This document shows positions 1 to 64,000 of a stretch of DNA of 64,000 nucleotides, piece after piece. Positions within the stretch are counted from its first letter, which is position 1. Every line of letters starts with the position of its first letter. A program made the translations under genes and the position numbers. The notes below the pieces were generated by a model that did no database searches, was not told the origin of the DNA, and saw only the letters and a list, made by a program, of their open reading frames with translations. Origin of the DNA: Brachybacterium sillae (lineage in GTDB: Bacteria; Actinomycetota; Actinomycetes; Actinomycetales; Dermabacteraceae); contig NZ_JAFEUW010000001.1 of the NCBI RefSeq assembly GCF_025028335.1, forward strand, positions 1,240,001 through 1,304,000, given 5' to 3'.

Positions 1-500
1 CGTGGCTTCACCTCGTCGGCGACGCCTCCGGGGAGACGCCCCTGACGCACTGGGGCAAGTACCGCGCCCGGGTGATCGGGGAACGGATCGCCGCCTCTCT
101 GGGGGCACCGGCCACCGCCCCGGCCCCAGTGGAGGTCCCGGTGCCGCAGGTGGTGTTCACGGACCCGCAGGTCGCGACGGTCGGACTGACGGAGGCCGCG
201 GCGCGTGAGGCCCACCGGGGCGTGGTCACCGCGACGGTCCCCTACGGCAGTGCCGCGGGCACCTCGCTGCTGCGGGATGAGGTGCAGGGGACCGCGTCGA
301 TCGTGGTGGACTCCGAGTCGGGGTTGTTGCTCGGTGCGACGTTCGTCGGACCGGAGTGTGCAGAGCTGATCCACGCCGCGACGGTCGCGATCGTCGGGCG
401 AGTGCCGGTGTCGGTGCTGCGGCACGCCGTGCCGTCCTATCCGACGGCCTCGGAGCTGTGGCTGCGGTTGCTGGAGGAGCTGCCGCGCGAGCTGCGGTGA
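1..500 (+). CDS. NAD(P)/FAD-dependent disulfide-reductase-like oxidoreductase, C-terminal part
   Basis: The gene enters from the left edge and is open from the first in-frame codon. The visible part holds the end of the FAD domain (GDASG, then LTHWGKYRARV, the typical second FAD contact) and the whole dimerisation domain (VFTDPQVATVGLTE). Members are flavoproteins such as mercuric, mycothione or dihydrolipoyl reductases acting in the cytosol. The C-terminus reads HAVPSYPTASELW: in classical class I enzymes the active-site base lies in an HPTxSE motif, and here the corresponding residue is Tyr. That favours a less characterised oxidoreductase branch over lipoamide dehydrogenase. The N-terminal redox-active Cys pair is outside the window, so substrate cannot be assigned. 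Confidence 0.85.
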   Translation, partial: WLHLVGDASGETPLTHWGKYRARVIGERIAASLGAPATAPAPVEVPVPQVVFTDPQVATVGLTEAAAREAHRGVVTATVPYGSAAGTSLLRDEVQGTASIVVDSESGLLLGATFVGPECAELIHAATVAIVGRVPVSVLRHAVPSYPTASELWLRLLEELPRELR

Positions 501-599
501 CCGCGCGGTCCGCTCGCAGTCGTGCGACGGGCACCTCGCGAGTCCTCTCGCAGCGAACACGCCCTTGTGCCGGCGGGCTTCGGGGAGCACGGTGGAGGC

Positions 600-1151
600 A
601 TGACTGACACCACCGCATCCGATCTGTCGAACCGTTCCGTCCTCTTCCTCGCCCGCAACGGGGTGGAGGAACCGGAGCTGAAGAAGCCGCTGGAGGCCCT
701 GAAGTCCTCCGGCGCCCGCGTGACCCTGTTGTCTCCCCAGACCGAGCCGGTCGTCGCCCTGCGTGGGGATTGGGATCGCGGCGAGGAGTTCCCCGTCGAC
801 GGCCCGCTCTCCGGCGCCTCCGCCGACGACTATGACGCCCTCGTGCTGCCCGGTGGCACCCTCAACGCCGACGCCCTGCGCGCGGATGACGATGCCGTCC
901 GCCTGGTGAAGGAGTTCGCCGCGGCCGGGAAGCCGATCGCCGCGATCTGCCACGCCCCGTGGGTGCTGATCGAGGCCGGCCTCACCGACGGGCTGCGCAT
1001 GACCAGCTACTCCTCGCTGCGCAGCGACCTGGTGAACGCCGGGGCCGACTGGGTGGACGAGGAGGTCGTGACCGACAAGGGCATCACCACCAGCCGCACC
1101 CCGGACGATCTCGAGGCGTTCATCGGTGAGATCCGCTCGCGTCTGGCCTGA
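600..1151 (+). CDS. DJ-1/PfpI family type 1 glutamine-amidotransferase-like protein
   Basis: A 183-residue protein with the flavodoxin-like DJ-1/PfpI fold. The nucleophile elbow AAICHAPW carries the conserved Cys, and the earlier YDALVLPGG strand is the usual core signature. Length matches the family (about 180). Relatives include general stress protein 18/YhbO, reported as deglycases or chaperone-like stress proteins; enzymatic role here is not proven. The ATG at 600 is chosen because the family N-terminus (SVLFLARNGVEEPEL) follows within a short leader and GGTGGAGG sits just upstream. It follows the preceding flavoprotein by 99 bases, same strand, and is closed by a strong hairpin. Confidence 0.88.
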   Translation: MTDTTASDLSNRSVLFLARNGVEEPELKKPLEALKSSGARVTLLSPQTEPVVALRGDWDRGEEFPVDGPLSGASADDYDALVLPGGTLNADALRADDDAVRLVKEFAAAGKPIAAICHAPWVLIEAGLTDGLRMTSYSSLRSDLVNAGADWVDEEVVTDKGITTSRTPDDLEAFIGEIRSRLA

Positions 1152-1180
1152 CCCCGCCGTCCCATCCCCCTGACGACCGG

Positions 1181-1212
1181 AGGGCCCGGACACCACACGG
1201 TGTCCGGGCCCT
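1181..1212. terminator. Bidirectional hairpin terminator between the PfpI gene and glpK
   Basis: A perfect 14-bp stem (AGGGCCCGGACACC and its complement) closes on a four-base ACAC loop between two convergent genes. No T-run follows on either side, as is common in high-GC actinobacteria. Confidence 0.8.
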
Positions 1213-1280
1213 CCCCTGTCTGCTGACGTCTGCCGGCGGGCGGGTCAGCCCGCCGAGCCGACAAGGTCGGCTGATCGCGG

Positions 1281-2816
1281 TCAGCCGTACAGCGCGTCGA
1301 CGTCCTCGTCCATCCACCCGCGGGTGCGTTCCACGGCCTTCTTCCACAGACGCAGGTAACGCTCGCGGGTCTCCTCGTCCATGGAGGGCTCCCAGCGCTT
1401 GTCCTCGTCCCAGTTGTCGATGACGTCCTGCTCGCCGTCCCAGAAACCGACGGCGATGCCGGCGGCGTAGGCGGCGCCCAGGGCGGTGGTCTCGATGACC
1501 TTCGGACGCACCACGGGCACACCGATCATGTCGGCCTGGAACTGCATGAGCAGCTCGTTCTTCACCATGCCGCCGTCGACCTTGAGCTCGGTGAGCTCCA
1601 CACCGGAATCGGCGTTCATCGCGTCGAGCACCTCGCGGGACTGGAAGGCGGTGGCCTCCAGCACGGCCCGGGCGATGTGGTTCTTCGTGATGTAGCGGGT
1701 GAGGCCGACGATGGCGCCGCGGGCGCTGGCGTCCCAGTGCGGCGCGAACAGGCCGGAGAACGCGGGCACCACGTAGGCACCGCCGTTGTCCTCCACCTTC
1801 TCGGCGAGCTTCTCGATCTCCGGGGCGTCCTTGATCAGGCCCAGGTTGTCGCGCACCCACTGCACGAGGGAGCCGGTCACGGCGATGGACCCCTCGAGGG
1901 CGTAGATCGGCTTGTTGTCGCCGATCTTGTAGCACACGGTGGTCAGCAGCCCGTTCTCGGAGCGGACCAGCTCCTCACCGGTGTTGATCAGCATGAAGTT
2001 GCCGGTGCCGTAGGTGTTCTTCGCCTGGCCGACCTCGAAGCAGGCCTGGCCGAAGGTGGCGGCCTGCTGGTCGCCGAGGATGCCGGCGATCGGGGTGTCG
2101 ATGAGCAGCGACTCCTTGGCACCGTGGCCGTACACCTCGGAGGAGCTCTTGATCTCCGGGAGCATGGACAGCGGGATGCCCATGTCGGCGGCGATATCGG
2201 CGTTCCAGTCGAGGGTGTCGATGTTCATCAGCATGGTGCGGGAGGCGTTGGTGACGTCGGTGACGTGCACGCCGCCGTTCACCCCGCCGGTCAGGTTCCA
2301 CACCAGCCAGGAGTCGGTGTTGCCGAAGAGCAGGTCGCCCTTCTCGGCCTTCTCCTTGGCGCCGTCGACGTTCTCCAGGATCCAGGTGATCTTCGGGCCG
2401 GAGAAGTAGGTGGCCAGCGGCAGACCGACGCGCTCCTTGTACTTCTCGTCGCCCTCGTCGCCGGCGAGTCGGTCGCAGATCTTCTGGGTGCGGGTGTCCT
2501 GCCACACGATCGCGTTGTAGACGGGTTCACCGGTGGTCTTGTCCCACACCACCGCGGTCTCGCGCTGGTTGGTGATGCCGACGGCGGCGATCTGGTGGCG
2601 GTTGATGTTGGCGCGGGAGAGTGCCTGGCCGATGGCCTCGCGGGTGTTGTACCAGATCTCCTTGGGGTCGTGCTCCACCCATCCGGCGCGCGGGAAGATC
2701 TGCTCGTGCTCGAGCTGACCGGTGGAGACGATCTGGCCGCTGTGGTCGAAGAGAATGGCTCGGGACGAGGTGGTGCCCTGGTCGATGGCGAGGATGTACT
2801 TCTTGTCGTCGGACAT
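1281..2816 (-). CDS. glpK: Glycerol kinase
   Basis: Phosphorylates glycerol with ATP to sn-glycerol 3-phosphate in the cytosol. The 511-residue length is exactly that of the family. The N-terminal FGGY phosphate-binding loop reads [14 protein letters not shown]; further hallmarks are [22 protein letters not shown] and [13 protein letters not shown], with [13 protein letters not shown] in the C-terminal ATP half. It is the last gene of a minus-strand operon after glpD and glpF, 89 bases behind glpF. Control probably comes from the palindromic region upstream of glpD. Nothing unusual is seen. Confidence 0.98.
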
Positions 2817-2905
2817 GAGAACTCCTGTGTTCTGTGTGGGGTCCAGCGGACGGATCGGTCAGGGAGTGGTGGGCGGGTGCGGGTTTCCGATCACCGGGTG
2901 GTCGA

Positions 2906-3628
2906 TCAGACCAGCACCATGGAGACGAGACCGGCGAGGACGCCGCCGACGATCGGGCCGAGGATCGGGACCCAGGCGTAGCCCCAGTCGGACCCACCCT
3001 TGTGGGGGATCGGCGCGGCGGCGTGGAAGAGACGCGGGCCGAGGTCACGGGCCGGGTTGATGGCGTACCCGGTGGGGCCGCCGAGGGAGGCACCGATGCC
3101 GACGACGAGCAGCGCGACGGCGAGCGGGCCGAGGCCGCTGGGCGAGGAGCCGAACATGATCACCACCAGGACCAGCACGAAGGTGCCGATGACCTCGGTG
3201 AGGAAGTTGCTCAACGGGTTGCGGATCTCGGGACCGGTGGCGAAGGTGCCGAGGATGGCGCCCTGGTCGGTCTCCTGGGCGTAGTGGTCCTTGTAGGCGA
3301 GCCACGCCAGCGCCGCGCCGAGGAAGCCGCCGATGAGCTGGGCGATCAGGTAGGCGATGGTGTTGGGGAGGGTAACCGCGATACCGGGCGCGAACTCGTC
3401 GGCGCCGCTGGCGAGCAGGCCGAAGGTCACGGCGGGGTTGAGGTGGGCACCGGACTTGAAGGCGACGTAGACGCCGGCGAAGACGCCCAGGCCCCAGCCG
3501 AAGTTGATCAGGAGCCAGCCGCCCCCGTTGCCCTTCGTCTTGGTCAGGATGGCGTTGGCGACGACGCCGACACCGAGCAGCAGCAGGATCGCGGTGCCCG
3601 CGATCTCATACAGGAAGATGGTTCCCAT
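2906..3628 (-). CDS. glpF: Glycerol uptake facilitator (aquaglyceroporin)
   Basis: A 240-residue MIP-family channel moving glycerol across the inner membrane by facilitated diffusion; glpK then traps it as glycerol 3-phosphate. Both half-helix motifs are intact: HLNPAVTFG (Asn64-Pro-Ala) and INPARDLGPR (Asn191-Pro-Ala-Arg-Asp). The Asp after the second NPAR is the usual mark of glycerol rather than water channels. About six hydrophobic spans are visible. It sits between glpD and glpK with 89-base gaps on both sides; the upstream gap contains an uninterrupted G9 run near 3683-3691. Confidence 0.97.
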   Translation of the reverse strand: MGTIFLYEIAGTAILLLLGVGVVANAILTKTKGNGGGWLLINFGWGLGVFAGVYVAFKSGAHLNPAVTFGLLASGADEFAPGIAVTLPNTIAYLIAQLIGGFLGAALAWLAYKDHYAQETDQGAILGTFATGPEIRNPLSNFLTEVIGTFVLVLVVIMFGSSPSGLGPLAVALLVVGIGASLGGPTGYAINPARDLGPRLFHAAAPIPHKGGSDWGYAWVPILGPIVGGVLAGLVSMVLV

Positions 3629-3717
3629 CAGGTGGTGTTCTCCTCATCGAGCGGGTGGGCGGAGGGTCCGCCCGACCGTGGTGGGGGGGGGTGGGGTGTG
3701 CCCCGGTCGATCCCGGG

Positions 3718-5460
3718 TCAGTCCCGGGACTCGGGGATCTCAGAGGCGGAGGCGACAGCGGCAGCTGCCTCCTCGTCGGTGCGGGCGCGCTCACCGGCGA
3801 GACGCGCCTCGATGGCGGCACGATACGCGTCCACCTCGGCACGGCGGCGCGAGACACTCCACCCGAGCTCGTCACCGACCAGCTGGGCGACCTCGTCGGC
3901 GGCGGCGACACCGCGGTCCCGCACCTCGTACTCCAGGCGCAGACGATGCTCGAGTACATCGGCGAGGTGGACGACGCCTTCGGCGCGCGCCGCGTAGACG
4001 ACTTCGGCGCGCAGGTACCGGGAGCCGTGTTCCAGCGGAGTGGCGAGCTCCGGGGCCTCGTCGATCAGGTCGAGGACCTCCCGCAGCAGGGTGCCGTAGC
4101 GGAAGAGCAGACGGTCCACGCGCTGGGCGTCGAGGCCGTAGCGGCGGGAGATCTCGTCCTTCTCCCCGGCGATCTGCTTGTACCCCTGCCCACCGAGGAC
4201 GGGAACGGACGCGGTGAGGCTGGGGCGGCCGGGGAAGAGGTCCTTGATGGCGAAGTCGACGACGTCCTCGGCCATGACCCGGTAGGTGGTCCACTTGCCA
4301 CCGGCGATGGCGCTGAGACCCGGCTTGACCTGCATCACGGTGTGCTCGCGCGAGACCTTGGTGGAGGCGGCGCCGTCCTTCTTCACGGGCTGCAGCAGCG
4401 GGCGCAGACCCACGTACACGCCGATCACGTCGTCCCGGGTGAGCGGGTGGTCGAGCACCGCGTTGGCATGCTCGAGGACGTAGTCGATGTCCTCACCGGT
4501 GGCGACGGGGTGCGCGACATCGTGCGTCCACGGGGTGTCGGTGGTGCCGATCACCCAGTACTCGTCCCACGGGATGAGGAACAGTACGGACTTCTCGGTC
4601 TGGGTGATCACCCCGGTGGCGTCGTCGGCCCGGATGGCGTCCTTCGGCACGACGATGTGGATGCCCTTGGAGGCGAGGACCTCGAGGCCGGCGCTGGCGC
4701 CGGCGAGTTCCTGCTGCTCCTGGGTCCACACGCCGCCGGCGAGGATCGTCGCACGGGCGTGGACGTCGAACTCGCGGCCGCTCTCCTCGTCGCGCACGCG
4801 GGCGCCGACGACCCGCTCGCCCTCGTGGAGGTAGTCGATGACACGGGTGTAGGTGGCGACGGCCGCGCCGTACTGCACGGCGGAGCGCGCCAGCATCATC
4901 GCCATGCGGGCGTCGTCGAACTGGGCGTCGTAGTACTCGAGCGCACCGACGATCTTCTCGGTGTCCAGGGACGGGAAGTGTGCGCGCAGGCCGGCACGGC
5001 CGAGGTGCCGGTGGAACGGCACGGCACGCTTGCGACCGACGGATTGCATGGCGTCGTACAGCGCGACGCCGGAGCCGATGAAGCCGCGGTCGATCACGGG
5101 CCGGAAGAAGGGGAAGACGAAGCTGACCGGACGCACGAGGTGCGGAGCGGTGTGGGTGAGGAGGAGGTCGCGTTCGCGCAGGGCCTCGTGGACCAGCTTG
5201 AAGTCGAGCATCTGCAGGTACCGCAGGCCGCCGTGCATCAGCTTGGAGGAGCGGGAGGAGGTGCCGGAGGCCCAGTCGCGGGCCTCGACCAGGCCGACAT
5301 CGAGACCGCGGGTGGCGGCGTCGAAGGCGGCACCGGTGCCGGTTCCGCCACCGCCGATGACGAGCACGTCGAGGGGCTTGTCCGGGGTCGCCGCGGCCAG
5401 ACGCTCGAGGTGCTGGGTGCGCAGCTCGCTGCTGAGGGGGATGGGGCGTGCAGTGGGCAC
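3718..5460 (-). CDS. glpD: Aerobic glycerol-3-phosphate dehydrogenase
   Basis: FAD enzyme oxidising glycerol 3-phosphate to dihydroxyacetone phosphate at the membrane with transfer of electrons to quinone. The dinucleotide-binding motif VIGGGGTGTG lies near residues 35-44 and the substrate/FAD signature SSKLMHGGLRYL at about 71-82; the C-terminal third is the DAO_C helical domain. The frame is open further upstream, but I choose the GTG at 5460: AAGGAG precedes it by seven bases and the product (580 residues) then matches family length. It is the first gene of glpD-glpF-glpK and faces the SorC-type regulator across a 110-base region holding nested inverted repeats. Confidence 0.96.
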   Translation of the reverse strand: MPTARPIPLSSELRTQHLERLAAATPDKPLDVLVIGGGGTGTGAAFDAATRGLDVGLVEARDWASGTSSRSSKLMHGGLRYLQMLDFKLVHEALRERDLLLTHTAPHLVRPVSFVFPFFRPVIDRGFIGSGVALYDAMQSVGRKRAVPFHRHLGRAGLRAHFPSLDTEKIVGALEYYDAQFDDARMAMMLARSAVQYGAAVATYTRVIDYLHEGERVVGARVRDEESGREFDVHARATILAGGVWTQEQQELAGASAGLEVLASKGIHIVVPKDAIRADDATGVITQTEKSVLFLIPWDEYWVIGTTDTPWTHDVAHPVATGEDIDYVLEHANAVLDHPLTRDDVIGVYVGLRPLLQPVKKDGAASTKVSREHTVMQVKPGLSAIAGGKWTTYRVMAEDVVDFAIKDLFPGRPSLTASVPVLGGQGYKQIAGEKDEISRRYGLDAQRVDRLLFRYGTLLREVLDLIDEAPELATPLEHGSRYLRAEVVYAARAEGVVHLADVLEHRLRLEYEVRDRGVAAADEVAQLVGDELGWSVSRRRAEVDAYRAAIEARLAGERARTDEEAAAAVASASEIPESRD

Positions 5461-5518
5461 GGCAGGCTCCTTCGCCGACGGGTGGCGCCGCTCGGGCGCA
5501 TGGTCCGGCCATGGTGGG

Positions 5519-5556
5519 ACGTTCGTGCGCTGAGCGCAACCGGAGTGCACGAACGT
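5519..5556. promoter_or_regulatory. Nested palindromic operator between glpD and the SorC-type regulator
   Basis: A perfect 10-bp inverted repeat, ACGTTCGTGC at 5519-5528 and GCACGAACGT at 5547-5556, encloses a second palindrome, TGCGCT-G-AGCGCA at 5526-5538. It lies between the start codons of two divergent genes, immediately upstream of the regulator start at 5571. Most likely this is the regulator's own binding site controlling the glycerol operon; that is inference from position and symmetry. Confidence 0.65.
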
Positions 5557-5570
5557 GCAAGACTCTGCGT

Positions 5571-6530
5571 ATGCCCCGCAGCACCCGCCTGGAGACCGCC
5601 TTCGAGGCTGCACGGATGTACTACGACGCCGGCCAGACGATGGAGTCCATCGCCCGGGAGCTGCAGGTGTCCCGCTCCACGGTCTCCCGTCTGCTCGCCA
5701 CCGCCCGGGGTGAGGGCCTGGTGACGATCTCCCTGCGCCCCCCGGGTCTGCACCGCGCGGCGGAACTGCGCCGTGAGCTGGAGCGCCGGTACGGCGTGCG
5801 GGCGGTGGTGGTGCCCGCCCGGGCGGGTAACTCCCAGCGCGACCGGCTCACCGCGGTGGCCCGTGAGGCCGCGCGGGTCACCGACGATCTGCTGCGTCCC
5901 GACATCACTGTGGGGATCGCCTGGGGCACGACCGTCTCGGCAGTGGTGGAGCAGCTGATGCCCCGCCCGCTGCCCGGGGTGCGCATCGTCCAGCTGAACG
6001 GGGCGATCACGACGGAGGGCTCGGGTCTGGACTACGTCGCCGGGGTGCTGGATCGGGCCGGTGCCAGCTGGGATGCGTCGGTGCACCACTTCCCCGTGCC
6101 GGCGTTCTTCGACTACGCCGCCACCCGCACCGCCCTGTGGCGGGAACGCTCCGTGCAGCGCGTCCTCGACCTGCAGCGTTCCTGCCGACTCGCGGTGTTC
6201 GGCGTCGGGACCTTCGATGCCGAGGTGCCCAGCCACGCCTACTCCCCCGGGTATCTCACCGCCCGGGACGTCACCGAGCTGCAGGAGGACGGCGCGGTGG
6301 GTGATGTGTGCACCGTGTTCCTGCGGGCGGACGGGAGCTGGGCGCCGGTGCGGCTGAACGCCCGGTCCTCCGGTCCCGATCCGGACCGGCTGGCCCGCAT
6401 CCCCCGTCGGGTGCTCGTCGCGGCGGGCGCGAGGAAGGCGGTGCCGTTGCGGGCCGCGCTGCGGGCGGGGGTCGCCACCGACCTGGTCGTCGACGAGGTC
6501 ACCGCGACCCGCATGGCCACACTGGACTGA
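5571..6530 (+). CDS. SorC/DeoR-type sugar-binding transcriptional regulator, probable glycerol operon regulator
   Basis: A 319-residue regulator with an N-terminal helix-turn-helix at about residues 20-45 (MESIARELQVSRSTVSRLL) and a C-terminal sugar-binding domain of the SorC type, including VGIAWGTTVSAVVEQL and a late GAVGDVCTVFL segment. Such proteins bind a phosphorylated sugar and act as repressors or activators. The ATG at 5571 fits the usual short N-terminal arm; AAGACT six bases upstream could be a relaxed leaderless -10. Divergent placement from glpD makes a glycerol 3-phosphate or DHAP-responsive role likely, but no ligand evidence is in the sequence. Confidence 0.88.
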   Translation: MPRSTRLETAFEAARMYYDAGQTMESIARELQVSRSTVSRLLATARGEGLVTISLRPPGLHRAAELRRELERRYGVRAVVVPARAGNSQRDRLTAVAREAARVTDDLLRPDITVGIAWGTTVSAVVEQLMPRPLPGVRIVQLNGAITTEGSGLDYVAGVLDRAGASWDASVHHFPVPAFFDYAATRTALWRERSVQRVLDLQRSCRLAVFGVGTFDAEVPSHAYSPGYLTARDVTELQEDGAVGDVCTVFLRADGSWAPVRLNARSSGPDPDRLARIPRRVLVAAGARKAVPLRAALRAGVATDLVVDEVTATRMATLD

Positions 6531-6547
6531 GACACGGGTGCCGGGGC

Positions 6548-7384
6548 TCAGCCCAGCGCAGTCTCCCGCCACCAGTCGTCCTGCGGGGCGACCGGGGTGG
6601 TGCGCTTGTGGCGGGTGCGCAGGAAGATCGCCTCGAGCTTCTCGGCGGCGGCCTCCTCGATCTCCCGCCCCTCCAGGTAGTCGTCGATGTCCTCGTAGCG
6701 CAGACCGAGCTCGGCCTCATCGGCCTGCCCGGGGCGGCCGTCGAGGAGGTCCGCGGTGGGGACCTTGTCGACCAGGCGGCCATCGGCGCCGAGCTCCGTG
6801 AGGACCGCCCGCACCTGGCGCTTGTCCAATCCGAACAGCGGCAGCAGGTCGGCGCCGCCGTCACCGTATTTGGTGAAGAAACCGGTGGTGTTCTCCGCCG
6901 CCTGGTCGGTGCCGATCACCAGCAGCCCCAGGTCCCCGCCGATGGCGTACTGCACGGCCATCCGCAGCCGCGCCTTGGTGTTGCCCTTGGTGAAGTCGGT
7001 GACGTCCTGCCCCAGACCCTCCCGGAGGGCGGCCGCGAGACCGTCCACCCCCGGGGCGATGTCCACGGTCACCTCACGGTCGGCCCGGATGAAGTCGAGG
7101 GCCGCCTGGGCATCGGATTCATCGGCCTGCACCCCGTACGGCAGCCGAACCGCGACGAACGTGGCCTCACCGCCCTCGGCCCGCACCTGCTCCACTGCCA
7201 GCTGCGCGAGACGCCCGGCGGTGGTGGAGTCGACACCGCCGGAGATGCCCAGCACGAAACCCTTGGCGCGGGTCGCGCGCAGGTAGTCGATGAGGAAGGC
7301 GACGCGGTCGCGGATCTCCTGCGCCGGGTCGATCTCGGGGCGGACGTGGGTCTCGGCGATGATGCGCTGCTGCAGTGGCCTCAT
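6548..7384 (-). CDS. nadE: Ammonia-dependent NAD+ synthetase
   Basis: Catalyses the last step of NAD synthesis, ATP-dependent amidation of deamido-NAD. The 278-residue length and absence of a nitrilase domain mark the short, NH3-dependent form (E. coli NadE is 275). The PP-loop GISGGVDST is at residues 47-55; [26 protein letters not shown] is represented by its conserved blocks GTDQA and [10 protein letters not shown]. It ends 17 bases from the SorC-type gene in convergent orientation. TACACT eight bases before the ATG suggests a leaderless transcript. Confidence 0.97.
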
Positions 7385-7392
7385 GGATCGCG

Positions 7393-7398
7393 AGTGTA
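7393..7398 (-). promoter_or_regulatory. Leaderless -10 (TACACT) of nadE
   Basis: TANNNT hexamer eight bases before the nadE ATG; transcription would start at or within a base or two of the codon. Confidence 0.5.
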
Positions 7399-7415
7399 GG
7401 CGGCCCGTCCGAGAC

Positions 7416-8306
7416 TCACTCGGCGGCGGTCAGGTCCAGCCGCTGTGCACCGGTGTACACGTTCATCCGCCCGTCACCGTCGTCGAACGCCCGGGTGAAG
7501 CCGACAAGGGTCATGCCCATCGCCTCCGCTGTCTCCACCGCCAGGGAGCTCGCGGCGGAGACGCACACCAGCAGCGGGATCCCCGCCATCGCGGCCTTCT
7601 GGGCGATCTCGAAACTGGCACGTGAGCTGACCAGTAGGAACGCGTCGTCCAGGGGGAGCAGGTCCTGCAGCAGGGCCCAACCGATCACCTTGTCGACGGC
7701 GTTGTGCCGACCCACGTCCTCCCGCACCGCGAGCATCTCCCCGTCGACGGTGACCAGGGCGGCGGCGTGGACGCCTCCGGTGCGGGAGAACACGCTCTGT
7801 TCCTCCCCCAGCCGGCGAGCGGCGTCGAGGATCACCGCCGGGTCGAGGCCCCAGCCCTCGGGGCGCCGCGCCCACTGCTCAGCAAGGGGGTGGCGGCTCT
7901 TGCGCTTGACGGCGTCGATGCTCTCCGAACCGCAGACGCCGCAGGCACTGGTGGTGGTGAACTGCTTGGAGATCACCGGCAGCAGCGTGGGTGTGGATGT
8001 CGTGAAGTCCATGACGTTGTAGGTGTTACGCGGCAACCCGGTCTCGTCCTCCACCACCGCGCCTTCGCAGTAGCGGGCCTCGTGCACGTCACCGCGGCCG
8101 GTGATCAGCCCCTCGCCGTGGAGGAAACCGTGGATGAGTTCGACATCGTGACCGGGGCTGCGCATGGTCAGCGACAGCTTTTGGCCGTTCAACCGGATGT
8201 CGAGGGGTTCCTCGATGGCCAGCTGGTCGCCCTTGTGCCCCGAGTACAACCGCCCGTCGCGCACGCGCACGGTGGTGATCCGACGGGTCCTCGTCCCCTT
8301 GCCCAT
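7416..8306 (-). CDS. fdhD: Formate dehydrogenase accessory sulfurtransferase FdhD
   Basis: Transfers sulfur from a cysteine desulfurase to the molybdenum cofactor before its insertion into formate dehydrogenase. The CxxC sulfur-carrier motif is [11 protein letters not shown] (Cys122, Cys125), and the C-terminal nucleotide-like fold has [15 protein letters not shown]. Length is 296, normal. The ATG at 8306 is preferred over an upstream in-frame codon because TACCCT lies exactly six bases ahead and family members start with this basic stretch. No formate dehydrogenase or molybdopterin gene is in the window, so its client is elsewhere. Confidence 0.96.
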
Positions 8307-8312
8307 CCCTCG

Positions 8313-8318
8313 AGGGTA
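8313..8318 (-). promoter_or_regulatory. Leaderless -10 (TACCCT) of fdhD
   Basis: TANNNT hexamer six bases before the fdhD ATG; this decides the start codon at 8306. Confidence 0.55.
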
Positions 8319-8455
8319 GTGCGCGCACCCCACCGCGCGTGCCGCCCCCGCATCCGCCGGTGACCCACCCCGGGATCCGGCAGGGCCACCCCACGTCAGT
8401 CGGCGCGGCCTCGGGCCACCCCGGGTCCAGCCCCGGCCCGACGGATCAGCCGACG

Positions 8456-8496
8456 ACGGTGGGGCCGGGCCACCTGGGGTGGCCCGGCCCCACCGT
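8456..8496 (-). terminator. Long perfect hairpin downstream of the SRPBCC gene
   Basis: A perfect 19-bp stem (8456-8474 with 8478-8496) closes on a TGG triloop. It lies 57 bases past the stop of the minus-strand gene and upstream of fdhD, so termination between them is the simplest role. The rest of 8307-8552 holds only short GGGCCACCCC-type repeats and no gene that I can support. Confidence 0.75.
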
Positions 8497-8552
8497 CACG
8501 GCACGTGGCTCATCGCGGGGCGACGATCCCTGCGCCTCGAGGATGCGGTGCG

Positions 8553-9023
8553 TCAGCTCCCGGAGACGGCGGCGGCGAGGCGGTTCAGCGACTCCTGCAG
8601 CTGCTCCTCGTCGACCACGGGGAACAGCGGCAGCAGCTGCTTGTCCTCGACGCGGCTCCAGTCGTAGGTGAGGGTCACCTCGGTGGTGTCGGCGTCGACG
8701 GGGCGCAGCTCCCACAGCCACTCCCAGCCGGCCGGCTCGGTCTTGTTCTCCTCCTGCGCCGGCGTCCAGCCGATCATCTTGTTCTCGTCGAAGGCGGAGA
8801 CATGGTTGTGCATGCGGTAGTCGCCGCCCATGGCCTCGGCGTGCATGTTCATCACGAACACCTGGCCGGTCTTGGTGATCCGCTCCGTGTCGACGCTGCC
8901 TCGCAGCATGCCCGAGCCGTCGAGCTCGGTGTGCTTCGCCGGCAGGCTGAGCAGGGCGAAGATGTCCTTCGCCGGGGCGTCGATGGTGCGGGTGACGGTG
9001 ATCTGCTTCTGGTCCTGGGTCAT
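8553..9023 (-). CDS. SRPBCC (START-like) family protein
   Basis: A 156-residue protein starting with the characteristic polyketide-cyclase/START pattern TVTRTIDAPAKDIFALLSLPA, followed by alternating beta strands (GWTPAQEENKTEPAGWEW, WELRPVDADTTEVTLTYDW) and a long C-terminal helix. This fold makes a hydrophobic pocket; the ligand and function are unknown. No signal peptide or membrane span. CAGGGT six bases before the ATG may be a relaxed leaderless -10. It stands alone between two hairpins. A second member of the same fold is at 55112-55582, only distantly similar. Confidence 0.85.
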   Translation of the reverse strand: MTQDQKQITVTRTIDAPAKDIFALLSLPAKHTELDGSGMLRGSVDTERITKTGQVFVMNMHAEAMGGDYRMHNHVSAFDENKMIGWTPAQEENKTEPAGWEWLWELRPVDADTTEVTLTYDWSRVEDKQLLPLFPVVDEEQLQESLNRLAAAVSGS

Positions 9024-9039
9024 GTCTGCACCCTGCCAC

Positions 9040-9067
9040 GCGTTCCTGGCAACGGATCCAGGAACGC
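9040..9067 (-). terminator. Terminator of the osmoprotectant ABC operon
   Basis: A 10-bp perfect inverted repeat, GCGTTCCTGG and CCAGGAACGC, with an eight-base loop just past the 3' end of the ABC operon. Confidence 0.6.
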
Positions 9068-9101
9068 CCGGGAGCCGCTGGGGACCGCCCCCCGGGGCCG
9101 G

Positions 9102-10085
9102 TCAGCCCTGGGTGATGCCCTTCTCCGCCAGCCAATCCCGTGCGATGTCGGCGGACTTCGCCTGTTCGTCGACACTGCGGGCGTTGAGGGTGCGCAGGTC
9201 CGTCGCGGTGAGGACGGAGGTGACCTTCCGGATCGCCTCGGCAGCGGCCTCGTCGACCTTCTGCGAGACCAGCGGCACCACGTTCTGCGGCAGGATCAAT
9301 GCCTCGGGATCCTCGAGCACCACGAAACCGTTCTTCTCGATCGCCGGATCGGCGGAGTAGAGGTCCGCCAGCTGCACGGTGCCGTCGGTCAGGGCCTTCA
9401 CGGTGAGGGGACCGCCGGAGTCCTCGACGGGCACCACCTCGACGGTGGCGCCGTAGGTCTTCTGCAGCCCGTCGGGGCCGTAGGGGCGTGTGCTGAACTC
9501 GCTGTTCGCGGCGATCTTCAGACCGTCGACACGGGCGAGGTCCGCCATCGTGCGCAGCTGGTTCTGCTGCGCGAAGTCCCCGGTGGTGGTGTAGGTGTCC
9601 TGGTCGGAGGCCTCGGCGAAGTCCAGGACCCGCAGCTCCCCCGGCAGCGCCTCGGCGAGGGCGGACGCGATCTCCTCCGGTGAGGCCGAGGGGGCGTCGG
9701 GCTGATAGAACTGCAGCAGGTTGCCGGTGTACTCGGGCATGACGTCGATGGCGCCGCTCTCGACCTCCGGCAGGTACACCTCGCGCTGACCGATCTGGTA
9801 CTGGCGGGTGACCGTGATCCCGGCGGCCTCGAGGGCCTGGGCGAACAGTTCGGCGATGATCTCGTTGGAGTAGTACTGCTGGGAGCCGATCACCAGGGCG
9901 GCCCCACCGGCGTCGGACGCGCCGCCCACACCGGAGCCGGAGCCGCCGGAGCCGGAGCCCCCCGACCCCGCGCCCTGGTCGAGCGGATCGGCGTTGCTGC
10001 AGGCGGCGGCCGTGGTGGCGGTCAGGGCACCGAGCCCGAAGGCGGCGAGGGTGCGACGACGGGGGCGGAACGAGCTGGTGGTCAT
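9102..10085 (-). CDS. Glycine betaine/osmoprotectant ABC transporter, substrate-binding lipoprotein
   Basis: A 327-residue OpuAC/ProX-type binding protein. The N-terminus has basic residues, a hydrophobic stretch and a lipobox ending TAAAC, so the mature protein is lipid-anchored outside. A Gly/Ser-rich linker (GSGGSGSGGSG) precedes the domain, which begins ALVIGSQQYYSNEIIAELFAQ, typical of quaternary-amine binders; QYQIGQREVYLPEVESGAIDVMPEYTGNLL follows in conserved blocks. It overlaps the upstream permease by four bases and is the last gene of ATPase-permease-permease-SBP. Betaine, choline or a related solute is likely; the exact one cannot be read. Confidence 0.92.
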   Translation of the reverse strand: MTTSSFRPRRRTLAAFGLGALTATTAAACSNADPLDQGAGSGGSGSGGSGSGVGGASDAGGAALVIGSQQYYSNEIIAELFAQALEAAGITVTRQYQIGQREVYLPEVESGAIDVMPEYTGNLLQFYQPDAPSASPEEIASALAEALPGELRVLDFAEASDQDTYTTTGDFAQQNQLRTMADLARVDGLKIAANSEFSTRPYGPDGLQKTYGATVEVVPVEDSGGPLTVKALTDGTVQLADLYSADPAIEKNGFVVLEDPEALILPQNVVPLVSQKVDEAAAEAIRKVTSVLTATDLRTLNARSVDEQAKSADIARDWLAEKGITQG

Positions 10086-10822
10086 GCGGTGCCTCCTGAG
10101 GGCGTGGTGGGGGACGGTTCCGCGGTGGCGGTCTGGGCGGGCCCGCGACGGGTCCGATCCGCGCGTGCGCGGCGCTGGGGGTCGGCGAGGCGCTGCAGGG
10201 TCAGCAGCGCGAGGTCGAGGATAATCGCGAGCAGCACGACCAGCAGGGATCCGGCGAGCATCAGCGGATAGTCACCGGTCTTGAGCCCGCGGAAGATGTA
10301 GCCGCCGAGGCCGCCGTTGCCGACGTACGCGGCGAGCATGGCGGTGGCGACGACCTGCAGGGTGGCTGAACGCAGGCCGGTGATCAGCAGGGGCATGCCC
10401 AGCGGCAGTTCGACGCTGCGGAGGATCTGCATCTCGGTCATGCCCTGGGCGCGGGCGGCGTCGATCACCCGGTCGTCGACGGATTCGCAGGCGGAGTAGG
10501 CGCCGGCCAGCAGCGACGGCACCGCCAGCACGATGAACGCGAGGATCGGGGCGGTCAGTCCGATGCCAAACCACAGGGCCAGCACCGTCACCAGGCCGAG
10601 GGTCGGCACGGCGCGCGCGCCCGACGTGAGCGCGACGGCGAGGCCGCGTCCGCGGCGGGTGTGTCCGACGAACAGTCCGGCGGGGACGGCCAGCAGGGCG
10701 GCGAGGCCGACGCCGAGGGCGGTGTACCACAGGTGCTGCAACAGCGCCCGGCCGATGCCTGTGGCGCCACCCCAGTGGGTGGGGTCGAGGATCCAGGCGA
10801 TCGCCTGCAGCAGGAAGGTCAT
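10082..10822 (-). CDS. Osmoprotectant ABC transporter permease (second)
   Basis: A 246-residue membrane protein with five to six hydrophobic spans and the cytoplasmic EAA-like loop DAARAQGMTEMQILRSVELP that contacts the ATPase. Its LAVPAGLFVGHTRRGRGLA and RAVPTLGLVTVLALWFGIGL segments are typical of OpuBB/ProW-type permeases. The start overlaps the preceding permease stop by four bases and its own stop overlaps the binding protein start, indicating tight translational coupling. The charged tail after residue 215 is likely cytoplasmic and disordered. Confidence 0.93.
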   Translation of the reverse strand: MTFLLQAIAWILDPTHWGGATGIGRALLQHLWYTALGVGLAALLAVPAGLFVGHTRRGRGLAVALTSGARAVPTLGLVTVLALWFGIGLTAPILAFIVLAVPSLLAGAYSACESVDDRVIDAARAQGMTEMQILRSVELPLGMPLLITGLRSATLQVVATAMLAAYVGNGGLGGYIFRGLKTGDYPLMLAGSLLVVLLAIILDLALLTLQRLADPQRRARADRTRRGPAQTATAEPSPTTPSGGTA

Positions 10823-11535
10823 GCGCGCACCTCCACCGCTGCGGTGGCGTCGGCTCCGGGTCGCCGGTCACCGGAGCCCTCCGAGCGCTGCGCGATCCCG
10901 GCGCGACTGCGTGTCCACGGCATCAGCAGCCGTCCCAGGGCCACCAGCAGAGCGTCCAACACCAGCGCCAGCAGCACGGTGGCGATGATGCCGGTGAGGA
11001 CCTCCGCGATGATGCCGCGCTGGAAACCGTCGATGAACAGCATGCCGAGACTGGGGACCCCCAGCACCCCACCGACGGTCACCAGGGACACCGTGGAGAC
11101 GGTGACGACGCGCAGCCCCGCGAGCAGCGCGGGCCCCGCGAGCGGCAGCTCCACCTGGGTGAAGCGCGCCAGCGGGGTGAAGCCCTGGGCGGTGGCGGCG
11201 TCGAGGGCGTCGGGGCGGACGGAGCGGAAGGCCTCCTGCGCGGCGGGCACCATCAGCGCCAGTCCGTACAGGGTGAGCGCGATGATGACGTTCACCGGGC
11301 TGCGGATGCTGGTGCCGATGATCAGGGGCAGCACGATGAACAGCGGCAGGGACGGCACCGCGTACAGCAGGCCGGAGCCGACGGAGACGCCGTTGCGCAG
11401 CAGGGGCCTGCGGGCCGTGAGCTTCGCCAGCGGCACCGACAGCAGCAGCGCCAGCAGGATCGGCGGGACCGCCTGCCCCAGATGGGCGAGGAGGTTCCGC
11501 CCCACGAGGTCGAGGTTCGCCAGCAGCCAGGTCAT
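10819..11535 (-). CDS. Osmoprotectant ABC transporter permease (first)
   Basis: A 238-residue paralogue of the following permease, also with the conserved SVPLAKLTARRPLLRN entry and RPDALDAATAQGFTPLARF coupling loop. Two different permeases per system is the arrangement of OpuB/OpuC-type importers. It overlaps both neighbours by four bases. The C-terminus (GRLLMPWTRSRAG) ends in a hydrophilic tail. Confidence in family is high; which heterodimer face it forms is not knowable here. Confidence 0.93.
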   Translation of the reverse strand: MTWLLANLDLVGRNLLAHLGQAVPPILLALLLSVPLAKLTARRPLLRNGVSVGSGLLYAVPSLPLFIVLPLIIGTSIRSPVNVIIALTLYGLALMVPAAQEAFRSVRPDALDAATAQGFTPLARFTQVELPLAGPALLAGLRVVTVSTVSLVTVGGVLGVPSLGMLFIDGFQRGIIAEVLTGIIATVLLALVLDALLVALGRLLMPWTRSRAGIAQRSEGSGDRRPGADATAAVEVRA

Positions 11536-12347
11536 CGGCGCTCCAGCACCCCGACGGCGCGCCCGGAGCCGTCGAGCACGAGGTCGTGGTGGGTGCCGCG
11601 CTCCACTCGCAGGGACCGTTGGCCGGAATCCATGCCGAGGAACCCGCGCACGAAGTCGTCGGCGGGGTCGTCGAGGATCTCCTGGGGGGTGCCGCGCTGG
11701 GCGATGACCCCGCCGGGCCGCAGCACCACCACCTCGTCGCCGAGCTGGAAGGCCTCGTCGATGTCGTGGGTGACCAGCACGATCGTCTTGCCGAGCTCCG
11801 CCTGGATGCGGCGCATCTCGCCGTGCAGCTCTCGGCGCACGATGGGGTCGACCGCCCCGAAGGGCTCGTCCATGAGCAGGATGTTCGGGTCGGCGGCGAG
11901 CGCGCGCGCCACGCCCACGCGCTGCTGCTGGCCGCCGGAGAGCTGGGAGGGGTAGCGGCGGGCCATGGAGGCGTCCAGTCCCACCAGTTCCATCAGCTCT
12001 CCGGCCCGGCGGCGGGCCTCAGCCCGCGCAGTCCCGACGAGCACCGGCACGGTGGCGATGTTGTCGAGCACGGTGCGGTGGGGCAGCAGCCCGCCGGCCT
12101 GCATCACGTACCCGATGCGGCGCCGCAGACGCACCGGGTTGATCCCGGAGACGTCCTCGTCATCGATGAGGATCCGCCCGGAGGTGGGGTCCACCATGCG
12201 GTTGACCATGCGCAACAGGGTGGTCTTGCCCGAACCGGAGGAACCGACGAGGGCGACGCAGCGGTGGGAGGGGACGTCGAAGCTGACGTCGTCCACCGCG
12301 ACGGTGCCGTCGGGGTACTGCTTGCGGACGTGGTCGAAGCGGATCAC
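11532..12347 (-). CDS. Osmoprotectant ABC transporter ATP-binding protein
   Basis: Energises the importer encoded downstream. Walker A GSSGSGKTT lies at about residues 34-42, the Q-loop in GYVMQAGGLLPHRTV, the signature LSGGQQQRVGVARAL, Walker B ILLMDEPFGAVD and the switch His in VLVTHDIDEAF. At 271 residues it has the core plus a short C-terminal piece and no clear CBS pair, unlike OpuAA. I choose the GTG at 12347 (VIRFDHVRKQY) with GGAAGG eight to ten bases ahead; the frame stays open upstream but that part does not resemble the family. Confidence 0.93.
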   Translation of the reverse strand: MIRFDHVRKQYPDGTVAVDDVSFDVPSHRCVALVGSSGSGKTTLLRMVNRMVDPTSGRILIDDEDVSGINPVRLRRRIGYVMQAGGLLPHRTVLDNIATVPVLVGTARAEARRRAGELMELVGLDASMARRYPSQLSGGQQQRVGVARALAADPNILLMDEPFGAVDPIVRRELHGEMRRIQAELGKTIVLVTHDIDEAFQLGDEVVVLRPGGVIAQRGTPQEILDDPADDFVRGFLGMDSGQRSLRVERGTHHDLVLDGSGRAVGVLERR

Positions 12348-12397
12348 GAGGGCCCTTCCGGGGCGCTCCGTCTGGGCGCGCCTGTGTCGTCCGACCA

Positions 12398-12403
12398 GCC
12401 TAG
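12398..12403 (-). promoter_or_regulatory. Candidate -10 (TAGGCT) of the osmoprotectant operon
   Basis: TAGGCT on the minus strand about 50 bases before the ATPase GTG would give a leader of roughly 44 bases. The preceding 12404-12495 region holds only G/C-rich repeats. Confidence 0.4.
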
Positions 12404-12495
12404 GGGAGGCTCCCGGGCCGCTGCTGGACCGGGGCGACCGTCCGGTCACACGACGCCCGACCCGACAGCGAGCCGTCCGTGGCCTCCCCGGCGTC

Positions 12496-13160
12496 TCAGC
12501 CCGCGGCCCGGCGCCGTCGCACCCGATCCAGCAGGTCCTCGTGCCAGTCGGTGACGCCGGTGAGCTCCGGGTGGAAGGCGAGCGCGACGATATCGGGTCC
12601 CTCGCCGGTCGTGCCGGCGGCGCGCGGGGTCCGCACGCCGACGATGGAGCCGCCGCCGCGGTGGGCGGCATCGGGCCTGGTGGCGATCACCTCGACACCC
12701 TCCCCCACGTCCTCGACCTTCGGGGCGCGGATGTAGGCGACGGTGCGCTGCCCATCGGGGGTGTCGATGGGTTCCTCGGTGGAGTCGACCTGTCGGCCGA
12801 AGGCGTTGCGCCGCACGGTGACGTCGAGCCCTCCAAGGGTCTGTTGCCCGGGGGCCGGATCCAGCACGCGGTCGGCGACGAGGATCATGCCGGCACAGGT
12901 GCCGAGCACCGGCAGCCCGTCCGCAATGGCCTGCTGCAGCGGCCCGCGCAACCCGAGCACTCGGGTGAGGCGGTCGATGGTGGAGGACTCCCCGCCGGGC
13001 AGGACGAGGGCCTCGAGGCCGTCGAGGTCGGCGGCGCGGCGCACCAGCACGGGATCCTGGCCGAGGGCGCGGAGCATCTGGGCGTGTTCACGCACACCAC
13101 CCTGGAGGGCGAGGACGCCCGCGCGCACGGGGCGGCGGGCGTCCTCAGCGGCGGGGATGG

Positions 13161-13164
<4 letters not shown>
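12496..13164 (-). CDS. pdxT: Pyridoxal 5'-phosphate synthase, glutaminase subunit
   Basis: Hydrolyses glutamine and channels ammonia to PdxS for pyridoxal 5'-phosphate synthesis. The N-terminus [14 protein letters not shown], the oxyanion block [11 protein letters not shown], nucleophile Cys near residue 90 in GTCAGMIL and the His/Glu pair in AFHPELTG are all present. Length 222 is slightly long because of a 14-residue N-terminal arm. The start is a GTG whose first bases overlap the pdxS stop (GTGA), with GGAG eight bases upstream; a TTG three bases earlier is an alternative. Translational coupling suits the 1:1 complex. Confidence 0.96.
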
Positions 13165-14093
<929 letters not shown>

Positions 14094-14107
14094 CGTCCTC
14101 CCGGGAA

Positions 14108-14161
14108 GTGGCCCGACGGAAGATCCACTTCTTGCGTGTCGCAATGGACCACAATGGGGGC
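14108..14161. promoter_or_regulatory. Probable PdxR operator/promoter region between pdxS and pdxR
   Basis: This AT-richer island contains the directly repeated ATTG words in CATTGTGGTCCATTGCG (read on the minus strand) and the near-palindrome TGGACCA. Direct ATTG-type repeats between pdxS and pdxR fit MocR-family operators, but the assignment is by position only. Confidence 0.45.
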
Positions 14162-15655
14162 ATGGCTCGCACCCCCCGCCCCGTCGACCTGCCGCTCGAC
14201 CCACGGGTCGGGGCCGAGGGCTCGGTCACGGAACGCCTCACCGCCCAACTGCGGGAGGCCGTGACCACGGGCACCCTGCGCCCCGGGGACCACCTGCCGA
14301 GCACCCGCAGCCTGGCGGTGAGGCTGGGGGTCTCCCGCGGTAGCGTCGTCACCGCTTACGAGCAGCTCACCGCTGAGGGCTACGTGGAGGCGGTCCGCGG
14401 CAGCGGCACCCGCGTCACCCCTGCCCTGACCAGTCACCTCGCCTCACCCCGGCCCCGGTCCGCTGACCGCTCCCCCCGCGCTGCCGGCGGGGCCGGCGAA
14501 CCCGCCGGTGCCCTCCGCGGCGCCGCCCGGCGCCGGGCCACCACCGGCCCCACGGTTCCCCACCCCATCGACCTGCGTCCGGGCGGTGTCGATGTCTCCC
14601 CGCTGGTGACCCCCGCGTGGCGCTCCGCCTGGCGGGAGGCCGCCGCCCACCCGCGTCGATCCGCTCCCCCGGCCGATGGGGACCCGGCGCTGCGTGCCGC
14701 GATCGCGGAGCGTCTTCGCCGCGTGCGCGGGTGCAGTGTCGACCCTGCCGCACCGGTGGTCACCGCCGGCGCCCGTCACGGCCTCAGTCTGCTGCTGACC
14801 GCCCTGGCCACCCGTCGCGGCCGTCCCCTGGTGGTGGCCTTCGAATCCCCGGGTTCCCCCGGATTGCGGCAGGTGCCCGCCCTGCTGGGTCACCGCACCG
14901 TCGATGCCCCCGTCGATACGGACGGGCTCGATCCGGCGCAGGTGCCGGCCGGGATCGACGTGCTGGTGGTGACGCCCTCCCATCAGTTCCCCCTGGGGGC
15001 GGACCTCCCGCTGGCGCGGCGCCTGGCGGTGCTGGAACTGGCACGGGAGCGGGACGTGCTGGTGGTGGAGGACGAGCACACCGCGGAGTGGCGCTGGTCG
15101 GGCGCACCCCTGCCGGCGCTGGCGGGGCTCGACGATCCCCGGGATCCGCGGGTGGCACTGCTCGGGACGGTGTCCTCCCAGTTGGGGCCGGGCAGCGCCC
15201 TGGGGCATGTGGTGCCGCCCGCCCCGATGCGGGACGCGGTCACCGCCTCCCAGTCGGCCCTCGGCTCACCGGTCGATGCCGTGGTGCAGGACGCCGCCGC
15301 GCGGTTCCTCACCGGCGGTGGGTTCGACCGGCATCTGCAGCGTCTGCGCACCGCCCACCGCAAGCGGCTGGAGATCCTGCAACACACCCTCGCGGAGGTG
15401 CCCGGCGTGGAGCTGCAGCCGGTCCCCGGCGGGCTCGCGGCCGTGGCCCTCACCGCGCTCCCCGAGGAGAAGGCGGTGGCCCGGGCCCGCGCGGCGGGGG
15501 TGCTGGTCACCGGACTGCACGGCTACTGGGGTGGACCGACGGGCCGCGACGGCGTGCTGATCGGCTTCGGGGGGCCGACCCGGGAGCTGCAGCTCGGCCT
15601 CAGCCGCCTCGTGGAGGCCCTGCGGACCGCGCCGTCCCGGGATCAGCGCCCGTAG
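14162..15655 (+). CDS. pdxR: MocR-type transcriptional regulator of PLP synthesis (GntR domain fused to aminotransferase-like domain)
   Basis: A 497-residue fusion: winged-helix GntR domain at about 15-80 ([26 protein letters not shown] in blocks), a Pro/Ala-rich linker near 95-140, and a fold-type I aminotransferase domain to the end. MocR proteins beside pdxST activate or repress PLP synthesis by sensing PLP. The ATG at 14162 has GGGGG adjacent and yields the canonical start. Odd point: the segment aligned to the PLP Schiff-base lysine (usually SFSKxLxPG) reads TVSSQLGPG, so that Lys appears to be Ser. It overlaps the converging kinase gene by 13 bases. Confidence 0.93.
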
Positions 15656-16443
15656 GCCCCCTGATACACCGCCTCGAACGGCGCGTGGCCGCTCTGTCGG
15701 TGCTCGATGGAGCTGGTCACGACGTCCTTCGCGACCCGCGCGGCCTCCAGCGGGGTGGCGCCCTTGGCGAGTTCCGCGGTGACGGCGGCGGCGAGGGTGC
15801 AGCCGGCGCCGGAGACCCGCTCCTGGCCGATCTTCGGGGAGCGCAGCTCGACGGTCTGCTCTCCGTCGTGGAACACGTCCACGGCGTCGTCGCCGTCCAG
15901 TTCCACACCGCCCTTGGCGAGCACCACCGCACCGGAGATCTCGTGGATGCGGCGCGCTGCCTCGGTGAGATCCTCCACCGAGGTGATGGAGTCCATCCCG
16001 GACAGCGCCATCGACTCGAAGTGATTGGGGGTCACGAACGTGGCCAGCGGCAGGATCTTCTCCTTGAGGGCGTTGTCGGTGTCCAGCGCCGCGCCGGGCT
16101 CCTGGCCCTTGCAGATCAGCACGGGATCCAGCACCACGTGCCGGAAGGTCCGCTCCCCGAGGCTGCGCGCCACCGCGTCGATGGTGGTGGGGGTGCCGAG
16201 CATGCCGATCTTCACGGTGTCGATGTCATGCAGGGCGGTGGTCGCCTCGATCTGGTCGCGGATCACCTGGGGGTCGATCGGCACGAAGCGGTGCGCCCAG
16301 TCGTGGGACGGGTCGAAGGAGACGATGCAGGTGAGCGCCACGGTCCCGAAGGTGCCGAGCTGATGGAAGGTCTTCAGGTCGGTCTGGGCACCGGCGCCGC
16401 CGGTGGCCTCGGATCCGGCGATGGACAGGGCGACATGCGTCAT
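15643..16443 (-). CDS. PdxK/ThiD-type (hydroxymethyl)pyrimidine/pyridoxal kinase
   Basis: A 266-residue ribokinase-fold enzyme. Blocks SIAGSEATGGAGAQTDLKTF, VKIGMLGTPTTIDAV, VLDPVLICKG and SGAGCTLAAAV match the ThiD-like kinases of which Bacillus PdxK is a member; the Cys in GAGCT is typical of the pyridoxal-active branch. Beside pdxST/pdxR, a B6 salvage role (pyridoxal or pyridoxine phosphorylation) is more likely than thiamine synthesis, but both activities exist in the family. The ATG at 16443 has GAGGAG eight bases ahead. Its stop lies 13 bases inside the 3' end of pdxR. Confidence 0.88.
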   Translation of the reverse strand: MTHVALSIAGSEATGGAGAQTDLKTFHQLGTFGTVALTCIVSFDPSHDWAHRFVPIDPQVIRDQIEATTALHDIDTVKIGMLGTPTTIDAVARSLGERTFRHVVLDPVLICKGQEPGAALDTDNALKEKILPLATFVTPNHFESMALSGMDSITSVEDLTEAARRIHEISGAVVLAKGGVELDGDDAVDVFHDGEQTVELRSPKIGQERVSGAGCTLAAAVTAELAKGATPLEAARVAKDVVTSSIEHRQSGHAPFEAVYQGAYGR

Positions 16444-16547
16444 CGGGGGCACTCCTCGGGGTCGGTCGGATCCCCCGATGGTACGTCCCCGACACCTCTT
16501 CCCGCCGGGGCCCCGAATGCGCCCCGCGGCCCGGTCGGGCGGCGGGG

Positions 16548-16553
16548 TAGGGT
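16548..16553 (+). promoter_or_regulatory. Leaderless -10 (TAGGGT) of the GtrA gene
   Basis: TANNNT eight bases before the GTG at 16562. Confidence 0.45.
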
Positions 16554-16561
16554 CGAGCCCC

Positions 16562-17062
16562 GTGCCCTCCACCCTCCGTCGCCTCCGGGACCGCCACCTG
16601 GCCTCCAGCGCGAAGTTCCTCCTGGTCGGGGGTGTGGTGTTCCTGGTGGACGCCCTGATGTACAACCTGCTGGTGTTCTGGCACCCGACGCAGGGCTGGG
16701 GCCAGGGGATGCTGTTCTCCCACCCGATCACTGCGAAGGTGCTGACCATCGCGGCGGCGTCCGTGCTGACCTACCTGGGCAACCGCCTGTGGACCTTCGG
16801 GGCCCGGCCGGTGGACAGCACCTCCCGCTCCGTCCTCGCCTTCGTGGTCGTGAACATCATCGCGGCGGGCCTGCAGCTCGCCTGCCTGGGGTTCTCCCGG
16901 TACGTGCTGGGGTGGGACTCACCGCTGGCCGACAACATCTCCGGGACGGTCGTGGGACAGATCGTCTCCACGTCCTTGAGATATGTGACGTACGGCCGGT
17001 TCGTGTTTCCGGATCGTGACCAACTGTCCCGGTCGGACGGCCCCTCTATGCCCCTAAACTGA
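16562..17062 (+). CDS. GtrA family membrane protein
   Basis: A 166-residue protein with four hydrophobic spans, matching GtrA/DPMS flippase-like proteins: FLLVGGVVFLVDALMYNLLV at the N-terminus, LTYLGNRLWTF after span two, and a C-terminal SLRYVTYGRFVF. Members move polyprenyl-linked sugars or modify wall glycans; the substrate is unknown here. The GTG is selected because a TAGGGT element lies just upstream and because the codons before it are Gly/Arg/Pro-rich and unlike the family. It precedes mtlA by 48 bases but need not belong to that operon. Confidence 0.87.
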   Translation: MPSTLRRLRDRHLASSAKFLLVGGVVFLVDALMYNLLVFWHPTQGWGQGMLFSHPITAKVLTIAAASVLTYLGNRLWTFGARPVDSTSRSVLAFVVVNIIAAGLQLACLGFSRYVLGWDSPLADNISGTVVGQIVSTSLRYVTYGRFVFPDRDQLSRSDGPSMPLN

Positions 17063-17110
17063 CGCGAACCGCATGCGACCCGCGCGCCCATGCCGTTCCC
17101 CGGAGAATCC

Positions 17111-19264
17111 ATGACCACCACCGCACCCGGACACACCGAGACGGGGCGCTCCGGCGCCTCGCCGCGGGTGCTCGTCCAGAAGGTCGGCACCGCCCTGTCC
17201 AGCATGGTGATGCCGAACATCCCCGCCCTCATCGCGTGGGGCCTGATCACCGCCCTCTTCATCCCCGTCGGGTGGATGCCGAACGAGGCACTGTCCTCGA
17301 TCGTGGGCCCGATGATCCACTACCTGCTGCCGCTGCTCATCGCGAACACCGCCGGCCGCATGGTGTACGACGCCCGCGGCGCCGTCGTCGGTGTCACCGC
17401 CACCATGGGTGTGATCGCCGGATCCGACTGGCTGATCCAGCAGGAGAACACCCGTCTGCTGGCCGACTGGGTGGCCGCCGGGAACGCCGAGGCGGACTTC
17501 GCCCCGCTGGGCCAGGTGCACATGTTCATCGGCGCGATGATGATGGCGCCGTTCGCCGCCTGGGCGATGAAGCAGCTGGACCGTCTGTGGGCCGATCGCA
17601 TCCCCGCGGGCTTCGAGATGCTCGTGAACATGTTCTCCGCCGGCATCTGGGGGACCATCGCCGCGCTGCTCGGGTTCTTCGCCCTGGCCCCGGTGATCAA
17701 CGCCGTGATGGCGGCGCTCAGCGCCGGTGTCGCGGCTCTGGTCGGCGCCGGGCTGCTGCCGCTGGTGTCGCTGCTGATCGAACCCGCCAAGGTGTTCTTC
17801 CTGAACAACGCCATCAACCACGGGGTGCTGACTCCGCTGGGCACCCAGGAGGCCGGTGAGGCCGGCAAGTCGATCCTGTTCCTGCTGGAGGCGAACCCGG
17901 GACCGGGCCTGGGCATCCTGCTGGCGTGGTCGATCTTCGGCCGGGGCGCCGCCCGTGCGTCCGCGCCGGGTGCCGCCATCATCCACTTCTTCGGTGGCAT
18001 CCACGAGATCTACTTCCCCTACGTGCTCATGCGCCCGCTGCTGATCATCGCCGCCATCGCCGGTGGCATGACCGGCGTGTTCCTCAACGTGCTGTTCGGC
18101 AACGGGCTCGTCGGCCCCGCCGCCCCGGGTTCGATCATCGCGGTCATGACGATGGCCGCCCGCGGCGACCAGCTGACGGTGCTGCTGTCCGTCCTCGGCG
18201 CCGCCCTGGTGAGCTTCCTGGTCGCCGCGCTGCTGCTGCGTCTGGGCCGCAAGGACCGGGACGACGACCTCGCCGCCGCGACCGCGCGGATGGAGGAGAT
18301 GAAGGGCAAGAAGTCCTCCGTCGCCGGTGCCCTCACCGGGGCCGGGGCCGCCGGCTCCGTCGCGGCCGCCGCCGCAGCGTCGGGCGCCACCGGCCCGATC
18401 CGTCGGATCGTGTTCGCCTGCGACGCGGGTATGGGGTCCTCCGCCATGGGCGCGACGGTGCTGCGCAAGAAGGTCCGTGCCGCCGGTTTCGACGACGTTG
18501 AGGTGACGAACAAGTCCATCGCCAGCCTCTCCGACGAGTGGGATGTGGTGGTGACGCAGAAGGAGCTCACCCCCCGCGCCGCCCAGCGCACGGGTTCCGC
18601 GGTGCAGGTGAGCGTCGACAACTTCATGAACTCGCCGCGGTACGACGAGGTCGTGGAGCTGATCCGTGAGCGCAGCGGCCAGGGTGCCGCCACGGCCGAC
18701 GGGCCGGCCGAACCCGCCCCGGTGGCCGCCGCCACAGCCCCCACCGCCGCCACCACCGGCAGCCACCGCGCCGAGCCCACCCCCACCCAGGCCAGCTCGG
18801 CCCCGGGGGCGGAGGCCCCTGCGGACGGTGCCGCCACCGAGGTGCTGCCGCTGAGCTCGATCGTGCTGGGTGGGGTCGCCGCCTCCGCTGACGACGCGAT
18901 CGACGAGGCCGGCGGCCTGTTGGTGCGGGCCGGTGCCGTCGAGGACGGTTATGTGGCCGCGATGCATGACCGCGAGAGCACCGTCTCCACGTTCATGGGC
19001 AACGGCCTGGCGATCCCCCACGGCACCCACGAGGCGAAGGAGTCGATCCTGCGCTCCGGCATGTCGCTGGTGCGGTACGACCGGGAGATCGACTGGAACG
19101 GCAACCCGGTGCGGTACGTCGTCGGGATCGCCGGCCGCGGTGACGAGCACCTCGCGCTGCTGCAGAGTGTGGCGCTGATCTTCGCCGACCCGGCCCAGGT
19201 CGCCCGCCTCGATGCGGCCACCACTCCGCAGGAGGTCCGTGCGCTGTTCGACGAGCAGCGCTGA
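17111..19264 (+). CDS. mtlA: PTS mannitol transporter EIICBA
   Basis: A 717-residue fused permease that imports and phosphorylates mannitol. Order is EIIC (about 1-380; TALFIPVGWMPNE, NNAINHGVLTPLG, FFGGIHEIYFPYVLMRP), EIIB with the phospho-Cys in VFACDAGMGSSAMGA (Cys437), a low-complexity Ala/Pro/Thr linker near 520-575, and EIIA with the phospho-His in GLAIPHGTHEAK (His637). The ATG at 17111 has GGAGA five bases ahead; an ATG at 17090 is in frame but lacks that. TAAACT at 17055-17060 is a candidate -10. It is followed by mtlD and ptsH. Confidence 0.97.
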   Translation: MTTTAPGHTETGRSGASPRVLVQKVGTALSSMVMPNIPALIAWGLITALFIPVGWMPNEALSSIVGPMIHYLLPLLIANTAGRMVYDARGAVVGVTATMGVIAGSDWLIQQENTRLLADWVAAGNAEADFAPLGQVHMFIGAMMMAPFAAWAMKQLDRLWADRIPAGFEMLVNMFSAGIWGTIAALLGFFALAPVINAVMAALSAGVAALVGAGLLPLVSLLIEPAKVFFLNNAINHGVLTPLGTQEAGEAGKSILFLLEANPGPGLGILLAWSIFGRGAARASAPGAAIIHFFGGIHEIYFPYVLMRPLLIIAAIAGGMTGVFLNVLFGNGLVGPAAPGSIIAVMTMAARGDQLTVLLSVLGAALVSFLVAALLLRLGRKDRDDDLAAATARMEEMKGKKSSVAGALTGAGAAGSVAAAAAASGATGPIRRIVFACDAGMGSSAMGATVLRKKVRAAGFDDVEVTNKSIASLSDEWDVVVTQKELTPRAAQRTGSAVQVSVDNFMNSPRYDEVVELIRERSGQGAATADGPAEPAPVAAATAPTAATTGSHRAEPTPTQASSAPGAEAPADGAATEVLPLSSIVLGGVAASADDAIDEAGGLLVRAGAVEDGYVAAMHDRESTVSTFMGNGLAIPHGTHEAKESILRSGMSLVRYDREIDWNGNPVRYVVGIAGRGDEHLALLQSVALIFADPAQVARLDAATTPQEVRALFDEQR

Positions 19265-19396
19265 CCCCACCCCCGAGGTGCCCCCGGACGCGGGGCGCGG
19301 TAACGTCACCCGTGACGGCGCCGCGTCCCGCGTCCGCGGCCCGTCCCGCCTCTCCCCGGGCCCGCCCGGGATCGATCACCAGCAGGGAGACCATTC

Positions 19397-20539
19397 ATGA
19401 AGGCAGTCCATTTCGGTGCCGGGAACATCGGCCGCGGTTTCGTCGGTCTGCTGCTGCACGAGGCCGGGATCGAGGTCGTCTTCGCCGACGTCGCGGCCCC
19501 GCTGATCGAGGCTCTCCAGCAGGCCGACTCCTACACCGTGCATGCCGTCGGCGTCGCACCGACCGACACCGTCGTGACCGGTTTCCGGGCCCTGAACTCC
19601 GCCACCCAGGCGGAGGAACTGACACGGGAGATCGCCTCCGCCCAGATCGTCACCACCGCCGTCGGCGCCCACATCCTGCGGTTCGTCGCCCCGGCGATCG
19701 CGGCGGGTATCGCGGCCCGCCCCGCCGACACCCCCCGTGTGGCCGTCATGGCCTGCGAGAACGCCATCAACGCCACCGACATCCTGGAGGCCGAGGTCCG
19801 CAGGGCCTACACGGGTGAGGATCTCGACGAGCGCGCCTTCTTCGCCAACACCGCCGTCGACCGGATCGTGCCCGCGCAGGCGGCTGACGCGGGTCTCGAC
19901 GTCACCGTGGAGACCTTCCACGAGTGGGCGGTGGACCGGCGTCCCTTCGCCGGTGAGGAGCCCGACATCCCCGGCATCACCTGGGTGGAGGACCTCGCCC
20001 CCTACATCGAGCGCAAGCTCTTCACGGTGAACACCGGCCACGCCACCACCGCCTGGTTCGGGTGGGCCGCGGGCCTCGAGAAGATCGCCGACGCCGTCAC
20101 CGACAAGGACGTGCGGCCGAAGGTCGCGGCGGTGCTGGCTGAGACGTCGTCACTGCTGGTAGCCAAGCACGGGTTCGCCGCCCAGACCCAGCAGGCGTAC
20201 GTGGAGAAGATCCTGCAGCGGTTCGCGAACCCGCATCTGCCCGACACGGTCGAGCGGGTCGGCCGCGCCCCCGAGCGGAAGCTCTCCCGGCATGAGCGCA
20301 TCATCGGCCCCGCCGCGGAGCTCGCCGAACGGGGTCTGAATCACGACAGCCTGGTCTCGGCCTTCGCCGCGGCCCTGCGTTTCACCCCGGAGGGCGATGA
20401 GGAGGTCACGCGGGTCCAGCAGCTCCTCACCGGAGGCGACGCCGACCAGGTCACCCGCACCCTCACCGGTCTGGAGCCGGAGCATCCGCTGTACCCGTCG
20501 ATCCGCAGCGAGGTCGAGCGCCGCATCGCGGAGCTCTGA
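19397..20539 (+). CDS. mtlD: Mannitol-1-phosphate 5-dehydrogenase
   Basis: Oxidises mannitol 1-phosphate to fructose 6-phosphate with NAD+, feeding glycolysis. The N-terminal nucleotide-binding motif is AVHFGAGNIGRGFVG; catalytic-region blocks include MACENAINATD, FANTAVDRIVP and KLFTVNTGHATTAW. The 380-residue length equals E. coli MtlD. GGGAGA eight bases ahead of the ATG is a clear ribosome site. The 132 bases after mtlA contain CGTCAC-CC-GTGACG at 19304-19317, a small palindrome that could be a regulatory or processing site. Confidence 0.97.
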   Translation: MKAVHFGAGNIGRGFVGLLLHEAGIEVVFADVAAPLIEALQQADSYTVHAVGVAPTDTVVTGFRALNSATQAEELTREIASAQIVTTAVGAHILRFVAPAIAAGIAARPADTPRVAVMACENAINATDILEAEVRRAYTGEDLDERAFFANTAVDRIVPAQAADAGLDVTVETFHEWAVDRRPFAGEEPDIPGITWVEDLAPYIERKLFTVNTGHATTAWFGWAAGLEKIADAVTDKDVRPKVAAVLAETSSLLVAKHGFAAQTQQAYVEKILQRFANPHLPDTVERVGRAPERKLSRHERIIGPAAELAERGLNHDSLVSAFAAALRFTPEGDEEVTRVQQLLTGGDADQVTRTLTGLEPEHPLYPSIRSEVERRIAEL

Positions 20540-20552
20540 GCCCCGCGCCGGA

Positions 20553-20558
20553 TATGCT
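20553..20558 (+). promoter_or_regulatory. Candidate -10 (TATGCT) of ptsH
   Basis: TATGCT lies 52 bases before the ptsH ATG and just past the mtlD stop, suggesting separate expression of ptsH. Confidence 0.45.
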
Positions 20559-20610
20559 GGCCCCAGGGTGTCCGGTCCCGGGCACCCTCGTCGTCGAAAG
20601 GTTCCCCGTC

Positions 20611-20883
20611 ATGGCAGAGCGCACCGTGAAGATCGCCAGCGCCTCCGGGCTGCACGCCCGTCCCGCCGCGATCTTCTCCAAGGCCGCCGGTGAGCAGCCC
20701 GCCCAGGTCACCATCGAGAAGGTGGGCGGCAACCCCGTGCAGGCCTCGAGCATCCTCATGCTCATGACCCTCGGCGCCGGTCACGGCGACGAGGTCACGC
20801 TGCGCGCCGAGGGCGAGGGCGCCGAGGAGTCGGTGAACGCCCTGGCCGAGCTGCTGGAGAAGGACCTCGACGCCGAGGGCTGA
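20611..20883 (+). CDS. ptsH: Phosphocarrier protein HPr
   Basis: A 90-residue phosphocarrier passing phosphate from enzyme I to sugar-specific EIIA domains such as that of mtlA. His15 lies in SGLHARPAA, and Ser46 (QASSILML) is present; low-GC bacteria phosphorylate that Ser, but a kinase for it is not usual in actinobacteria. AAAGG precedes the ATG at the right distance. It follows mtlD and converges with the NYN gene/ptsI block across a hairpin. Confidence 0.97.
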   Translation: MAERTVKIASASGLHARPAAIFSKAAGEQPAQVTIEKVGGNPVQASSILMLMTLGAGHGDEVTLRAEGEGAEESVNALAELLEKDLDAEG

Positions 20884-20906
20884 GCCCTCCCCGTCCACGT
20901 CTGATC

Positions 20907-20946
20907 GCGTCGGCCGGCGGCCGGTTCCCGGCCCGTCGGCCGACGC
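20907..20946. terminator. Bidirectional terminator between ptsH and the NYN gene
   Basis: Outer arms GCGTCGGCCG and CGGCCGACGC enclose a second stem GGCCGG-TTC-CCGGCC, lying between two convergent stops. Confidence 0.7.
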
Positions 20947-20970
20947 ATCGTGCTGCCCGCCGGGGGCGGG

Positions 20971-21519
20971 TCAGAGGAACTCGAGCGGATCGAACTCCTC
21001 GATCGCGATGACCCGCAGGCGCGGCAGCTCGATGGTGAACGCCTCGACGTCATGTTCGAGGTCGAAGAACTCCACGCCCTCCAACGCCCGCAGCTCCGAG
21101 GAGAGGAACTCCCGGAAGCCCATGAGGCCGACGCGCCGCTGCGCGTCCTCCCGCAGCCGCGCCAGCTGCGGCGCGAAGTCCCGGTCGTGGCTGAGCAGCA
21201 CCACATCGTCGGACCGGTCCACGAGCGCCTCAGCGGTGCGCTGGATCGCGATGTCGACGACCTTGCCCTCACCGCTCAGCATGATCGGCTGATACCCGAG
21301 GGTCGTCAGCGCCTGCACGAACGGCACGGGGATCTCCCCGTCCACGGCGAGGAAGAACAGTCCCCGCGTGGACTGGCCCCAGGTGCGCTGCATGAACGCC
21401 AGCGGCTGGTTCCAACGGGGCCGTTCCTCCGGTCGGGGGCGGCGCCCGAGGATGCTGCCCCCGAGCGTGGCGTCGATGTTCTCGCCGTCGACGAGCAGGT
21501 AGGTGCGGCGGTCCGTCAT
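20971..21519 (-). CDS. NYN domain protein (PIN-like nuclease fold)
   Basis: A 182-residue protein of the NYN/LabA (DUF88) type. The acidic residues expected of a PIN-like metal site are visible: LVDGENID near the N-terminus, GKVVDIAI in the middle and LLSHDRDFAPQL in the third quarter. NYN proteins are predicted RNases; the RNA target is unknown. It starts 12 bases after the ptsI stop on the same strand, so it is probably co-transcribed with ptsI; the functional meaning of that link is not clear. TGAGG two bases before the ATG is a poor ribosome site, consistent with coupling. Confidence 0.87.
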   Translation of the reverse strand: MTDRRTYLLVDGENIDATLGGSILGRRPRPEERPRWNQPLAFMQRTWGQSTRGLFFLAVDGEIPVPFVQALTTLGYQPIMLSGEGKVVDIAIQRTAEALVDRSDDVVLLSHDRDFAPQLARLREDAQRRVGLMGFREFLSSELRALEGVEFFDLEHDVEAFTIELPRLRVIAIEEFDPLEFL

Positions 21520-21531
21520 GACCTCAGGGTG

Positions 21532-23250
21532 TCACAGTCCCAGCTCGGCGAGGACCGGCAGCGCCGCCCGCACGGTCTCGCGGGCCTCCACGGCGGTGCG
21601 TGCGCCGACGGCCCGCTGCGCGAGAACCCGGGCCTCGTCGCGGCTGACGGAGCCGAGCACCCGCGCGACCGCCGGCAACGACCGCGGCGTCATCGACAGG
21701 GTCGACACTCCGAGCCCGACGAGCACCACGGCGAGCGCCGGGTCCCCGGCGGCCTCCCCGCACACCCCCACGGGCTTCGTGACCGCGTCCCCGGCGGCCT
21801 CCTCGGCGTCCCCACCGGCGGCGCGGGCCCCGCGGCAGGTGGCCCCGACCAGGGCCAACACCGCGGGCTGCCACGGATCGTTGAGGGCGGCGAGTGCCCC
21901 GAGCTGCCGGTCGGCGGCCATCGTGTACTGCGTGAGGTCGTTGGTGCCGATCGAGGCGAAGTCCGCGACCTGCAACAGCCGGTCCGCGGTGAGGGCGGAG
22001 CTGGGCGTCTCCACCATGATCCCGGCAGTGCGCAGACCGGCCTCCCGAATGCGGCCGACCACGTCCTCGGTGTCCTCGAGGGTGGAGATCATCGGCGCCA
22101 TCACCCACACGTCGGCCTCGGTGGCCTGCGCCGCGGCGGCGACGGCCTCCAACTGGTGGGCGAGCACCTCGGGCTTCTCCCAGCTGGTGCGGTAGGCGCG
22201 CACACCGAGCGCCGGGTTGGGCTCATCGGTGTCGGTGAGGAACGGCAGGGGCTTGTCGGCGCCGGCGTCGATGGTGCGCACCACCACCTTCTTCCCGGGG
22301 AAGTGCTGCAGCACCGCCGTGTACGCGGCGGTCTGCTCCTCCACCGAGGGCTCCTCGTCGCGGTCGAGGAACAGGAACTCGGTGCGGAACAGGCCGACAC
22401 CGTCGGCGTGCGCCTCGGCAGCGGCGCGGGCGTCCTCGGCGCCACCGATGTTGGCCAGCAGCGGCACAACGGTGCCGTCGCTGAGGCGGGCACCGCCGCC
22501 CTCATACGTCAGCGGGTTGCGCTGCAGGTCGGCCCAGGTCTCGGCGAGACGGCGGTGGTCCTCGGTGACCTCGTCAGTGACGGTCCCGGCAGCACCGTCG
22601 ACGAACACCTCGGTACCGGCGGTGAGGGTGTCGACACCCCGGGCGGCGACGACGGCGGGCAGACCCAGCTGCCTCGCGAGGATGGCGGTGTGCGACTGGG
22701 GTCCACCGTCGGAGGTGACGAGGGCGAGCACCACCTGCGGGTCGAGGGTGGCGGTGTCGGCGGGGGCCAGGTCGCGGGCGGCGAGCACGAACGGGGTGTC
22801 GGAGCCGGGGATACCTGGCGCGGGCTCCCCCCGCAGTTCGGCGACGATACGGGCGCGGACGTCGCGCACGTCGGCGGCACGTTCGGCCATGTACCCGCCG
22901 AGGCCCTCGAGCATGACGGCGACCTCGTCGCCGGCCTCCCACACGGCCCGTTCGGCGCTCATCCCGGAGGCGACGCGGCCCGCGGCGGACTGCACCAGGG
23001 TGGGGTCGGCGGCCATCTGGGCGGTGGCCTCGAGCACGGCCTTGGCGCCGCCGTGGGCGCTGGCGGCACGCTGCTCCAGGGCGACGCGGACGGCCTGCGC
23101 AGCCTGCTCGAGGCGGGCGGTCTCGGCGGCCGCATCGGTCCCTTCCGGCAGGGTGGCGCCGGCCGGCGGTTCGGCGACCGGCGGGGCCATGGTGAGGACC
23201 GGGCCGACGATCCTGCCGGCGCTGACGGCGACTCCGCGGTACTCGGTCAT
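21532..23250 (-). CDS. ptsI: Phosphoenolpyruvate-protein phosphotransferase (enzyme I)
   Basis: First general PTS protein: takes phosphate from PEP and passes it to HPr. The phospho-His lies in SDGGPQSHTAILARQLG (His187). PEP-domain blocks GVGLFRTEFLFLDR, MAPMISTLEDTEDVVG, SIGTNDLTQYTMAADR and the active-site Cys in VGVCGEAAGDP are intact. Length 572 is normal. The ATG at 23250 has GGGAGG six bases upstream. It converges on ptsH rather than forming the usual ptsHI operon. Confidence 0.97.
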   Translation of the reverse strand: MTEYRGVAVSAGRIVGPVLTMAPPVAEPPAGATLPEGTDAAAETARLEQAAQAVRVALEQRAASAHGGAKAVLEATAQMAADPTLVQSAAGRVASGMSAERAVWEAGDEVAVMLEGLGGYMAERAADVRDVRARIVAELRGEPAPGIPGSDTPFVLAARDLAPADTATLDPQVVLALVTSDGGPQSHTAILARQLGLPAVVAARGVDTLTAGTEVFVDGAAGTVTDEVTEDHRRLAETWADLQRNPLTYEGGGARLSDGTVVPLLANIGGAEDARAAAEAHADGVGLFRTEFLFLDRDEEPSVEEQTAAYTAVLQHFPGKKVVVRTIDAGADKPLPFLTDTDEPNPALGVRAYRTSWEKPEVLAHQLEAVAAAAQATEADVWVMAPMISTLEDTEDVVGRIREAGLRTAGIMVETPSSALTADRLLQVADFASIGTNDLTQYTMAADRQLGALAALNDPWQPAVLALVGATCRGARAAGGDAEEAAGDAVTKPVGVCGEAAGDPALAVVLVGLGVSTLSMTPRSLPAVARVLGSVSRDEARVLAQRAVGARTAVEARETVRAALPVLAELGL

Positions 23251-23437
23251 GGGGATCCTCCCGGTGTGGACACGTCGCGGGGCTGCGACCTCGGTCACCC
23301 CATGCTACGGCGCGGCGCCTCGACGGCTCCCGGACCCCCGTCCCTCTCCGACCACGACCGCCGCCTCGACAGACGACGACGCCCCCGCCGCAGTGCGACG
23401 GGGGCGCCAAAGACGGGACATTGTCCCTGGTCAGGAG

Positions 23438-23525
23438 CGGTAGCGGCGGGATTTGAACCCGCGGTACGGGGTTACCGTACACATCATTTCGAGTGATGCA
23501 CCTTCGGCCGCTCGGACACGCTACC
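23438..23525 (-). tRNA. tRNA-Ser(CGA)
   Basis: An 88-base type II tRNA on the minus strand. Acceptor arms GGTAGCG and CGCTACC pair fully, followed by discriminator G; CCA is not encoded. The anticodon loop CTCGAAA (anticodon CGA, plus-strand 23489-23491) is closed by CATCA/TGATG. The long variable arm GTACGG...CCGTAC is typical of serine tRNAs, and the T arm reads GCGGG-TTCAAAT-CCCGC. It decodes UCG, a frequent serine codon here. It lies between ptsI and the helix-turn-helix pseudogene. Confidence 0.97.
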
Positions 23526-23623
23526 GCCGGAGATCCTACGCCATCTCGGCGCTCGGCCCCACTCGGGCGGGCGGGCTGCGCGATGCAGGTCACGCCTGGC
23601 GCCACCCCACGCCACGGCCGACG

Positions 23624-24542
23624 TCATTCCTCGTCGGGCAGCTCGTCGGCGTCGTCCCAGGACCAGCGGATCCCGAGGCGGCCCGGCCCGAAGTCGGGCT
23701 CGGCCAGTTGCACACGGCGACCGGGCCCCAGCCGCAGCGGCGTCTCCTCCAGGCCGCGATCGGTCTCCCGCACCGCGATGAAGGACCGCGGAGCACGACG
23801 CCCGATGAAGCTGACCTCCACGATCGCGTCACGGGCACGCTGAGTGAAGGCGAACTGCGTGGAGATCGACGACTCCGCCGGGAGACCGTGCATGTCCAGG
23901 GCATAGGCGCAATACACCAGCTGTCCACGCTGATCGTCGCCGTCGAGCAGAATCTCTGCCCCGTGGATCCTGCCCTCCGGGAAGTCGACCCGCTGCCCCA
24001 CCCGGCAGTTGTCCAGGGCGATGGTCTCCCCATGCACGGGACTCTCGGACTCCTCGTACTGATTCAACGCGAGCAGCCGGGCTGGTCCGCTGGCCGGCAC
24101 CCGCACGAGCATCCGCAGCTCGGCACGCTGTGTCGTGCCCTCCGAGTCGACGAGGTACCGCTGGTACAGAGTGTGGCGCCTCGGGATCTCCACACCTGGG
24201 GGAATCCGAGGATCTCCCGGGCCTGCGCGATCTTGTCGCGTTGGGTGCGGATCCCCTCCGGGGAGGGGATGGCGCCGGTGCGGCCGCGGGGGCGGGCGGG
24301 CCCAGATGGGTGCGCAGACCACCGGGAGGCTGGCCGAGGATCTCCTCGAGGGCGGCCACGGCCTCCAGTGACGCGTCCCGTTCGGGTCGGCTGCGGCCCG
24401 ACTGCCAGTGCGACAGGCTCGCGATGCTCACCCGCACGCCGCGCTCCGCGAGGGCATCGCGCAGGGCTGACAGCGGCATCGCCTGCTGGGCGATGGCGTG
24501 GCGCAGGGCGACCGCGAAGGGCTCCTCGGCCTGCGCTCCCAT
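23624..24542 (-). pseudogene. Helix-turn-helix regulator split over three frames by two frameshifts
   Basis: The ATG at 24542 has an ideal GGAGGA eight bases ahead and opens a frame with an XRE-like DNA-binding region (LSALRDALAERGVRVSIASL then SHWQSGRSRPERDASL). Past HLGPPAP near 24285-24302 the sensible protein moves to a second frame (SPEGIRTQRDKIAQAREIL) and, near the G5 run at 24198-24202, to a third that ends at 23624 with a beta-rich domain (RYLVDSEGTTQRAELRMLV, ARDAIVEVSFIGRRAPRSFI, IRWSWDDADELPDEE). Each junction fits loss of one base. Either a decayed regulator or two base-calling errors; the function of the C-terminal domain is unknown. Confidence 0.75.
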
Positions 24543-24644
24543 GGCGCGTCTCCTCCCTGCGGGGCGGCCCCTGTCGCGGATCTGCGGGCGCAGTCGCTGA
24601 CGGGGTGTCTGCAGTGTACGGGTGTGACGGAGCTGACGCCGCCC

Positions 24645-24650
24645 TAGGAT
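24645..24650 (+). promoter_or_regulatory. Leaderless -10 (TAGGAT) of oligopeptidase B
   Basis: TANNNT seven bases before the ATG at 24658. Confidence 0.5.
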
Positions 24651-24657
24651 CGCCCGT

Positions 24658-26802
24658 ATGACTGTCACTCCTCCTGCCCCGCCCCGTCCCGCCCGGCGCC
24701 CGATCGAACGTCGCGCCCACGGCGATGTCGTCGTCGACCCGTATGACTGGCTGCGCGACGGAACGGACCCGGAGGTCATCGCGCACCTGGAGGCCGAGAA
24801 CGCCTATGCCGACGCCCGCACCGCGCATCTCGACGGGCTGCGCCACACCCTGGTGCAGGAGTTCGTGGGCCACACCCAGGAGACGGATCTGACGGTGCCG
24901 GTGCGCCGCGGCGACTGGTGGTACCTGGTGCGCACCACCCAGGGACACGACTACCCGCGGTGGACGCGGGTTCCCGCCACCGACGACACCCCGCCGACGG
25001 TGACCCCGGGGGACATGCTGGACGGCGAGCAGGTGATCCTCGACGCCCAGGCCGCCGCCGAGGGGCACGCGTTCTACCAGGTCGGCGGGTTGCGGATCTC
25101 GCCGCGGGCGGACCTCATGGCCCATGCCGTGGACGTCGCCGGGGATGAGCGCTACGCCCTGTTGGTGACGGACCTGACCACCGGGCAGGTGCGGGATGAG
25201 GCGGTCACCGGCGCCGGGTATGGGCTCGCGTTCTCCGCCGACCAGGAGTGGCTGTTCTACGCCCGGGTCGATGACGCCTGGCGGCAGCATCAGATCTGGC
25301 GGCACCGCATCGGCGGCCCCGCCGAGGACGACGTGCTGGTGCTGGAGGAGCCCGACGAGCGGTTCACGGTCGGCTTCACCACGTCGCGGGACCAGTCGAC
25401 CCTGGTGATCCAGGCGTCCTCCACCACGACCTCGGAGTGCTGGCTGCTGGATCTGTCGGATCCGACGTCCGCGCCGGTGCCGGCCGGTGGCCGCCGCCCC
25501 GGTGTCGAGTATGGGGTGGAGCACGCCGGCGACCACCTGCTCGTCGTCCATAACGACGGGTGCGAGGGTTTCGCTCTGGCGGTGGCGTCGCTGGATCAGC
25601 CCGACCGGTGGCACGACATCCTGCGCGCCGCCGAGGGGGAGCGCCTGGAGAGTGTGGAGGCGTTCGCGACGGCGGCAGCACTGGAGCTGCGCTCCGGTGG
25701 GCTCGCGACGGTGCGGGTGATCCCGCGCCGGGAGGGGGCCGAGGCCCTCGCGGATCGCTGGGATGTGAACGCCGCCTGGGGGGTGGACCACGGCGGCGAG
25801 CTCGACACCGTGTGGCTGGGTGAGAACGCCCAATGGGACACTCGCCGCCTGCGCTACGAGCTGACCAGCCTGCTCACCCCGGGGACCGTCGCGGAGGTGC
25901 CGATCGACGGCGGGGAGCCGACGATCCTCAAACGCACCGCGGTGCCGGGATATGACCCCGAGCTGTATGTGGAGAAGCGACTGTGGGCCACCGCCGCCGA
26001 CGGCACCCGGGTGCCGATCTCCCTGGCCGCGCGGCGGGAGGTCCAGGCCGACGGCACCGCCCCCGGGTACCTGTACGGGTACGGCTCCTATGAGGCGTCG
26101 ATCGACCCGACGTTCGTGGCGACGCGCCTGTCACTGCTGGATCGCGGCGTAGTCGTCGCGATCGCACATGTGCGCGGCGGCGGGGAGATGGGCCGCGCCT
26201 GGTACGAGCACGGGAAGCTGCTGGAGAAGCCGAACACGTTCAGTGATTTCGTGGCCTGCGCCGATCACCTCGTCTCCACCGGCTGGGTCGACCCGGCACG
26301 GCTCGGGGCGGAGGGTCGCAGCGCCGGCGGGCTGCTGATGGGTGCGGTGGCGAACCTGGCGCCGGAGCGGTTCCGGGCGATCATCGCCGGGGTGCCGTTC
26401 GTCGATGCGCTGACCACCATCCTCGACCCCTCGCTGCCGTTGACGGTCGGCGAGTGGGAGGAGTGGGGCAACCCGGTGGAGAGCCGCGAGGTGTACGAGT
26501 GCATGAAGTCGTACACCCCGTACGAGAACATCCGTGCCGTCGAGTACCCGGCGATCTTCGCCTCCACCTCGCTGAACGACACCCGTGTGTTCTTCGTCGA
26601 GCCGACGAAGTGGGTGGCGCGTCTGCGGGAGACCGTCACCAGTGACCAGGGCGAGCGCCCGATCGTGTTCCGCTGCGAGATGGTGGCCGGTCACGGCGGG
26701 CGGTCCGGCCGGTATGCGAAGTGGGAGCAGCGGGCCGACGAGCTGGCGTGGCTGCTGGATCAGCTGGGAGCCACCGAGCCCCTGCCGACCGCCCCGCGGT
26801 GA
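24658..26802 (+). CDS. ptrB: Oligopeptidase B-type S9 serine peptidase
   Basis: A 714-residue prolyl-oligopeptidase-family enzyme: an N-terminal beta-propeller (about 70-420) over a C-terminal alpha/beta-hydrolase. The triad is readable as Ser555 (GAEGRSAGGLLMG), Asp641 (SLNDTRVFF) and His679 (VAGHGGRSGRY). YGYGSYEASIDPTF and AHVRGGGEMGRAWYEHGK are diagnostic of oligopeptidase B, which cleaves short peptides after Lys or Arg in the cytosol. No signal peptide. It is monocistronic, divergent from the helix-turn-helix pseudogene and closed by a hairpin. Confidence 0.95.
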   Translation: MTVTPPAPPRPARRPIERRAHGDVVVDPYDWLRDGTDPEVIAHLEAENAYADARTAHLDGLRHTLVQEFVGHTQETDLTVPVRRGDWWYLVRTTQGHDYPRWTRVPATDDTPPTVTPGDMLDGEQVILDAQAAAEGHAFYQVGGLRISPRADLMAHAVDVAGDERYALLVTDLTTGQVRDEAVTGAGYGLAFSADQEWLFYARVDDAWRQHQIWRHRIGGPAEDDVLVLEEPDERFTVGFTTSRDQSTLVIQASSTTTSECWLLDLSDPTSAPVPAGGRRPGVEYGVEHAGDHLLVVHNDGCEGFALAVASLDQPDRWHDILRAAEGERLESVEAFATAAALELRSGGLATVRVIPRREGAEALADRWDVNAAWGVDHGGELDTVWLGENAQWDTRRLRYELTSLLTPGTVAEVPIDGGEPTILKRTAVPGYDPELYVEKRLWATAADGTRVPISLAARREVQADGTAPGYLYGYGSYEASIDPTFVATRLSLLDRGVVVAIAHVRGGGEMGRAWYEHGKLLEKPNTFSDFVACADHLVSTGWVDPARLGAEGRSAGGLLMGAVANLAPERFRAIIAGVPFVDALTTILDPSLPLTVGEWEEWGNPVESREVYECMKSYTPYENIRAVEYPAIFASTSLNDTRVFFVEPTKWVARLRETVTSDQGERPIVFRCEMVAGHGGRSGRYAKWEQRADELAWLLDQLGATEPLPTAPR

Positions 26803-26815
26803 CCTGCGACTCCTG

Positions 26816-26843
26816 GCGGCACCCGGAGCCCTCCGGGTGCCGC
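26816..26843 (+). terminator. Terminator of oligopeptidase B
   Basis: A perfect 12-bp stem, GCGGCACCCGGA and its complement, with a GCCC loop 14 bases after the stop. Confidence 0.75.
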
Positions 26844-26852
26844 CCGCGGTGC

Positions 26853-26858
26853 TAGGTT
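26853..26858 (+). promoter_or_regulatory. Candidate -10 (TAGGTT) of the amino-acid permease
   Basis: TAGGTT ten bases after the preceding terminator would give a leader of about 22 bases that contains the GGAGAGGAG ribosome site at 26874-26882. Confidence 0.5.
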
Positions 26859-26887
26859 CTCCTCGCCCGTCCCGGAGAGGAGCCCCC

Positions 26888-28414
26888 ATAACCCCCGCCT
26901 CCACCCCGGCTCACAGGCCGTCGGTCACCCCGCGGACCACGGGCACGGAGCCCGCGGACCCCGGCACCGACGGCGGTCTGCAGCGTGGCCTGCGGCCGCG
27001 GCACCTGCGGATGATCGCGATCGGCGGTGCCATCGGCACCGGCCTGTTCCTCGCCTCCGGGGCGTCGATCGCCACCGCCGGTCCCGGTGGCGCACTCGTG
27101 GCGTACGCCGTGATGGGGCTGATGGTGCTGCTGCTCATGCAGTCCCTCGGGGAGATGGCCGCGCATGTGCCCAGCTCCGGGTCGTTCCAGACGTACGCCA
27201 CGCGGTACGTCAGCCCGTCGTTCGGTTTCGCCACCGGGTGGAACTACTGGTTCAACTGGGCGATCACCGTGGCAGCGGAGCTGGTCGCGGCGGGGCTCAT
27301 CATGGCGTTCTGGTTCCCGGGGGTACCGAACTGGGTGTGGGCCGGGGCGTTCCTCGCGGTGATCCTGGCACTGAACCTCGTCTCCTCCCGCACCTACGGT
27401 GAGGGCGAGTTCTGGCTCGCCACCATCAAGGTGCTTGCGGTGATCGTGTTCCTCATCGCCGGGGTCGCAATGATCCTGGGGATCCTCGGCGGGCGCGGCC
27501 CCGGTGGCGGCGGCTCCCCCGGTCTGACCAACTGGACGCTGGGCGATGCGCCGTTCCACGGCGGCATCCCCGCGATCGTGGCGATCTTCCTGGTGGCCGG
27601 GTTCTCCTTCCAGGGCACCGAGCTGGTGGGCATCGCCGCCGGTGAAGCCCAGGATCCGCGCCGCGAAATCCCCAAGGCGCTGCGCAGCGTGTTCTGGCGG
27701 ATCCTGCTGTTCTACATCGGTGCGATCGCGGTGATCGGGACTCTCCTTCCGTTCACCGACCCGAACCTGCTGCGCAACGGGGAGTCGGACATCGCCTCCT
27801 CACCCTTCACCCTGGTGCTGGAGCGCTCCGGCGTGGCGTTCGCGGCGTCGGTGATGAACGCCGTGATCCTCACGGCGATCCTGTCGGCCGGGAACTCCGG
27901 CCTCTACGCCTCGACCCGCATGCTGCACGCCCTGGCGGTGTCCGGGCAGGCACCGCGGCTGTTTGCGCGGGTTAGCCGCCGCGGGGTCCCGGTGCCGGCA
28001 CTGTTGGCGACCACCGCCGTGGGCGCCGCCGGGTTCGTCTCGGCGCTGGTGGGTCAGGGTGCCGCCTACGAGTGGCTTCTGAGCGTCTCCGCCCTGACGG
28101 GCTTCCTGGCCTGGATCTCGATCGCGGTGGCGCATTACCGGTTCCGGCGCGCCTGGGTGCGGCAGGGCCGGGCGCTGTCGGATCTCCCCTACCGGGCTCC
28201 GTTCTTCCCGGCCGGGCCGCTGCTGGCGTTCGCGCTGTGCGTGGTGGTGATCCTGGGGCAGAACTATGAGGCCGTGCTGGAGGCGCGTCTGCTCGAGGTG
28301 CTCAGCGCCTACGTGGGGCTGCCGGTGTTCGCGGCGCTGTGGATCGGCCACCGCCTTGTGACCGGGTCCCGACGGGTGCGTCTGGAGGACGCGGACCTCA
28401 GCGGCCGGGTCTGA
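26888..28414 (+). CDS. Amino-acid permease of the APC family, lysine-permease type, with ATA at the start position
   Basis: A 508-residue, 12-span transporter resembling LysP-type permeases: MIAIGGAIGTGLFLASG in span 1, GSFQTYATRYVSPSFGFATGWNYW, and GTELVGIAAGEAQDPRREIPKA. It probably imports a cationic or aromatic amino acid by proton symport. Oddity: the codon placed five bases after the GAGGAG site is ATA (26888), not ATG; earlier in-frame GTGs fall in the preceding terminator and the next ATG (27011) begins inside span 1 without a ribosome site. A point mutation of the start or a base error is the simplest reading. Two related palindromes follow the stop. Confidence 0.88.
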   Translation: MTPASTPAHRPSVTPRTTGTEPADPGTDGGLQRGLRPRHLRMIAIGGAIGTGLFLASGASIATAGPGGALVAYAVMGLMVLLLMQSLGEMAAHVPSSGSFQTYATRYVSPSFGFATGWNYWFNWAITVAAELVAAGLIMAFWFPGVPNWVWAGAFLAVILALNLVSSRTYGEGEFWLATIKVLAVIVFLIAGVAMILGILGGRGPGGGGSPGLTNWTLGDAPFHGGIPAIVAIFLVAGFSFQGTELVGIAAGEAQDPRREIPKALRSVFWRILLFYIGAIAVIGTLLPFTDPNLLRNGESDIASSPFTLVLERSGVAFAASVMNAVILTAILSAGNSGLYASTRMLHALAVSGQAPRLFARVSRRGVPVPALLATTAVGAAGFVSALVGQGAAYEWLLSVSALTGFLAWISIAVAHYRFRRAWVRQGRALSDLPYRAPFFPAGPLLAFALCVVVILGQNYEAVLEARLLEVLSAYVGLPVFAALWIGHRLVTGSRRVRLEDADLSGRV

Positions 28415-28461
28415 CGCCGCGCAGGCAGCGGCGCCCCGCCCCCGCGCCCTCTTCCCGTAAC

Positions 28462-28500
28462 GTGCCACCTCAGTACCACTGTCGGGAACAGACGCAGCAC
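28462..28500. repeat. Palindromic element copy 1
   Basis: A degenerate hairpin whose 3' arm begins GGGAACAGACGCAGCAC. The 21 bases at 28485-28505 recur exactly at 28568-28588 in copy 2. It lies downstream of the permease gene. Between 28415 and 28752 I find only these two elements and no gene. Confidence 0.65.
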
Positions 28501-28544
28501 CTCACTGCACCCTCGGACGCGCCCACGCATCCCCACCCCGCGAT

Positions 28545-28583
28545 GTACCGCTCCCGTTCCACTTCCTGGAACAGACGCAGCAC
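28545..28583. repeat. Palindromic element copy 2
   Basis: Arms of 17 bases (12 of 17 complementary, the inner GTTCCA/TGGAAC perfect) flank a CTTCC loop. Its 3' arm starts TGGAACAGACGCAGCAC. Same family as the elements at 28462, 29926, 52484 and 57784. Confidence 0.7.
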
Positions 28584-28752
28584 CTCACGAACCGCAGCCA
28601 TGTTGAGGTCCCTCACCGATGCGGACGCGGCAGACAGGACACTGCAGCGTCTGCCCTAAGGTTCCGGCGGGCGGGGAGACCATGCCACCGCCCCACGCCC
28701 ACTCCCCACGCCCCCACACGAGGAGGACTACCCGATCCCCCCGGGCGCCTCC

Positions 28753-29757
28753 TCAGCTCGCTACGCCTACCTCCCCGGCCCGCGCCAGAGCCCCACGCAG
28801 CCGTCGCAGGAACCGGAAGGGATTCCGCAGGTCGGCCGCCGTGATCCGCAAGACCACATACCCGAGCCGGTGCAGGACCTCATCCTTGTGTCGGTCACGC
28901 TGCCACTGACGTCGGTCCACCCGATGCAGGTCCCCGTCGTACTCGATGACCACGTGCACCGCGCGATAGAGCAGGTCCACGACGAAGACCTCGCGCGTGT
29001 CCGGGTCCACCACCACCACGTTCGTCTCTGGCTCCGGGAATCCCTCCTCGGCGAGCAAGAGCCGGACAGCGGTCTCCGCCGGCGACCACACCCGCTCCCT
29101 CGCCGCCTCGACCGCCGCCCGCACACGCCTGCTTCCCCTGCCCGTCAACGCAGTGGCTCGCTGCTTCAGCATCGCGAGCGGAACCAGGGGCGGGCCCGTG
29201 CGGTCGCTGACCAGAGCGTCGCAGCACTGCACCAGTTCCAGGTCCGTGAGCTTCCCGGAGATCTGCTGCAGAACCACCACGGGGTCGGCGATTTCCACAC
29301 CGTGATGGCGAAACGTGCGAGACGGCCGTCGAGAGTGCACCACGATGCGTGACCCGGCATGACCGGTCTGCGTGGAGGTCCGGGGGACCGTGCAGTGCAG
29401 GCGCGCCCCGCCCTCCCGTCGGAGGGACAGCGGCAGCGGGAGTCCCCAGAGCTCCGCCGCGGTGTCATCGCTGATCACGGCCCCGGGTACGACCTCAGTC
29501 TGGAGCACCTTGCAGACCTGCAGAAGAGAAGCGGGCGCGTCGGCACGGGTGCACCACCCGCGCATCGGCCGCAGCAGGGCATCGGAGGCGAGCACCCGGG
29601 GATGGATACCGCGCGCGCGAAGATCGCCCTGTGAGTACAGACGGCCCGGCGCCAGATCCGCGACGTCGCGGACCGGGGGCCCGTCGACGCGACGACTCGA
29701 GCCTCGGGTGGGGGCGGACCGGGTGAGGGCGGCCGGGGGTACGGGTTCAGCTGTCAT
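28753..29757 (-). CDS. DUF559 (Vsr/PD-(D/E)XK-like) domain protein with AbiEi-like N-terminal part
   Basis: A 334-residue protein common in actinobacteria. The C-terminal domain from about 235 has the restriction-endonuclease-like pattern: VDLLYRAVHVVIEYDGDLHR (catalytic-type Asp and Glu), then QRDRHKDEVLHRLGYVVLRI. The N-terminal half (RDVADLAPGRLYSQGDLRA, PGAVISDDTAAELWGLPLP) resembles the transcriptional-regulator-like region seen in AbiEi-type proteins. Function is unproven; no toxin partner is adjacent. TAGCGT six bases before the ATG indicates a leaderless transcript. Confidence 0.87.
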   Translation of the reverse strand: MTAEPVPPAALTRSAPTRGSSRRVDGPPVRDVADLAPGRLYSQGDLRARGIHPRVLASDALLRPMRGWCTRADAPASLLQVCKVLQTEVVPGAVISDDTAAELWGLPLPLSLRREGGARLHCTVPRTSTQTGHAGSRIVVHSRRPSRTFRHHGVEIADPVVVLQQISGKLTDLELVQCCDALVSDRTGPPLVPLAMLKQRATALTGRGSRRVRAAVEAARERVWSPAETAVRLLLAEEGFPEPETNVVVVDPDTREVFVVDLLYRAVHVVIEYDGDLHRVDRRQWQRDRHKDEVLHRLGYVVLRITAADLRNPFRFLRRLRGALARAGEVGVAS

Positions 29758-29763
29758 GCCGGC

Positions 29764-29769
29764 ACGCTA
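29764..29769 (-). promoter_or_regulatory. Leaderless -10 (TAGCGT) of the DUF559 gene
   Basis: TANNNT exactly six bases before the ATG at 29757. Confidence 0.5.
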
Positions 29770-29863
29770 GGGCCGGGCATGGAACGGTCGGGTGGGCGAC
29801 GGGCTCCCTGTGGATCGCGGCACCGTGGGGAGGAAAGGCCGGCCCCGGCCTCACAACCTGCCG

Positions 29864-29931
29864 CCCCACAACGGGCCCCGCCCCTCACGACGCACCGCCT
29901 CACAACCGGTCCCGCCCCCAACGACGCACCG
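29864..29931. repeat. Two 34-bp tandem repeats abutting palindrome copy 3
   Basis: Units 29864-29897 and 29898-29931 agree at 29 of 34 positions (CACAAC ... CCCGCCCC ... ACGACGCACCG). They directly precede, and partly form the 5' arm of, the palindrome at 29926. Confidence 0.75.
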
Positions 29932-29964
29932 CCCCAGTTCCCCATCTGGGAACTGAGGCGGCAC
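29926..29964. repeat. Palindromic element copy 3, possible metQ terminator
   Basis: Arms of 17 bases (14 complementary; CAGTTCCC/GGGAACTG perfect) around a CATCT loop. The 3' arm and following bases read GGGAACTGAGGCGGCAC then ATCACG. It sits 73 bases past the metQ stop. Confidence 0.7.
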
Positions 29965-30037
29965 ATCACGAAGGCCGGGAGACCGAGGCCCGGGGGCGTC
30001 GTGGGGCCCGCGACCGAGCCCCGTGCCCCCGCCCCTG

Positions 30038-30886
30038 TCAGAACGCCGGGATCACCGAACCGTCGGTGTAGGTCTCGGTGATGAACTTCTTGACCTCCTC
30101 GGAGTGCAGCAGCTCATCGAGCTTCTTCAGCCCCGCGTTGTCCTTGTCGGCCTCGCGGCACACCACGAGGTTCGCGTAGGGGCTGTTCTCACCCGGCTCC
30201 AGGAAGAGCGCCTGCTCCTTGGGGTTGAAGCCCGCCTCCAGGGCGTAGTTGCCGTTCACGGCACCCAGCGCGAAGTCGTCCAGCGAGCGAGCGATCTGGG
30301 CGGCCTCGAGGGTGGTGAAGGTGAGGTTCTTCGGGTTCTCGGCGACATCGGCCGGGGTGGCCTGGGCGACGTCCACCCCCTCCTTGAGGGTGATCAGCCC
30401 GGAGGACTGCAGCAGCCCCAGGCCGCGACCGGTGTTGGCCGGATCGTTGGCGATGGCGACCTTCGCCCCGTCCGGGACCTCCTCGAGGGAGGTCAGGGAG
30501 TTGGAGTACAGACCCATCGGCTCGATGTGCACGCCCTCGAAGGCGAAGAAGTCGTAGCCCTTCTCCTCCTCCTGCTGCTTCAGGAAGTTCGGGGTCTGGT
30601 AGAAGTTCGCGTCGATGTCACCGTCGTTCAGGGCCTGGTTGGGGATCTGGTAGTCGGTGTACTGGGTGATCTTGAGGTTCAGCCCGGCGTCCTTGGCCAG
30701 GTTGTCCTGCACGAACTTCAGGATCTCAGCGTGCGGCTTCGGGCTGGCGCCGATCGCGATCTCGGTGACGCCGTTCTCCTCCTCGGGGCCCTGGGCTGCG
30801 CCACCGCGGGCGCCGCAGGCGGCGAGAGTGACGGCGGCCAGGCCTGCGCCGGAGGCGAACAGGGTGCGGCGGGTCAGAGCGGTCAT
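30038..30886 (-). CDS. metQ: MetQ/NlpA family methionine-binding lipoprotein
   Basis: Extracytoplasmic receptor for the MetNI importer. Starting at the ATG at 30886 (AGGAG upstream) the 282-residue product has a twin-basic-like n-region, hydrophobic core and a LAAC lipobox. Mature-domain blocks ALNDGDIDANFYQTPNFL, AIANDPANTGRGLGLLQ and NGNYALEAGFNPKEQALFLE are typical of MetQ. It is separated from metI by 199 bases holding a short tandem repeat, so its expression may be adjusted separately from metNI. Confidence 0.95.
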   Translation of the reverse strand: MTALTRRTLFASGAGLAAVTLAACGARGGAAQGPEEENGVTEIAIGASPKPHAEILKFVQDNLAKDAGLNLKITQYTDYQIPNQALNDGDIDANFYQTPNFLKQQEEEKGYDFFAFEGVHIEPMGLYSNSLTSLEEVPDGAKVAIANDPANTGRGLGLLQSSGLITLKEGVDVAQATPADVAENPKNLTFTTLEAAQIARSLDDFALGAVNGNYALEAGFNPKEQALFLEPGENSPYANLVVCREADKDNAGLKKLDELLHSEEVKKFITETYTDGSVIPAF

Positions 30887-30948
30887 GGGGTTCTCCTGTC
30901 GGTCGGGGCGTCGCGGGTGCGGCACCCGAGGATGTGAGAGGTGGGTCG

Positions 30949-30990
30949 GATCGTGAGGGTCAGATCGTGGGGGTCAGATCGTGGGGGTCA
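30949..30990. repeat. Three 14-bp tandem repeats between metI and metQ
   Basis: Units GATCGTGAGGGTCA, GATCGTGGGGGTCA and GATCGTGGGGGTCA follow one another without gaps, with a partial fourth unit (GTTCGAGGGG). No gene fits in 30887-31085. Confidence 0.85.
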
Positions 30991-31085
30991 GTTCGAGGGG
31001 CCGGGCCGGCGGGGTCAACCCGCCGGCGTCGCGGCCCGGCCGAGCCGGATCGGAAGTCCCGGGGACGAGACGACACCGCGGGTGC

Positions 31086-31781
31086 TCACCTGCTCTGGGC
31101 GCGGTGGTCGACCTTCCGCGCCAGGGCGGTGCCCAGGGCCTGCACGGCGATCACGATCGCGATGAGCACCAGCACGGTCGCGATCATCACGACGTTGTCG
31201 TAGCTCTGGTAGCCCATGCGGATCGCGAGGTCACCGAGACCCTGCCCGCCGACGGCACCGGCCATGGCGGTATAGCCGATCACGGCGATCGCGGTGGTGG
31301 TGAGGGACCCGATGATACCGGGCAGCGCCTCCGGGAGCAGCACCTGCCGGATCACCTGCCAGCGGGAGGCACCCATCATCTGCACCGCCTCGATCTTCCC
31401 GGCGGAGATCTCCCGCAGGTTGATCTCGATCAGGCGTGCCAGGAACGGGATCGCGGAGATCGTCAGCGCGAACATCGCGGCGTTCGGGCCGGTCACACGG
31501 CCGACGACGAAGCGGGTCACCGGGATGAGCGCGATGATCAGGATGATGAAGGGGAACGATCGGCCGACGTTCACCACGAAGCCGACGACCCGGTTGATCC
31601 ACCGCGCGGCCGGGCTGGACGAGCGCGAGGTCTCGTACAGCGCGACGCCCAGCGGAATCCCGATCAGGGCGGTGAACAGCATGGTGCCGAGCGTCATGTA
31701 CAGGGTGATCAGCGTGTTCGACCACAGGCTGGTGTTCGGATCCCAGCTGGTGAACACCGGGTTGTCGAGGATCTCGTTCAT
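31086..31781 (-). CDS. metI: Methionine ABC transporter permease
   Basis: A 231-residue inner-membrane subunit with five to six spans. LYMTLGTMLFTALIGIPLGVALY at the N-terminus and the cytoplasmic coupling segment KIEAVQMMGASRWQVIRQVLLPEALPG (in blocks) are characteristic of MetI. Its start overlaps the metN stop by four bases (ATGA), so the two are translationally coupled. It works with metN and metQ. Confidence 0.96.
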   Translation of the reverse strand: MNEILDNPVFTSWDPNTSLWSNTLITLYMTLGTMLFTALIGIPLGVALYETSRSSSPAARWINRVVGFVVNVGRSFPFIILIIALIPVTRFVVGRVTGPNAAMFALTISAIPFLARLIEINLREISAGKIEAVQMMGASRWQVIRQVLLPEALPGIIGSLTTTAIAVIGYTAMAGAVGGQGLGDLAIRMGYQSYDNVVMIATVLVLIAIVIAVQALGTALARKVDHRAQSR

Positions 31782-32794
31782 CGGGTCGCCTCCTTCGCCA
31801 CCACACCGGCCTCACGCAGCTCGCCCAGGAACTTCTCCAGGCCGGGGCGGCTGATCGGCGAACCGTCGTTGTTCCGCAGGGCGATCTGCACGCGGCCCAC
31901 CTGGACCCCGGAGATCGTCTCGATCGTTCCCGCGACGATGGTGGCGCGGGTGTCGTAGGTGGCGGCGTGCGCCACGAGGTCCTGCGCCGAGTGGATGGTG
32001 GGGCTGCGGCCGTAGTCGCAGTCGACCATCACGTCGTCGACACCCGTGGGCGCCGGCGGCAGGGGGATCAGCTCGGAGGACAGCGGACCGGTCGGGTCGC
32101 TCGCGACGTCCAGCAGGGTGCCGGTCTGCACCACGCGGCCGTGCTCGAGCAGCGTCACCTCGTCGCAGATCTCCCGCACCACGCTCATCTCATGCGTGAT
32201 GATCAGGACGGTGATGCCCAGGCGGTCCCGCAGCCCACGGATCAGCTGCAGGATCTGGCGAGTGGTCGACGGGTCCAACGCACTGGTCGGCTCATCGCAC
32301 AGCAGCACCTTCGGCTCGGAGGCGAGACCGCGGGCGATGCCGACGCGCTGGATCTGACCGCCGGACAGCTGCGCCGGGTGGTTGTGCTCGCGACCCTCGA
32401 GGCCGACGAGGCGGATCAGGTCGCGGGCCCGCTGCTCCCGCTGCGCCCGGGGCACCCCGGCGATCTCCAGCGGGTGGGCGATGTTCTGCAGCGCCGTGCG
32501 GGAGTCCAGCAGGTTCGCGTGCTGGAACACCATGCCGATGTGGCGGCGGGCGGTGCGCAGGGAGGTGCCGCTCAGGGCTGCGATATCGGTGCCGCCGATC
32601 TCCACCCGGCCGGAGGTCGGACGCTCCAGGCCGGTGAGGCAGCGGATGAGGGTGGACTTCCCGGCGCCGGAGCGGCCCACGATGCCGTGGATGCTGCCGG
32701 CGCCGACGGTGAGGTCGATGCCGTCGAGGGCGACGACCGGCTCACCGCCGTCGGGCGCGGGGAAGACCTTCGTGAGGCCGTCGAGAGTGATCAC
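31778..32794 (-). CDS. metN: Methionine ABC transporter ATP-binding protein
   Basis: A 338-residue ATPase with the standard nucleotide-binding domain (GRSGAGKST, LSGGQIQRVGIARGL, VLLCDEPTSALDP, IITHEMSVVREICD) and the C-terminal NIL regulatory domain from about 265 (TYDTRATIVAGTIETISGV), which binds methionine and inhibits transport. The GTG at 32794 matches the family start (VITLDGLTKVF); a GTG at 32842 would add 16 atypical residues. Just upstream, TGTGA-N10-TCACA at 32824-32843 is a possible operator. No SAM riboswitch is recognisable. Confidence 0.94.
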   Translation of the reverse strand: MITLDGLTKVFPAPDGGEPVVALDGIDLTVGAGSIHGIVGRSGAGKSTLIRCLTGLERPTSGRVEIGGTDIAALSGTSLRTARRHIGMVFQHANLLDSRTALQNIAHPLEIAGVPRAQREQRARDLIRLVGLEGREHNHPAQLSGGQIQRVGIARGLASEPKVLLCDEPTSALDPSTTRQILQLIRGLRDRLGITVLIITHEMSVVREICDEVTLLEHGRVVQTGTLLDVASDPTGPLSSELIPLPPAPTGVDDVMVDCDYGRSPTIHSAQDLVAHAATYDTRATIVAGTIETISGVQVGRVQIALRNNDGSPISRPGLEKFLGELREAGVVAKEATR

Positions 32795-32981
32795 CCGTCC
32801 AGTGGAGCAGGTGAGGGCCACTCTGTGACCGTTTCTGTTCACATTCCGACACGATCAGGCCCCGAAGGTGCGGGAGATCACGACATGCGCGGGGGACGCC
32901 GGGTCGCGGACCTGCCGGCCCCGGTCCCGGCGACCCGTCCGACATCGTCAGCCGTCCAACCCCGGCGACCGCCCGGCACCG

Positions 32982-34028
32982 TCAGCCGCGGGCGCCCTGC
33001 GCGAAGCGCGCGTCGACCACGTCCGCGATGGTCACCGGCTGCGCAGCGGTGATCAGTCCGGCGTCGAGCCACACGTTCTGCATGGCGTCGAGCTGCTCCG
33101 GCTGCGGGGCGAGGTCCGGCAGGTAGGTGTACATCGGGGAGGCCCGGAGCACCTCCACCTTCTGCCCGGTGGCTGCCGCGAGGATGTCGTACACCTCGTC
33201 CGTCTGGGGGCCGTCGGTGGTGAGCTGCTGCGCCCCCTGGGTGAGGGCGGTGAAGAACGGCTGCGCGAGCTCCACCCCGAGGAACTGTTCCGAATAGACG
33301 ACGCCGGTGCCGGTGGTCCCCTGGCGGGGCACGGCCACGGTGGTCGCGATGCCGGCCTCCGCGATCGCCGTGGAGAACGGCGCCGAGGGGGTGGCGGCGT
33401 CGACCGAACCATTCTGCAGAGCCGCCTGTTGATCCGGCGTCGCGAGGTTCACCACCTCGACGTCCTTCAGCGTCAGACCCTCGCCCTCGAGCATCGACGC
33501 CAGCAGATAGCCGCCGGTCGCACCGGCGCCACCGGCCACGGCGATCTTGTGTCCGGCCAGACCCGCGACCGAGGTGATGGTGCCGTCCTCGATCAGCGCC
33601 TGACGCGCCATGAGGGCGGTGGGGGACGCCTCCGGATCACCCGGAGAGATCCCCATGGACCCGACGATCTTGAACGCGAGCCCCTCAGCCAGCGCGTTGA
33701 ACATGCCGGCGCTGAACCCCGCGACCATGACGTCGAGCTTCCCGGAGGCGAGCATCGGCACGCCGTCCTGCCCGGACTTCAATGGCACCAGCTCGAGGGT
33801 GATGCCGGCATCGGCGAAGCGCTTCTGCGCATCGGCGATGTACAGCGGGGCGAACAGGCTGGAGGGCAGGTGGCCGACGCGCACCGTGCCGGACGCGGCA
33901 CCGGCGCCGCCGCCGGAGCCGGATCCGGAGCCGCCGGCGTCCCGGCCGGTGATGGCGGGGCCGCAGGCGCTGAGGGCTCCGGCGGTGAGGGCGAGAGCGG
34001 AGGCGGAGAGCAGGGAACGACGACGCAT
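32982..34028 (-). CDS. NitT/TauT-type ABC transporter, substrate-binding lipoprotein
   Basis: A 348-residue SsuA/THI5-like binding protein. The signal peptide ends in a LSAC lipobox, followed by a Gly/Ser linker. Domain blocks VRVGHLPSSLFAPLYIADAQKRFADAG, MLASGKLDVMVAGFSAGMFNAL and VAGLAGHKIAVAGG are typical. Substrates in this family are sulfonates, taurine, nitrate or pyrimidine precursors; none can be singled out and no sulfonate monooxygenase is nearby. AGGAG precedes the ATG. A 26-base stretch overlapping the 3' end (32963-32988) has a near copy just downstream at 32928-32954. Confidence 0.9.
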   Translation of the reverse strand: MRRRSLLSASALALTAGALSACGPAITGRDAGGSGSGSGGGAGAASGTVRVGHLPSSLFAPLYIADAQKRFADAGITLELVPLKSGQDGVPMLASGKLDVMVAGFSAGMFNALAEGLAFKIVGSMGISPGDPEASPTALMARQALIEDGTITSVAGLAGHKIAVAGGAGATGGYLLASMLEGEGLTLKDVEVVNLATPDQQAALQNGSVDAATPSAPFSTAIAEAGIATTVAVPRQGTTGTGVVYSEQFLGVELAQPFFTALTQGAQQLTTDGPQTDEVYDILAAATGQKVEVLRASPMYTYLPDLAPQPEQLDAMQNVWLDAGLITAAQPVTIADVVDARFAQGARG

Positions 34029-34078
34029 GACGGACTCCTGTCAGGGGCGGAGGGATGCGGTGGGGCGGGCGGCGACGG

Positions 34079-34954
34079 TCACTGTCGCGCCCGCCAGGGG
34101 ATGAGCACGCGTTCCAGCAGTCCCAGCGCCCAGGTGAGCAGGGCGCCGATCAGGCCGATGGTCACGAGCCCGACGTACAGCTTCTCGGGGATGAACAGCT
34201 GCCAGGAGTTCCAGATCAGGTAACCCAGGCCCGTGGTGGAGGCCCCGGTGAACTCCACCGCGGTGATGACGACGACGGCGGTGCCGGTGGCGGTGCGCAG
34301 ACCGCTGAGCACGAACGGCAGCGCCCCGGGCAGCACCACGTGCCGAAACCGTGCCAGGCCGGTGGCCCCGTAGGCGCGGGCAGCCTCCAGCAGTTTCGGG
34401 TCGAGCGCCCGCACCCCGGCGACGGTGCTGATCTGCAGCACGAAGAAGGTGGTGATGAACACCGACAGCAGCTTCGGGATCTCGGTGGGCCCGAAGATCA
34501 TCAGCAGGATCGGGAAGATCGCGATCTTCGGCAGCGGGTACAGCGCGGCGAACAGCGGTCCGAAGGCGGCGTTCAGAGCGCGGCTGGTGCCCATGACCAG
34601 GCCGACGACGATGCCGGCGAGCGCCCCCAGGCCCCCGCCGACCAGGAGCCGCAGCAGCGTCGGCCCGGTGTGTCGCCACAGTTCCCCGTCGGCGATCATC
34701 CCGGCGCCGGCGCGGAGGATCGCGGTCGGTGCGGGGAAGAACCGCGGGTCGATGATCAGCAGGCGCGCGCACACCTCCCACAGCAGCAGCAGGCCGATGG
34801 GGGTGGCGACGGCGAGCGCGGCGTCCCGTCGGCGCAGTCGGTTCTCGCGGGTGCGCAGAGCGCGGGCGGCCTCGAGGGTGCGGCGCTCCCTCTCGACGAG
34901 GCGGTCGGCGTGCTCCGCGGCGGAGGCGGAGGTGGGGGGAACGGGGGTGTTCAT
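34079..34954 (-). CDS. NitT/TauT-type ABC transporter permease
   Basis: A 291-residue SsuC/TauC-like permease with a charged, coiled-coil-prone N-terminus (about 15-50, rich in Arg/Glu) and six spans after residue 50. PLPKIAIFPILLMIFGPTE and the coupling loop LLEAARAYGATGLARFRHVVLPGALP are diagnostic. It overlaps the upstream ATPase by four bases. The same operon supplies the binding protein 50 bases downstream. Confidence 0.94.
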   Translation of the reverse strand: MNTPVPPTSASAAEHADRLVERERRTLEAARALRTRENRLRRRDAALAVATPIGLLLLWEVCARLLIIDPRFFPAPTAILRAGAGMIADGELWRHTGPTLLRLLVGGGLGALAGIVVGLVMGTSRALNAAFGPLFAALYPLPKIAIFPILLMIFGPTEIPKLLSVFITTFFVLQISTVAGVRALDPKLLEAARAYGATGLARFRHVVLPGALPFVLSGLRTATGTAVVVITAVEFTGASTTGLGYLIWNSWQLFIPEKLYVGLVTIGLIGALLTWALGLLERVLIPWRARQ

Positions 34955-35787
34955 GCGTTCTCCTCCGTCCACCGGTTCTCCTGCCGCAGTGATTCCCAGA
35001 TGTGGGTGCGCAACCGGGTGAACTCCGGGTCCTGTTCGATCCGTCGCGTGCGGGGCCGCGGGAACGGGACGGTGATGTCCTCGGTGATGCGTCCGGGCCG
35101 CGGCGACAGCACGATGATCCGGTCGCCGAGGATGATCGCCTCGTCGATGTCGTGGGTGACCATCAGCACCGTCGTACGCTCCGCCTCCCACAGGGCCAGC
35201 AGTTCCTCCTGCATGAGCATGCGGGTCTGGGCGTCGAGCGCGCCGAGGGGTTCGTCCATCATCAGCACCGGGCTGCCGGTGGCGAAGGCGCGGGCGATGG
35301 CGACACGCTGGCGCATGCCGCCCGACAGCTGGTGCGGGTAGGCGCGGTCGAAGTCCTGCAGCCGCACGCGGGTGATCCATTCGCGGGCCACGGCCTCCCG
35401 CTCGCCGCGCGCCATCCCGGCCATGCGCAGACCGAAGGCGACGTTCTCGAGCACCGTCATCCACGGGAAGACCCCATGCTCCTGGAACACGAAGGCGGCG
35501 CGCACGGTGTGTCCGCCGCCGTCGAGGGCCACGGTGCCGCTGGTCGCCTCCTCGAGGCCACCCATGATCCGCAGCAGGGTGGATTTGCCGCCGCCCGACG
35601 GGCCGACGACACACGTGAAGGACCCCGGGGCGAGGTCGAGGGAGACGTCCTCGAGTGCCCACACGGGCTGGTCGGCGGTGGAGAAGAAGACCTTGGAGAC
35701 CCGGTCGGCGCGGACTGCGGGGGCGGTCGCCGACGCAGGCGCGGTCGCGGCGCCCGCAGGGGCGACGTCCGAGGGGCGGTCGGTCAC
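34951..35787 (-). CDS. NitT/TauT-type ABC transporter ATP-binding protein
   Basis: A 278-residue ATPase. Walker A is GPSGGGKST, Q-loop FVFQEHGVFPW, signature LSGGMRQRVAIARAF, Walker B VLMMDEPLGALD, switch His in MVTHDIDEA, with the C-terminal SPRPGRITEDITVPFPRPR tail typical of SsuB/TauB. The GTG at 35787 has AGGAGG eight bases ahead; upstream in-frame codons lack family resemblance. First gene of ATPase-permease-SBP. An Ala/Pro-rich leader of about 30 residues precedes the domain. Confidence 0.93.
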   Translation of the reverse strand: MTDRPSDVAPAGAATAPASATAPAVRADRVSKVFFSTADQPVWALEDVSLDLAPGSFTCVVGPSGGGKSTLLRIMGGLEEATSGTVALDGGGHTVRAAFVFQEHGVFPWMTVLENVAFGLRMAGMARGEREAVAREWITRVRLQDFDRAYPHQLSGGMRQRVAIARAFATGSPVLMMDEPLGALDAQTRMLMQEELLALWEAERTTVLMVTHDIDEAIILGDRIIVLSPRPGRITEDITVPFPRPRTRRIEQDPEFTRLRTHIWESLRQENRWTEENA

Positions 35788-35960
35788 GGGCGGCACCTCC
35801 TGGCGCGGGCGGACACCGCCCGGCGGGCGGCAGGATGGGCCCACGATACGGGGATTCTCACGGCTCGGGACGGCCGACCGGCATGCGGTCACGCAGAGCG
35901 CCCGGGGCAGCGACGGGCGGTGTCCCGATGGCTGTCACCGGGGCGAGACCTGCTCCCTGG

Positions 35961-36515
35961 TCACGCGAGGTTCTGTGGCAAGACCCGGGACCGTCGGCGT
36001 CGCGCCCGGAAGAACTCCCGCAGCAGGTCCCCGCACTCCTGCTCCCGCACCCCCGCGGTGAGCTGCACCCGGTGGTTCAGCCGCGGTTCGCGGACCAGGT
36101 CGTACAGGGACCCGGCGGCCCCGGCCTTGGGGTCGTGGGCTCCGAACACCACCCGGTCCACCCGCGACAGGACGATCGCCCCGGCGCACATGGTGCACGG
36201 TTCGAGCGTCACGACCAGTGTGCATCCGCTGAGGTTCCAGCGGCCCCGTGCCCGGGCGGCCTCGCGCAGCGCCAGGATCTCGGCGTGGGCGGTGGGGTCC
36301 TCGTCGGCCTCCCTCCGATTCGCGGCGCGGGCGATCACAGCGCCGCTCTCGTCGAGCACCACAGCCCCGATGGGCACATCCGCCGGTTCCCTCTCCCCCG
36401 CGGTCCGGGCGTCCTCCAGGGCGAGCACCATCGCGGCGTCGTCGGCGGCGCCCGGTTCACTGGGCGCGCTGACGGTCGGCGCGCCGGGTGCGGCCGGGGG
36501 CGGTGGGGTCGTCAT
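35961..36515 (-). CDS. tadA: tRNA adenosine(34) deaminase
   Basis: Converts A34 of tRNA-Arg(ACG) to inosine. The zinc/catalytic motifs are THAEILALREA (His and Glu) and TLEPCTMCAGAIV (two Cys). At 184 residues it is a little longer than E. coli TadA because of a Pro/Ala-rich N-terminus (about 30 residues). The ATG at 36515 is preceded by TACCCT at seven bases, suggesting a leaderless mRNA. Divergent from upp with only 110 bases between starts. Confidence 0.95.
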   Translation of the reverse strand: MTTPPPPAAPGAPTVSAPSEPGAADDAAMVLALEDARTAGEREPADVPIGAVVLDESGAVIARAANRREADEDPTAHAEILALREAARARGRWNLSGCTLVVTLEPCTMCAGAIVLSRVDRVVFGAHDPKAGAAGSLYDLVREPRLNHRVQLTAGVREQECGDLLREFFRARRRRSRVLPQNLA

Positions 36516-36522
36516 GGTGACG

Positions 36523-36528
36523 AGGGTA
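36523..36528 (-). promoter_or_regulatory. Leaderless -10 (TACCCT) of tadA
   Basis: TANNNT seven bases before the ATG at 36515. Confidence 0.5.
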
Positions 36529-36613
36529 GGCGCTGGTCCGGCACCGCGACGGCGGCAGCCCGCACGCGGCCCGGCGGGGTCGCTGGTCCCCGGTGGGCCC
36601 ACGCTCTCTCCGG

Positions 36614-36619
36614 TAGATT
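36614..36619 (+). promoter_or_regulatory. Leaderless -10 (TAGATT) of upp
   Basis: TANNNT six bases before the ATG at 36626. Confidence 0.55.
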
Positions 36620-36625
36620 CGCCGC

Positions 36626-37264
36626 ATGCGCGTCCTCGAGATCGACCACCCGCTCGTCGCCCACAAGCTCACCGTGTTGCGCGACCGCACCACCCACTCC
36701 AGCGTCTTCCGACAGCTGGCCGACGAGCTGGTCACCCTCCTCGCGTATGAGGCCACCCGCCATGTGCTGGTGGGCCCCGCCGAGGTGGAGACCCCGGTGA
36801 CGTCGATGACCGGCACCAAGCTCACGGCGCCCAAGCCGATGGTGGTGCCGATCCTCCGCGCCGGCCTGGGCATGCTCCACGGCCTCACCACCCTCCTGCC
36901 GACCGCCGAGGTCGGGTTCCTCGGGATGGTCCGCAACGAGGAGACCCTCGAGGTCACCACCTATGCCAACCGTCTGCCCGAGGATCTCCAGGGGCGGCAG
37001 TGCTTCGTGCTCGATCCGATGCTCGCCACCGGCAACACCCTGATCGCAGCGGTGGAGTACCTGCATGAACGCGGCGCCCGCGACATCACCTGCGTCACCC
37101 TGCTCTCCGCACCGGAGGGCATCGCCAAGCTCGAGGCCGCCATCGACCCGGAGATCGACCTGACCGTGGTCACCGCCGCGATCGACGAGAGGCTCAACGA
37201 GAAGGGGTACATCGTCCCGGGTCTCGGCGACGCCGGTGACCGCCTGTTCGGTGTCGTCGACTGA
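36626..37264 (+). CDS. upp: Uracil phosphoribosyltransferase
   Basis: Salvages uracil with PRPP to UMP. The 212-residue length is typical. PRPP-binding loop [19 protein letters not shown] is intact, as are [13 protein letters not shown] and the uracil-binding C-terminus [16 protein letters not shown]. Divergent from tadA, with a leaderless promoter. No uracil permease is adjacent. Confidence 0.97.
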
Positions 37265-37361
37265 CGCCCGGCGGGGCGGCTGACCACGGCGCCCGCCCGG
37301 GGCGAGAGGCAGGGTGACCGGCAGGACACCCGAAGCGGTGACCGCCGCGGCATCGCCCCCG

Positions 37362-37389
37362 CACGACGCCCACATCACGACGCCCACAT
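37362..37389. repeat. Exact 14-bp tandem duplication upstream of the Met-rich frame
   Basis: CACGACGCCCACAT occurs twice in immediate succession, about 50 bases before the small frame at 37440. It may be an operator or simple slippage. No gene I can support lies in 37265-37439. Confidence 0.8.
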
Positions 37390-37439
37390 CATGGACAGGG
37401 ACTTGCGTCGCGCCCGCCCTCCGGTGCATCCTCACTGCC

Positions 37440-37568
37440 ATGTCCATCACGCGTGCGCTCACGCCGGCCACCTCCTCGGTGGTCCGCTTCGCTGCGCCCG
37501 CGATGCCGGCCATGATGATGCGCGCGTCGATGATGATGCGCATGATGCAGCGTCAGCCGAGCCTCTGA
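37440..37568 (+). CDS. Possible small Met-rich peptide (leader-like)
   Basis: A 42-residue frame ending RFAAPAMPAMMMRASMMMRMMQ then RQPSL holds ten Met residues in its second half, due to repeated ATGATG words. It lies 190 bases before the winged-helix gene, same strand. The ribosome site is weak and no -10 is obvious. It could be a leader peptide sensing methionyl-tRNA, a metal-binding micropeptide, or chance: the opposite strand reads as a His-rich frame. No family is recognised. Confidence 0.3.
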   Translation: MSITRALTPATSSVVRFAAPAMPAMMMRASMMMRMMQRQPSL

Positions 37569-37755
37569 GCTTGCACCACACCTCCGGGGTCGGCTGACAG
37601 GAGCCGGCCGAGGGGCGCGGGCTCCAGGTGCCACCGGGAGCACGGCCCGACGATGGAGACCGCACCGCAGGTCCATCAGGGATCCCGGGTCCACCACTCG
37701 CATCTGCGCCGCGACACCGACTCTCGCGCAGCGCCAGAGCCCAGGAGCTCCTGTC

Positions 37756-38574
37756 ATGACCGCCGTTCTCACCCGCCCTGCCGACGCCCCCGCCACCCCG
37801 CACCTGCAGAGCGTCCGCCGCCCGACCTCTGCCCCCGCCGTCCGCACCTCTGACGACCCGACCCGACGCCTGCGCCTGTCCCCCGCTGCGGAGTCGACGC
37901 CTCAGCGCACCGCAGCCGCGGGCACCGTCACCGTCACCTTTACTCTGGAGCTGCCCGCTGGCACGTCCGATGTGGACGCCGCCCGCCTCGCCGACACCCT
38001 GCGGCACCAGGCCACGCGGCTGGCGTCCGCCCACCGAGCGCGTGCCAGCGTCACCGTGGACGCTCCGGTGTCCTTCACCACCGCCCGCGGATCGTCCGCC
38101 CGTTCGCTCGCTCCCGAACGCAACCTCAGTGCGGTCGGCCCCCAGCGCACCCGTCGGCCCGGCGTGGTCTCCCCGAATGCGCCGGCCCGCCGGGATGTGG
38201 AGATCGCCCGGCGGCGCGTCCTCGACGCCACGGCCGTCAGCCCCTCCAGCCCGTCCACCGCCCCGTCGGGCCTGGTGATCGACCTGCTGGGGCGCCGGGC
38301 GCGGATCGACGGTGCGGATGTCGAGTTCACCCACCGCGAGTTCGAGCTGCTCGCCCACCTGGCGCGTCATGCCCGCCGCGTGGTCGGCCGCGCCGAGCTC
38401 ATGGAGCAGGTGTGGTGCGACCCGACCGGCGAGACCGGGGAGCGCACTGTGGATGTGCACGTGCGCCGGGTGCGCAACAAGCTGGGCCGCTACCGTCGGC
38501 TGGTCAGCACGGTGCGCGGGGAGGGCTACCGCCTCGACCCGGGCAGCGACGTGCGGATCCTCGGCATCGGCTGA
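37756..38574 (+). CDS. Winged-helix DNA-binding protein (OmpR/PhoB-type C-terminal domain without receiver)
   Basis: A 272-residue protein. The last 100 residues form a Trans_reg_C winged helix: VEFTHREFELLAHLARHARRVVGRAELMEQVW, then RTVDVHVRRVRNKLGRY and VRGEGYRL (in blocks). In place of a receiver domain the N-terminal half is Ala/Pro/Arg-rich with one beta-like segment (GTVTVTFTLELPAG). Such receiver-less regulators are widespread in actinobacteria but poorly characterised. AGGAG and CTCCTGTC precede the ATG. Terminated by a hairpin at 38619. Confidence 0.9.
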   Translation: MTAVLTRPADAPATPHLQSVRRPTSAPAVRTSDDPTRRLRLSPAAESTPQRTAAAGTVTVTFTLELPAGTSDVDAARLADTLRHQATRLASAHRARASVTVDAPVSFTTARGSSARSLAPERNLSAVGPQRTRRPGVVSPNAPARRDVEIARRRVLDATAVSPSSPSTAPSGLVIDLLGRRARIDGADVEFTHREFELLAHLARHARRVVGRAELMEQVWCDPTGETGERTVDVHVRRVRNKLGRYRRLVSTVRGEGYRLDPGSDVRILGIG

Positions 38575-38618
38575 TCCGGTAGCCCCTGATCCGACAACCG
38601 GAATGCGCACCGGAATGC

Positions 38619-38677
38619 GACGAGCGGTCCGGAGCTCTCGCGCCGCCACGAGGGCGGGGGCTCACGGACCGCTCGTC
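38619..38677 (+). terminator. Terminator of the winged-helix gene
   Basis: Arms GACGAGCGGTCCG and CGGACCGCTCGTC (13 bp, perfect) flank a 33-base interior 45 bases after the stop. From 38678 to 39297 no gene can be supported; codon structure is weak in all frames. Confidence 0.65.
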
Positions 38678-39297
38678 AGGCCTGCCGACCGTCAGGGGTG
38701 GGGTGCGGACGGCAAGGCAGGACGGGCCCGGAATCGGGGGAACCGGGTGATCCGTCCGGCCGCGCCCGGTGAGGGGGACCAATGGGCGCGGCACATCTGG
38801 TGGCCTGTCTCTTCAGTTGATGTCGAGCGGGGCACCGAGTGACCTGCCGACGATCCTCACCGCCACCCCCGGCGCGCCGGTGGGGGCGATGAGACGGTGT
38901 TGAGCGTACGCCCTGTTCCCCGCATTCCGCCGCTGTCCCCCGGCGGGAGGCTTTCTGCGGGCTGTCGAGAGGTCGGCAGGTCAAGCCTCGGTCAAGTCCC
39001 GCAGGATCCCACAGGGGGTTACACCACCGAGGGCTCCCGCGATCCTGCTGGTCACAGCGCTGCGGCGTGAGAACGAGTGGTGGAGTGGGAACCCCCACGG
39101 TGTATCTGCGCGGGCGCTCGGGAACGGTGCCAAGAATGCGCAAAACTTTCCCGCCGAGTGCGTCCGGAAGGTAGATCGGTACGTCGGTCTCGGCCGCGGC
39201 CGCCGACGAGGTGACCCGGCGGCTCGGCGGCACCCCGCGTCCGGCCTGAGGCCCCACCCCCTGCTGCTGCGGACCCCGGGTGACCAGGCCGAGCACC

Positions 39298-39303
39298 TAG
39301 AGT
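39298..39303 (+). promoter_or_regulatory. Candidate -10 (TAGAGT) of the ParA-like gene
   Basis: TAGAGT 104 bases before the ATG at 39407 would give a leader of roughly 95 bases. Confidence 0.4.
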
Positions 39304-39406
39304 GGACCCCGGGAGGGTCTCGCCCTCCGACCGCGCCGGGATTCCGCCCGTCCGCGGCACCGATCACGCCCCACGGCACCCCTCACCGACTCGGAAAGGC
39401 CACCCG

Positions 39407-40942
39407 ATGATCGCGCAGGCCCGGATCACCTCCGACACCACCGCCACGGTGCATCTGGCGGACGGCCCCGTGGAGATCGACGCCGCATCCCTCCCCGAGG
39501 TGCGCTCGCAGGTCAAGCGGGTCTTCATCGACGAGGCCCGCGTTCAGGGCGGTCCGGTCGACGTGGTGATCGTGGAGACCGACGTGGTGCATCACCTCCA
39601 GGTCTCACCGAACGGCCGCATCACGGGCCGTCCGGCCGATGATCGTCCCCTGTACGGCCCGCCGATCGACGGACCGCATCGGCAGGAGTCGCGCGGCGGG
39701 CGTCGCCGTCGCGCCGGGGAGCCCGTCACCGGGGAGCACGTGGCAGTCGACGCGGACGGTCACGTCTCCGCAACGCCCAGCGCCTCCGCCGAGAAGCTCC
39801 CTGTCGAGGAGCGCCCCGCTGAGCTGCCGGATGCGGCGTTCGCCCCGCGGCACCCGGCGCCGCCGTCGACGCCGTCAGAGCCGCGCCCCACCGCCTCGTC
39901 GACCGTCGACCCCTCCGCTTCTCGGGCGGCGCGGGAGGCGCGTGAGGCCCGCGCCCCGCAGCCGCCCGTCGGCGCGCCCCGCCATTCCGCGCCCCGTTCC
40001 GATGACGGGCGCCCCACCCTGCAGGATCTGCAGACCTCCTCGCGGCGCATCGCCCGCCAGACCCCCACGCGCGGTTTCCCCGGGGCGATCGCCCGCCTCA
40101 CCGGGGGCGCGATCCTGTTGCCGCCGACCCGCGCCGAGCGTCTGCACCGGGACCAGGTCGAGCGGATCCGCAAGCCTCTGGACGGCCCGAAGAACGTCGT
40201 GGTAGTGAACCTCAAGGGCGGTGCCCACAAGACCACTGCCACCCTGATGCTGTCGGCCACGATGGGATCGGTCCGCGGCGGTGGGGTGCTGGCCTGGGAC
40301 AACAACGAGACCCGCGGCACCCTCGGCTGGCGCGGTGTCCCGGCGGAGCATCAGCGCACCGCCCTGGATCTGCTGCATGACCTGGACCGGCTGGACAGCA
40401 GCACCGCCTCGGTGGCGCAGATGGACCAGTATGTGCGGCCCCAGGGTGAGACCCAGTTCGACATCCTCGCCTCCGATGAGGATCCGGGGTCGGCAGCCTC
40501 CATCGACGGCGCCGCCTTCCAGGCGCTGGACCGCATCCTGTCGCGTTTCTACCGCATCAAGGTGATCGACACCGGCAACAACGTGCGGGCCTCGAACTGG
40601 CTGGCTGCGGTGCATTCCGCGGACCAGTTGGTGATCGTCTCCACGCTGCGCGAGGACACCTTCAACGCGGCCGCATGGATGATCGACGAGCTGCGCGCCA
40701 CAGGACTCAGCGAGCAGGTGGATCGGGCGGTGACGATCCTGTCGCATTCCGCCCCCGGCAACGGTGAGCGCGAGCTGCGCCGGCGGCTGCACGACCACTT
40801 CGGGGCCCACACCCGCACCGTGGTGGAGGTGCCGTACGAGAAGCATTTCGTCTCCGGCACGCCGTTGAACTGGTCGGCGCTGGAGCCGTACACCAAGGAG
40901 GCGTGGCAGGCGGCCGCCGCGGCGGTCGTCGACGGTCTCTGA
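39407..40942 (+). CDS. ParA/MinD-like P-loop ATPase with long disordered N-terminal region
   Basis: A 511-residue protein. Residues 1-60 form a small beta-rich domain (ARITSDTTATVHLADGPVEI), about 75-240 are Pro/Ala/Arg-rich and likely disordered, and 260-511 is a ParA/MinD ATPase. The deviant Walker A reads NLKGGAHKTTATLML: the second Lys and Thr are kept but the usual glycine before the Lys is His. VLAWDNNETRGTLGWRG matches the switch I region and VIDTGNNVRASNW the Walker B/switch II region. No ParB or segregation gene lies beside it, so an orphan role (positioning or secretion-linked) is inferred. GGAAAGG precedes the ATG. Confidence 0.88.
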   Translation: MIAQARITSDTTATVHLADGPVEIDAASLPEVRSQVKRVFIDEARVQGGPVDVVIVETDVVHHLQVSPNGRITGRPADDRPLYGPPIDGPHRQESRGGRRRRAGEPVTGEHVAVDADGHVSATPSASAEKLPVEERPAELPDAAFAPRHPAPPSTPSEPRPTASSTVDPSASRAAREAREARAPQPPVGAPRHSAPRSDDGRPTLQDLQTSSRRIARQTPTRGFPGAIARLTGGAILLPPTRAERLHRDQVERIRKPLDGPKNVVVVNLKGGAHKTTATLMLSATMGSVRGGGVLAWDNNETRGTLGWRGVPAEHQRTALDLLHDLDRLDSSTASVAQMDQYVRPQGETQFDILASDEDPGSAASIDGAAFQALDRILSRFYRIKVIDTGNNVRASNWLAAVHSADQLVIVSTLREDTFNAAAWMIDELRATGLSEQVDRAVTILSHSAPGNGERELRRRLHDHFGAHTRTVVEVPYEKHFVSGTPLNWSALEPYTKEAWQAAAAAVVDGL

Positions 40943-41060
40943 GCGTCCGGCGAGGGCCGGTCTCCGCCCACCCCCGACCGTTCCTTCCCGCGGCGATGCG
41001 TCCGCCGCGTGATCTCTCCCCCGGGTGCCCGCGGCCCGTCCGTCTGTCACACCCGAGCCC

Positions 41061-41066
41061 TACCCT
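41061..41066 (+). promoter_or_regulatory. Leaderless -10 (TACCCT) of the SNF2 helicase gene
   Basis: TANNNT six bases before the ATG at 41073. Confidence 0.55.
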
Positions 41067-41072
41067 GGGTCC

Positions 41073-44000
41073 ATGCCGATCCGCCTGAGCCTTGAGCAGG
41101 ACCCCCAGCTCGGGTTCGCCCTGGGGCTGCGGGAGCCGACGGGTCCGCGCACCTCCCGGTATCGCGCAGATCTGGGGGCGGTGCGTCCACTGTTGCCGCC
41201 TCCGGTGCGGCAGGCCCTCGAGGGGGCACCGGATCAGCTGCGGCACCGGATCACCAAACATCTGCCGAACGGGGCGGAACGACGCCTTCCGGTGCTGCCT
41301 CTGGAGGGTGACGTGCTGGCCTCGCTCGCGGCGGCACTGGTGACGGTCGCCGCCGACGGGGGTGAGGACGATCCGGAGGGTGTCGTCGTCGGTCTCGTGG
41401 AGCAGCGGGCTCCCCTGCCCCTCGGCACCGAGGCGGAGGCGCTGCCGACGCTGCTGCCGATCGTCGCGGCCCGCGCCCGCGCCCAGGAGATCGTGGACGC
41501 GCGCCAGGTGGCGCCCCGCCTCGAGGAATCCCCGGCAGGGGTGCGCGCCCAGTGGCGCCCGGTCGCCGATGATGTGCATCCTCTGGTGGCGTTGATCGTC
41601 GACGCCCTGGCCCGGGGCGCCTTCGCCGACACCAGTCCGATGCCGGGGGGGAACGACCGGACCGCGACCACCGGTCCGGCGGCCTCGACCGTGGACGCTC
41701 TCGGCGCCGAGCTCTGTGCAGCGCTCGGTCCGCAGCGCGCTCTGATCTCTGCGGATCTTCCCCACCGGCGGCGTGTGGAGCGTGCGCTGGAGGACATGAT
41801 CCGGGCGGCCCGACCGCAGGTGCAGCTGCAGTCCACCGACAACGCCCTGGTGGTGCGGCTGCATGAACCGCCGCTGGGGACCGGCTGGCCCTTGCAGACC
41901 TGCCTGCGCGAACCGGACGGGACCGTGCACCCGGTGGCGGATCTGAGGGCGGTCGGTGATGTGAGCCCGGCGGGGGCCGCCGAGGCCGCAGCGGAGGTGC
42001 TGCGCTTGGCCCCGACGGTGCGCACCGCCCAGGTGGAGGACACCGGTGTCGACTGGGTGCTCACCACCGCGCAGGCCTCCGCGTTCCTCGCCCACGACAC
42101 CCCTTCGCTGGAGCTGGCAGGGGTGACGGTGCTGCTGCCCCGCCAGTGGACGAAGCAGCGGGCGCGAGTGCGTGCCGACGCGGTCGACGACCAGCACTCC
42201 GGTGAGGAGAAACGCCCCGCCGGGGAGAGCGTCGGCCTGCGGGCCATGGCGAGTTTCCGCTGGTCGGTGGCCGTGGGGGACGTGGATCTGACGGAGGACG
42301 AGATCGCCGAGATCCGAGAGGCGCAGTCGGAGCTGGTGCGGCTGCGCGGGGAATGGGTGCGGCTGGACCCGGGGACGCTGCGCGCGGCGGAACGATTCCT
42401 CGAGGCGTTCTCCCGGCGGGCCCGGCAGCGGTGGCGGGAGGACGGCCCGGACGGTTCGGGCGCAGCCCCCGGGATGCCCGATGCTCCCGCTGCGCAGACC
42501 TCCGCCTGCCCCGCCGAAGCGGTCTGCGCGGCCGGCGCGGCCGGCGCCGACACCCCCCGCCTGGTGCCCGCGCAGGTCGAGGGCGCCGCATCCTGGCAGG
42601 AGATGCTCTCCCTGATCGGCAGCGAGGTCGCCGAGGACGTCGAGGTCCAGTGGGGCCCCGAGGAGGGCCGAGATCGGCCCCGCGGGCCGGTCGGCCTCGC
42701 CGATCTGCTGCGCGGCGACGCGGACCTCCCCACCGTCGGGTCCCCCGCCACCCTCACCGCGACGCTGCGGCCCTACCAGCAGCGCGGCCTGGACTGGATG
42801 TGGTTCCTGCACGAGCGCGGACTCGGCGGGATCCTCGCCGACGACATGGGCCTCGGGAAGACGATGCAGGTGCTCGCACTGCTGTGCACCGAGCGGGAAC
42901 GCACGACGTCGACGCCCATCGGCCCCACCCTGCTGGTGTGCCCCATGTCCGTGGTGGGCTCCTGGCAGCGGGAGGCCGCCCGCTGGGCGCCCCACCTGGC
43001 CGTGCACGTGCACCACGGGGGCGACCGGATCCGCGACGACTCCTTCGTGGAGGGCGCCCGTGAGGTGGACCTCGTGCTCACCACCTACGCTCTGCTGGAC
43101 CGCGACAGCGAGATCCTCCGTGCCGTGCCGTGGCATCGACTGGTGCTCGATGAGGCCCAGCACGTGAAGAACCCCGACACCCGGGTGCACCAGGCGGCGC
43201 GGGCGATCCCGTCTCGGCACCGGCTCGCCCTCACCGGCACGCCGGTGGAGAACCGACTGCGGGACCTGCACTCCCTCATGGAGGTGGTCAACCCCGGTCT
43301 GCTCGGGCCGGCCGCACGTTTCCAGGAACGCATCGCCGATCCGATCGAGCAGGAGTCCGACCCCGCCGCGATCTCCCGGCTGCGTGCCTTGACCGGCCCG
43401 TTCCTGCTGCGGCGTGTGAAGACCGACCGGGCGATCATCTCCGACCTGCCCGAGAAGCAGGAGGAGACCACCCGCGTGAACCTCACCCCCGAGCAGGCCG
43501 GGCTGTATGAGGCGATCGTCGCGGAGATGATGGCTCAGGTGGACGAGGCCGACGAGCGGCAGCGCCGCGGTGTGGTGGTCTCCGCCCTCACGAAGCTGAA
43601 GCAGGTGTGCAATCACCCCGCCCACTATCTGGGTGACGGTTCCGCCCTGCTGCGCGACGGTGCGCACCGCTCCGGGAAGCTCGAACGCATCGACGACATC
43701 CTGGAGACGGCCTTCGCCGAGGGGGAGAAGGTCCTGCTGTTCACGCAGTTCACCGCCTTCGGGCACATGCTGCTGCCGTATTGGGAGGAGCGTTTCGGTC
43801 TGCACGTGCCGTTCCTCCACGGCGGGGTGCCGAAGGCGCAGCGCGACGCGATGGTGGCGCAGTTCCAGTCCACCCCGGATCAGCCGGGCGCGATGCTGTT
43901 GAGTCTGCGCGCCGGCGGCACCGGCCTCACCCTCACCGCCGCGAACCACGTGATCCACATCGACCGCTGGTGGAACCCGGCCGTGGAGAATCAGGCCACG

Positions 44001-44213
44001 GATCGCGCCTTCCGCATCGGCCAGCGGCGGAACGTGCTGGTGCGGAAGCTGGTGAGCGCCGGCACCGTGGAGGAACGCATCGACCAGGTGATCGCCGCCA
44101 AACAGGACCTCGCCACCAGTGCGGTCGGCAGCGGCGAGGGCTGGATCGCGGGCCTCGATGCGGAGGCGCTGCGGGAGCTGCTGGTGCTCGATCGGTCGGA
44201 GGTGCAGGGATGA
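41073..44213 (+). CDS. SNF2-family DEAD-like helicase/ATPase
   Basis: A 1046-residue protein. The C-terminal half (about 560-1045) has all Swi2/Snf2 motifs: YQQRGLDWMWFLHERGLGGILADDMGLGKT in blocks with motif I Lys near 596, DEAQ motif II near 693, LTGTPVENRLRDLHSL motif III, and motifs V/VI in RAGGTGLTLTAANHVIHIDRWWNPAVENQ (blocks) and DRAFRIGQRR. The N-terminal half resembles the bacterial SNF2-associated domain but is variable. It remodels or translocates on nucleic acid; the target is unknown. The next gene overlaps its stop by four bases and encodes a SWIM zinc finger, a recurrent partner of bacterial SNF2 proteins. Confidence 0.95.
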   Translation: MPIRLSLEQDPQLGFALGLREPTGPRTSRYRADLGAVRPLLPPPVRQALEGAPDQLRHRITKHLPNGAERRLPVLPLEGDVLASLAAALVTVAADGGEDDPEGVVVGLVEQRAPLPLGTEAEALPTLLPIVAARARAQEIVDARQVAPRLEESPAGVRAQWRPVADDVHPLVALIVDALARGAFADTSPMPGGNDRTATTGPAASTVDALGAELCAALGPQRALISADLPHRRRVERALEDMIRAARPQVQLQSTDNALVVRLHEPPLGTGWPLQTCLREPDGTVHPVADLRAVGDVSPAGAAEAAAEVLRLAPTVRTAQVEDTGVDWVLTTAQASAFLAHDTPSLELAGVTVLLPRQWTKQRARVRADAVDDQHSGEEKRPAGESVGLRAMASFRWSVAVGDVDLTEDEIAEIREAQSELVRLRGEWVRLDPGTLRAAERFLEAFSRRARQRWREDGPDGSGAAPGMPDAPAAQTSACPAEAVCAAGAAGADTPRLVPAQVEGAASWQEMLSLIGSEVAEDVEVQWGPEEGRDRPRGPVGLADLLRGDADLPTVGSPATLTATLRPYQQRGLDWMWFLHERGLGGILADDMGLGKTMQVLALLCTERERTTSTPIGPTLLVCPMSVVGSWQREAARWAPHLAVHVHHGGDRIRDDSFVEGAREVDLVLTTYALLDRDSEILRAVPWHRLVLDEAQHVKNPDTRVHQAARAIPSRHRLALTGTPVENRLRDLHSLMEVVNPGLLGPAARFQERIADPIEQESDPAAISRLRALTGPFLLRRVKTDRAIISDLPEKQEETTRVNLTPEQAGLYEAIVAEMMAQVDEADERQRRGVVVSALTKLKQVCNHPAHYLGDGSALLRDGAHRSGKLERIDDILETAFAEGEKVLLFTQFTAFGHMLLPYWEERFGLHVPFLHGGVPKAQRDAMVAQFQSTPDQPGAMLLSLRAGGTGLTLTAANHVIHIDRWWNPAVENQATDRAFRIGQRRNVLVRKLVSAGTVEERIDQVIAAKQDLATSAVGSGEGWIAGLDAEALRELLVLDRSEVQG

Positions 44214-45031
44214 GCGGGATCCGGTTGCGGGCGCAGCGGGGCGCGATCGGCCGCACCTGGTGGGCGGTGGCGCTGCGGGAGCGGCTCGAGGCGCACCTGG
44301 GTCCCGCACGCGCCACCGCCGGGAGGCGCCTGGCGCGGGCCGGGCGGGTGCAGTGGATCGATGTGGCGCCGCAGCGGGCCCGCGGCGGGGTGCTCGGGGA
44401 TGACGGCTCCCTCGCCGAGCCCGAGATCGACCTGCGGGCGTTCCTTCCCGGTGACCGTGAGGTGTTCGTGCGGATCGCCCTGTCGCATCCGGAGCTGCCC
44501 GCAGCCCTCGCCGGAGGTGACTTCCCGCAGGCCGTGGAGGAGGAACTGCGCGCGAACGACGTGACCCTCCTGCCGCGGGAGACCGTCACGGAGGAGCTGA
44601 GTCACAACTGCTCCTGCCCGGACTGGCCCGGCCCCTGCGTGCATGTGGCCGCGCTCGCCTACGTGCTGGTGGAGGCCGTGGAGGAGCATCCGCTGCACCT
44701 GCTGACGCTGCGGGGGCTGCAGCTCGGGGATCTGGTCGCACCGGCCCCCACGCGGGGACCGGCACCGGATCACGCGCGGGGTGCCCGGTCGCCCGACGGG
44801 GCAGACCCCGCCCCGGTGCCTTCGGCCGGGGAGGCAGACCCCGCCGCGGCACCGTCGGCCGATATGCCGGCCGCGGACCCGGCCCCGCAGACACCACAGG
44901 ACCGGGTCGCATTCGACCCGGCCCTGGTGGAGACGGCAGCGCTGGTGCCGCTGATCGGCGAGCGCGCCGCTGAGGCGTTGGGGGCGTTCTATCGCACCGC
45001 CGGGGATGTCACTTCCCGAAGCCGTCCTTGA
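44210..45031 (+). CDS. SWIM zinc-finger protein
   Basis: A 273-residue protein. The SWIM motif CxCx(n)CxH is CSCPDWPGPCVHVAALAYVL near residues 133-152. SWIM fingers bind DNA or protein and in bacteria usually accompany SNF2 ATPases, as here: the ATG overlaps the helicase stop (ATGA). The N-terminal half (RGAIGRTWWAVALRERLEAH) matches the family; residues 185-240 are a Pro/Ala-rich linker before a short helical end. The 3' end overlaps the converging CsbD gene by 23 bases. Confidence 0.93.
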   Translation: MSGIRLRAQRGAIGRTWWAVALRERLEAHLGPARATAGRRLARAGRVQWIDVAPQRARGGVLGDDGSLAEPEIDLRAFLPGDREVFVRIALSHPELPAALAGGDFPQAVEEELRANDVTLLPRETVTEELSHNCSCPDWPGPCVHVAALAYVLVEAVEEHPLHLLTLRGLQLGDLVAPAPTRGPAPDHARGARSPDGADPAPVPSAGEADPAAAPSADMPAADPAPQTPQDRVAFDPALVETAALVPLIGERAAEALGAFYRTAGDVTSRSRP

Positions 45032-45203
45032 GGTCCTTGGCGGCGTCCTTGATGTGCTCGCCAGCCTGGCGGGTGCCGGCCTCGGCCTGGTCGCCCGCGC
45101 CCTCCGCCTGCAGATCGCGGTTGTCGGTGGCGTCGCCGAGGCCCTCCTTGGCCTTGCCGGACAGCTCCTGGGCCTTGTTCTGGATCTTGTCGCCGAGGTT
45201 CAT
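45009..45203 (-). CDS. CsbD family stress protein
   Basis: A 64-residue hydrophilic, mostly helical protein: MNLGDKIQNKAQELSGKAKE followed by GLGDATDNRDLQAEG and a repeat-like GDQAEAGTRQAGEHIKDAAK. CsbD proteins are abundant general-stress proteins of unknown mechanism. AGGAGGAT shortly before the ATG is a strong ribosome site. Its 3' end overlaps the SWIM gene by 23 bases on the opposite strand. Confidence 0.92.
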   Translation of the reverse strand: MNLGDKIQNKAQELSGKAKEGLGDATDNRDLQAEGAGDQAEAGTRQAGEHIKDAAKDLKDGFGK

Positions 45204-45300
45204 GGATCCTCCTCATGGTTCGCCCCGCCGTCTCTCGACGAGGTGGGGCGACGGTACCGCACCGTCCCGGGCGGCCCCTGGGCCCGCGTCACCCCAGCCG

Positions 45301-45339
45301 CCCTCGACTGTCGCCCTCGGCTGTCGTCCTCGACTGTCG
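45301..45339. repeat. Three 13-bp tandem repeats upstream of the serine hydrolase promoter
   Basis: CCCTCGACTGTCG, CCCTCGGCTGTCG and TCCTCGACTGTCG abut one another and end 11 bases before the -10 hexamer, covering the -35 position. An operator is plausible. Confidence 0.8.
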
Positions 45340-45350
45340 CGGGGGCCTCC

Positions 45351-45356
45351 TAGAGT
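45351..45356 (+). promoter_or_regulatory. Leaderless -10 (TAGAGT) of the serine hydrolase gene
   Basis: TANNNT six bases before the ATG at 45363. Confidence 0.55.
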
Positions 45357-45362
45357 GAATCC

Positions 45363-46916
45363 ATGCCCACGACGACCTCCCCTGCTCCCCTGCCCTCCGA
45401 CGACGCCGTCCGCGCCCTCACCGAGCTCTTCGACACCGCTGTCGCCGAGCACCGCACCAGCGGCGTGACCTGGGCCGTCATCGGTGGCCACGCCCACGAC
45501 GAGCGGATCCTCGCCCACGGCGCCGCCGGCCACCGCGCCCTCACCGACGGCACCCCCGACGAGGGCTCCGCCCCGATGGATCGCGCCACCATCTCCCGCA
45601 TCGCCTCGATGTCGAAGTCCTTCACCGCCGCGGCGATCCTCCATCTGCGCGATGAGGGCCGACTGCGGCTCGACGAGCCCGCCGCCACCTACGTCCCGGA
45701 GGCCGCCGCGATCACCCCCGCCACGCCCGACTCCCCCGTCATCACGGTGCGGGATCTGCTCACCATGAGCGCCGGGTTCGTCACCGACAACCCGTGGGGC
45801 GACCGGCAGGAGTCCATGACCCGCGAGGAGTTCGCCCAGCTGCTGCGCGGGGGCCTGGGCTGGGTGCACCGCCCCGGCACCGGCTTCGAGTACTCCAACA
45901 CCGGGTTCTCCCTGCTCGGCCGGATCATCGACGAGGTCTCCGGCGAGGGGTATGACGAGTACATCCGCCGGGTCTTCCTGGAGCCGCTGGGTCTGAGCGA
46001 CACCGCCTACTCCCGCGACGGCCTGGACACCTCCCGGCTGGCGATCGGCCACCGTCTGAACGAGCGCACCGACGCCACCCGTTTCGAACAGGTGCCGTTC
46101 GACGACCCCGGCGTGTACGGGGCGATGGCGGGGCTGTTCTCCACCGTCGACGACGTCGCCCGCTGGGTGCGGTTCCTCGCCGCCGCGGAGCAGCCCGAGG
46201 CCGCGCAGGCCGAGCCCGAGGATGCGACGGCACCGTTGTCGGCGGCATCGCGCCGGGAGATGCAGCAGTTCCACCGGGTGCAGCCGATGCCGCCGCTGCC
46301 CGCCGGGGCCGACGGCGTCTCCCCCGGTTTCGACCGCATCCGCGCCTACGGGTACGGGCTGGTGGTGGAGCGGTTCGCCGACCTCGGAGAGATCGTCTCC
46401 CATTCCGGCGGCTACCCCGGGTACGGGTCCTTCATGGCGTGGCATCGCGACAGCGGCGTCGGCGTGGTGGTGCTCGCGAACTCGAAGTACGCCCCGGCGG
46501 TGCCGCTGGGCATGCAGGCGCTGCGGGCGTTGCGTCGGCACAGCCCGGACCTGCTGGCCCCGCGTCCGCTCGAGGCCGCTCCGCGAGCCCGGGAGGCCGC
46601 CGAGGCGATGCTGCAGTGGCTGCGCACCGGGGATGACGCCCTGGCGGATGCGTGGTTCGCCGACAACATGGACCCCGACATCTCCCGGGAGGAGCGGCGC
46701 CGGCGGCTGGACCTGGCGCTCAGCACCGCCGGTCTGGACGCCTCCGCGCTCGAGCAACTCACGGTCGACACCGCCCGGGTCATGTCGCGGGCACACCTGC
46801 GGTGGGTCCTGGAGCCCGTCGGGGAGGGCCACCGCGCCGCTCAGGTGGACCTGCTGCTCGACCCGCGCGCGCAGGCGCGGGTGCAGGCGCTCGACGTCAC
46901 CACCGTCAGCGACTGA
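45363..46916 (+). CDS. Beta-lactamase-fold serine hydrolase (class C/PBP4*-like)
   Basis: A 517-residue penicillin-binding-protein-like hydrolase. The nucleophile motif is Ser82-Met-Ser-Lys85 (RIASMSKSFTAAAIL), the second motif Tyr-Ser-Asn in FEYSNTGFSLLG, and HSGGYPGYGSF supplies the HxG-type third motif. Residues about 390-517 are a C-terminal extra domain of unknown role. No signal peptide is visible, so it is probably cytosolic, and esterase, amidase or D-aminopeptidase activity is likelier than beta-lactam hydrolysis. Converges with the kinase gene, 12 bases apart. Confidence 0.92.
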   Translation: MPTTTSPAPLPSDDAVRALTELFDTAVAEHRTSGVTWAVIGGHAHDERILAHGAAGHRALTDGTPDEGSAPMDRATISRIASMSKSFTAAAILHLRDEGRLRLDEPAATYVPEAAAITPATPDSPVITVRDLLTMSAGFVTDNPWGDRQESMTREEFAQLLRGGLGWVHRPGTGFEYSNTGFSLLGRIIDEVSGEGYDEYIRRVFLEPLGLSDTAYSRDGLDTSRLAIGHRLNERTDATRFEQVPFDDPGVYGAMAGLFSTVDDVARWVRFLAAAEQPEAAQAEPEDATAPLSAASRREMQQFHRVQPMPPLPAGADGVSPGFDRIRAYGYGLVVERFADLGEIVSHSGGYPGYGSFMAWHRDSGVGVVVLANSKYAPAVPLGMQALRALRRHSPDLLAPRPLEAAPRAREAAEAMLQWLRTGDDALADAWFADNMDPDISREERRRRLDLALSTAGLDASALEQLTVDTARVMSRAHLRWVLEPVGEGHRAAQVDLLLDPRAQARVQALDVTTVSD

Positions 46917-46928
46917 TCGGGGACGCTC

Positions 46929-48017
46929 TCAGCCCAGCAGGCTTCGCAGGAGCAGGCCGGCGGCGCCGCCGAGGGTGATCGCGGCGGCCGCGCCGGCGCC
47001 GAGCGAGACCACCCAGGCCCGAGCCACCTCGCCGTCGGCGCCGGGCTGTGGTGACGCGGTGCGTCGCCCTGCCGCCCGGTACCCCGCGGCGGCGCCCGGC
47101 GCCTCCCGTGCCTCAGGCGCCTCCCGTGCCTCCCGTGCCTCCCGTGCTTCCCGTGCGTGCGGCACGTCCACCCCTTCGGGCCACGGTGGGAGCGTGTCGG
47201 CGACCAGAAGCGGCCGGCCGTCGGCCCAGTGCACCGGGCCGGCCGGTGGGGTCGGCAGGGCATCCCGGGCCGCGGCCGCGTCGCGGAAGCGATCGTCCGG
47301 ATCCTCGGCGAGCATGCGCCGCACCGCCGCCGCGAACGGCTCCGGCGCCCCGGCGAGCTCCTGGTCGATCCGCGCCGCGGTGAGCTCCCGGTCCTCCCGC
47401 CGCGTGCGTCCGCTGAGCAGGGCGAGGGCCAGCACCCCCGCGGCATACACATCGTGGGAGGGTTCCGGGCCGGCCCCGTCGAAGAGCTCCGGGGCCAGAT
47501 ACCCGGGGGTGCCGTTGAGCATCCCCACATGCGTCAGCCGCACATCCCGGTGGTGCACGGCGATGCCGAAGTCACCGAGCCGGCAGTGCACCGGCACGAG
47601 CCCGTGCGCTTCCAGCAGCACGTTCGCGGGTTTCACATCGCGGTGCACCCATCCGGCGGCGTGCACATGGGCCAGACCGTCGAGCACCTGATGCAGGATC
47701 ACGGTCACAGCTTCGGACCCCAGCGGGCCGTGCCGGGACACCAGCGCCTCGAGGGTTCCTCCGGTGACCAGAGGCAGGGCGATCACGACGTGCTCGTCCT
47801 CGGCACCCCAGCCGTCGGGCGTGAGCAGGTGCGGATGATCGAAGGTGACGCCCTTCTCGCGGGCGAAACGCAGCAGATCCTCCGAGTCCCGTTGCCGCAG
47901 CACCTTGGCCGCGCAGATCCGCTCACGCTTCCGATCCCAGGCACGCCACACATCGCCCGAACCCCCGCGGGCGATGCGGTCGATCAGCGCGAAGCGCCCG
48001 GCGATGACGTCGGCCAT
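46929..48017 (-). CDS. Membrane-anchored Ser/Thr protein kinase
   Basis: A 362-residue Hanks-type kinase. Catalytic domain at about 8-265: RIARGGSGDVWRAWD (P-loop), CAAKVL (ATP Lys), GWVHRDVKPANVLL (catalytic loop), RLGDFGIAVHH (DFG) and GYLAPELFDG. A linker with repeats of Arg-Glu-Ala leads to one C-terminal span (VVSLGAGAAAAITLGGAAGLLL) with almost nothing outside, so unlike PknB it has no PASTA sensor. The linker DNA is a 9-bp tandem repeat (47103-47156) prone to copy-number change. Converges with the serine hydrolase. Substrates unknown. Confidence 0.94.
   Translation of the reverse strand: MADVIAGRFALIDRIARGGSGDVWRAWDRKRERICAAKVLRQRDSEDLLRFAREKGVTFDHPHLLTPDGWGAEDEHVVIALPLVTGGTLEALVSRHGPLGSEAVTVILHQVLDGLAHVHAAGWVHRDVKPANVLLEAHGLVPVHCRLGDFGIAVHHRDVRLTHVGMLNGTPGYLAPELFDGAGPEPSHDVYAAGVLALALLSGRTRREDRELTAARIDQELAGAPEPFAAAVRRMLAEDPDDRFRDAAAARDALPTPPAGPVHWADGRPLLVADTLPPWPEGVDVPHAREAREAREAREAPEAREAPGAAAGYRAAGRRTASPQPGADGEVARAWVVSLGAGAAAAITLGGAAGLLLRSLLG
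47103..47156. repeat. Six 9-bp tandem units inside the kinase linker
   Basis: Units of the form CCTCCCGTG (four exact or one-base variants plus CCTCAGGCG) encode Ala-Arg-Glu/Pro-Glu repeats on the minus strand. The unit length keeps frame, so linker length can vary between strains. Confidence 0.8.
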
Positions 48018-48092
48018 GATGCGGCCATCGTAGGAGCGGCACCCGCCCTACCTCCTGGCTGTGCACAATCCGCAGGCCACGCCCCCGCCGCG

Positions 48093-48098
48093 TAGCAT
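48093..48098 (+). promoter_or_regulatory. Leaderless -10 (TAGCAT) of the small membrane protein gene
   Basis: TANNNT six bases before the GTG at 48105. Confidence 0.5.
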
Positions 48099-48104
48099 GA
48101 GCGC

Positions 48105-48374
48105 GTGTTCGTCCCGGCCGGTCCCCCCGAGTGGCTCGACCTCACCCGCGCTCCCGATCCCGACCCCACCCTGTTCTGGGTCGGCATCGCGGTGATCTGT
48201 CTGCTCACCGTCGCCACGTGGGTGGCGATGGCGGCGTGGCCCGCGCGGCCCGGGGATCATGAGGAGGGGCTGCGCCACAGCGTCGAGCGGGAGGAGCGCG
48301 CCGCCCGCACCGTGCGCCGGGCCCAGGAGGCCGAGGCCGGGCGCGGCGACCCCAGCGCGCCCGACATCCGCTGA
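48105..48374 (+). CDS. Small single-span membrane protein of unknown function
   Basis: An 89-residue protein with an outside-type N-terminus (PAGPPEWLDLTRAPDPDP), one span (FWVGIAVICLLTVATWVAM) and a charged, helical C-terminus (LRHSVEREERAARTVRRAQE). Its GTG start is fixed by the TAGCAT promoter element. I do not recognise a family. It is divergent from the kinase gene with 87 bases between starts. The following 247 bases (48375-48621) are C-rich and hold no supportable gene. Confidence 0.65.
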   Translation: MFVPAGPPEWLDLTRAPDPDPTLFWVGIAVICLLTVATWVAMAAWPARPGDHEEGLRHSVEREERAARTVRRAQEAEAGRGDPSAPDIR

Positions 48375-48621
48375 CGCCCGCCCGCCGACCACGCCCCGTC
48401 CCGCACCCCACCAGACCCCCGCGCCCCGTCCACCGACCCCGCCCCGGGGGCGTTCAAGCGCTGTTCACCGAGCGGTGCGCCACCGCTCACCCCCTCCACC
48501 TGGCATCGTCACCCGTGCCCCCTAGCCTGCCGAGACGTCGCGGGCGCGCTCCCGTGCGCCCCGCCGCGCACCGGCCACGCCCCGATCCCCGACACACCGC
48601 CTCCAGGGAAGGGAGCCCGGC

Positions 48622-49893
48622 ATGGACGCCGCACGCCTCGTCGTCGTCGCTGTCGACGGCGCCTCCCCCGGGGAACTGGAGCGCATCCTCGACACGCTAC
48701 CGGCGCGCCCGACGCCCTGCCGGGGCCTCACGCTCGTCGGAGGCGGCCCCTCCGAATCAGACCCCGCGCTGGTGAGCCTCTCCACCGGCCGCACCGTCGC
48801 CGCCACCGGGGTGCCCACCCAGGTGCCCTTCGATCCGAGTCACAGCGGGCCGCGCGCCCACTGGTTCGCCGCGTCCCTGCTTGCACCGACGCTGTTCGAT
48901 GCCGGCCACGCCCAGGGCCGCGCCACCGCAGCGATCCGCTGGCCCGCGACCGCCGGCGCCCCCATCCACTGGTGTCTGCCGCTGGTCGAGCAGCTGCGCG
49001 ACTACCCCGACCGCTGGGCCATGACCCTCGCGACCAGTTCCCCGCGGATGGCGCAGGGCCACCTCGCACCGCGTCGCGACGCCGGGGTGCGGCTCGGCGC
49101 GGTCCCGAAGGATGCCTTCGCCGCCGAGATCACCGCCGAGGTCGTGCGAACCCACCGGGTGGACCTCCTGGCCCTGCGCCTCGCGGACCTCTCCGAGGCG
49201 CGTCGCCGCGACGGGGTCGACTCCCCCGGGGTGCGGCGAGCCGTCGGGGACCTCGCCACGCACTTGGAGCAGGTGCTGACGGCTGTGCGCCCCACCCCGG
49301 AGGACGTGGTGGCGGTCCTGCCCGGCCGCCCGCTGGTGCCGGTGACACACCTGGTCCACCCGAACGTCGCCCTGGCCGACGCCGGGCTGCTGCGCACCGA
49401 CGGCACCGGTCTTGCGTCGTGGTCGACGCTGGTGTGGCCCGACGGCCCACACGGTGCCCTGCACGTGCGCCGCGACCTGCCGGAGGCCCTGCGGGAGGCC
49501 GCCGTCGACACCCTGTTCGCTCTCGCGCGTCGGGCACCTGTCCGGGTCAGGCCGGTCGACGACGGGCTCGGCGCGACCGTCGACACCGACGTGATCGCGG
49601 TGATCGACGGGGATCTCGGCACCGTCATCGGTGGGTCCGCCACCCAGCGGGAGATCGTCTCCGGGGAGGACCCGTACTACGCCGGACCGCGGGCCGTGGC
49701 CGACGCCGAGGCACCCGTCGGGGTGCTTCTGGGTGGTCAGGCGGCTGACCGCATCGTCGGCCCGCAGTCCTGGGCGTCGCTGGGTCGCGCGCTCGCGACG
49801 GTCGCGGGACTGCCGATGGGGCCGTCGACCCAGGTCTCAGCGGCCCCAGGGCAGGGCGTCCCGCACCCAGTTCCGCAGCCGGCGCGTCCATGA
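48622..49893 (+). CDS. Alkaline-phosphatase-fold protein, probably without metal-dependent activity
   Basis: A 423-residue protein that resembles type I phosphodiesterase/nucleotide pyrophosphatase proteins: VVVAVDGASPGELERIL at the start, a nucleophile-like LVSLSTGRTVAATGV near 50-65, and LLALRLADLSEARRRDGVDSPGVRRAVGDL. In active relatives the latter block supplies Asp and His metal ligands (PDLDHAGH-like) and a later SDHG motif supplies two more; here they read ADLSEARR and VLPGRP. Catalysis is therefore doubtful. GGGAGCC lies before the ATG. The 3' end overlaps the next gene by 57 bases on the other strand. Confidence 0.7.
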   Translation: MDAARLVVVAVDGASPGELERILDTLPARPTPCRGLTLVGGGPSESDPALVSLSTGRTVAATGVPTQVPFDPSHSGPRAHWFAASLLAPTLFDAGHAQGRATAAIRWPATAGAPIHWCLPLVEQLRDYPDRWAMTLATSSPRMAQGHLAPRRDAGVRLGAVPKDAFAAEITAEVVRTHRVDLLALRLADLSEARRRDGVDSPGVRRAVGDLATHLEQVLTAVRPTPEDVVAVLPGRPLVPVTHLVHPNVALADAGLLRTDGTGLASWSTLVWPDGPHGALHVRRDLPEALREAAVDTLFALARRAPVRVRPVDDGLGATVDTDVIAVIDGDLGTVIGGSATQREIVSGEDPYYAGPRAVADAEAPVGVLLGGQAADRIVGPQSWASLGRALATVAGLPMGPSTQVSAAPGQGVPHPVPQPARP

Positions 49894-50409
49894 GCAGCAC
49901 GCCGCACGGCGCGCATCCTGCAGGGCTTCCAGGTCCGGGGCGTTGAGCCGCAGGTCCAACGCGGGGTCGTAGAGGGCGTCCGGGCGCGGCACCGCCCCGA
50001 TCTCCTCCGGGCCGATCTCCACGCCCCACCGCAGATGCGCCACCGGGTCGCGGCGCCAGTCACGGGTGAGGCGCAGCACGTCCACAGCCTCCAGGCCCTG
50101 GCCGGCGAGGTCCCGCAGGAGCTGCTGCGCACCGACCTCGAGTGCGTCGAGAAGGTCCTCGTCGCCGGCCCGGTCGAACAACGCCGTGAGCTCCACCGGC
50201 ACCAGGTTGCCGTCGACGTCGGCGATGGCCCCGGCCTGCCAGTGCACTCCCACCGGCCGCCCCCTCTCGGTGAGCCGCAACCGCTGCACCACCACCCGCA
50301 GGGTTCCGGGAGGGGCCAGACGCGACCCCGTCTCCTCCACGGCATCGACCAGGCAGGTGGGCAGGGTGCCCTGCCACGGGGCCTCCGCCCCGGTTCCCGA
50401 TCCGACCAT
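49837..50409 (-). CDS. Hypothetical protein
   Basis: A 190-residue protein with good codon structure and no family that I recognise. The first 100 residues look alpha/beta (GTLRVVVQRLRLTERGRPV, GVHWQAGAIADVDGNLVPVE), followed by acidic/Arg-rich helices and a C-terminal RAACCSWTRRLRNWVRDALP. No signal or membrane span. TATCCT six bases before the ATG marks a leaderless start. Its last 57 bases run antisense to the phosphatase-fold gene. Confidence 0.75.
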   Translation of the reverse strand: MVGSGTGAEAPWQGTLPTCLVDAVEETGSRLAPPGTLRVVVQRLRLTERGRPVGVHWQAGAIADVDGNLVPVELTALFDRAGDEDLLDALEVGAQQLLRDLAGQGLEAVDVLRLTRDWRRDPVAHLRWGVEIGPEEIGAVPRPDALYDPALDLRLNAPDLEALQDARRAACCSWTRRLRNWVRDALPWGR

Positions 50410-50415
50410 CCGCCC

Positions 50416-50421
50416 AGGATA
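50416..50421 (-). promoter_or_regulatory. Leaderless -10 (TATCCT) of the 190-residue hypothetical gene
   Basis: TANNNT six bases before the ATG at 50409. With the opposing TACGCT at 50436 it makes a 38-base divergent promoter region. Confidence 0.5.
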
Positions 50422-50435
50422 GGCGCGGAATCCAC

Positions 50436-50441
50436 TACGCT
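50436..50441 (+). promoter_or_regulatory. Leaderless -10 (TACGCT) of the GNAT gene
   Basis: TANNNT six bases before the ATG at 50448. Confidence 0.5.
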
Positions 50442-50447
50442 CCCGGC

Positions 50448-51080
50448 ATGCATGCCGACGGCCCGCACCGCATCCGTTCCTCCGTCCGGGGCTCCGGCCA
50501 CGGGGGCTGCGGGCCCGGGGACTGCGCGCCCGGGGACTGCGGGCCCGGGGGCTCTGGCCACGGCGGTTCCGGGCCCGGGGCGGTGCGGATCCTGCCCGGT
50601 GCCGAGCACCACATCAGCGCCCTCGTCGCCCAGCGGGAGGACGCCATCCGGCACAGCCCAGGTCTGTGGATCGAGGAGGTCCCACCCCGCCCGGAGACCG
50701 TGGCGTGGGCGCGGGAGCTCGTCGAGCATGGTCGGGTTCTGGTCGCCGAGGACACCGGCACCGATCCGGGAACCTTTCTCGGTGCAGCGTGGGTCGGACC
50801 GTTGCTGCCCCGTTCCGGGTACCGGCACACACTGGAGGACTCGGTGTATGTGGAGGCGGCGGCGCGGGGGCGCGGCGTGGGGCGTCTGCTGCTGGAGGCC
50901 CTGGTGCAGCACGCTCGCCACCTCGGTGGCCATTCCATGGTGGCGCTGATCGAGGCGGGCAACGGGCCGTCGCTGCGGGTGCATGAACGGTGCGGATTCA
51001 CCCGCGCCGGGTTCCTGCCAGAGGCGGGGCGGAAGTTCGGACGCTGGCATGACCTGGTGATCATGCACCGGGGGTTGTGA
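50448..51080 (+). CDS. GNAT family N-acetyltransferase
   Basis: A 210-residue acetyltransferase of the phosphinothricin/amino-acid acetyltransferase type. The acetyl-CoA loop is ARGRGVGRLLLEALVQ, followed by HSMVALIEAGNGPSLRVHERCGF and KFGRWHDLVIMHRGL. Substrate unknown. The first 45 residues are unusual: Gly/Pro/Cys repeats (GHGGCGPGDCAPGDCGPG) encoded by imperfect GGGCCCGGGG-type repeats at about 50491-50582, absent from ordinary GNATs. The start is nonetheless supported by a leaderless promoter; translation from a later codon is an alternative. Confidence 0.88.
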   Translation: MHADGPHRIRSSVRGSGHGGCGPGDCAPGDCGPGGSGHGGSGPGAVRILPGAEHHISALVAQREDAIRHSPGLWIEEVPPRPETVAWARELVEHGRVLVAEDTGTDPGTFLGAAWVGPLLPRSGYRHTLEDSVYVEAAARGRGVGRLLLEALVQHARHLGGHSMVALIEAGNGPSLRVHERCGFTRAGFLPEAGRKFGRWHDLVIMHRGL

Positions 51081-51126
51081 ACGCAGAGCGGTGCAGGAGC
51101 GAGGGGCGCGGCCGCGAGGGGCACCA

Positions 51127-51180
51127 CGCACGTCGGCCCGACCACTCGCGCGTTGGCCCGGCGACCCGCACGTCGGCCCG
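51127..51180. repeat. Three repeats at exact 20-bp spacing upstream of the LLM oxidoreductase
   Basis: CGCACGTCGGCCCG, CGCGCGTTGGCCCG and CGCACGTCGGCCCG begin at 51127, 51147 and 51167. They end 20 bases before an AT-rich palindromic promoter region. Confidence 0.8.
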
Positions 51181-51200
51181 GGAATGTTGCAACCCACGCT

Positions 51201-51217
51201 GTAGTTGAATATTCTAC
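51201..51217 (+). promoter_or_regulatory. AT-rich palindromic promoter/operator of the LLM oxidoreductase gene
   Basis: GTAGTTGAATATTCTAC contains the perfect palindrome GAATATTC and GTAG/CTAC ends. TTGAAT-type palindromes of this kind are typical of MarR-family operators; the TATTCT inside could serve as -10. No MarR gene is adjacent. Confidence 0.5.
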
Positions 51218-51315
51218 GACTATCTCGCGGTGGCGTGGCACCCCGGGCCGATCTCTCCGGGCCCGGTGCCCGACCCCCGCCAGCGCCACCCCTCGACCAC
51301 TCCCAGGAGGTCACC

Positions 51316-52359
51316 ATGAGCGAGACCACCACCCGCCCCCTCACCTTCGGACTCGACACCTTCGGTGACACCACCGTCGGCCTCGACGGCACCCCGCTCA
51401 CCCACGCCCAGGTGCTGCGCAACGTCATCGCCGAAGGCGTGCGCGCCGACCAGGTCGGCGTCGACCACTTCAGCGTCGGCGAACACCACCGCCCCGACTT
51501 CACCATCAGCGCGCCCGACACGGTGCTCGCGGGCCTGGCCACCGTCACGGAGAACATCACCCTCGGCACCGCCGTGGTGGTGCTCAGCTCCGACGATCCG
51601 GTGCGCGTGTTCGAACACTTCTCCACCATCGACGCCCTCAGCAACGGCCGCGCCGAGATCACCCTGGGCCGCGGCTCCTTCACCGAGTCGTTCCCCCTGT
51701 TCGGCTTCCAGCTGCAGGACTACGAGAAGCTGTTCGAGGAGAAGCTCGATCTGTTCGTGAAGCTGCTCCCGCAGAAGCCCGTGACCTGGTCCGGCACCAC
51801 CCGGCCACCGCTGACCGACCAGCGCGTCTACCCCGAGATGGAGCGCACCCTGCCCACCTGGGTGGCCGTCGGCGGCAGCCCGAACTCCGTGGTCCGCACC
51901 GCCTCCCACGGCCTCGGCCTGCGCCTGGCGATCATCGGCGGCCCGGCCGAACGCTTCGCCCCGTACGTGAACCTGTTCCATCAGGCCTCCGAGCAGCTCG
52001 GCAAGGGAGCTCTGCCCGTGGCCGTGCACTCACCCGGCCACATCGCCGACACCGATGCCGAGGCGATCGACCAGCTGCGCGACGCCTGGATCATGAACCG
52101 CAACAAGATCGGTTCCGAGCGCGGTTGGGGCCCCAGCGGTGAGGCCGAATACCAGGCGGAGATCCAGGGCGGCAGCCTGTACGTCGGCAGCCCCGAGACC
52201 GTCGCCCAGAAGATCGCCCGCACGATCGACCTGCTGGGGCTCGACCGCTTCGACCTCAAGTACTCCACCGGCACCGTGCCGCACGAGCACCTCATGCACT
52301 CGATCGAGTTGTACGGCACGGAGGTCATCCCCCGGGTGCGGGAGATCCTCGGCCGCTGA
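51316..52359 (+). CDS. LLM class (luciferase-like) flavin-dependent oxidoreductase
   Basis: A 347-residue bacterial-luciferase-fold protein. VGVDHFSVGEHHRPDFTISAPDTVLAGLA near residues 50-78, GRAEITLGRGSFTESFPLFG and WVAVGGSPNSVVRTASHGLGLRLAIIGG are typical of the putative FMN-dependent group often annotated as LLM oxidoreductases. Substrate unknown; these enzymes use reduced flavin to hydroxylate or oxidise small molecules. AGGAGG five bases before the ATG is an ideal ribosome site. Upstream repeats and an AT-rich palindrome suggest dedicated control. A strong palindrome follows. Confidence 0.93.
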   Translation: MSETTTRPLTFGLDTFGDTTVGLDGTPLTHAQVLRNVIAEGVRADQVGVDHFSVGEHHRPDFTISAPDTVLAGLATVTENITLGTAVVVLSSDDPVRVFEHFSTIDALSNGRAEITLGRGSFTESFPLFGFQLQDYEKLFEEKLDLFVKLLPQKPVTWSGTTRPPLTDQRVYPEMERTLPTWVAVGGSPNSVVRTASHGLGLRLAIIGGPAERFAPYVNLFHQASEQLGKGALPVAVHSPGHIADTDAEAIDQLRDAWIMNRNKIGSERGWGPSGEAEYQAEIQGGSLYVGSPETVAQKIARTIDLLGLDRFDLKYSTGTVPHEHLMHSIELYGTEVIPRVREILGR

Positions 52360-52483
52360 CGCCGGCGGGGCTGGCGCCGGGCGCATCCCCCATGCCGTGC
52401 CCACCCGGCGCCGCCCCGTGCGCACCAGGCCCCGCCCCGTGCGCGATATGCGCGCCCGCTCCCGCCCCCGCCCTCGCCCCGTG

Positions 52484-52536
52484 CGCGATGTGCGCGCCTG
52501 GTTTCCAGTACGTGGAAACCAGGCGCGCACATCGCG
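52484..52536. repeat. Palindromic element copy 4 (perfect 24-bp stem) between convergent genes
   Basis: Arms 52484-52507 and 52513-52536 pair over all 24 positions around a GTACG loop; the tip is CTGGTTTCCA/TGGAAACCAG. The upstream GTGCGCGATATGCGCGC at 52438-52454 nearly repeats part of the 5' arm. It may terminate both the LLM gene and the converging hydrolase. Confidence 0.85.
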
Positions 52537-52583
52537 ACATCGGCTCGGGAATCGGCGCACCCGCACTGCCCCGTCCCGCGGCG

Positions 52584-53585
52584 TCAGTGTCCCTCGGCGC
52601 CCCCGGGCAGCGGGAAGGTCAGCGGGGCCTCGCACAGCCCCAGGTGGCCGCGCACGGCCTCGATCTGCGCCCGACGCGCGTACTGCACGGACGCTCCGCC
52701 GGGAAGGAACGGATGGTTGTGCACCCCGCCGGGCACCTCCACGTACTCGACGTCCACACCCGCGGCCACCAGGGCATCGCGCAGGCGACGGGAGTCACCG
52801 AGCAGGAGGTCGCGGTCCCCGGCCAGCAGGTGCACCGGCGGCAGGCCGCGCAGGTCGGCGAACAGCGGGCTGACGCGGGGATCGGACTCATCGAGCGACC
52901 CCGCGTACACCCGGGCGGCGCGCTGCAGGTTCTGGGCGAGCATGGCGGGCTCGCGCTCCTGCTGCACGGGTCGCAGCGGATCCGTGCCGGTGAGGTCGAC
53001 CCACGGGCTGGTCAGCACCAGGGCGCGCGGCAGCTCCAGGCCGCCGTCGCGCAGCGCCACGGCGGTGGCGAGAGCCAGGCCGGCGCCGGCGCTGTCGCCG
53101 GACAGCACCCAGCGCCCCTCGCGCACGGTCGTCTCCCGCACCATCGCCTGGAGGGCGTCGAGGGTGTCGTCGAGGGCGTACGGGTAGGGGTGCGCGGGCG
53201 GCATCCGGTAGTGGACCATCGCGGCGGCGGCACCGGTGCGGCGCTGCACCTCGGCGAGCCAGTCCCAGGTGGTGGCGTTCTCCCCGTGCACGTAGCTGCC
53301 TCCGTGCAGGTGGATCAGGGCACCGGCGCCCGCGAGGTCGCGGCGGATCCACGTGACGGGGGTGCCGCCGAGGCGTTCGCGGGTGACCTGGGCGGCCGGC
53401 ACGAGACGACGCGAGGGTGTGCTGGGTCGGTGGGTGCGGCGCGCCCACTGCGCCATGAGCTCCTGCGGCAGGAACGCCCGCACACGCGAGGAGAGGCGGC
53501 CCCGTCGAGCGGGGGCGATCTCGCGGTCGGTCACGGGCGGGATGGTGTCGTCGGTGACGTAGTGCGGGTGGGCGCTGGGGCTCAT
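52584..53585 (-). CDS. Alpha/beta hydrolase, hormone-sensitive-lipase-like esterase
   Basis: A 333-residue esterase. The oxyanion motif HGG lies in LIHLHGGSYVHGENATTW, the nucleophile in VLSGDSAGAGLALATAVAL, the acid in LAGDRDLLLGDS and the His in VPGGVHNHPFLPGG. This is the HSL/bHSL pattern of short-chain acyl esterases. No signal peptide. ATG at 53585 is preceded by GATCAT at six bases, a relaxed leaderless element. It lies 100 bases from the MFS gene on the same strand. Confidence 0.92.
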   Translation of the reverse strand: MSPSAHPHYVTDDTIPPVTDREIAPARRGRLSSRVRAFLPQELMAQWARRTHRPSTPSRRLVPAAQVTRERLGGTPVTWIRRDLAGAGALIHLHGGSYVHGENATTWDWLAEVQRRTGAAAAMVHYRMPPAHPYPYALDDTLDALQAMVRETTVREGRWVLSGDSAGAGLALATAVALRDGGLELPRALVLTSPWVDLTGTDPLRPVQQEREPAMLAQNLQRAARVYAGSLDESDPRVSPLFADLRGLPPVHLLAGDRDLLLGDSRRLRDALVAAGVDVEYVEVPGGVHNHPFLPGGASVQYARRAQIEAVRGHLGLCEAPLTFPLPGGAEGH

Positions 53586-53685
53586 GGCGTCATGATCGCA
53601 CGGTGGGGTGACACTGCGGGGAGAGCCGACAGGGTGACCCGGCACCGGCAGCCCACGGGTGCCACCGCAGCGGTCGACGCATCCC

Positions 53686-54996
53686 TCAGCGCGCCTGGGC
53701 CAGCTCATCGTCGACGACCACAGGGGCCGCGGCGCGCAGCCCCACCAGCCCCAACAGCAGCCCCGACCCGGCCAGCAGCCCGAGCACGAGAGTCGTCGAG
53801 CCGGTGGCGGCGAGCACCGCCCCCGCTCCCAGCGGCATCAGCGCCGCGACGATGTACCCGAGCGGCTGCACCATTCCCGACAGTCGCGCGGTGATCTCCG
53901 CCGACCGGCTGCGCGCCGGGATCAGCGCCAGCACCGTCGGGAAGGTGAAGCCGCCCAGCCCCAGCATCACCGCCCACAGCAGCGCCCCCGCGTGCGGGGC
54001 GAGCAGCAGCCCCACATATCCCCCGGCGGTGAGAAGCCCGAACAGGCCGCAGAGCGCCCGCAGGTGCCGCGAGCGGTCGATCACCACCGGCATCACCAGA
54101 CCGCCGACGATGCCCAGCCCCGCGACCACTGCGAGCAGCGCCCCGGAGGCGGCCGGCCCGATCCCGGCGTCCGCGTACAGCCGCGGCAGCCACCCGAACT
54201 GGGTGTACGCGTTGCCGGACTGCAGAGCGAACAGGGCGGTCAGTGCCACCGCGGTCGGAGCCCGCAGCAGGGTCCGACGTCCGTCGGTGCGGCCCACGGC
54301 GCGGGGTTCGGCCGGCGGGAAGTCGTGGCCGGCACGGCGCAGCACCACGACGGCGAGCAGCATCGGCACCACCGCGGGCAGCACCCACCACAGCAGCGAC
54401 AGACGCCACCCCTCAGGGGTGTCGGGGGCGAGCGGCACCGCCAGCAGCGACGCCAGGAACGCGCCGGCGGAGAGCACCGAACTGTAGAGGGTCATCAGGG
54501 CCACGCGATGGCGGCCACCGTGGACCTTGATCCACGCGGGCAGTACCACGTTGCCGAGCGCAGGTCCGGCGAGCGCCAGCGCGCTGAGCGGCAGAAACAG
54601 CCCCATATCGCCGACGCGGGTGCGCACGCTCCCGGCGACGACCAGAAGCAGCATGGCGAGCACCAGGGCGCCGGTGAGGCCGGTGCGACGGGCCAGCGGC
54701 ACCGCCGTCAGGCCGGCGAGGCCGAACACCAGGCAGGGCAGGGCGGTGAGGGCACCGGCAGAGAGGTCACTGGCACCGAGGGAGGTGGTCAGGGGCTCGA
54801 GGAGGGGTCCGACGGCTGCGGCGGCCGGGCGCAGCATGATCGCGAGGGACGCGACCACCAGGACGATGAGCAGCGGCGGGAGGGCACGGCCGCCGCGGGG
54901 CGTCGCGCGGGAACGGGATGCGGTGTCTACACCGGGGGTCGTACGGGCGGAGCGCGGGTGATCGGTCGGGGGCACCGAGGGGGTCACGGAGGGCAC
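53686..54996 (-). CDS. MFS transporter, CynX/NimT type
   Basis: A 436-residue, 12-span transporter. MLRPAAAAVGPLLEPLTTSLGASDLSAGAL and LGNVVLPAWIKVHGGRHRVALMTLYSSVLSAGAF (in blocks) resemble the CynX/NimT family, whose members move cyanate, nitroimidazoles or other small anions. An Arg/Pro-rich cytoplasmic leader of about 38 residues precedes span 1. The GTG at 54996 has TAGAAC six bases ahead. Divergent from the SRPBCC gene. Confidence 0.92.
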   Translation of the reverse strand: MPSVTPSVPPTDHPRSARTTPGVDTASRSRATPRGGRALPPLLIVLVVASLAIMLRPAAAAVGPLLEPLTTSLGASDLSAGALTALPCLVFGLAGLTAVPLARRTGLTGALVLAMLLLVVAGSVRTRVGDMGLFLPLSALALAGPALGNVVLPAWIKVHGGRHRVALMTLYSSVLSAGAFLASLLAVPLAPDTPEGWRLSLLWWVLPAVVPMLLAVVVLRRAGHDFPPAEPRAVGRTDGRRTLLRAPTAVALTALFALQSGNAYTQFGWLPRLYADAGIGPAASGALLAVVAGLGIVGGLVMPVVIDRSRHLRALCGLFGLLTAGGYVGLLLAPHAGALLWAVMLGLGGFTFPTVLALIPARSRSAEITARLSGMVQPLGYIVAALMPLGAGAVLAATGSTTLVLGLLAGSGLLLGLVGLRAAAPVVVDDELAQAR

Positions 54997-55111
54997 CGCA
55001 CAGTTCTACCGGTTCGGCGCGCGCCTCGTCGCCGGTGGCCAGGGGATGCCGCCCCGTCACGCCGTCCCGCCGCGCACCGGGTGAGTGCCGCCACCCCGAA
55101 GGCTCAGCCCC

Positions 55112-55582
55112 ATGAACACGATCGACGTGCGCCGCGAGCGCCTCATCGCCGCCCGCCCCGAGGTGGTGTGGTCCGTCCTCACGGATCTGGAGAACGCCAC
55201 CACGTTCCTGTCGGGTGTGGAGTCGGTCGAGGTCCTCACCCCCGGCCCGTACGCCGTCGGCACCCGCTGGCGGGAGACCCGCTCCATGCTGGGCATGCGC
55301 GGTACCGAGGAGATGCAGGTGGTGGAGGTCGACGCCCCGCACCGCACCACGGTCACGGCCGCCCACAAGGGCACGCAGTACCGCTCCGAGTTCCTGCTGG
55401 AGCCGGTGCCCGGGGATCAGACCAAGCTGACGACGGTGTTCGGCGCCTCGAGCCCGGCCCGCACCGGGGCCCTCGCGATGGTCGGACGGGCGCTCGGTGC
55501 CCTGGGGATGCGTGTGACGACGAAGGCGATGGACACCGATCTCGCCGATATCGCCGCGGAGGCGGAGCGCCGAGCCCGCTGA
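55112..55582 (+). CDS. SRPBCC (START-like) family protein
   Basis: A 156-residue polyketide-cyclase/START-like protein: RRERLIAARPEVVWSVLTDLENATTFL, VLTPGPYAVGTRWRETR and a C-terminal helix MVGRALGALGMRVTTKAMDTDL. Ligand unknown. The ATG at 55112 is chosen over an upstream GTG (55085) because family members begin close to it. It converges on the acyltransferase gene with 28 bases between stops. Confidence 0.87.
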   Translation: MNTIDVRRERLIAARPEVVWSVLTDLENATTFLSGVESVEVLTPGPYAVGTRWRETRSMLGMRGTEEMQVVEVDAPHRTTVTAAHKGTQYRSEFLLEPVPGDQTKLTTVFGASSPARTGALAMVGRALGALGMRVTTKAMDTDLADIAAEAERRAR

Positions 55583-55610
55583 TATCAGCAGGCCCGTTCG
55601 GGGCCTCCCC

Positions 55611-56705
55611 TCAGCCCTCGCGGCTGGCCACCAGTCCGGTGCGCCAGATCGTTGCGTACAGCCACGGCATCCACCGTCGGGCGATGATCCACAGCACCAG
55701 CGGCGCCGCGACGCCGACCACGGTGCCGGCGATCAGGTGCACCCAGGGGTGCGTCACCCCCGCCATGCCGAGCGCCACCCGGGAGCCGGCGGTCGCGATG
55801 ATGTGCGGCAGGTAGATCTGCAGGGACGTGCGCCCGCAGTACGCCAGGGCGCGCCGCACCGCGGGAATCGTCCGCGACACCGCCCCGACCAGCATCACCA
55901 GAGCAAGCCCGCTGACCACGGTGCCGGCGACCCCCGCCGCCAGACCTGCGACCGTGCGCGCGATCGACGGCTCCGACGGGATGAGCGTGCTGGGCGGCAC
56001 GGCCAGGGCGACCCAGCCGACCAGGAGCGCGAGACCGCCGGCTGCGAGCACTGGCAGCGGCGTCCGACCGGCGAAGGCCTCCACCCGCGCGGCACCGATC
56101 ACCGCACCGAGCATCACGAACACCAGCAGCGGCAGCACCTGGATCGCGATGATGCCGCCCACCGCACCCCAGGTCAGCAGCGACAGCGCAGCCGCGACGG
56201 CGAGCGCCCCGGCCGCGCGGGCGCGGGACCTCCACGGGGCCACGGCCGCCGTCAACAGGCTCGCCACCAGGATGAACGGCAGGAACCACAGGTGCCCCAC
56301 CGGGTGGGTGAGGTCGGCGACCTGCCCCCAGGTGGTCGGCACGTTCTTCACGGGGCTGGTGAGGACCTCGACGGTGCCCTGCAGCAGGGTCCACAGTAGG
56401 AACAGGTAGCCGAGGGTCTCCACCCGGTTGCGGCTGAAGGCGCCGAGGCCGCGGGAGTCGACACTGCGCGGGATGAACGTGCCGGCGATCAGCGCGAACA
56501 TCGGCATGTGCACCAGGTACAGGGCGCGGTCGAGCACGCCCCAGGCGGTCCCGTCGGCCGACACCAGACCGGCCGCGAACAGGCCGCGCAGCACATGGCT
56601 CAGCACCACCAGGAGCATGGCGCTGCCACGGACGGCGTCGACCAGGTCCAGTCGACCGGTGCCTGAGCCACTGCGCCCGGTGGTCGGGGCCGAGCGCGGT
56701 GTCAC
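55611..56705 (-). CDS. Acyltransferase 3 family membrane protein
   Basis: A 364-residue protein with ten or so spans. RLDLVDAVRGSAMLLVVLSHVLRG carries the family's Arg and His active-site motif (R..A...V.LSH), LYLVHMPMFALIAGTFI and LWFLPFILV follow. Family members acylate cell-surface sugars or lipids. Start problem: the GTG at 56705 has no ribosome site, whereas a GTG at 56733 has GGGAGGAA seven bases ahead and matches in sense (VTSTPTPP) but is separated by a seven-C run at 56706-56712; six Cs would join the frames. Slippage at this run would switch the gene. Confidence 0.87.
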   Translation of the reverse strand: MTPRSAPTTGRSGSGTGRLDLVDAVRGSAMLLVVLSHVLRGLFAAGLVSADGTAWGVLDRALYLVHMPMFALIAGTFIPRSVDSRGLGAFSRNRVETLGYLFLLWTLLQGTVEVLTSPVKNVPTTWGQVADLTHPVGHLWFLPFILVASLLTAAVAPWRSRARAAGALAVAAALSLLTWGAVGGIIAIQVLPLLVFVMLGAVIGAARVEAFAGRTPLPVLAAGGLALLVGWVALAVPPSTLIPSEPSIARTVAGLAAGVAGTVVSGLALVMLVGAVSRTIPAVRRALAYCGRTSLQIYLPHIIATAGSRVALGMAGVTHPWVHLIAGTVVGVAAPLVLWIIARRWMPWLYATIWRTGLVASREG

Positions 56706-56829
56706 GGGGGGGCGGAGTCGGGGTGCTGGTCACGGGCGTTCCTCCCGGGCGGGCCTGAGATGCCGCGTGCCGGGAGGCCTGCGGCGGCTTGATCCTAGGC
56801 GACCCCCTGTCGGCGCCTGCTCTTCCGCC

Positions 56830-56835
56830 TACCCT
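56830..56835 (+). promoter_or_regulatory. Leaderless -10 (TACCCT) of rarD
   Basis: TANNNT six bases before the GTG at 56842. Confidence 0.55.
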
Positions 56836-56841
56836 TCCGGG

Positions 56842-57786
56842 GTGAGCCAGACCCGTGACGAGACCGCCCGGGGAACCGCGTACGGGTTCCTCGCCTACGT
56901 GCTGTGGGGCGTGTTCCCCCTGTATTTCCGCCAGCTGCTGCCCGCCGGTCCGTGGGAGATCGTGGCCCACCGGATCCTGTGGGCGTTCGTGGTGTGCGCG
57001 CTCGTCATCGTTCTGCGCCGCGACCTGGGGTTCGTCCGGCCTCTGCTGGCCGATCCCCGCCGGGCATTGCTGGTGGTGCTCGCGGGGCTGGCCGTCGGGG
57101 CGAACTGGTTGATCTACGTGGTCGCCGTGAACAGCGGCCACACCTCGGAGGCGGCGCTCGGGTACTTCCTGAACCCGCTGGTGACGATCGCGCTCGGGGT
57201 GCTGGTGCTGCGGGAGACCCTGCGCCCGCTGCAGTGGGCGGCCGTCGCGATGGGCACGGCGGCCTGCCTGTTCCTCACGATCGCCCGGGGCACCGTGCCG
57301 TGGATCGCCCTGGGTCTCGCGGTGAGTTTCTCCGGGTACAGCCTGCTGAAGAACCGTCTGGGGCCCCGTCTCACCGCCTTCCGCTCGCTCGCGGCGGAGA
57401 CGACGGTGCTGCTGCCCGTCGCCGCGATGATCCTGGTGGTGGTCGAGCTGCAGGGCCGCACCACGTTCGGCAGCGGCGCCGGGAACTCGGTGTGGATGGC
57501 GTCGAGCGGCATCGTCACGGCGATCCCACTGCTGTTGTTCGCTGCGGCAGCCGCCCGGGTGCCGCTGGTGACGATCGGGCTGCTGCAGTTCCTCACCCCG
57601 GTGATGCAGCTGCTGGTGGCGGTGTTCCTGCTCGGGGAGCAGGTGCCGACGGTGCGGTGGTTCGGCTTCGCCCTGGTGTGGGTGGCGCTCGCGCTGCTCA
57701 CCACGGATTCGGTGCGGGCGCACCGGGTGCGGCGCCGGGCCGCGCGGCTGGGGTCGGCTTCCGACGGCTCCGACGTCGCATTCTGA
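56842..57786 (+). CDS. rarD: EamA family transporter RarD
   Basis: A 314-residue, ten-span DMT-superfamily protein. GTAYGFLAYVLWGVFPLYFRQL, EIVAHRILWAFVV, NWLIYVVAVNSGHTSEAALGYFLNPL and FSGYSLLKN are the RarD blocks; the name comes from chloramphenicol-related work but substrate is unknown. The GTG is fixed by a leaderless TACCCT element. Its stop codon is the first base triplet of a palindromic element. Confidence 0.95.
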   Translation: MSQTRDETARGTAYGFLAYVLWGVFPLYFRQLLPAGPWEIVAHRILWAFVVCALVIVLRRDLGFVRPLLADPRRALLVVLAGLAVGANWLIYVVAVNSGHTSEAALGYFLNPLVTIALGVLVLRETLRPLQWAAVAMGTAACLFLTIARGTVPWIALGLAVSFSGYSLLKNRLGPRLTAFRSLAAETTVLLPVAAMILVVVELQGRTTFGSGAGNSVWMASSGIVTAIPLLLFAAAAARVPLVTIGLLQFLTPVMQLLVAVFLLGEQVPTVRWFGFALVWVALALLTTDSVRAHRVRRRAARLGSASDGSDVAF

Positions 57787-57822
57787 CGCGTTCACTTCCA
57801 CTCCGTGGAACGGAACACGTCA
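57784..57822. repeat. Palindromic element copy 5, starting at the rarD stop codon
   Basis: Arms of 17 bases (14 complementary) flank a CTCCG loop; the inner TTCCA/TGGAA is perfect. The 3' arm TGGAACGGAACACGTCA is more divergent from the other copies. Confidence 0.6.
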
Positions 57823-57941
57823 GAACGCACAGGAGCACCGGGACGGGAATAAGCCGGGCCGGCCGCTCGGTGACGCGCGTCACCCCGCTCGCTCGCCAGT
57901 CACCACCCCGCTCCACTCCGCCGCCGTCCATGCGTCGTTGC

Positions 57942-57947
57942 TACGGT
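57942..57947 (+). promoter_or_regulatory. Leaderless -10 (TACGGT) of the UvrA-like gene
   Basis: TANNNT six bases before the ATG at 57954. Confidence 0.55.
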
Positions 57948-57953
57948 GCGCGA

Positions 57954-60605
57954 ATGCCCGACTCCCAGGCGCCTGCCACCCCCGGCCATCCCCTCGGCTC
58001 CGCCCTCGACTCCGCCCCCGGCTCCGCCCTCGACTCCGCCCCCGGCTCCGCCCCGGACCCCGCCTCACACCCCACCCCCGGCCACATCCACGTCCACGAC
58101 GCGCATCTGCACAACCTGCGCCACGTCGACGTCGACCTGCCCCGCGGCCGCCTCGTCGCCGTCACCGGGGTGTCCGGCTCGGGCAAATCCTCGCTGGCGT
58201 TCGGCACCCTCCACGGGGAGTCGCAGCGCCGCTACCTGGAGTCGGTGGCGCCGTTCGCCCGGCGGCTGATCGGATCGGCCGTCGACCCCCGCGTCGAGGA
58301 CGTCCGCGGGATGCCGCCGACCGTCGCCCTGGAACAGCGCACCGCCGCCGGGGGCTCCCGCTCCACCGTCGGCACCGTCTCCACCCTGTCGAGCTCCCTG
58401 CGGATGCTGTACTCCCGCGCGGGCGATCACCCTGCCGACGTGCTGGAGCGCGGCTCCGCCCTGCACGGCGGCCGCCTGACCTCCGACCACTTCTCCCCCA
58501 ACACCCCCGAGGGCGCCTGCCCCACCTGCCACGGCGCCGGGGTCCTGCGGGAGCCGACGGAGGAGTCGATGGTGCCGGACCCGTCGCTGTCGATCGCCGA
58601 CGGCGCCATCGCCGCCTGGCCGGGGGCCTGGCTGGGCAAGAACTTCCGCGACATCCTCGCCACCCTCGGCGTCGACATCCACCGTCCGTGGCGGGACCTC
58701 GACGCCGACACCCGCCAGTGGATCCTGTACACCGACGAGCAGCCCGTCGTGACCGTCCACCCCGAGCGGGAGCCGCACAAGGCTCAGCGCACCTACCGTG
58801 GGCAGTGGCGCTCGGTCACCCGCTACCTGCGCGAGACCCTCGAGCACACGGCCGCGGAGTCCTCCCGCCGTCGCGTCCTCGCGTTCTTCGACACCCGCGT
58901 GTGCCCCGCCTGCGAGGGCCACCGCCTGACGCCCGACGCGCTGCGCGTCACCTACCTAGGGGAGCCGATCTGGGCCCTCGCGGCGCTGCCCACGCGGCGC
59001 CTGGCCGAGCGTCTGCAGGAGCGCAGCGACCACTTGCCCCGCACCGGCGGCAGCCCCGAGGACGAGGCCGAGCGGATCCTCCTGCCGACCCTGCTGCCCG
59101 CGCTGCGGACCCTTGTCGGCCTCGGCCTCGGCCACCTGTCGCTCGACCGCCCCGCCCGCAGTCTCTCCACCGGTGAGCTGCAGCGCCTGCGCCTGGCGGC
59201 ACAGCTGCGCAGTGGCCTGTTCGGTGTCGCGTACGTGCTGGATGAGCCGTCGGCCGGGCTGCACCCGAGTGAGAAGGGTGTGCTGGTGGAGCTCATGCGC
59301 CGCTTCCTCGACGAGGGCAACTCGGTGCTGCTGGTGGAACACGACATGTCGCTGGTGGAACAGGCCGACTGGGTCGTGGACGTCGGCCCCGACGCCGGGG
59401 AGGGCGGCGGCCGGGTGCTGTTCTCCGGGCCGGTGGAGGCGCTCGCCGAGGTCGAGGAGTCCCGCACCGCGCGCTACCTGCACCTGGACCCGCCGGTGCT
59501 GCGGGGCAGCGCGGAGCTGCCGGTGCGCGGCGGAGACCAGATCCTGCGTCTGCGCGGCGTGCGCACCCGCACCCTGCAGGGCATCGACGTCGACCTGCCC
59601 CGGGCGGCACTAACCGCGATCACCGGCGTCTCCGGCGCCGGGAAGTCGACCCTGCTCACGCATGTTCTCGGCACGGTGATGGGCGAGAGGGTGCGCACCA
59701 CCGTCGCCGATGCCCCCGAGGCGGGTGACGAGGCCCCCGACGACGCCACCGACCCGGCCCTGCTGGCCGGCGCCCCCGACCCCGCCGAGCAGGTGCGGGT
59801 CGAGGCCGTGGACGGTGCTGACGGCCTCACCCGCCTGGTCCACATCACGCAGCGCCCCATCGGCCGCACCCCGCGCTCGTGCCTGGCCACCTACACCGGT
59901 CTGTTCGACCGGGTACGGCGCCTGTTCGCCGACACCGCGGAGGCCCGGCGGCGCGGTTGGGGCGTCGGCCGGTTCTCCTACAACGTGGCGGAGGGCCGCT
60001 GCCCCGAATGCGCCGGCACCGGCCAGATCGAGGTGGAGCTGCTGTTCCTGCCCGGCACGTACGTCACCTGCCCCCGGTGCGGCGGGTCGCGGTACGCCCC
60101 CGAGACCCTCGAGGTCACCTGGAACGGGCTCACCATCGCCGATGTCCTGCAGCTGACCGTCGACGAGGCGGCCCGGGTGTTCGCGGATGAGCCGCGGGTG
60201 GCGCGGGCGCTCGGGGCGCTGTCCCGTATCGGGCTGGGTTATCTGCGGCTGGGGCAGAGCGCCACCGAGCTGTCGGGGGGTGAGGCGCAGCGCATCAAGC
60301 TCGCCACGGAGCTGCAGCGCACGGGCCGCGGGCAGAGCCTGTACCTGATGGACGAGCCGACCGTCGGGCTGCACCCGGCCGATATCGACCGGCTCCTGGC
60401 CGAGCTCGACCGCCTGGTGGACTCCGGTGCGACCGTGGTGATCGCCGAGCATGACGTGCGGGTGATCGCCCGGGCCGACCATGTGATCGACCTGGGTCCC
60501 GGCGCCGGGGAGGACGGCGGCCGGGTGGTGGCGCAGGGCACGCCGGCGCAGGTCGCGGCCGACCCGGCGAGCGTCACGGGGCCGTGGCTGAGGGGTCGCG
60601 ACTGA
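57954..60605 (+). CDS. UvrA2-like excinuclease ATPase paralogue lacking the UvrB-binding domain
   Basis: An 883-residue tandem ABC ATPase. First half: Walker A GVSGSGKSS, SQRRYLESVAPFARR, RSTVGTVSTLSSSLR, zinc-type FSPNTPEGACPTCHG, signature LSTGELQRLRLAAQL, Walker B YVLDEPSAGLHP. Second half: GVSGAGKST, RFSYNVAEGRCPECAGTG, YVTCPRCGGSRY, LSGGEAQRIKLA, YLMDEPTVGLHP. Between RSTVGTV and FSPNTPEG only about 50 residues remain, so the UvrB-binding domain of true UvrA is missing. Such proteins act in drug self-resistance or auxiliary DNA repair. The N-terminus has 24-bp tandem repeats (57996-58043). Confidence 0.93.
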   Translation: MPDSQAPATPGHPLGSALDSAPGSALDSAPGSAPDPASHPTPGHIHVHDAHLHNLRHVDVDLPRGRLVAVTGVSGSGKSSLAFGTLHGESQRRYLESVAPFARRLIGSAVDPRVEDVRGMPPTVALEQRTAAGGSRSTVGTVSTLSSSLRMLYSRAGDHPADVLERGSALHGGRLTSDHFSPNTPEGACPTCHGAGVLREPTEESMVPDPSLSIADGAIAAWPGAWLGKNFRDILATLGVDIHRPWRDLDADTRQWILYTDEQPVVTVHPEREPHKAQRTYRGQWRSVTRYLRETLEHTAAESSRRRVLAFFDTRVCPACEGHRLTPDALRVTYLGEPIWALAALPTRRLAERLQERSDHLPRTGGSPEDEAERILLPTLLPALRTLVGLGLGHLSLDRPARSLSTGELQRLRLAAQLRSGLFGVAYVLDEPSAGLHPSEKGVLVELMRRFLDEGNSVLLVEHDMSLVEQADWVVDVGPDAGEGGGRVLFSGPVEALAEVEESRTARYLHLDPPVLRGSAELPVRGGDQILRLRGVRTRTLQGIDVDLPRAALTAITGVSGAGKSTLLTHVLGTVMGERVRTTVADAPEAGDEAPDDATDPALLAGAPDPAEQVRVEAVDGADGLTRLVHITQRPIGRTPRSCLATYTGLFDRVRRLFADTAEARRRGWGVGRFSYNVAEGRCPECAGTGQIEVELLFLPGTYVTCPRCGGSRYAPETLEVTWNGLTIADVLQLTVDEAARVFADEPRVARALGALSRIGLGYLRLGQSATELSGGEAQRIKLATELQRTGRGQSLYLMDEPTVGLHPADIDRLLAELDRLVDSGATVVIAEHDVRVIARADHVIDLGPGAGEDGGRVVAQGTPAQVAADPASVTGPWLRGRD
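57996..58043. repeat. Two exact 24-bp tandem repeats in the UvrA2-like N-terminus
   Basis: Units 57996-58019 and 58020-58043, with a partial third (GGCTCCGCCCC), encode Gly-Ser-Ala-Leu-Asp-Ser-Ala-Pro repeats. Frame-neutral, so copy number can vary. Confidence 0.85.
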
Positions 60606-61198
60606 CGGGCGTGGCCCGGCGGTTCAGTCCCGCACCAGGGCCGGGGTACTCGCTCCGCGCCGCGCACCCCCGCGAGCAGCGCAGCGTCGATCTGCTCCCC
60701 CGCCCGCACGATCGAGATCTGCCCGCGCGCCTCGAGGATCACCAGCGCCGCATCCTCGAGGTGTCGGACCCCCGCGCGGCGCAGCAGCACGGCGAGGTGC
60801 TCGGGCTCCAGGCGCCGCCGGTGGAGTGCCGCGGCCACGGGCTCCCCGGCCACCATCACCACATCGGCCCCGCCTCGCCGGCGGCCGGGGGATCGCTTCG
60901 CCCCCAGACCGTGCAATGCGGCCCCGGCCCGACCCAGCGTCGCTTCCATCACCAGCAGTGTGGCGAGCGCGACGAGGGCACCCATCAGCGTCGGGGAGTC
61001 ACCGAGCATGGCGCGGGCGGTGAGCGCCCCGAGCAGCACCATCACCCCCCAGCTCAGCACGGACGGGCTGCCCAACAACCGCGGCCCCGACACCTGCACC
61101 AGCGTGACGAGCACCAGGTACAGCACCACCGTCGCGAGGGCCACGCTGAGCGCGCCGAGCGGGGTGATGCCGACGTGGGACCAGATCTCTGCCGCCAT
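60239..61198 (-). CDS. DUF421 family membrane protein with a 3' end overrunning the UvrA2-like gene
   Basis: The first 190 or so residues are a normal DUF421 (YetF/YcaP-like) protein: three N-terminal spans (LSVALATVVLYLVLVTLVQV, SWGVMVLLGALTARAML, LMGALVALATLLVMEATL) and a cytosolic domain with PVAAALHRRRLEPEHLAVLLR and AALVILEARGQISIV. The frame then continues antisense through 367 bases of the ATPase gene to 60239 as unlikely Ser/Arg-rich sequence. A stop in another frame at 60623-60625 (after STPALVRD) would end it just short of that gene, so a lost or shifted stop is likely. GAGAAT six bases before the ATG is a relaxed -10. Confidence 0.7.
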   Translation of the reverse strand: MAAEIWSHVGITPLGALSVALATVVLYLVLVTLVQVSGPRLLGSPSVLSWGVMVLLGALTARAMLGDSPTLMGALVALATLLVMEATLGRAGAALHGLGAKRSPGRRRGGADVVMVAGEPVAAALHRRRLEPEHLAVLLRRAGVRHLEDAALVILEARGQISIVRAGEQIDAALLAGVRGAERVPRPWCGTEPPGHARQSRPLSHGPVTLAGSAATCAGVPCATTRPPSSPAPGPRSITWSARAITRTSCSAITTVAPESTRRSSSARSRSISAGCSPTVGSSIRYRLCPRPVRCSSVASLMRCASPPDSSVALCPSRR

Positions 61199-61246
61199 GG
61201 GCCCATTCTCGACCCCGCCCGGCCACGCCCCACGCCCCGTGGGACC

Positions 61247-62800
61247 ATGTCCCCCGTGACCACCGACGATCGCCCCCGCCCCACGCCGGACACCACCGCC
61301 TCGCAGGGCCAGCCGGACACCCCCGCCCCGGCCCCGGGAACCGCCCCGGCCCCGGGAACCGCCCCGGCCCCGGCAGCCACCGCGGCCGAGCGCTCCGCCT
61401 TCACCGAGGCGTCCGATGCCCTGCAGCGCCGCCGCCCGCCGTCGCGCATCTGGGGCGATGAGCATGAGGCCGTCACCGTCGCGCTGAGCTGGGCCGCCTC
61501 CCACACCACCCTCGCCACCGACCCGAAGACCACGGCCCGCAGCGCCGAGGATCTGCAGGCCGAGGTCGGCGAGACCATCACGCCCCAGGGCATCGGTGCC
61601 CAGCGCGCCATGGAGCTGTATGACCGGGTGCTGCTGCCGGCCACCCGCGCCGCCGACGACCCCATGAACCTGGCGTACATCCCCGGTGCCCCGACCCGCG
61701 CGGCCGTCGCCTTCGACACCGTCGTCAGCGCCGCGAACGTGTTCGGCGGGCTGTGGGAGTCGGGCGCGGGTGCGCTGTTCGCCGAGAACCAGGTGCTGGA
61801 CTGGCTGGCGGGCCTGCTGGGCTGGCCGCAGGAGGCCGCCGGGGTGTTCGTGGCCGGCGGCACTAGCGGGAACCTGTCGGCGCTGGCGACAGCGCGCGAG
61901 CATGCCCGTCGGATGCACGGTGGTCGACCCGCCGGGGGCTGGGCGCTGGCGTGCGCATCGACGGCGCATTCGTCGATCGCCTCGGCCGCGCGGCTGCTGG
62001 ACATGGACGTGGTGACGATCCCGATCGACGAGAAGGGCCGGCTCACCGGGGAGGCGCTGCGCCCCGCGATGGAGGCCCACCCGCGGATCTGCGCCGTCGT
62101 CGTCTCCGGGGGCACCACGAACGCGGGGATCGTCGATGACATCGCCTCGGTGGTGGAGGTGGCGCATCACCACCGCGCGTGGGTGCATGTGGACGGCGCG
62201 TACGGCGGGGCGGCACTGCTGGCGCCGTCGGCGCGGCCGTTGTTCGCGGGGATCGAGCAGGCCGACTCGTTCATCGTCGACCCGCACAAGTGGCTGTTCG
62301 CCCCGTATGACTGCTGCGCCCTGCTGTACCGCGACCCGCGTCCCGCGGCGGCCACGCACTCGCAGCATGCGGCGTACCTGGATGCGATCGACCGCGGGGA
62401 GTCGAACCCGTCGGATCTGGCGGCGCACCTGTCGCGCCGCACCCGCGGCCTGCCGCTGTGGTACTCGCTGGCCACGCATGGCACCGACCGGTACCGGGAT
62501 GCGGTGGAGCACTGCCTGGCGCTGTCGCGGCAGGTGGCACGGGCCATCGAGGAGGCGGACCACCTGGAGCTGGTGATGGAACCGCAGCTCAGCGTGGTGA
62601 TGTTCCGCCGCCCCGGCTGGGACGCGCAGGCGTATGCGCGGTGGTCTCGGCGCCTGGCGAAGGACGGCACGATTCTGTGCGTCCCTACCTCCGTGCAGGG
62701 GGAGCCGGCTCTGCGGCTGGCGTTCCTGAACCCCGACACCGATGCCGACCGGGTGATCGACGTGCTGCGCACGACGATGCTCGCCGACGACGGAAGCTGA
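61247..62800 (+). CDS. Group II PLP-dependent decarboxylase
   Basis: A 517-residue fold-type I enzyme. The PLP lysine is Lys348 in DSFIVDPHKWLFAPYDCCA; cofactor contacts GGTSGNLSALATAR and the stacking/Asp region WVHVDGAYGGAALL are intact. Relatives decarboxylate aromatic amino acids, glutamate, aspartate or 2,4-diaminobutyrate; specificity cannot be read. The first 50 residues are Pro/Ala/Thr-rich with an APAPGT repeat. The ATG at 61247 is used, but a GTG at 61256 with GACCAT seven bases ahead is a credible leaderless start. Depends on PLP made by the pdx locus. Confidence 0.93.
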   Translation: MSPVTTDDRPRPTPDTTASQGQPDTPAPAPGTAPAPGTAPAPAATAAERSAFTEASDALQRRRPPSRIWGDEHEAVTVALSWAASHTTLATDPKTTARSAEDLQAEVGETITPQGIGAQRAMELYDRVLLPATRAADDPMNLAYIPGAPTRAAVAFDTVVSAANVFGGLWESGAGALFAENQVLDWLAGLLGWPQEAAGVFVAGGTSGNLSALATAREHARRMHGGRPAGGWALACASTAHSSIASAARLLDMDVVTIPIDEKGRLTGEALRPAMEAHPRICAVVVSGGTTNAGIVDDIASVVEVAHHHRAWVHVDGAYGGAALLAPSARPLFAGIEQADSFIVDPHKWLFAPYDCCALLYRDPRPAAATHSQHAAYLDAIDRGESNPSDLAAHLSRRTRGLPLWYSLATHGTDRYRDAVEHCLALSRQVARAIEEADHLELVMEPQLSVVMFRRPGWDAQAYARWSRRLAKDGTILCVPTSVQGEPALRLAFLNPDTDADRVIDVLRTTMLADDGS

Positions 62801-62932
62801 GTTCCGTGCCCACCGTGGCGGAGGCAGATTCCTCAGGGCGGTCACCCCTGGCGTCCGACCACACCGTGTCGCTCCACTTCCGCGCGGGGGCACCACCGGG
62901 CCGACCTCACGGCATCTTAGGGAGCTTGCGAC

Positions 62933-62974
62933 ACTTTAGGCGCTGCAGATAAAGGTACCTAAAGTCGGTAAAGT
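62933..62974 (+). promoter_or_regulatory. AT-richer operator/promoter of the AAA+ ATPase gene
   Basis: ACTTTAGG (62933-62940) and CCTAAAGT (62958-62965) form an 8-bp inverted repeat, and TAAAGT occurs at 62960 and 62969, each matching TANNNT. AAGGAG at 62979-62984 precedes the GTG. The low GC here contrasts with everything to the left. The rest of 62801-62932 holds nothing I can support. Confidence 0.55.
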
Positions 62975-62988
62975 CCCCAAGGAGCGGC

Positions 62989-64000
62989 GTGGACCCGATC
63001 AGGAACCCCTACACCCCTAACGCGGGCGAGCGTCCTGACGTGCTGGCGGGCCGCGATGACCAGCTCGCCACCTTCGACGTGGCGCACAGCGCGTGGCCCG
63101 CGGCCGATCCGCGCGTTCCATGATCATCACTGGCCTGCGCGGGGTCGGGAAGACCGTCCTCCTCGGCAGATTCCGCGACGCTTCGCTGACCGAGAGGTGG
63201 GCCGTGGTGGAGTACGAGGCAGTCAAGCACGATGACCACCGGTTCCGGCGCGACCTCGCTATGCGGCTGCGCGCCGCCCTGTTCGAACTCTCCCCGCGGG
63301 CCCGATGGACAGCCCGGTTCGAGCGCGCCGCCGCGGCTCTCTCAGCATTCACCGTGTCCGTCGACGCTACGGGGCAGCTGCAGGCCGGAATGAACGTCGA
63401 CATGATCGAAGGCCTCGCGGACCACCAGGACCTGTCCATGGATCTCACTGATGTCCTGCTCACCCTGGGCGAGGCGGCACAGGATGCGAACCGGGGCGTC
63501 GTGCTCCTCATCGACGAGATCCAATTCCTCTCGCGGCCGCAGTTGGAGGCACTGATCATCGCCCTCCACAAGACGGTCCAACGCGGACTTCCCCTTCTGG
63601 TGGTCGGCGCAGGCCTGCCTCAGGTGGCGGAACTGGCCGGCGACGCAAAATCCTACGCAGAACGCCTGTTCACCTTCCCTGCCATCGGAAACCTGGAACA
63701 CGCCGACGCCCTCGAAGCGATGCGCGGGCCCGCCCGACAGGAGTCGGTCGAGTTCACCGCTGACGCCCTCGAGCTCGCCCATGACCTCACTGGCGGCTAC
63801 CCGTACTTCATCCAGGAACTCGGCTCAGCGGTGTGGGGCGTCGCGGACTCGTCCCCCATCACTCGAGACGACGTCGCCATCGCGCAGGAGGTCTACCAGG
63901 CCAAACTCGACTCATCGTTCTTCCGCGTGCGATTGGATCGCGCGACCGAACTGCAGACCGCCTACCTGCGAGCCATGGCGGAGCTGGGACCGGAACCTCA
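62989..64000 (+). pseudogene. AAA+ ATPase gene with an early frameshift, 3' end beyond the window
   Basis: GTG at 62989 with AAGGAG opens DPIRNPYTPNAGERPDVLAG then RDDQLATFDVA, the usual start of this ATPase family, but the frame stops at 63121. From about 63084 the continuation lies in another frame: QRVARGRSARSMIITGLRGVGKT with Walker A GLRGVGKTVLL, then Walker B GVVLLIDEIQFLS and a sensor-like LLVVGAGLPQVAEL. One missing base near 63081-63084 explains it. The part from ATG 63120 remains open to the edge and could be translated alone. Such ATPases are found with mobile or defence-like genes; its partners lie outside. Confidence 0.8.

Follow-up and report, generated by a model that had tools for sequence, protein, structure and literature searches.

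Palindromes flanking DUF559 nuclease genes in Brachybacterium and other Actinomycetota, a candidate REPtron-like arrangement with a homing-type nuclease

Palindromes and a DUF559 nuclease gene in the window

We analyzed a stretch of 64,000 nucleotides from Brachybacterium sillae (contig NZ_JAFEUW010000001.1, positions 1,240,001 to 1,304,000), hereafter the window. It contains a gene for a 334-aa DUF559 nuclease on the minus strand (28753..29757) and five palindromes. Copies 1 (28462..28500) and 2 (28545..28583) lie to the left of the nuclease gene and copy 3 (29926..29964) lies to its right, in the spacer 3' to a metQ-like gene. The other two are solo palindromes, copy 4 (52484..52536) between convergent genes and copy 5 (57778..57828) overlapping the rarD stop codon. 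The five stem-loops and the loops CTTCC (copy 2), CATCT (copy 3), GTACG (copy 4), and CTCCG had been read correctly in the original prediction, as had the start of copy 5 at the rarD stop codon (the open reading frame ends at 57786). The hairpin first delimited for copy 5 (57784-57822) is real, but outer pairs extend it to the span given above, with 20/24 pairs. Arms of at least 16 to 17 nt had also been proposed; copy 4 indeed has perfect 24-bp arms, but this length was overstated for copy 1, which is decayed (∼11/16 pairs by count), and for copy 2, which is partly decayed (∼12/17).

Model R1 matched copies 1 (G000:C1:1268448-1268515, 50.7 bits), 2 (G000:C1:1268531-1268598, 60.2 bits), 3 (G000:C1:1269912-1269979, 58.3 bits), 4 (75.2 bits), and 5 (63.1 bits), and no window copy reached the gathering score of any Rfam family. 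When folded as RNA and compared with shuffles, copies 4, 5, and 3 gave z values of −11.3, −5.4, and −4.4, copy 2 was marginal (−2.1), and copy 1 was no better than shuffles (+0.73). A genome-wide search for further copies located at least 20 family palindromes in the 2.67-Mb genome, a lower bound set by scoring 150 of 1957 first-look candidates; the weakest of the 20 clear places reached 45.4 bits (better strand) and the next candidate 19 bits. The best copies pair fully across 24 to 29 bp and carry a TTCCA/TGGAA tip. Since TTCCA-N5-TGGAA occurs 12 times in this genome versus 0 for the reversed control, the family exceeds chance; two of the 12 occurrences (L001, tRNA-like, and L003) show no extended pairing by eye. 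The proposed family is real, but the five window copies mix three subfamilies distinguished by eye (copies 1 to 3, c; copy 4, a; copy 5, b).

The suggestion of a REP-like family with co-varying arms was right. The covariation is strong: in an alignment of 30 genus-wide copies, 90.5% of the cells were paired, and two-sided changes were found in 177 cells versus 62 in shuffles. The TTCC/GGAA tip is nearly fixed and the loops are variable. The placement at gene 3' ends was also confirmed, as 9 of the 20 B. sillae copies lie between convergent genes, 11 between tandem genes, and 0 between divergent genes. None is inside a called gene, and one overlaps a stop codon. Divergent spacers were likewise absent among the 17 classifiable intergenic copies from other species (from 20 loci, one of which, L065, is inside a called open reading frame and two of which are unclassifiable). 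Copy numbers reach ∼30 per genome (61 rows on both strands in G016), the number and place of solo palindromes vary widely between species, and none was found in 10 of the 38 genomes searched.

The search for a RAYT (Y1 transposase) gene, a test put forward in the original prediction, was negative: PF01797 had 0 matches in the B. sillae genome, while 5/14 control genomes matched. We therefore discarded the RAYT reading. The genome contains exactly two DUF559 (PF04480) matches, each flanked by palindromes on both sides, of subfamily c around the window gene and of subfamily b around the other. DUF559, annotated as a "protein of unknown function," was present in 57/149 Actinomycetota genomes.

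We then analyzed the sequence and predicted structure of the window nuclease. Its N-terminal half weakly resembles AbiEi (PADLOC, E of 0.0011), and its C-terminal part is a Vsr-like/PD-(D/E)XK domain. Among 32 aligned proteins, E228, E272, and D288 are invariant and D261 and D274 are conserved in at least 90%. In the AlphaFold2 model (pLDDT, 90.7; pTM, 0.86), the best credible solved-fold match of the nuclease domain was the homing endonuclease I-Bth0305I (PDB 3r3p; Foldseek probability, 1.00; TM, 0.77 to 0.78 over the target; E, 0.011 to 0.016). Foldseek returned nothing at an E of ≤0.001, its top row by E value being a mitoribosomal protein with a poor TM. I-Bth0305I, an EDxHD enzyme, was also matched by the family sequence profile (E of 6.4e-6). 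In the PDB, this molecule bears the name "Mobile intron protein," whereas the DUF559 gene is free-standing in spacers between palindromes and its product has the additional N-terminal half. The Vsr-like restriction enzymes PvuRts1I and AbaSI, as well as Tn7 TnsA, were lower-ranked, partial, and weak Foldseek matches (PvuRts1I also by profile, E of 0.05), but neither a methyltransferase nor a Tn7 partner was recognized among the window open reading frames beside the nuclease gene. The likeness to AbiE type IV toxin-antitoxin systems is limited to the N-terminal match; the window protein has a C-terminal nuclease domain, and we read the gene neighbors as an amino acid permease and a MetQ-like protein, not a toxin.

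Flanking palindromes of DUF559 genes in the genus and the phylum

We looked for repeats shared between the left and right flanks of DUF559 genes. The 38 genomes of the genus sample gave 120 DUF559 rows, many of them below the Pfam cutoff, from which 91 loci were analyzed and 29 weaker rows left out; both flanks were present at 84 of these loci, and gene starts were estimated by script. A shared flank repeat scoring at least 40 was found at 47/84 genes, and 58 had one at ≥34, compared to 3.3% and 7.5%, respectively, of flank pairs taken from different loci. A first control set gave 6/141 genes at ≥40 and 8 at ≥34, with all six positives (L265, L228, L231, L248, L072, and L272) retained in the count. 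A second one, with loci picked regardless of palindromes, gave 1/98 at ≥40 (L349, kept in the 98) and 9 at ≥34, many of its genes being orthologues of a few genes. The best shared segments at the 58 genes are palindromic (median hairpin score of 34 versus 17 for random stretches). In other Actinomycetota, where both flanks were available for 52 of 56 loci, 23/52 DUF559 genes reached 40, versus 1/45 control genes and 0.3% of shuffled pairs; this count keeps L311, L331, and parts of L297 and L323, which by eye look more like longer duplications or coding similarity than like single palindromes. From these sequence comparisons, we consider the association between nuclease and palindrome to be well supported. 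Where a matching flank pair at 40 was missing (37/84 genes in the genus and 29/52 in the phylum), the repeats may have decayed, the gene may lie at a contig end or be another paralogue, or there may be no association. As a side observation, the control gene L248 sits between family palindromes, and L072 shows again a DUF559 gene that the count already includes.

Within the palindrome-gene-palindrome modules, a gene of ∼0.9 to 1 kb fills most of a median span of 1374 nt, and 25 of the 36 modules with both neighbors called lie between convergent neighbors, a preference for convergent ends of genes. Among seven short stand-alone DUF559 loci (L274 to L280), two reached a flank score of 40. The repeat at L275 is a short C/G run and that at L280 consists of TGTTTCACGTGAAACA sites, which we take to be parS-like; the flanks of L274 to L279 contained no long hairpin.

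The palindromes differ between nucleases, and the left and right palindromes of one module match each other. Across 37 modules, palindrome similarity correlated with protein identity (rank correlation of 0.25), a value reached in 0 of 2000 permutations. Modules with a TTCC tip were clustered on the nuclease tree (6 changes versus 8.7 when shuffled, with 0/500 shuffles as low), which contained the 81 of 91 proteins that were long enough and 9 of the 11 TTCC-tip modules. Genomes with such a module (n = 10) had a median of 22 family rows versus 2.5 in those without (n = 28; P = 2.5e-5, relatedness ignored). Solo palindromes best matched a module of their own genome in only 21/43 cases, where ∼7 would be expected if the 8 modules were equally likely; in this comparison, module c was represented by copy 3 alone, copy 2 having no usable core, and the solo L385 also had no core. 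Five B. sillae copies, of subfamily a, resemble the module of another species.

At two orthologous sites, one species has a solo palindrome where another has a palindrome-gene-palindrome arrangement (L134/L225, and L163/L228 and L240), as compared at the level of the spacer rather than of exact element ends. We rejected L249/L265 as a third case, as the L249 palindrome (1075-1123) scores just 31 against the L265 module and L249 bears another DUF559 gene at 1878-2816. The sites compared yielded no clean target site duplication and no empty site with exact ends that lacked the palindrome.

Interpretation and comparison with known repeat systems

We propose that the palindromes are probably DNA sites of dedicated homing-type nucleases, the DUF559 proteins with their EDxHD/Vsr-like fold, and that these enzymes maintain or spread them. 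The autonomous unit would be the ∼1.4-kb palindrome-nuclease gene-palindrome module, and the scattered solo palindromes would be copies without the gene, standing to the module as a REP does to a REPtron. The N-terminal part may read the palindrome, and the C-terminal domain may cut at or near it in the form of a duplex, a cruciform, or a replication fork hairpin, after which host repair would copy the palindrome or the whole module into the break. We infer cutting and spreading by the nuclease; since PD-(D/E)XK nucleases are, to our knowledge, not known to join DNA, any spread would need host repair.

The strongest alternative is that the palindromes are bidirectional terminators whose hairpins are selected as RNA and that the nuclease genes simply happen to be located in spacers of this kind. 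The convergent and tandem contexts of the B. sillae copies, the convergent neighbors of most modules, and the good RNA folding of copies 3 to 5 agree with this idea. However, no T-run terminator was present in positions 28300-30200, and none was seen by eye at copies 4 and 5. On the transcribed strand of 18 tandem copies, G-U mismatches were no more common than A-C mismatches (22 versus 18, a small sample), and the corresponding counts in 47 hairpins (36 versus 43, again small numbers) gave no sign of RNA strand selection. Terminators also do not explain a nearly fixed tip next to variable loops, the left-right match within a module, or the difference between nucleases. The "structured terminator" of the original prediction is thus not favored as the origin of the family, and a reading based on termination only is weakened by the missing T runs and, within their small numbers, the mismatch counts. 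We consider it unlikely, although transcription may end at some of the copies.

The palindromes might instead be operators through which the AbiEi-like N-terminal part represses its own promoter, with the solo copies as decoys or other targets. AbiEi-type antitoxins bind inverted repeats, the N-terminal half has its weak AbiEi match, and a palindrome lies upstream of both B. sillae nuclease genes; yet the palindromes occur on both sides of the gene, are missing from divergent spacers in B. sillae and the other species, and can number ∼30 per genome, which makes this explanation quite improbable. We find it very improbable that modules and solo copies derive from a conventional inverted-repeat transposon or MITE that an unrelated transposase mobilized and that carried the DUF559 gene as cargo. 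Such an origin would fit the repeat-gene-repeat layout and the gene-less copies, but not the recurrence of one gene family between dozens of differing palindromes whose similarity, unlike that expected around cargo, tracks the relatedness of the gene, and the gene leaves little room for a transposase in the module. Least probable of all is a defense or toxin-antitoxin unit in which the palindromes serve to mark self DNA or to titrate the nuclease. The AbiEi-like half and the Vsr-like domains of PvuRts1I, AbaSI, and similar restriction enzymes would suggest it, but solo copies vary widely or are absent, and the window protein has three PADLOC matches that are all weak.

Taking the palindromes as nuclease sites, we read the system as REPtron-like and built on an unrelated homing-type nuclease. 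As described in the REP literature (PMC3733652, PMC8266576, and PMC6006769), REP/REPtron systems similarly combine many-copy extragenic palindromes with a dedicated enzyme whose gene lies between them. Further shared features are the existence of several repeat classes that each have an enzyme of their own, the occurrence of close doublets, and patchy, species-specific copy numbers. The REPtron enzyme in these accounts is RAYT/TnpAREP, a Y1 HUH transposase, in contrast to the PD-(D/E)XK/Vsr-like nuclease found here. Unlike REPs with their GTAG/CGTC tag, the Brachybacterium palindromes had no conserved tetranucleotide of either kind at the stem foot upon inspection of alignments A1 and A3, and the well-preserved copies are longer (∼53 to 63 nt) and nearly perfect. 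TIRtrons (PMC3733652) also consist of one enzyme gene set between palindromes or inverted repeats but retain tyrosine transposases, and the same paper reports CGTC REPs without a dedicated transposase.

The arrangement seems to be a counterpart of the REP/RAYT repeat-spreading systems that evolved independently of them, and our literature searches found no description of a pairing between palindromes and DUF559 nucleases. The wider proposal seems to us evenly balanced, namely, that Actinomycetota harbor a whole class of unrecognized mobile elements, "homing palindromes," each formed by a free-standing EDxHD/Vsr-like nuclease and a palindrome that borders its gene, coevolves with it, and is seeded through the genome at convergent gene ends. 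It would be a convergent counterpart of REPtrons whose enzyme can only cut, and it could be where REP-like palindromes lacking a transposase come from. Should the pairing be causal, a substrate and a biological role could be assigned to the large DUF559 family, REP-like systems would have evolved at least twice with unrelated enzymes, and dozens of nuclease/site pairs of differing specificity would be ready for in vitro tests. Even without mobility, it would still have to be explained why genes of one family lie so often between palindromes specific to each of them.

Related hairpins outside the genus and near metQ-like genes

Order-wide, model R2 matched 24/198 genomes at an E of ≤0.001, 9 in the genus and 15 outside it. 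We do not claim the latter as family carriers; they have 1 to 4 rows each, corresponding to long hairpins that mostly carry a TTCC tip and lie close to the ends of genes.

Downstream of the metQ-like gene, an R2 match was found only at the B. sillae locus among 28 loci including this one (L367 spanning just 31 nt), in a comparison where R2 was built without subfamily c and where the downstream gene differs among species, so that many are not the same spacer. A hairpin scan of these loci revealed a TTCC-tipped 19-bp hairpin with other arms at L350, another long palindrome common to L355 and L359, and other hairpins or none at the remainder, apart from a palindrome with an ATAT loop at L365.

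The palindrome family and its pairing

The five hairpins of the original prediction (copies 1 to 5) are all present in the window, at 28462-28500, 28545-28583, 29926-29964, 52484-52536, and 57784-57822; copies 1 and 2 are decayed palindromes, and copy 4 pairs perfectly over its 24-bp arms. The window (72% G+C) corresponds to G000:C1:1240001-1304000; at gathering thresholds, Rfam recognized only a tRNA in it, and no palindrome copy matched an Rfam family. That the hairpins belong to a larger family was borne out by a search of this 2.67-Mb genome with a family model (R1), which found at least 20 places in it, a lower bound, with 150 of 1957 first-look candidates scored. The weakest of these places reached 45.4 bits on its better strand, and the next candidate reached 19 bits. 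Twelve occurrences of the motif TTCCA-N5-TGGAA were counted in this genome versus 0 for the reversed control, and pairing is complete over 24, 27, and 29 bp in the three best copies, the 29-bp one including one G-T. By eye, we told apart three subfamilies: a (TGCGCGCCTGGTTTCCA; copy 4), b (TGACGTGTCTGCTTCCA; copy 5), and c (shorter by one base pair, with a GTTCC end; copies 1 to 3).

We then looked into the distribution of the family beyond this genome. In the named genome collection, the pattern CTGTGCTTCC-N5-8-GGAAGCACAG matched 11 contigs, 9 of them from Brachybacterium. A broader model built without subfamily c (R2; E ≤ 0.01) detected the family in at least 28 of 38 genomes of the genus, with none in 10 genomes among the matches listed, and gave at least 61 rows on both strands, or about 30 copies, in genome G016.

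The claim that the arms covary also held. In an alignment of 12 copies from this genome, 52 cells were changed on both sides versus 24 in shuffles, and in a second alignment, of 30 genus-wide copies, 90.5% of cells were paired and 177 were changed on both sides versus 62 in shuffles. Loops vary among copies, and just one row of the genus-wide alignment has a broken TTCC/GGAA tip. These alignments show palindromes that keep pairing while their sequence changes. A base-pair census found 984 of 1128 cells to be Watson-Crick, with 36 G-U and 43 A-C; 18 tandem copies, a small sample, read on their transcribed strand, gave 22 G-U versus 18 A-C. Since cells are mostly Watson-Crick and G-U is no commoner than A-C, pairing looks to be kept at the DNA level rather than at the RNA level.

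The copies of this genome lie in convergent (9/20) or tandem (11/20) spacers and never in divergent ones. The 20 loci of other species comprised 12 convergent, 5 tandem, and no divergent cases, with 1 copy inside a called ORF and 2 unclassifiable. The window itself has 37 spacers longer than 30 bp, of which 23 are tandem, 10 divergent, and 4 convergent.

All of the at least 20 copies found in this genome fall within G000:C1:724107-2205299 (0.72 to 2.21 Mb of a 2.66-Mb contig), with none in the first 0.72 Mb or the last 0.46 Mb, a confinement that could be a replication-terminus bias. Close doublets, ∼80 to 140 bp apart and reminiscent of those formed by REP/BIME pairs, occur at 28462-28583 in the window, at G019:C1:2974084 and 2974223, at G019:C1:3568914 and 3569041, and at G016:C1:2625754 and 2625895. 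Two other long hairpins of the window, at 8455-8497 (perfect 20-bp arms, 3-nt loop) and 19282-19339 (28-nt arms, 82% complementary), show no sequence relationship with the TTCC family.

DUF559 nuclease genes bracketed by palindromes

The original prediction, which considered a REP-like family, suggested a search for a RAYT (Y1 transposase) gene, and no match to one was found in this genome. The gene at 28753-29757(-), bracketed by copies 1, 2, and 3, encodes a 334-aa protein with a C-terminal match to DUF559 (E 5.1e-6, above the Pfam cut-off), a match of the same end to the REase family MTES_1575 (E 2.8e-6, below that family's cut-off), and a weak AbiEi match in the N-terminal half (E 0.0011). 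The genome contains two DUF559 matches in all, and the second, at 1884998-1885147, is likewise bracketed by copies at 1884850 and 1886122; the flanking palindromes are of subfamily c at the first gene and of subfamily b at the second. In a protein search of the plasmid collection (E ≤ 0.001), the only relatives of the window protein were two Arthrobacter records, 30 to 32% identical (NZ_CP012477.1, 213038-213871; NZ_AP024649.1, 546274-546963).

We then analyzed the protein. An alignment of 32 proteins has S225, E228, T229, E272, D288, and R304 invariant, and its positions conserved at ≥90% include D261, D274, and G299. The AlphaFold2 model of the window protein (pLDDT 90.7, pTM 0.86) gave no Foldseek match to solved structures at E ≤ 0.001. 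The first row, a mitoribosomal protein (E 0.009), was rejected as a poor fit (TM below 0.21, rmsd 14 Å). The next two correspond to the catalytic domain of the homing endonuclease I-Bth0305I (3r3p; probability 1.00, TM 0.77 to 0.78 over the target), followed by PvuRts1I, AbaSI, and TnsA. A profile search with the protein alignment retrieved 3r3p (E 6.4e-6) and 3hrl (E 1.1e-5).

All 38 genomes of the genus contain DUF559 matches (120 rows, many weak), and a matching long-hairpin pair brackets the gene in 25 of 91 loci. When the 700-nt flanks on either side of each gene were simply compared with each other, a common segment scored at least 40 for 47/84 DUF559 genes and at least 34 for 58/84. Flank pairs from different loci reached these thresholds in 3.3% and 7.5% of cases, control genes in 6/141 and 8/141, and controls from loci picked irrespective of palindromes, many of them orthologues of few genes, in 1/98 and 9/98. 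The 58 best segments were mostly self-complementary (median hairpin score of 34 versus 17 for random stretches), and their sequence varies from nuclease to nuclease. Across the phylum Actinomycetota, 57 of 149 genomes had DUF559 matches; outside the genus, 23/52 long-form genes with both flanks reached 40, versus 0.3% of shuffled pairs and 1/45 control genes, and one locus (L290) has near-identical palindromes with arms of 22 to 23 bp on both sides. Short stand-alone DUF559 loci count against a strict rule: of the seven, two reached 40 as well, one of them with parS-like sites. Overall, we are highly confident that the association between palindromes and DUF559 genes is real; among open-licence PubMed Central papers, no account of such a pairing turned up.

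The modules (palindrome, DUF559 gene, palindrome) have a median span of 1374 nt (37 modules, gene starts being script estimates), and the 36 with both neighbors called comprise 25 convergent, 11 tandem, and no divergent cases. In draft assemblies, a contig end lies close to the DUF559 gene at L216, L218, L229, L236, L306, L325, and L327, as expected if flanking palindromes break assembly. With contigs ending at these loci, our flanked fraction may be too low an estimate, or a biased one. At L280 (G355:C1 near 2293730), a probably origin-near region, the flanks of a short DUF559 gene carry several TGTTTCACGTGAAACA sites, which resemble parS.

Matching of nucleases and palindromes, and a proposed working

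Palindrome similarity tracks protein identity among 37 modules (rank correlation of 0.25, with 0/2000 permutations as high). Strong similarity, in small counts computed from printed fractions, was seen in 1/626 pairs below 50% identity, 3/19 at 50 to 60%, and 7/21 above 60%. Related nucleases are shown to have more similar palindromes. TTCC-tip modules (11/91) also cluster by protein: the 9 placeable on a tree of 81 proteins all fall within one 42-row clade, with 6 label changes versus 8.7 in shuffles (0/500 as low). The median number of R2 rows was 22 in the 10 genomes with a TTCC-tip module versus 2.5 in the 28 without one found (Mann-Whitney p 2.5e-5, genomes not corrected for relatedness).

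Solo copies (palindromes without a gene) were catalogued for the TTCC type. Against a clean one-to-one picture, their best match was a module of their own genome in only 21/43 cases, where ∼7 would be expected if the 8 modules were equally likely. Among solos of the B. sillae genome, 9/15 matched a module of that genome best, one was a tie, and five, of subfamily a, resemble a module of another species, as expected, though not proof, if they are orphans whose nuclease is gone.

All-against-all comparison of fetched loci, followed by reading of the sequences, revealed two clear cases of an orthologous spacer that has a solo in one species and a module in another. At L134 (G029), the 20-nt arms of the solo are identical, if a shift of one base is allowed, to those of the palindromes flanking that genome's own nuclease elsewhere (L222). 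The orthologous site in G020 (L225), whose flanks are 84% identical, is occupied by a module, and the palindrome there is related but not the same. At L163 (G006), an R2-recognized solo (35.8 bits) takes the place of a module found in L228 and L240, where the palindrome is of a different type. A third candidate, L249/L265, did not stand up well on checking.

We propose, with moderate confidence, that the palindromes are acted on by the nuclease and owe their maintenance or spread to it. The N-terminal part of the protein would recognize the palindrome, which the nuclease would attack; repair of the cut would copy palindromes or whole modules, and solo copies may be gene-less products or targets. 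According to PMC3733652, PMC8266576, and PMC6006769, REPtrons combine a Y1 enzyme with a GTAG tag; as described there, they share the layout of the modules, whose enzyme is DUF559 rather than Y1.

Downstream of the metQ-like gene, compared at 28 loci, an R2 match was found at the B. sillae locus only. At the 3' end of this gene, L355 and L359, from two other species, have in common a long palindrome of a different type, with arms around GGCCAGGTTCTATGACAGAAAG; it may be a solo copy of the palindrome that belongs to some other nuclease. At L228, nine tandem CACCCG hexamers (2836-2889) lie between the DUF559 gene and the right palindrome.
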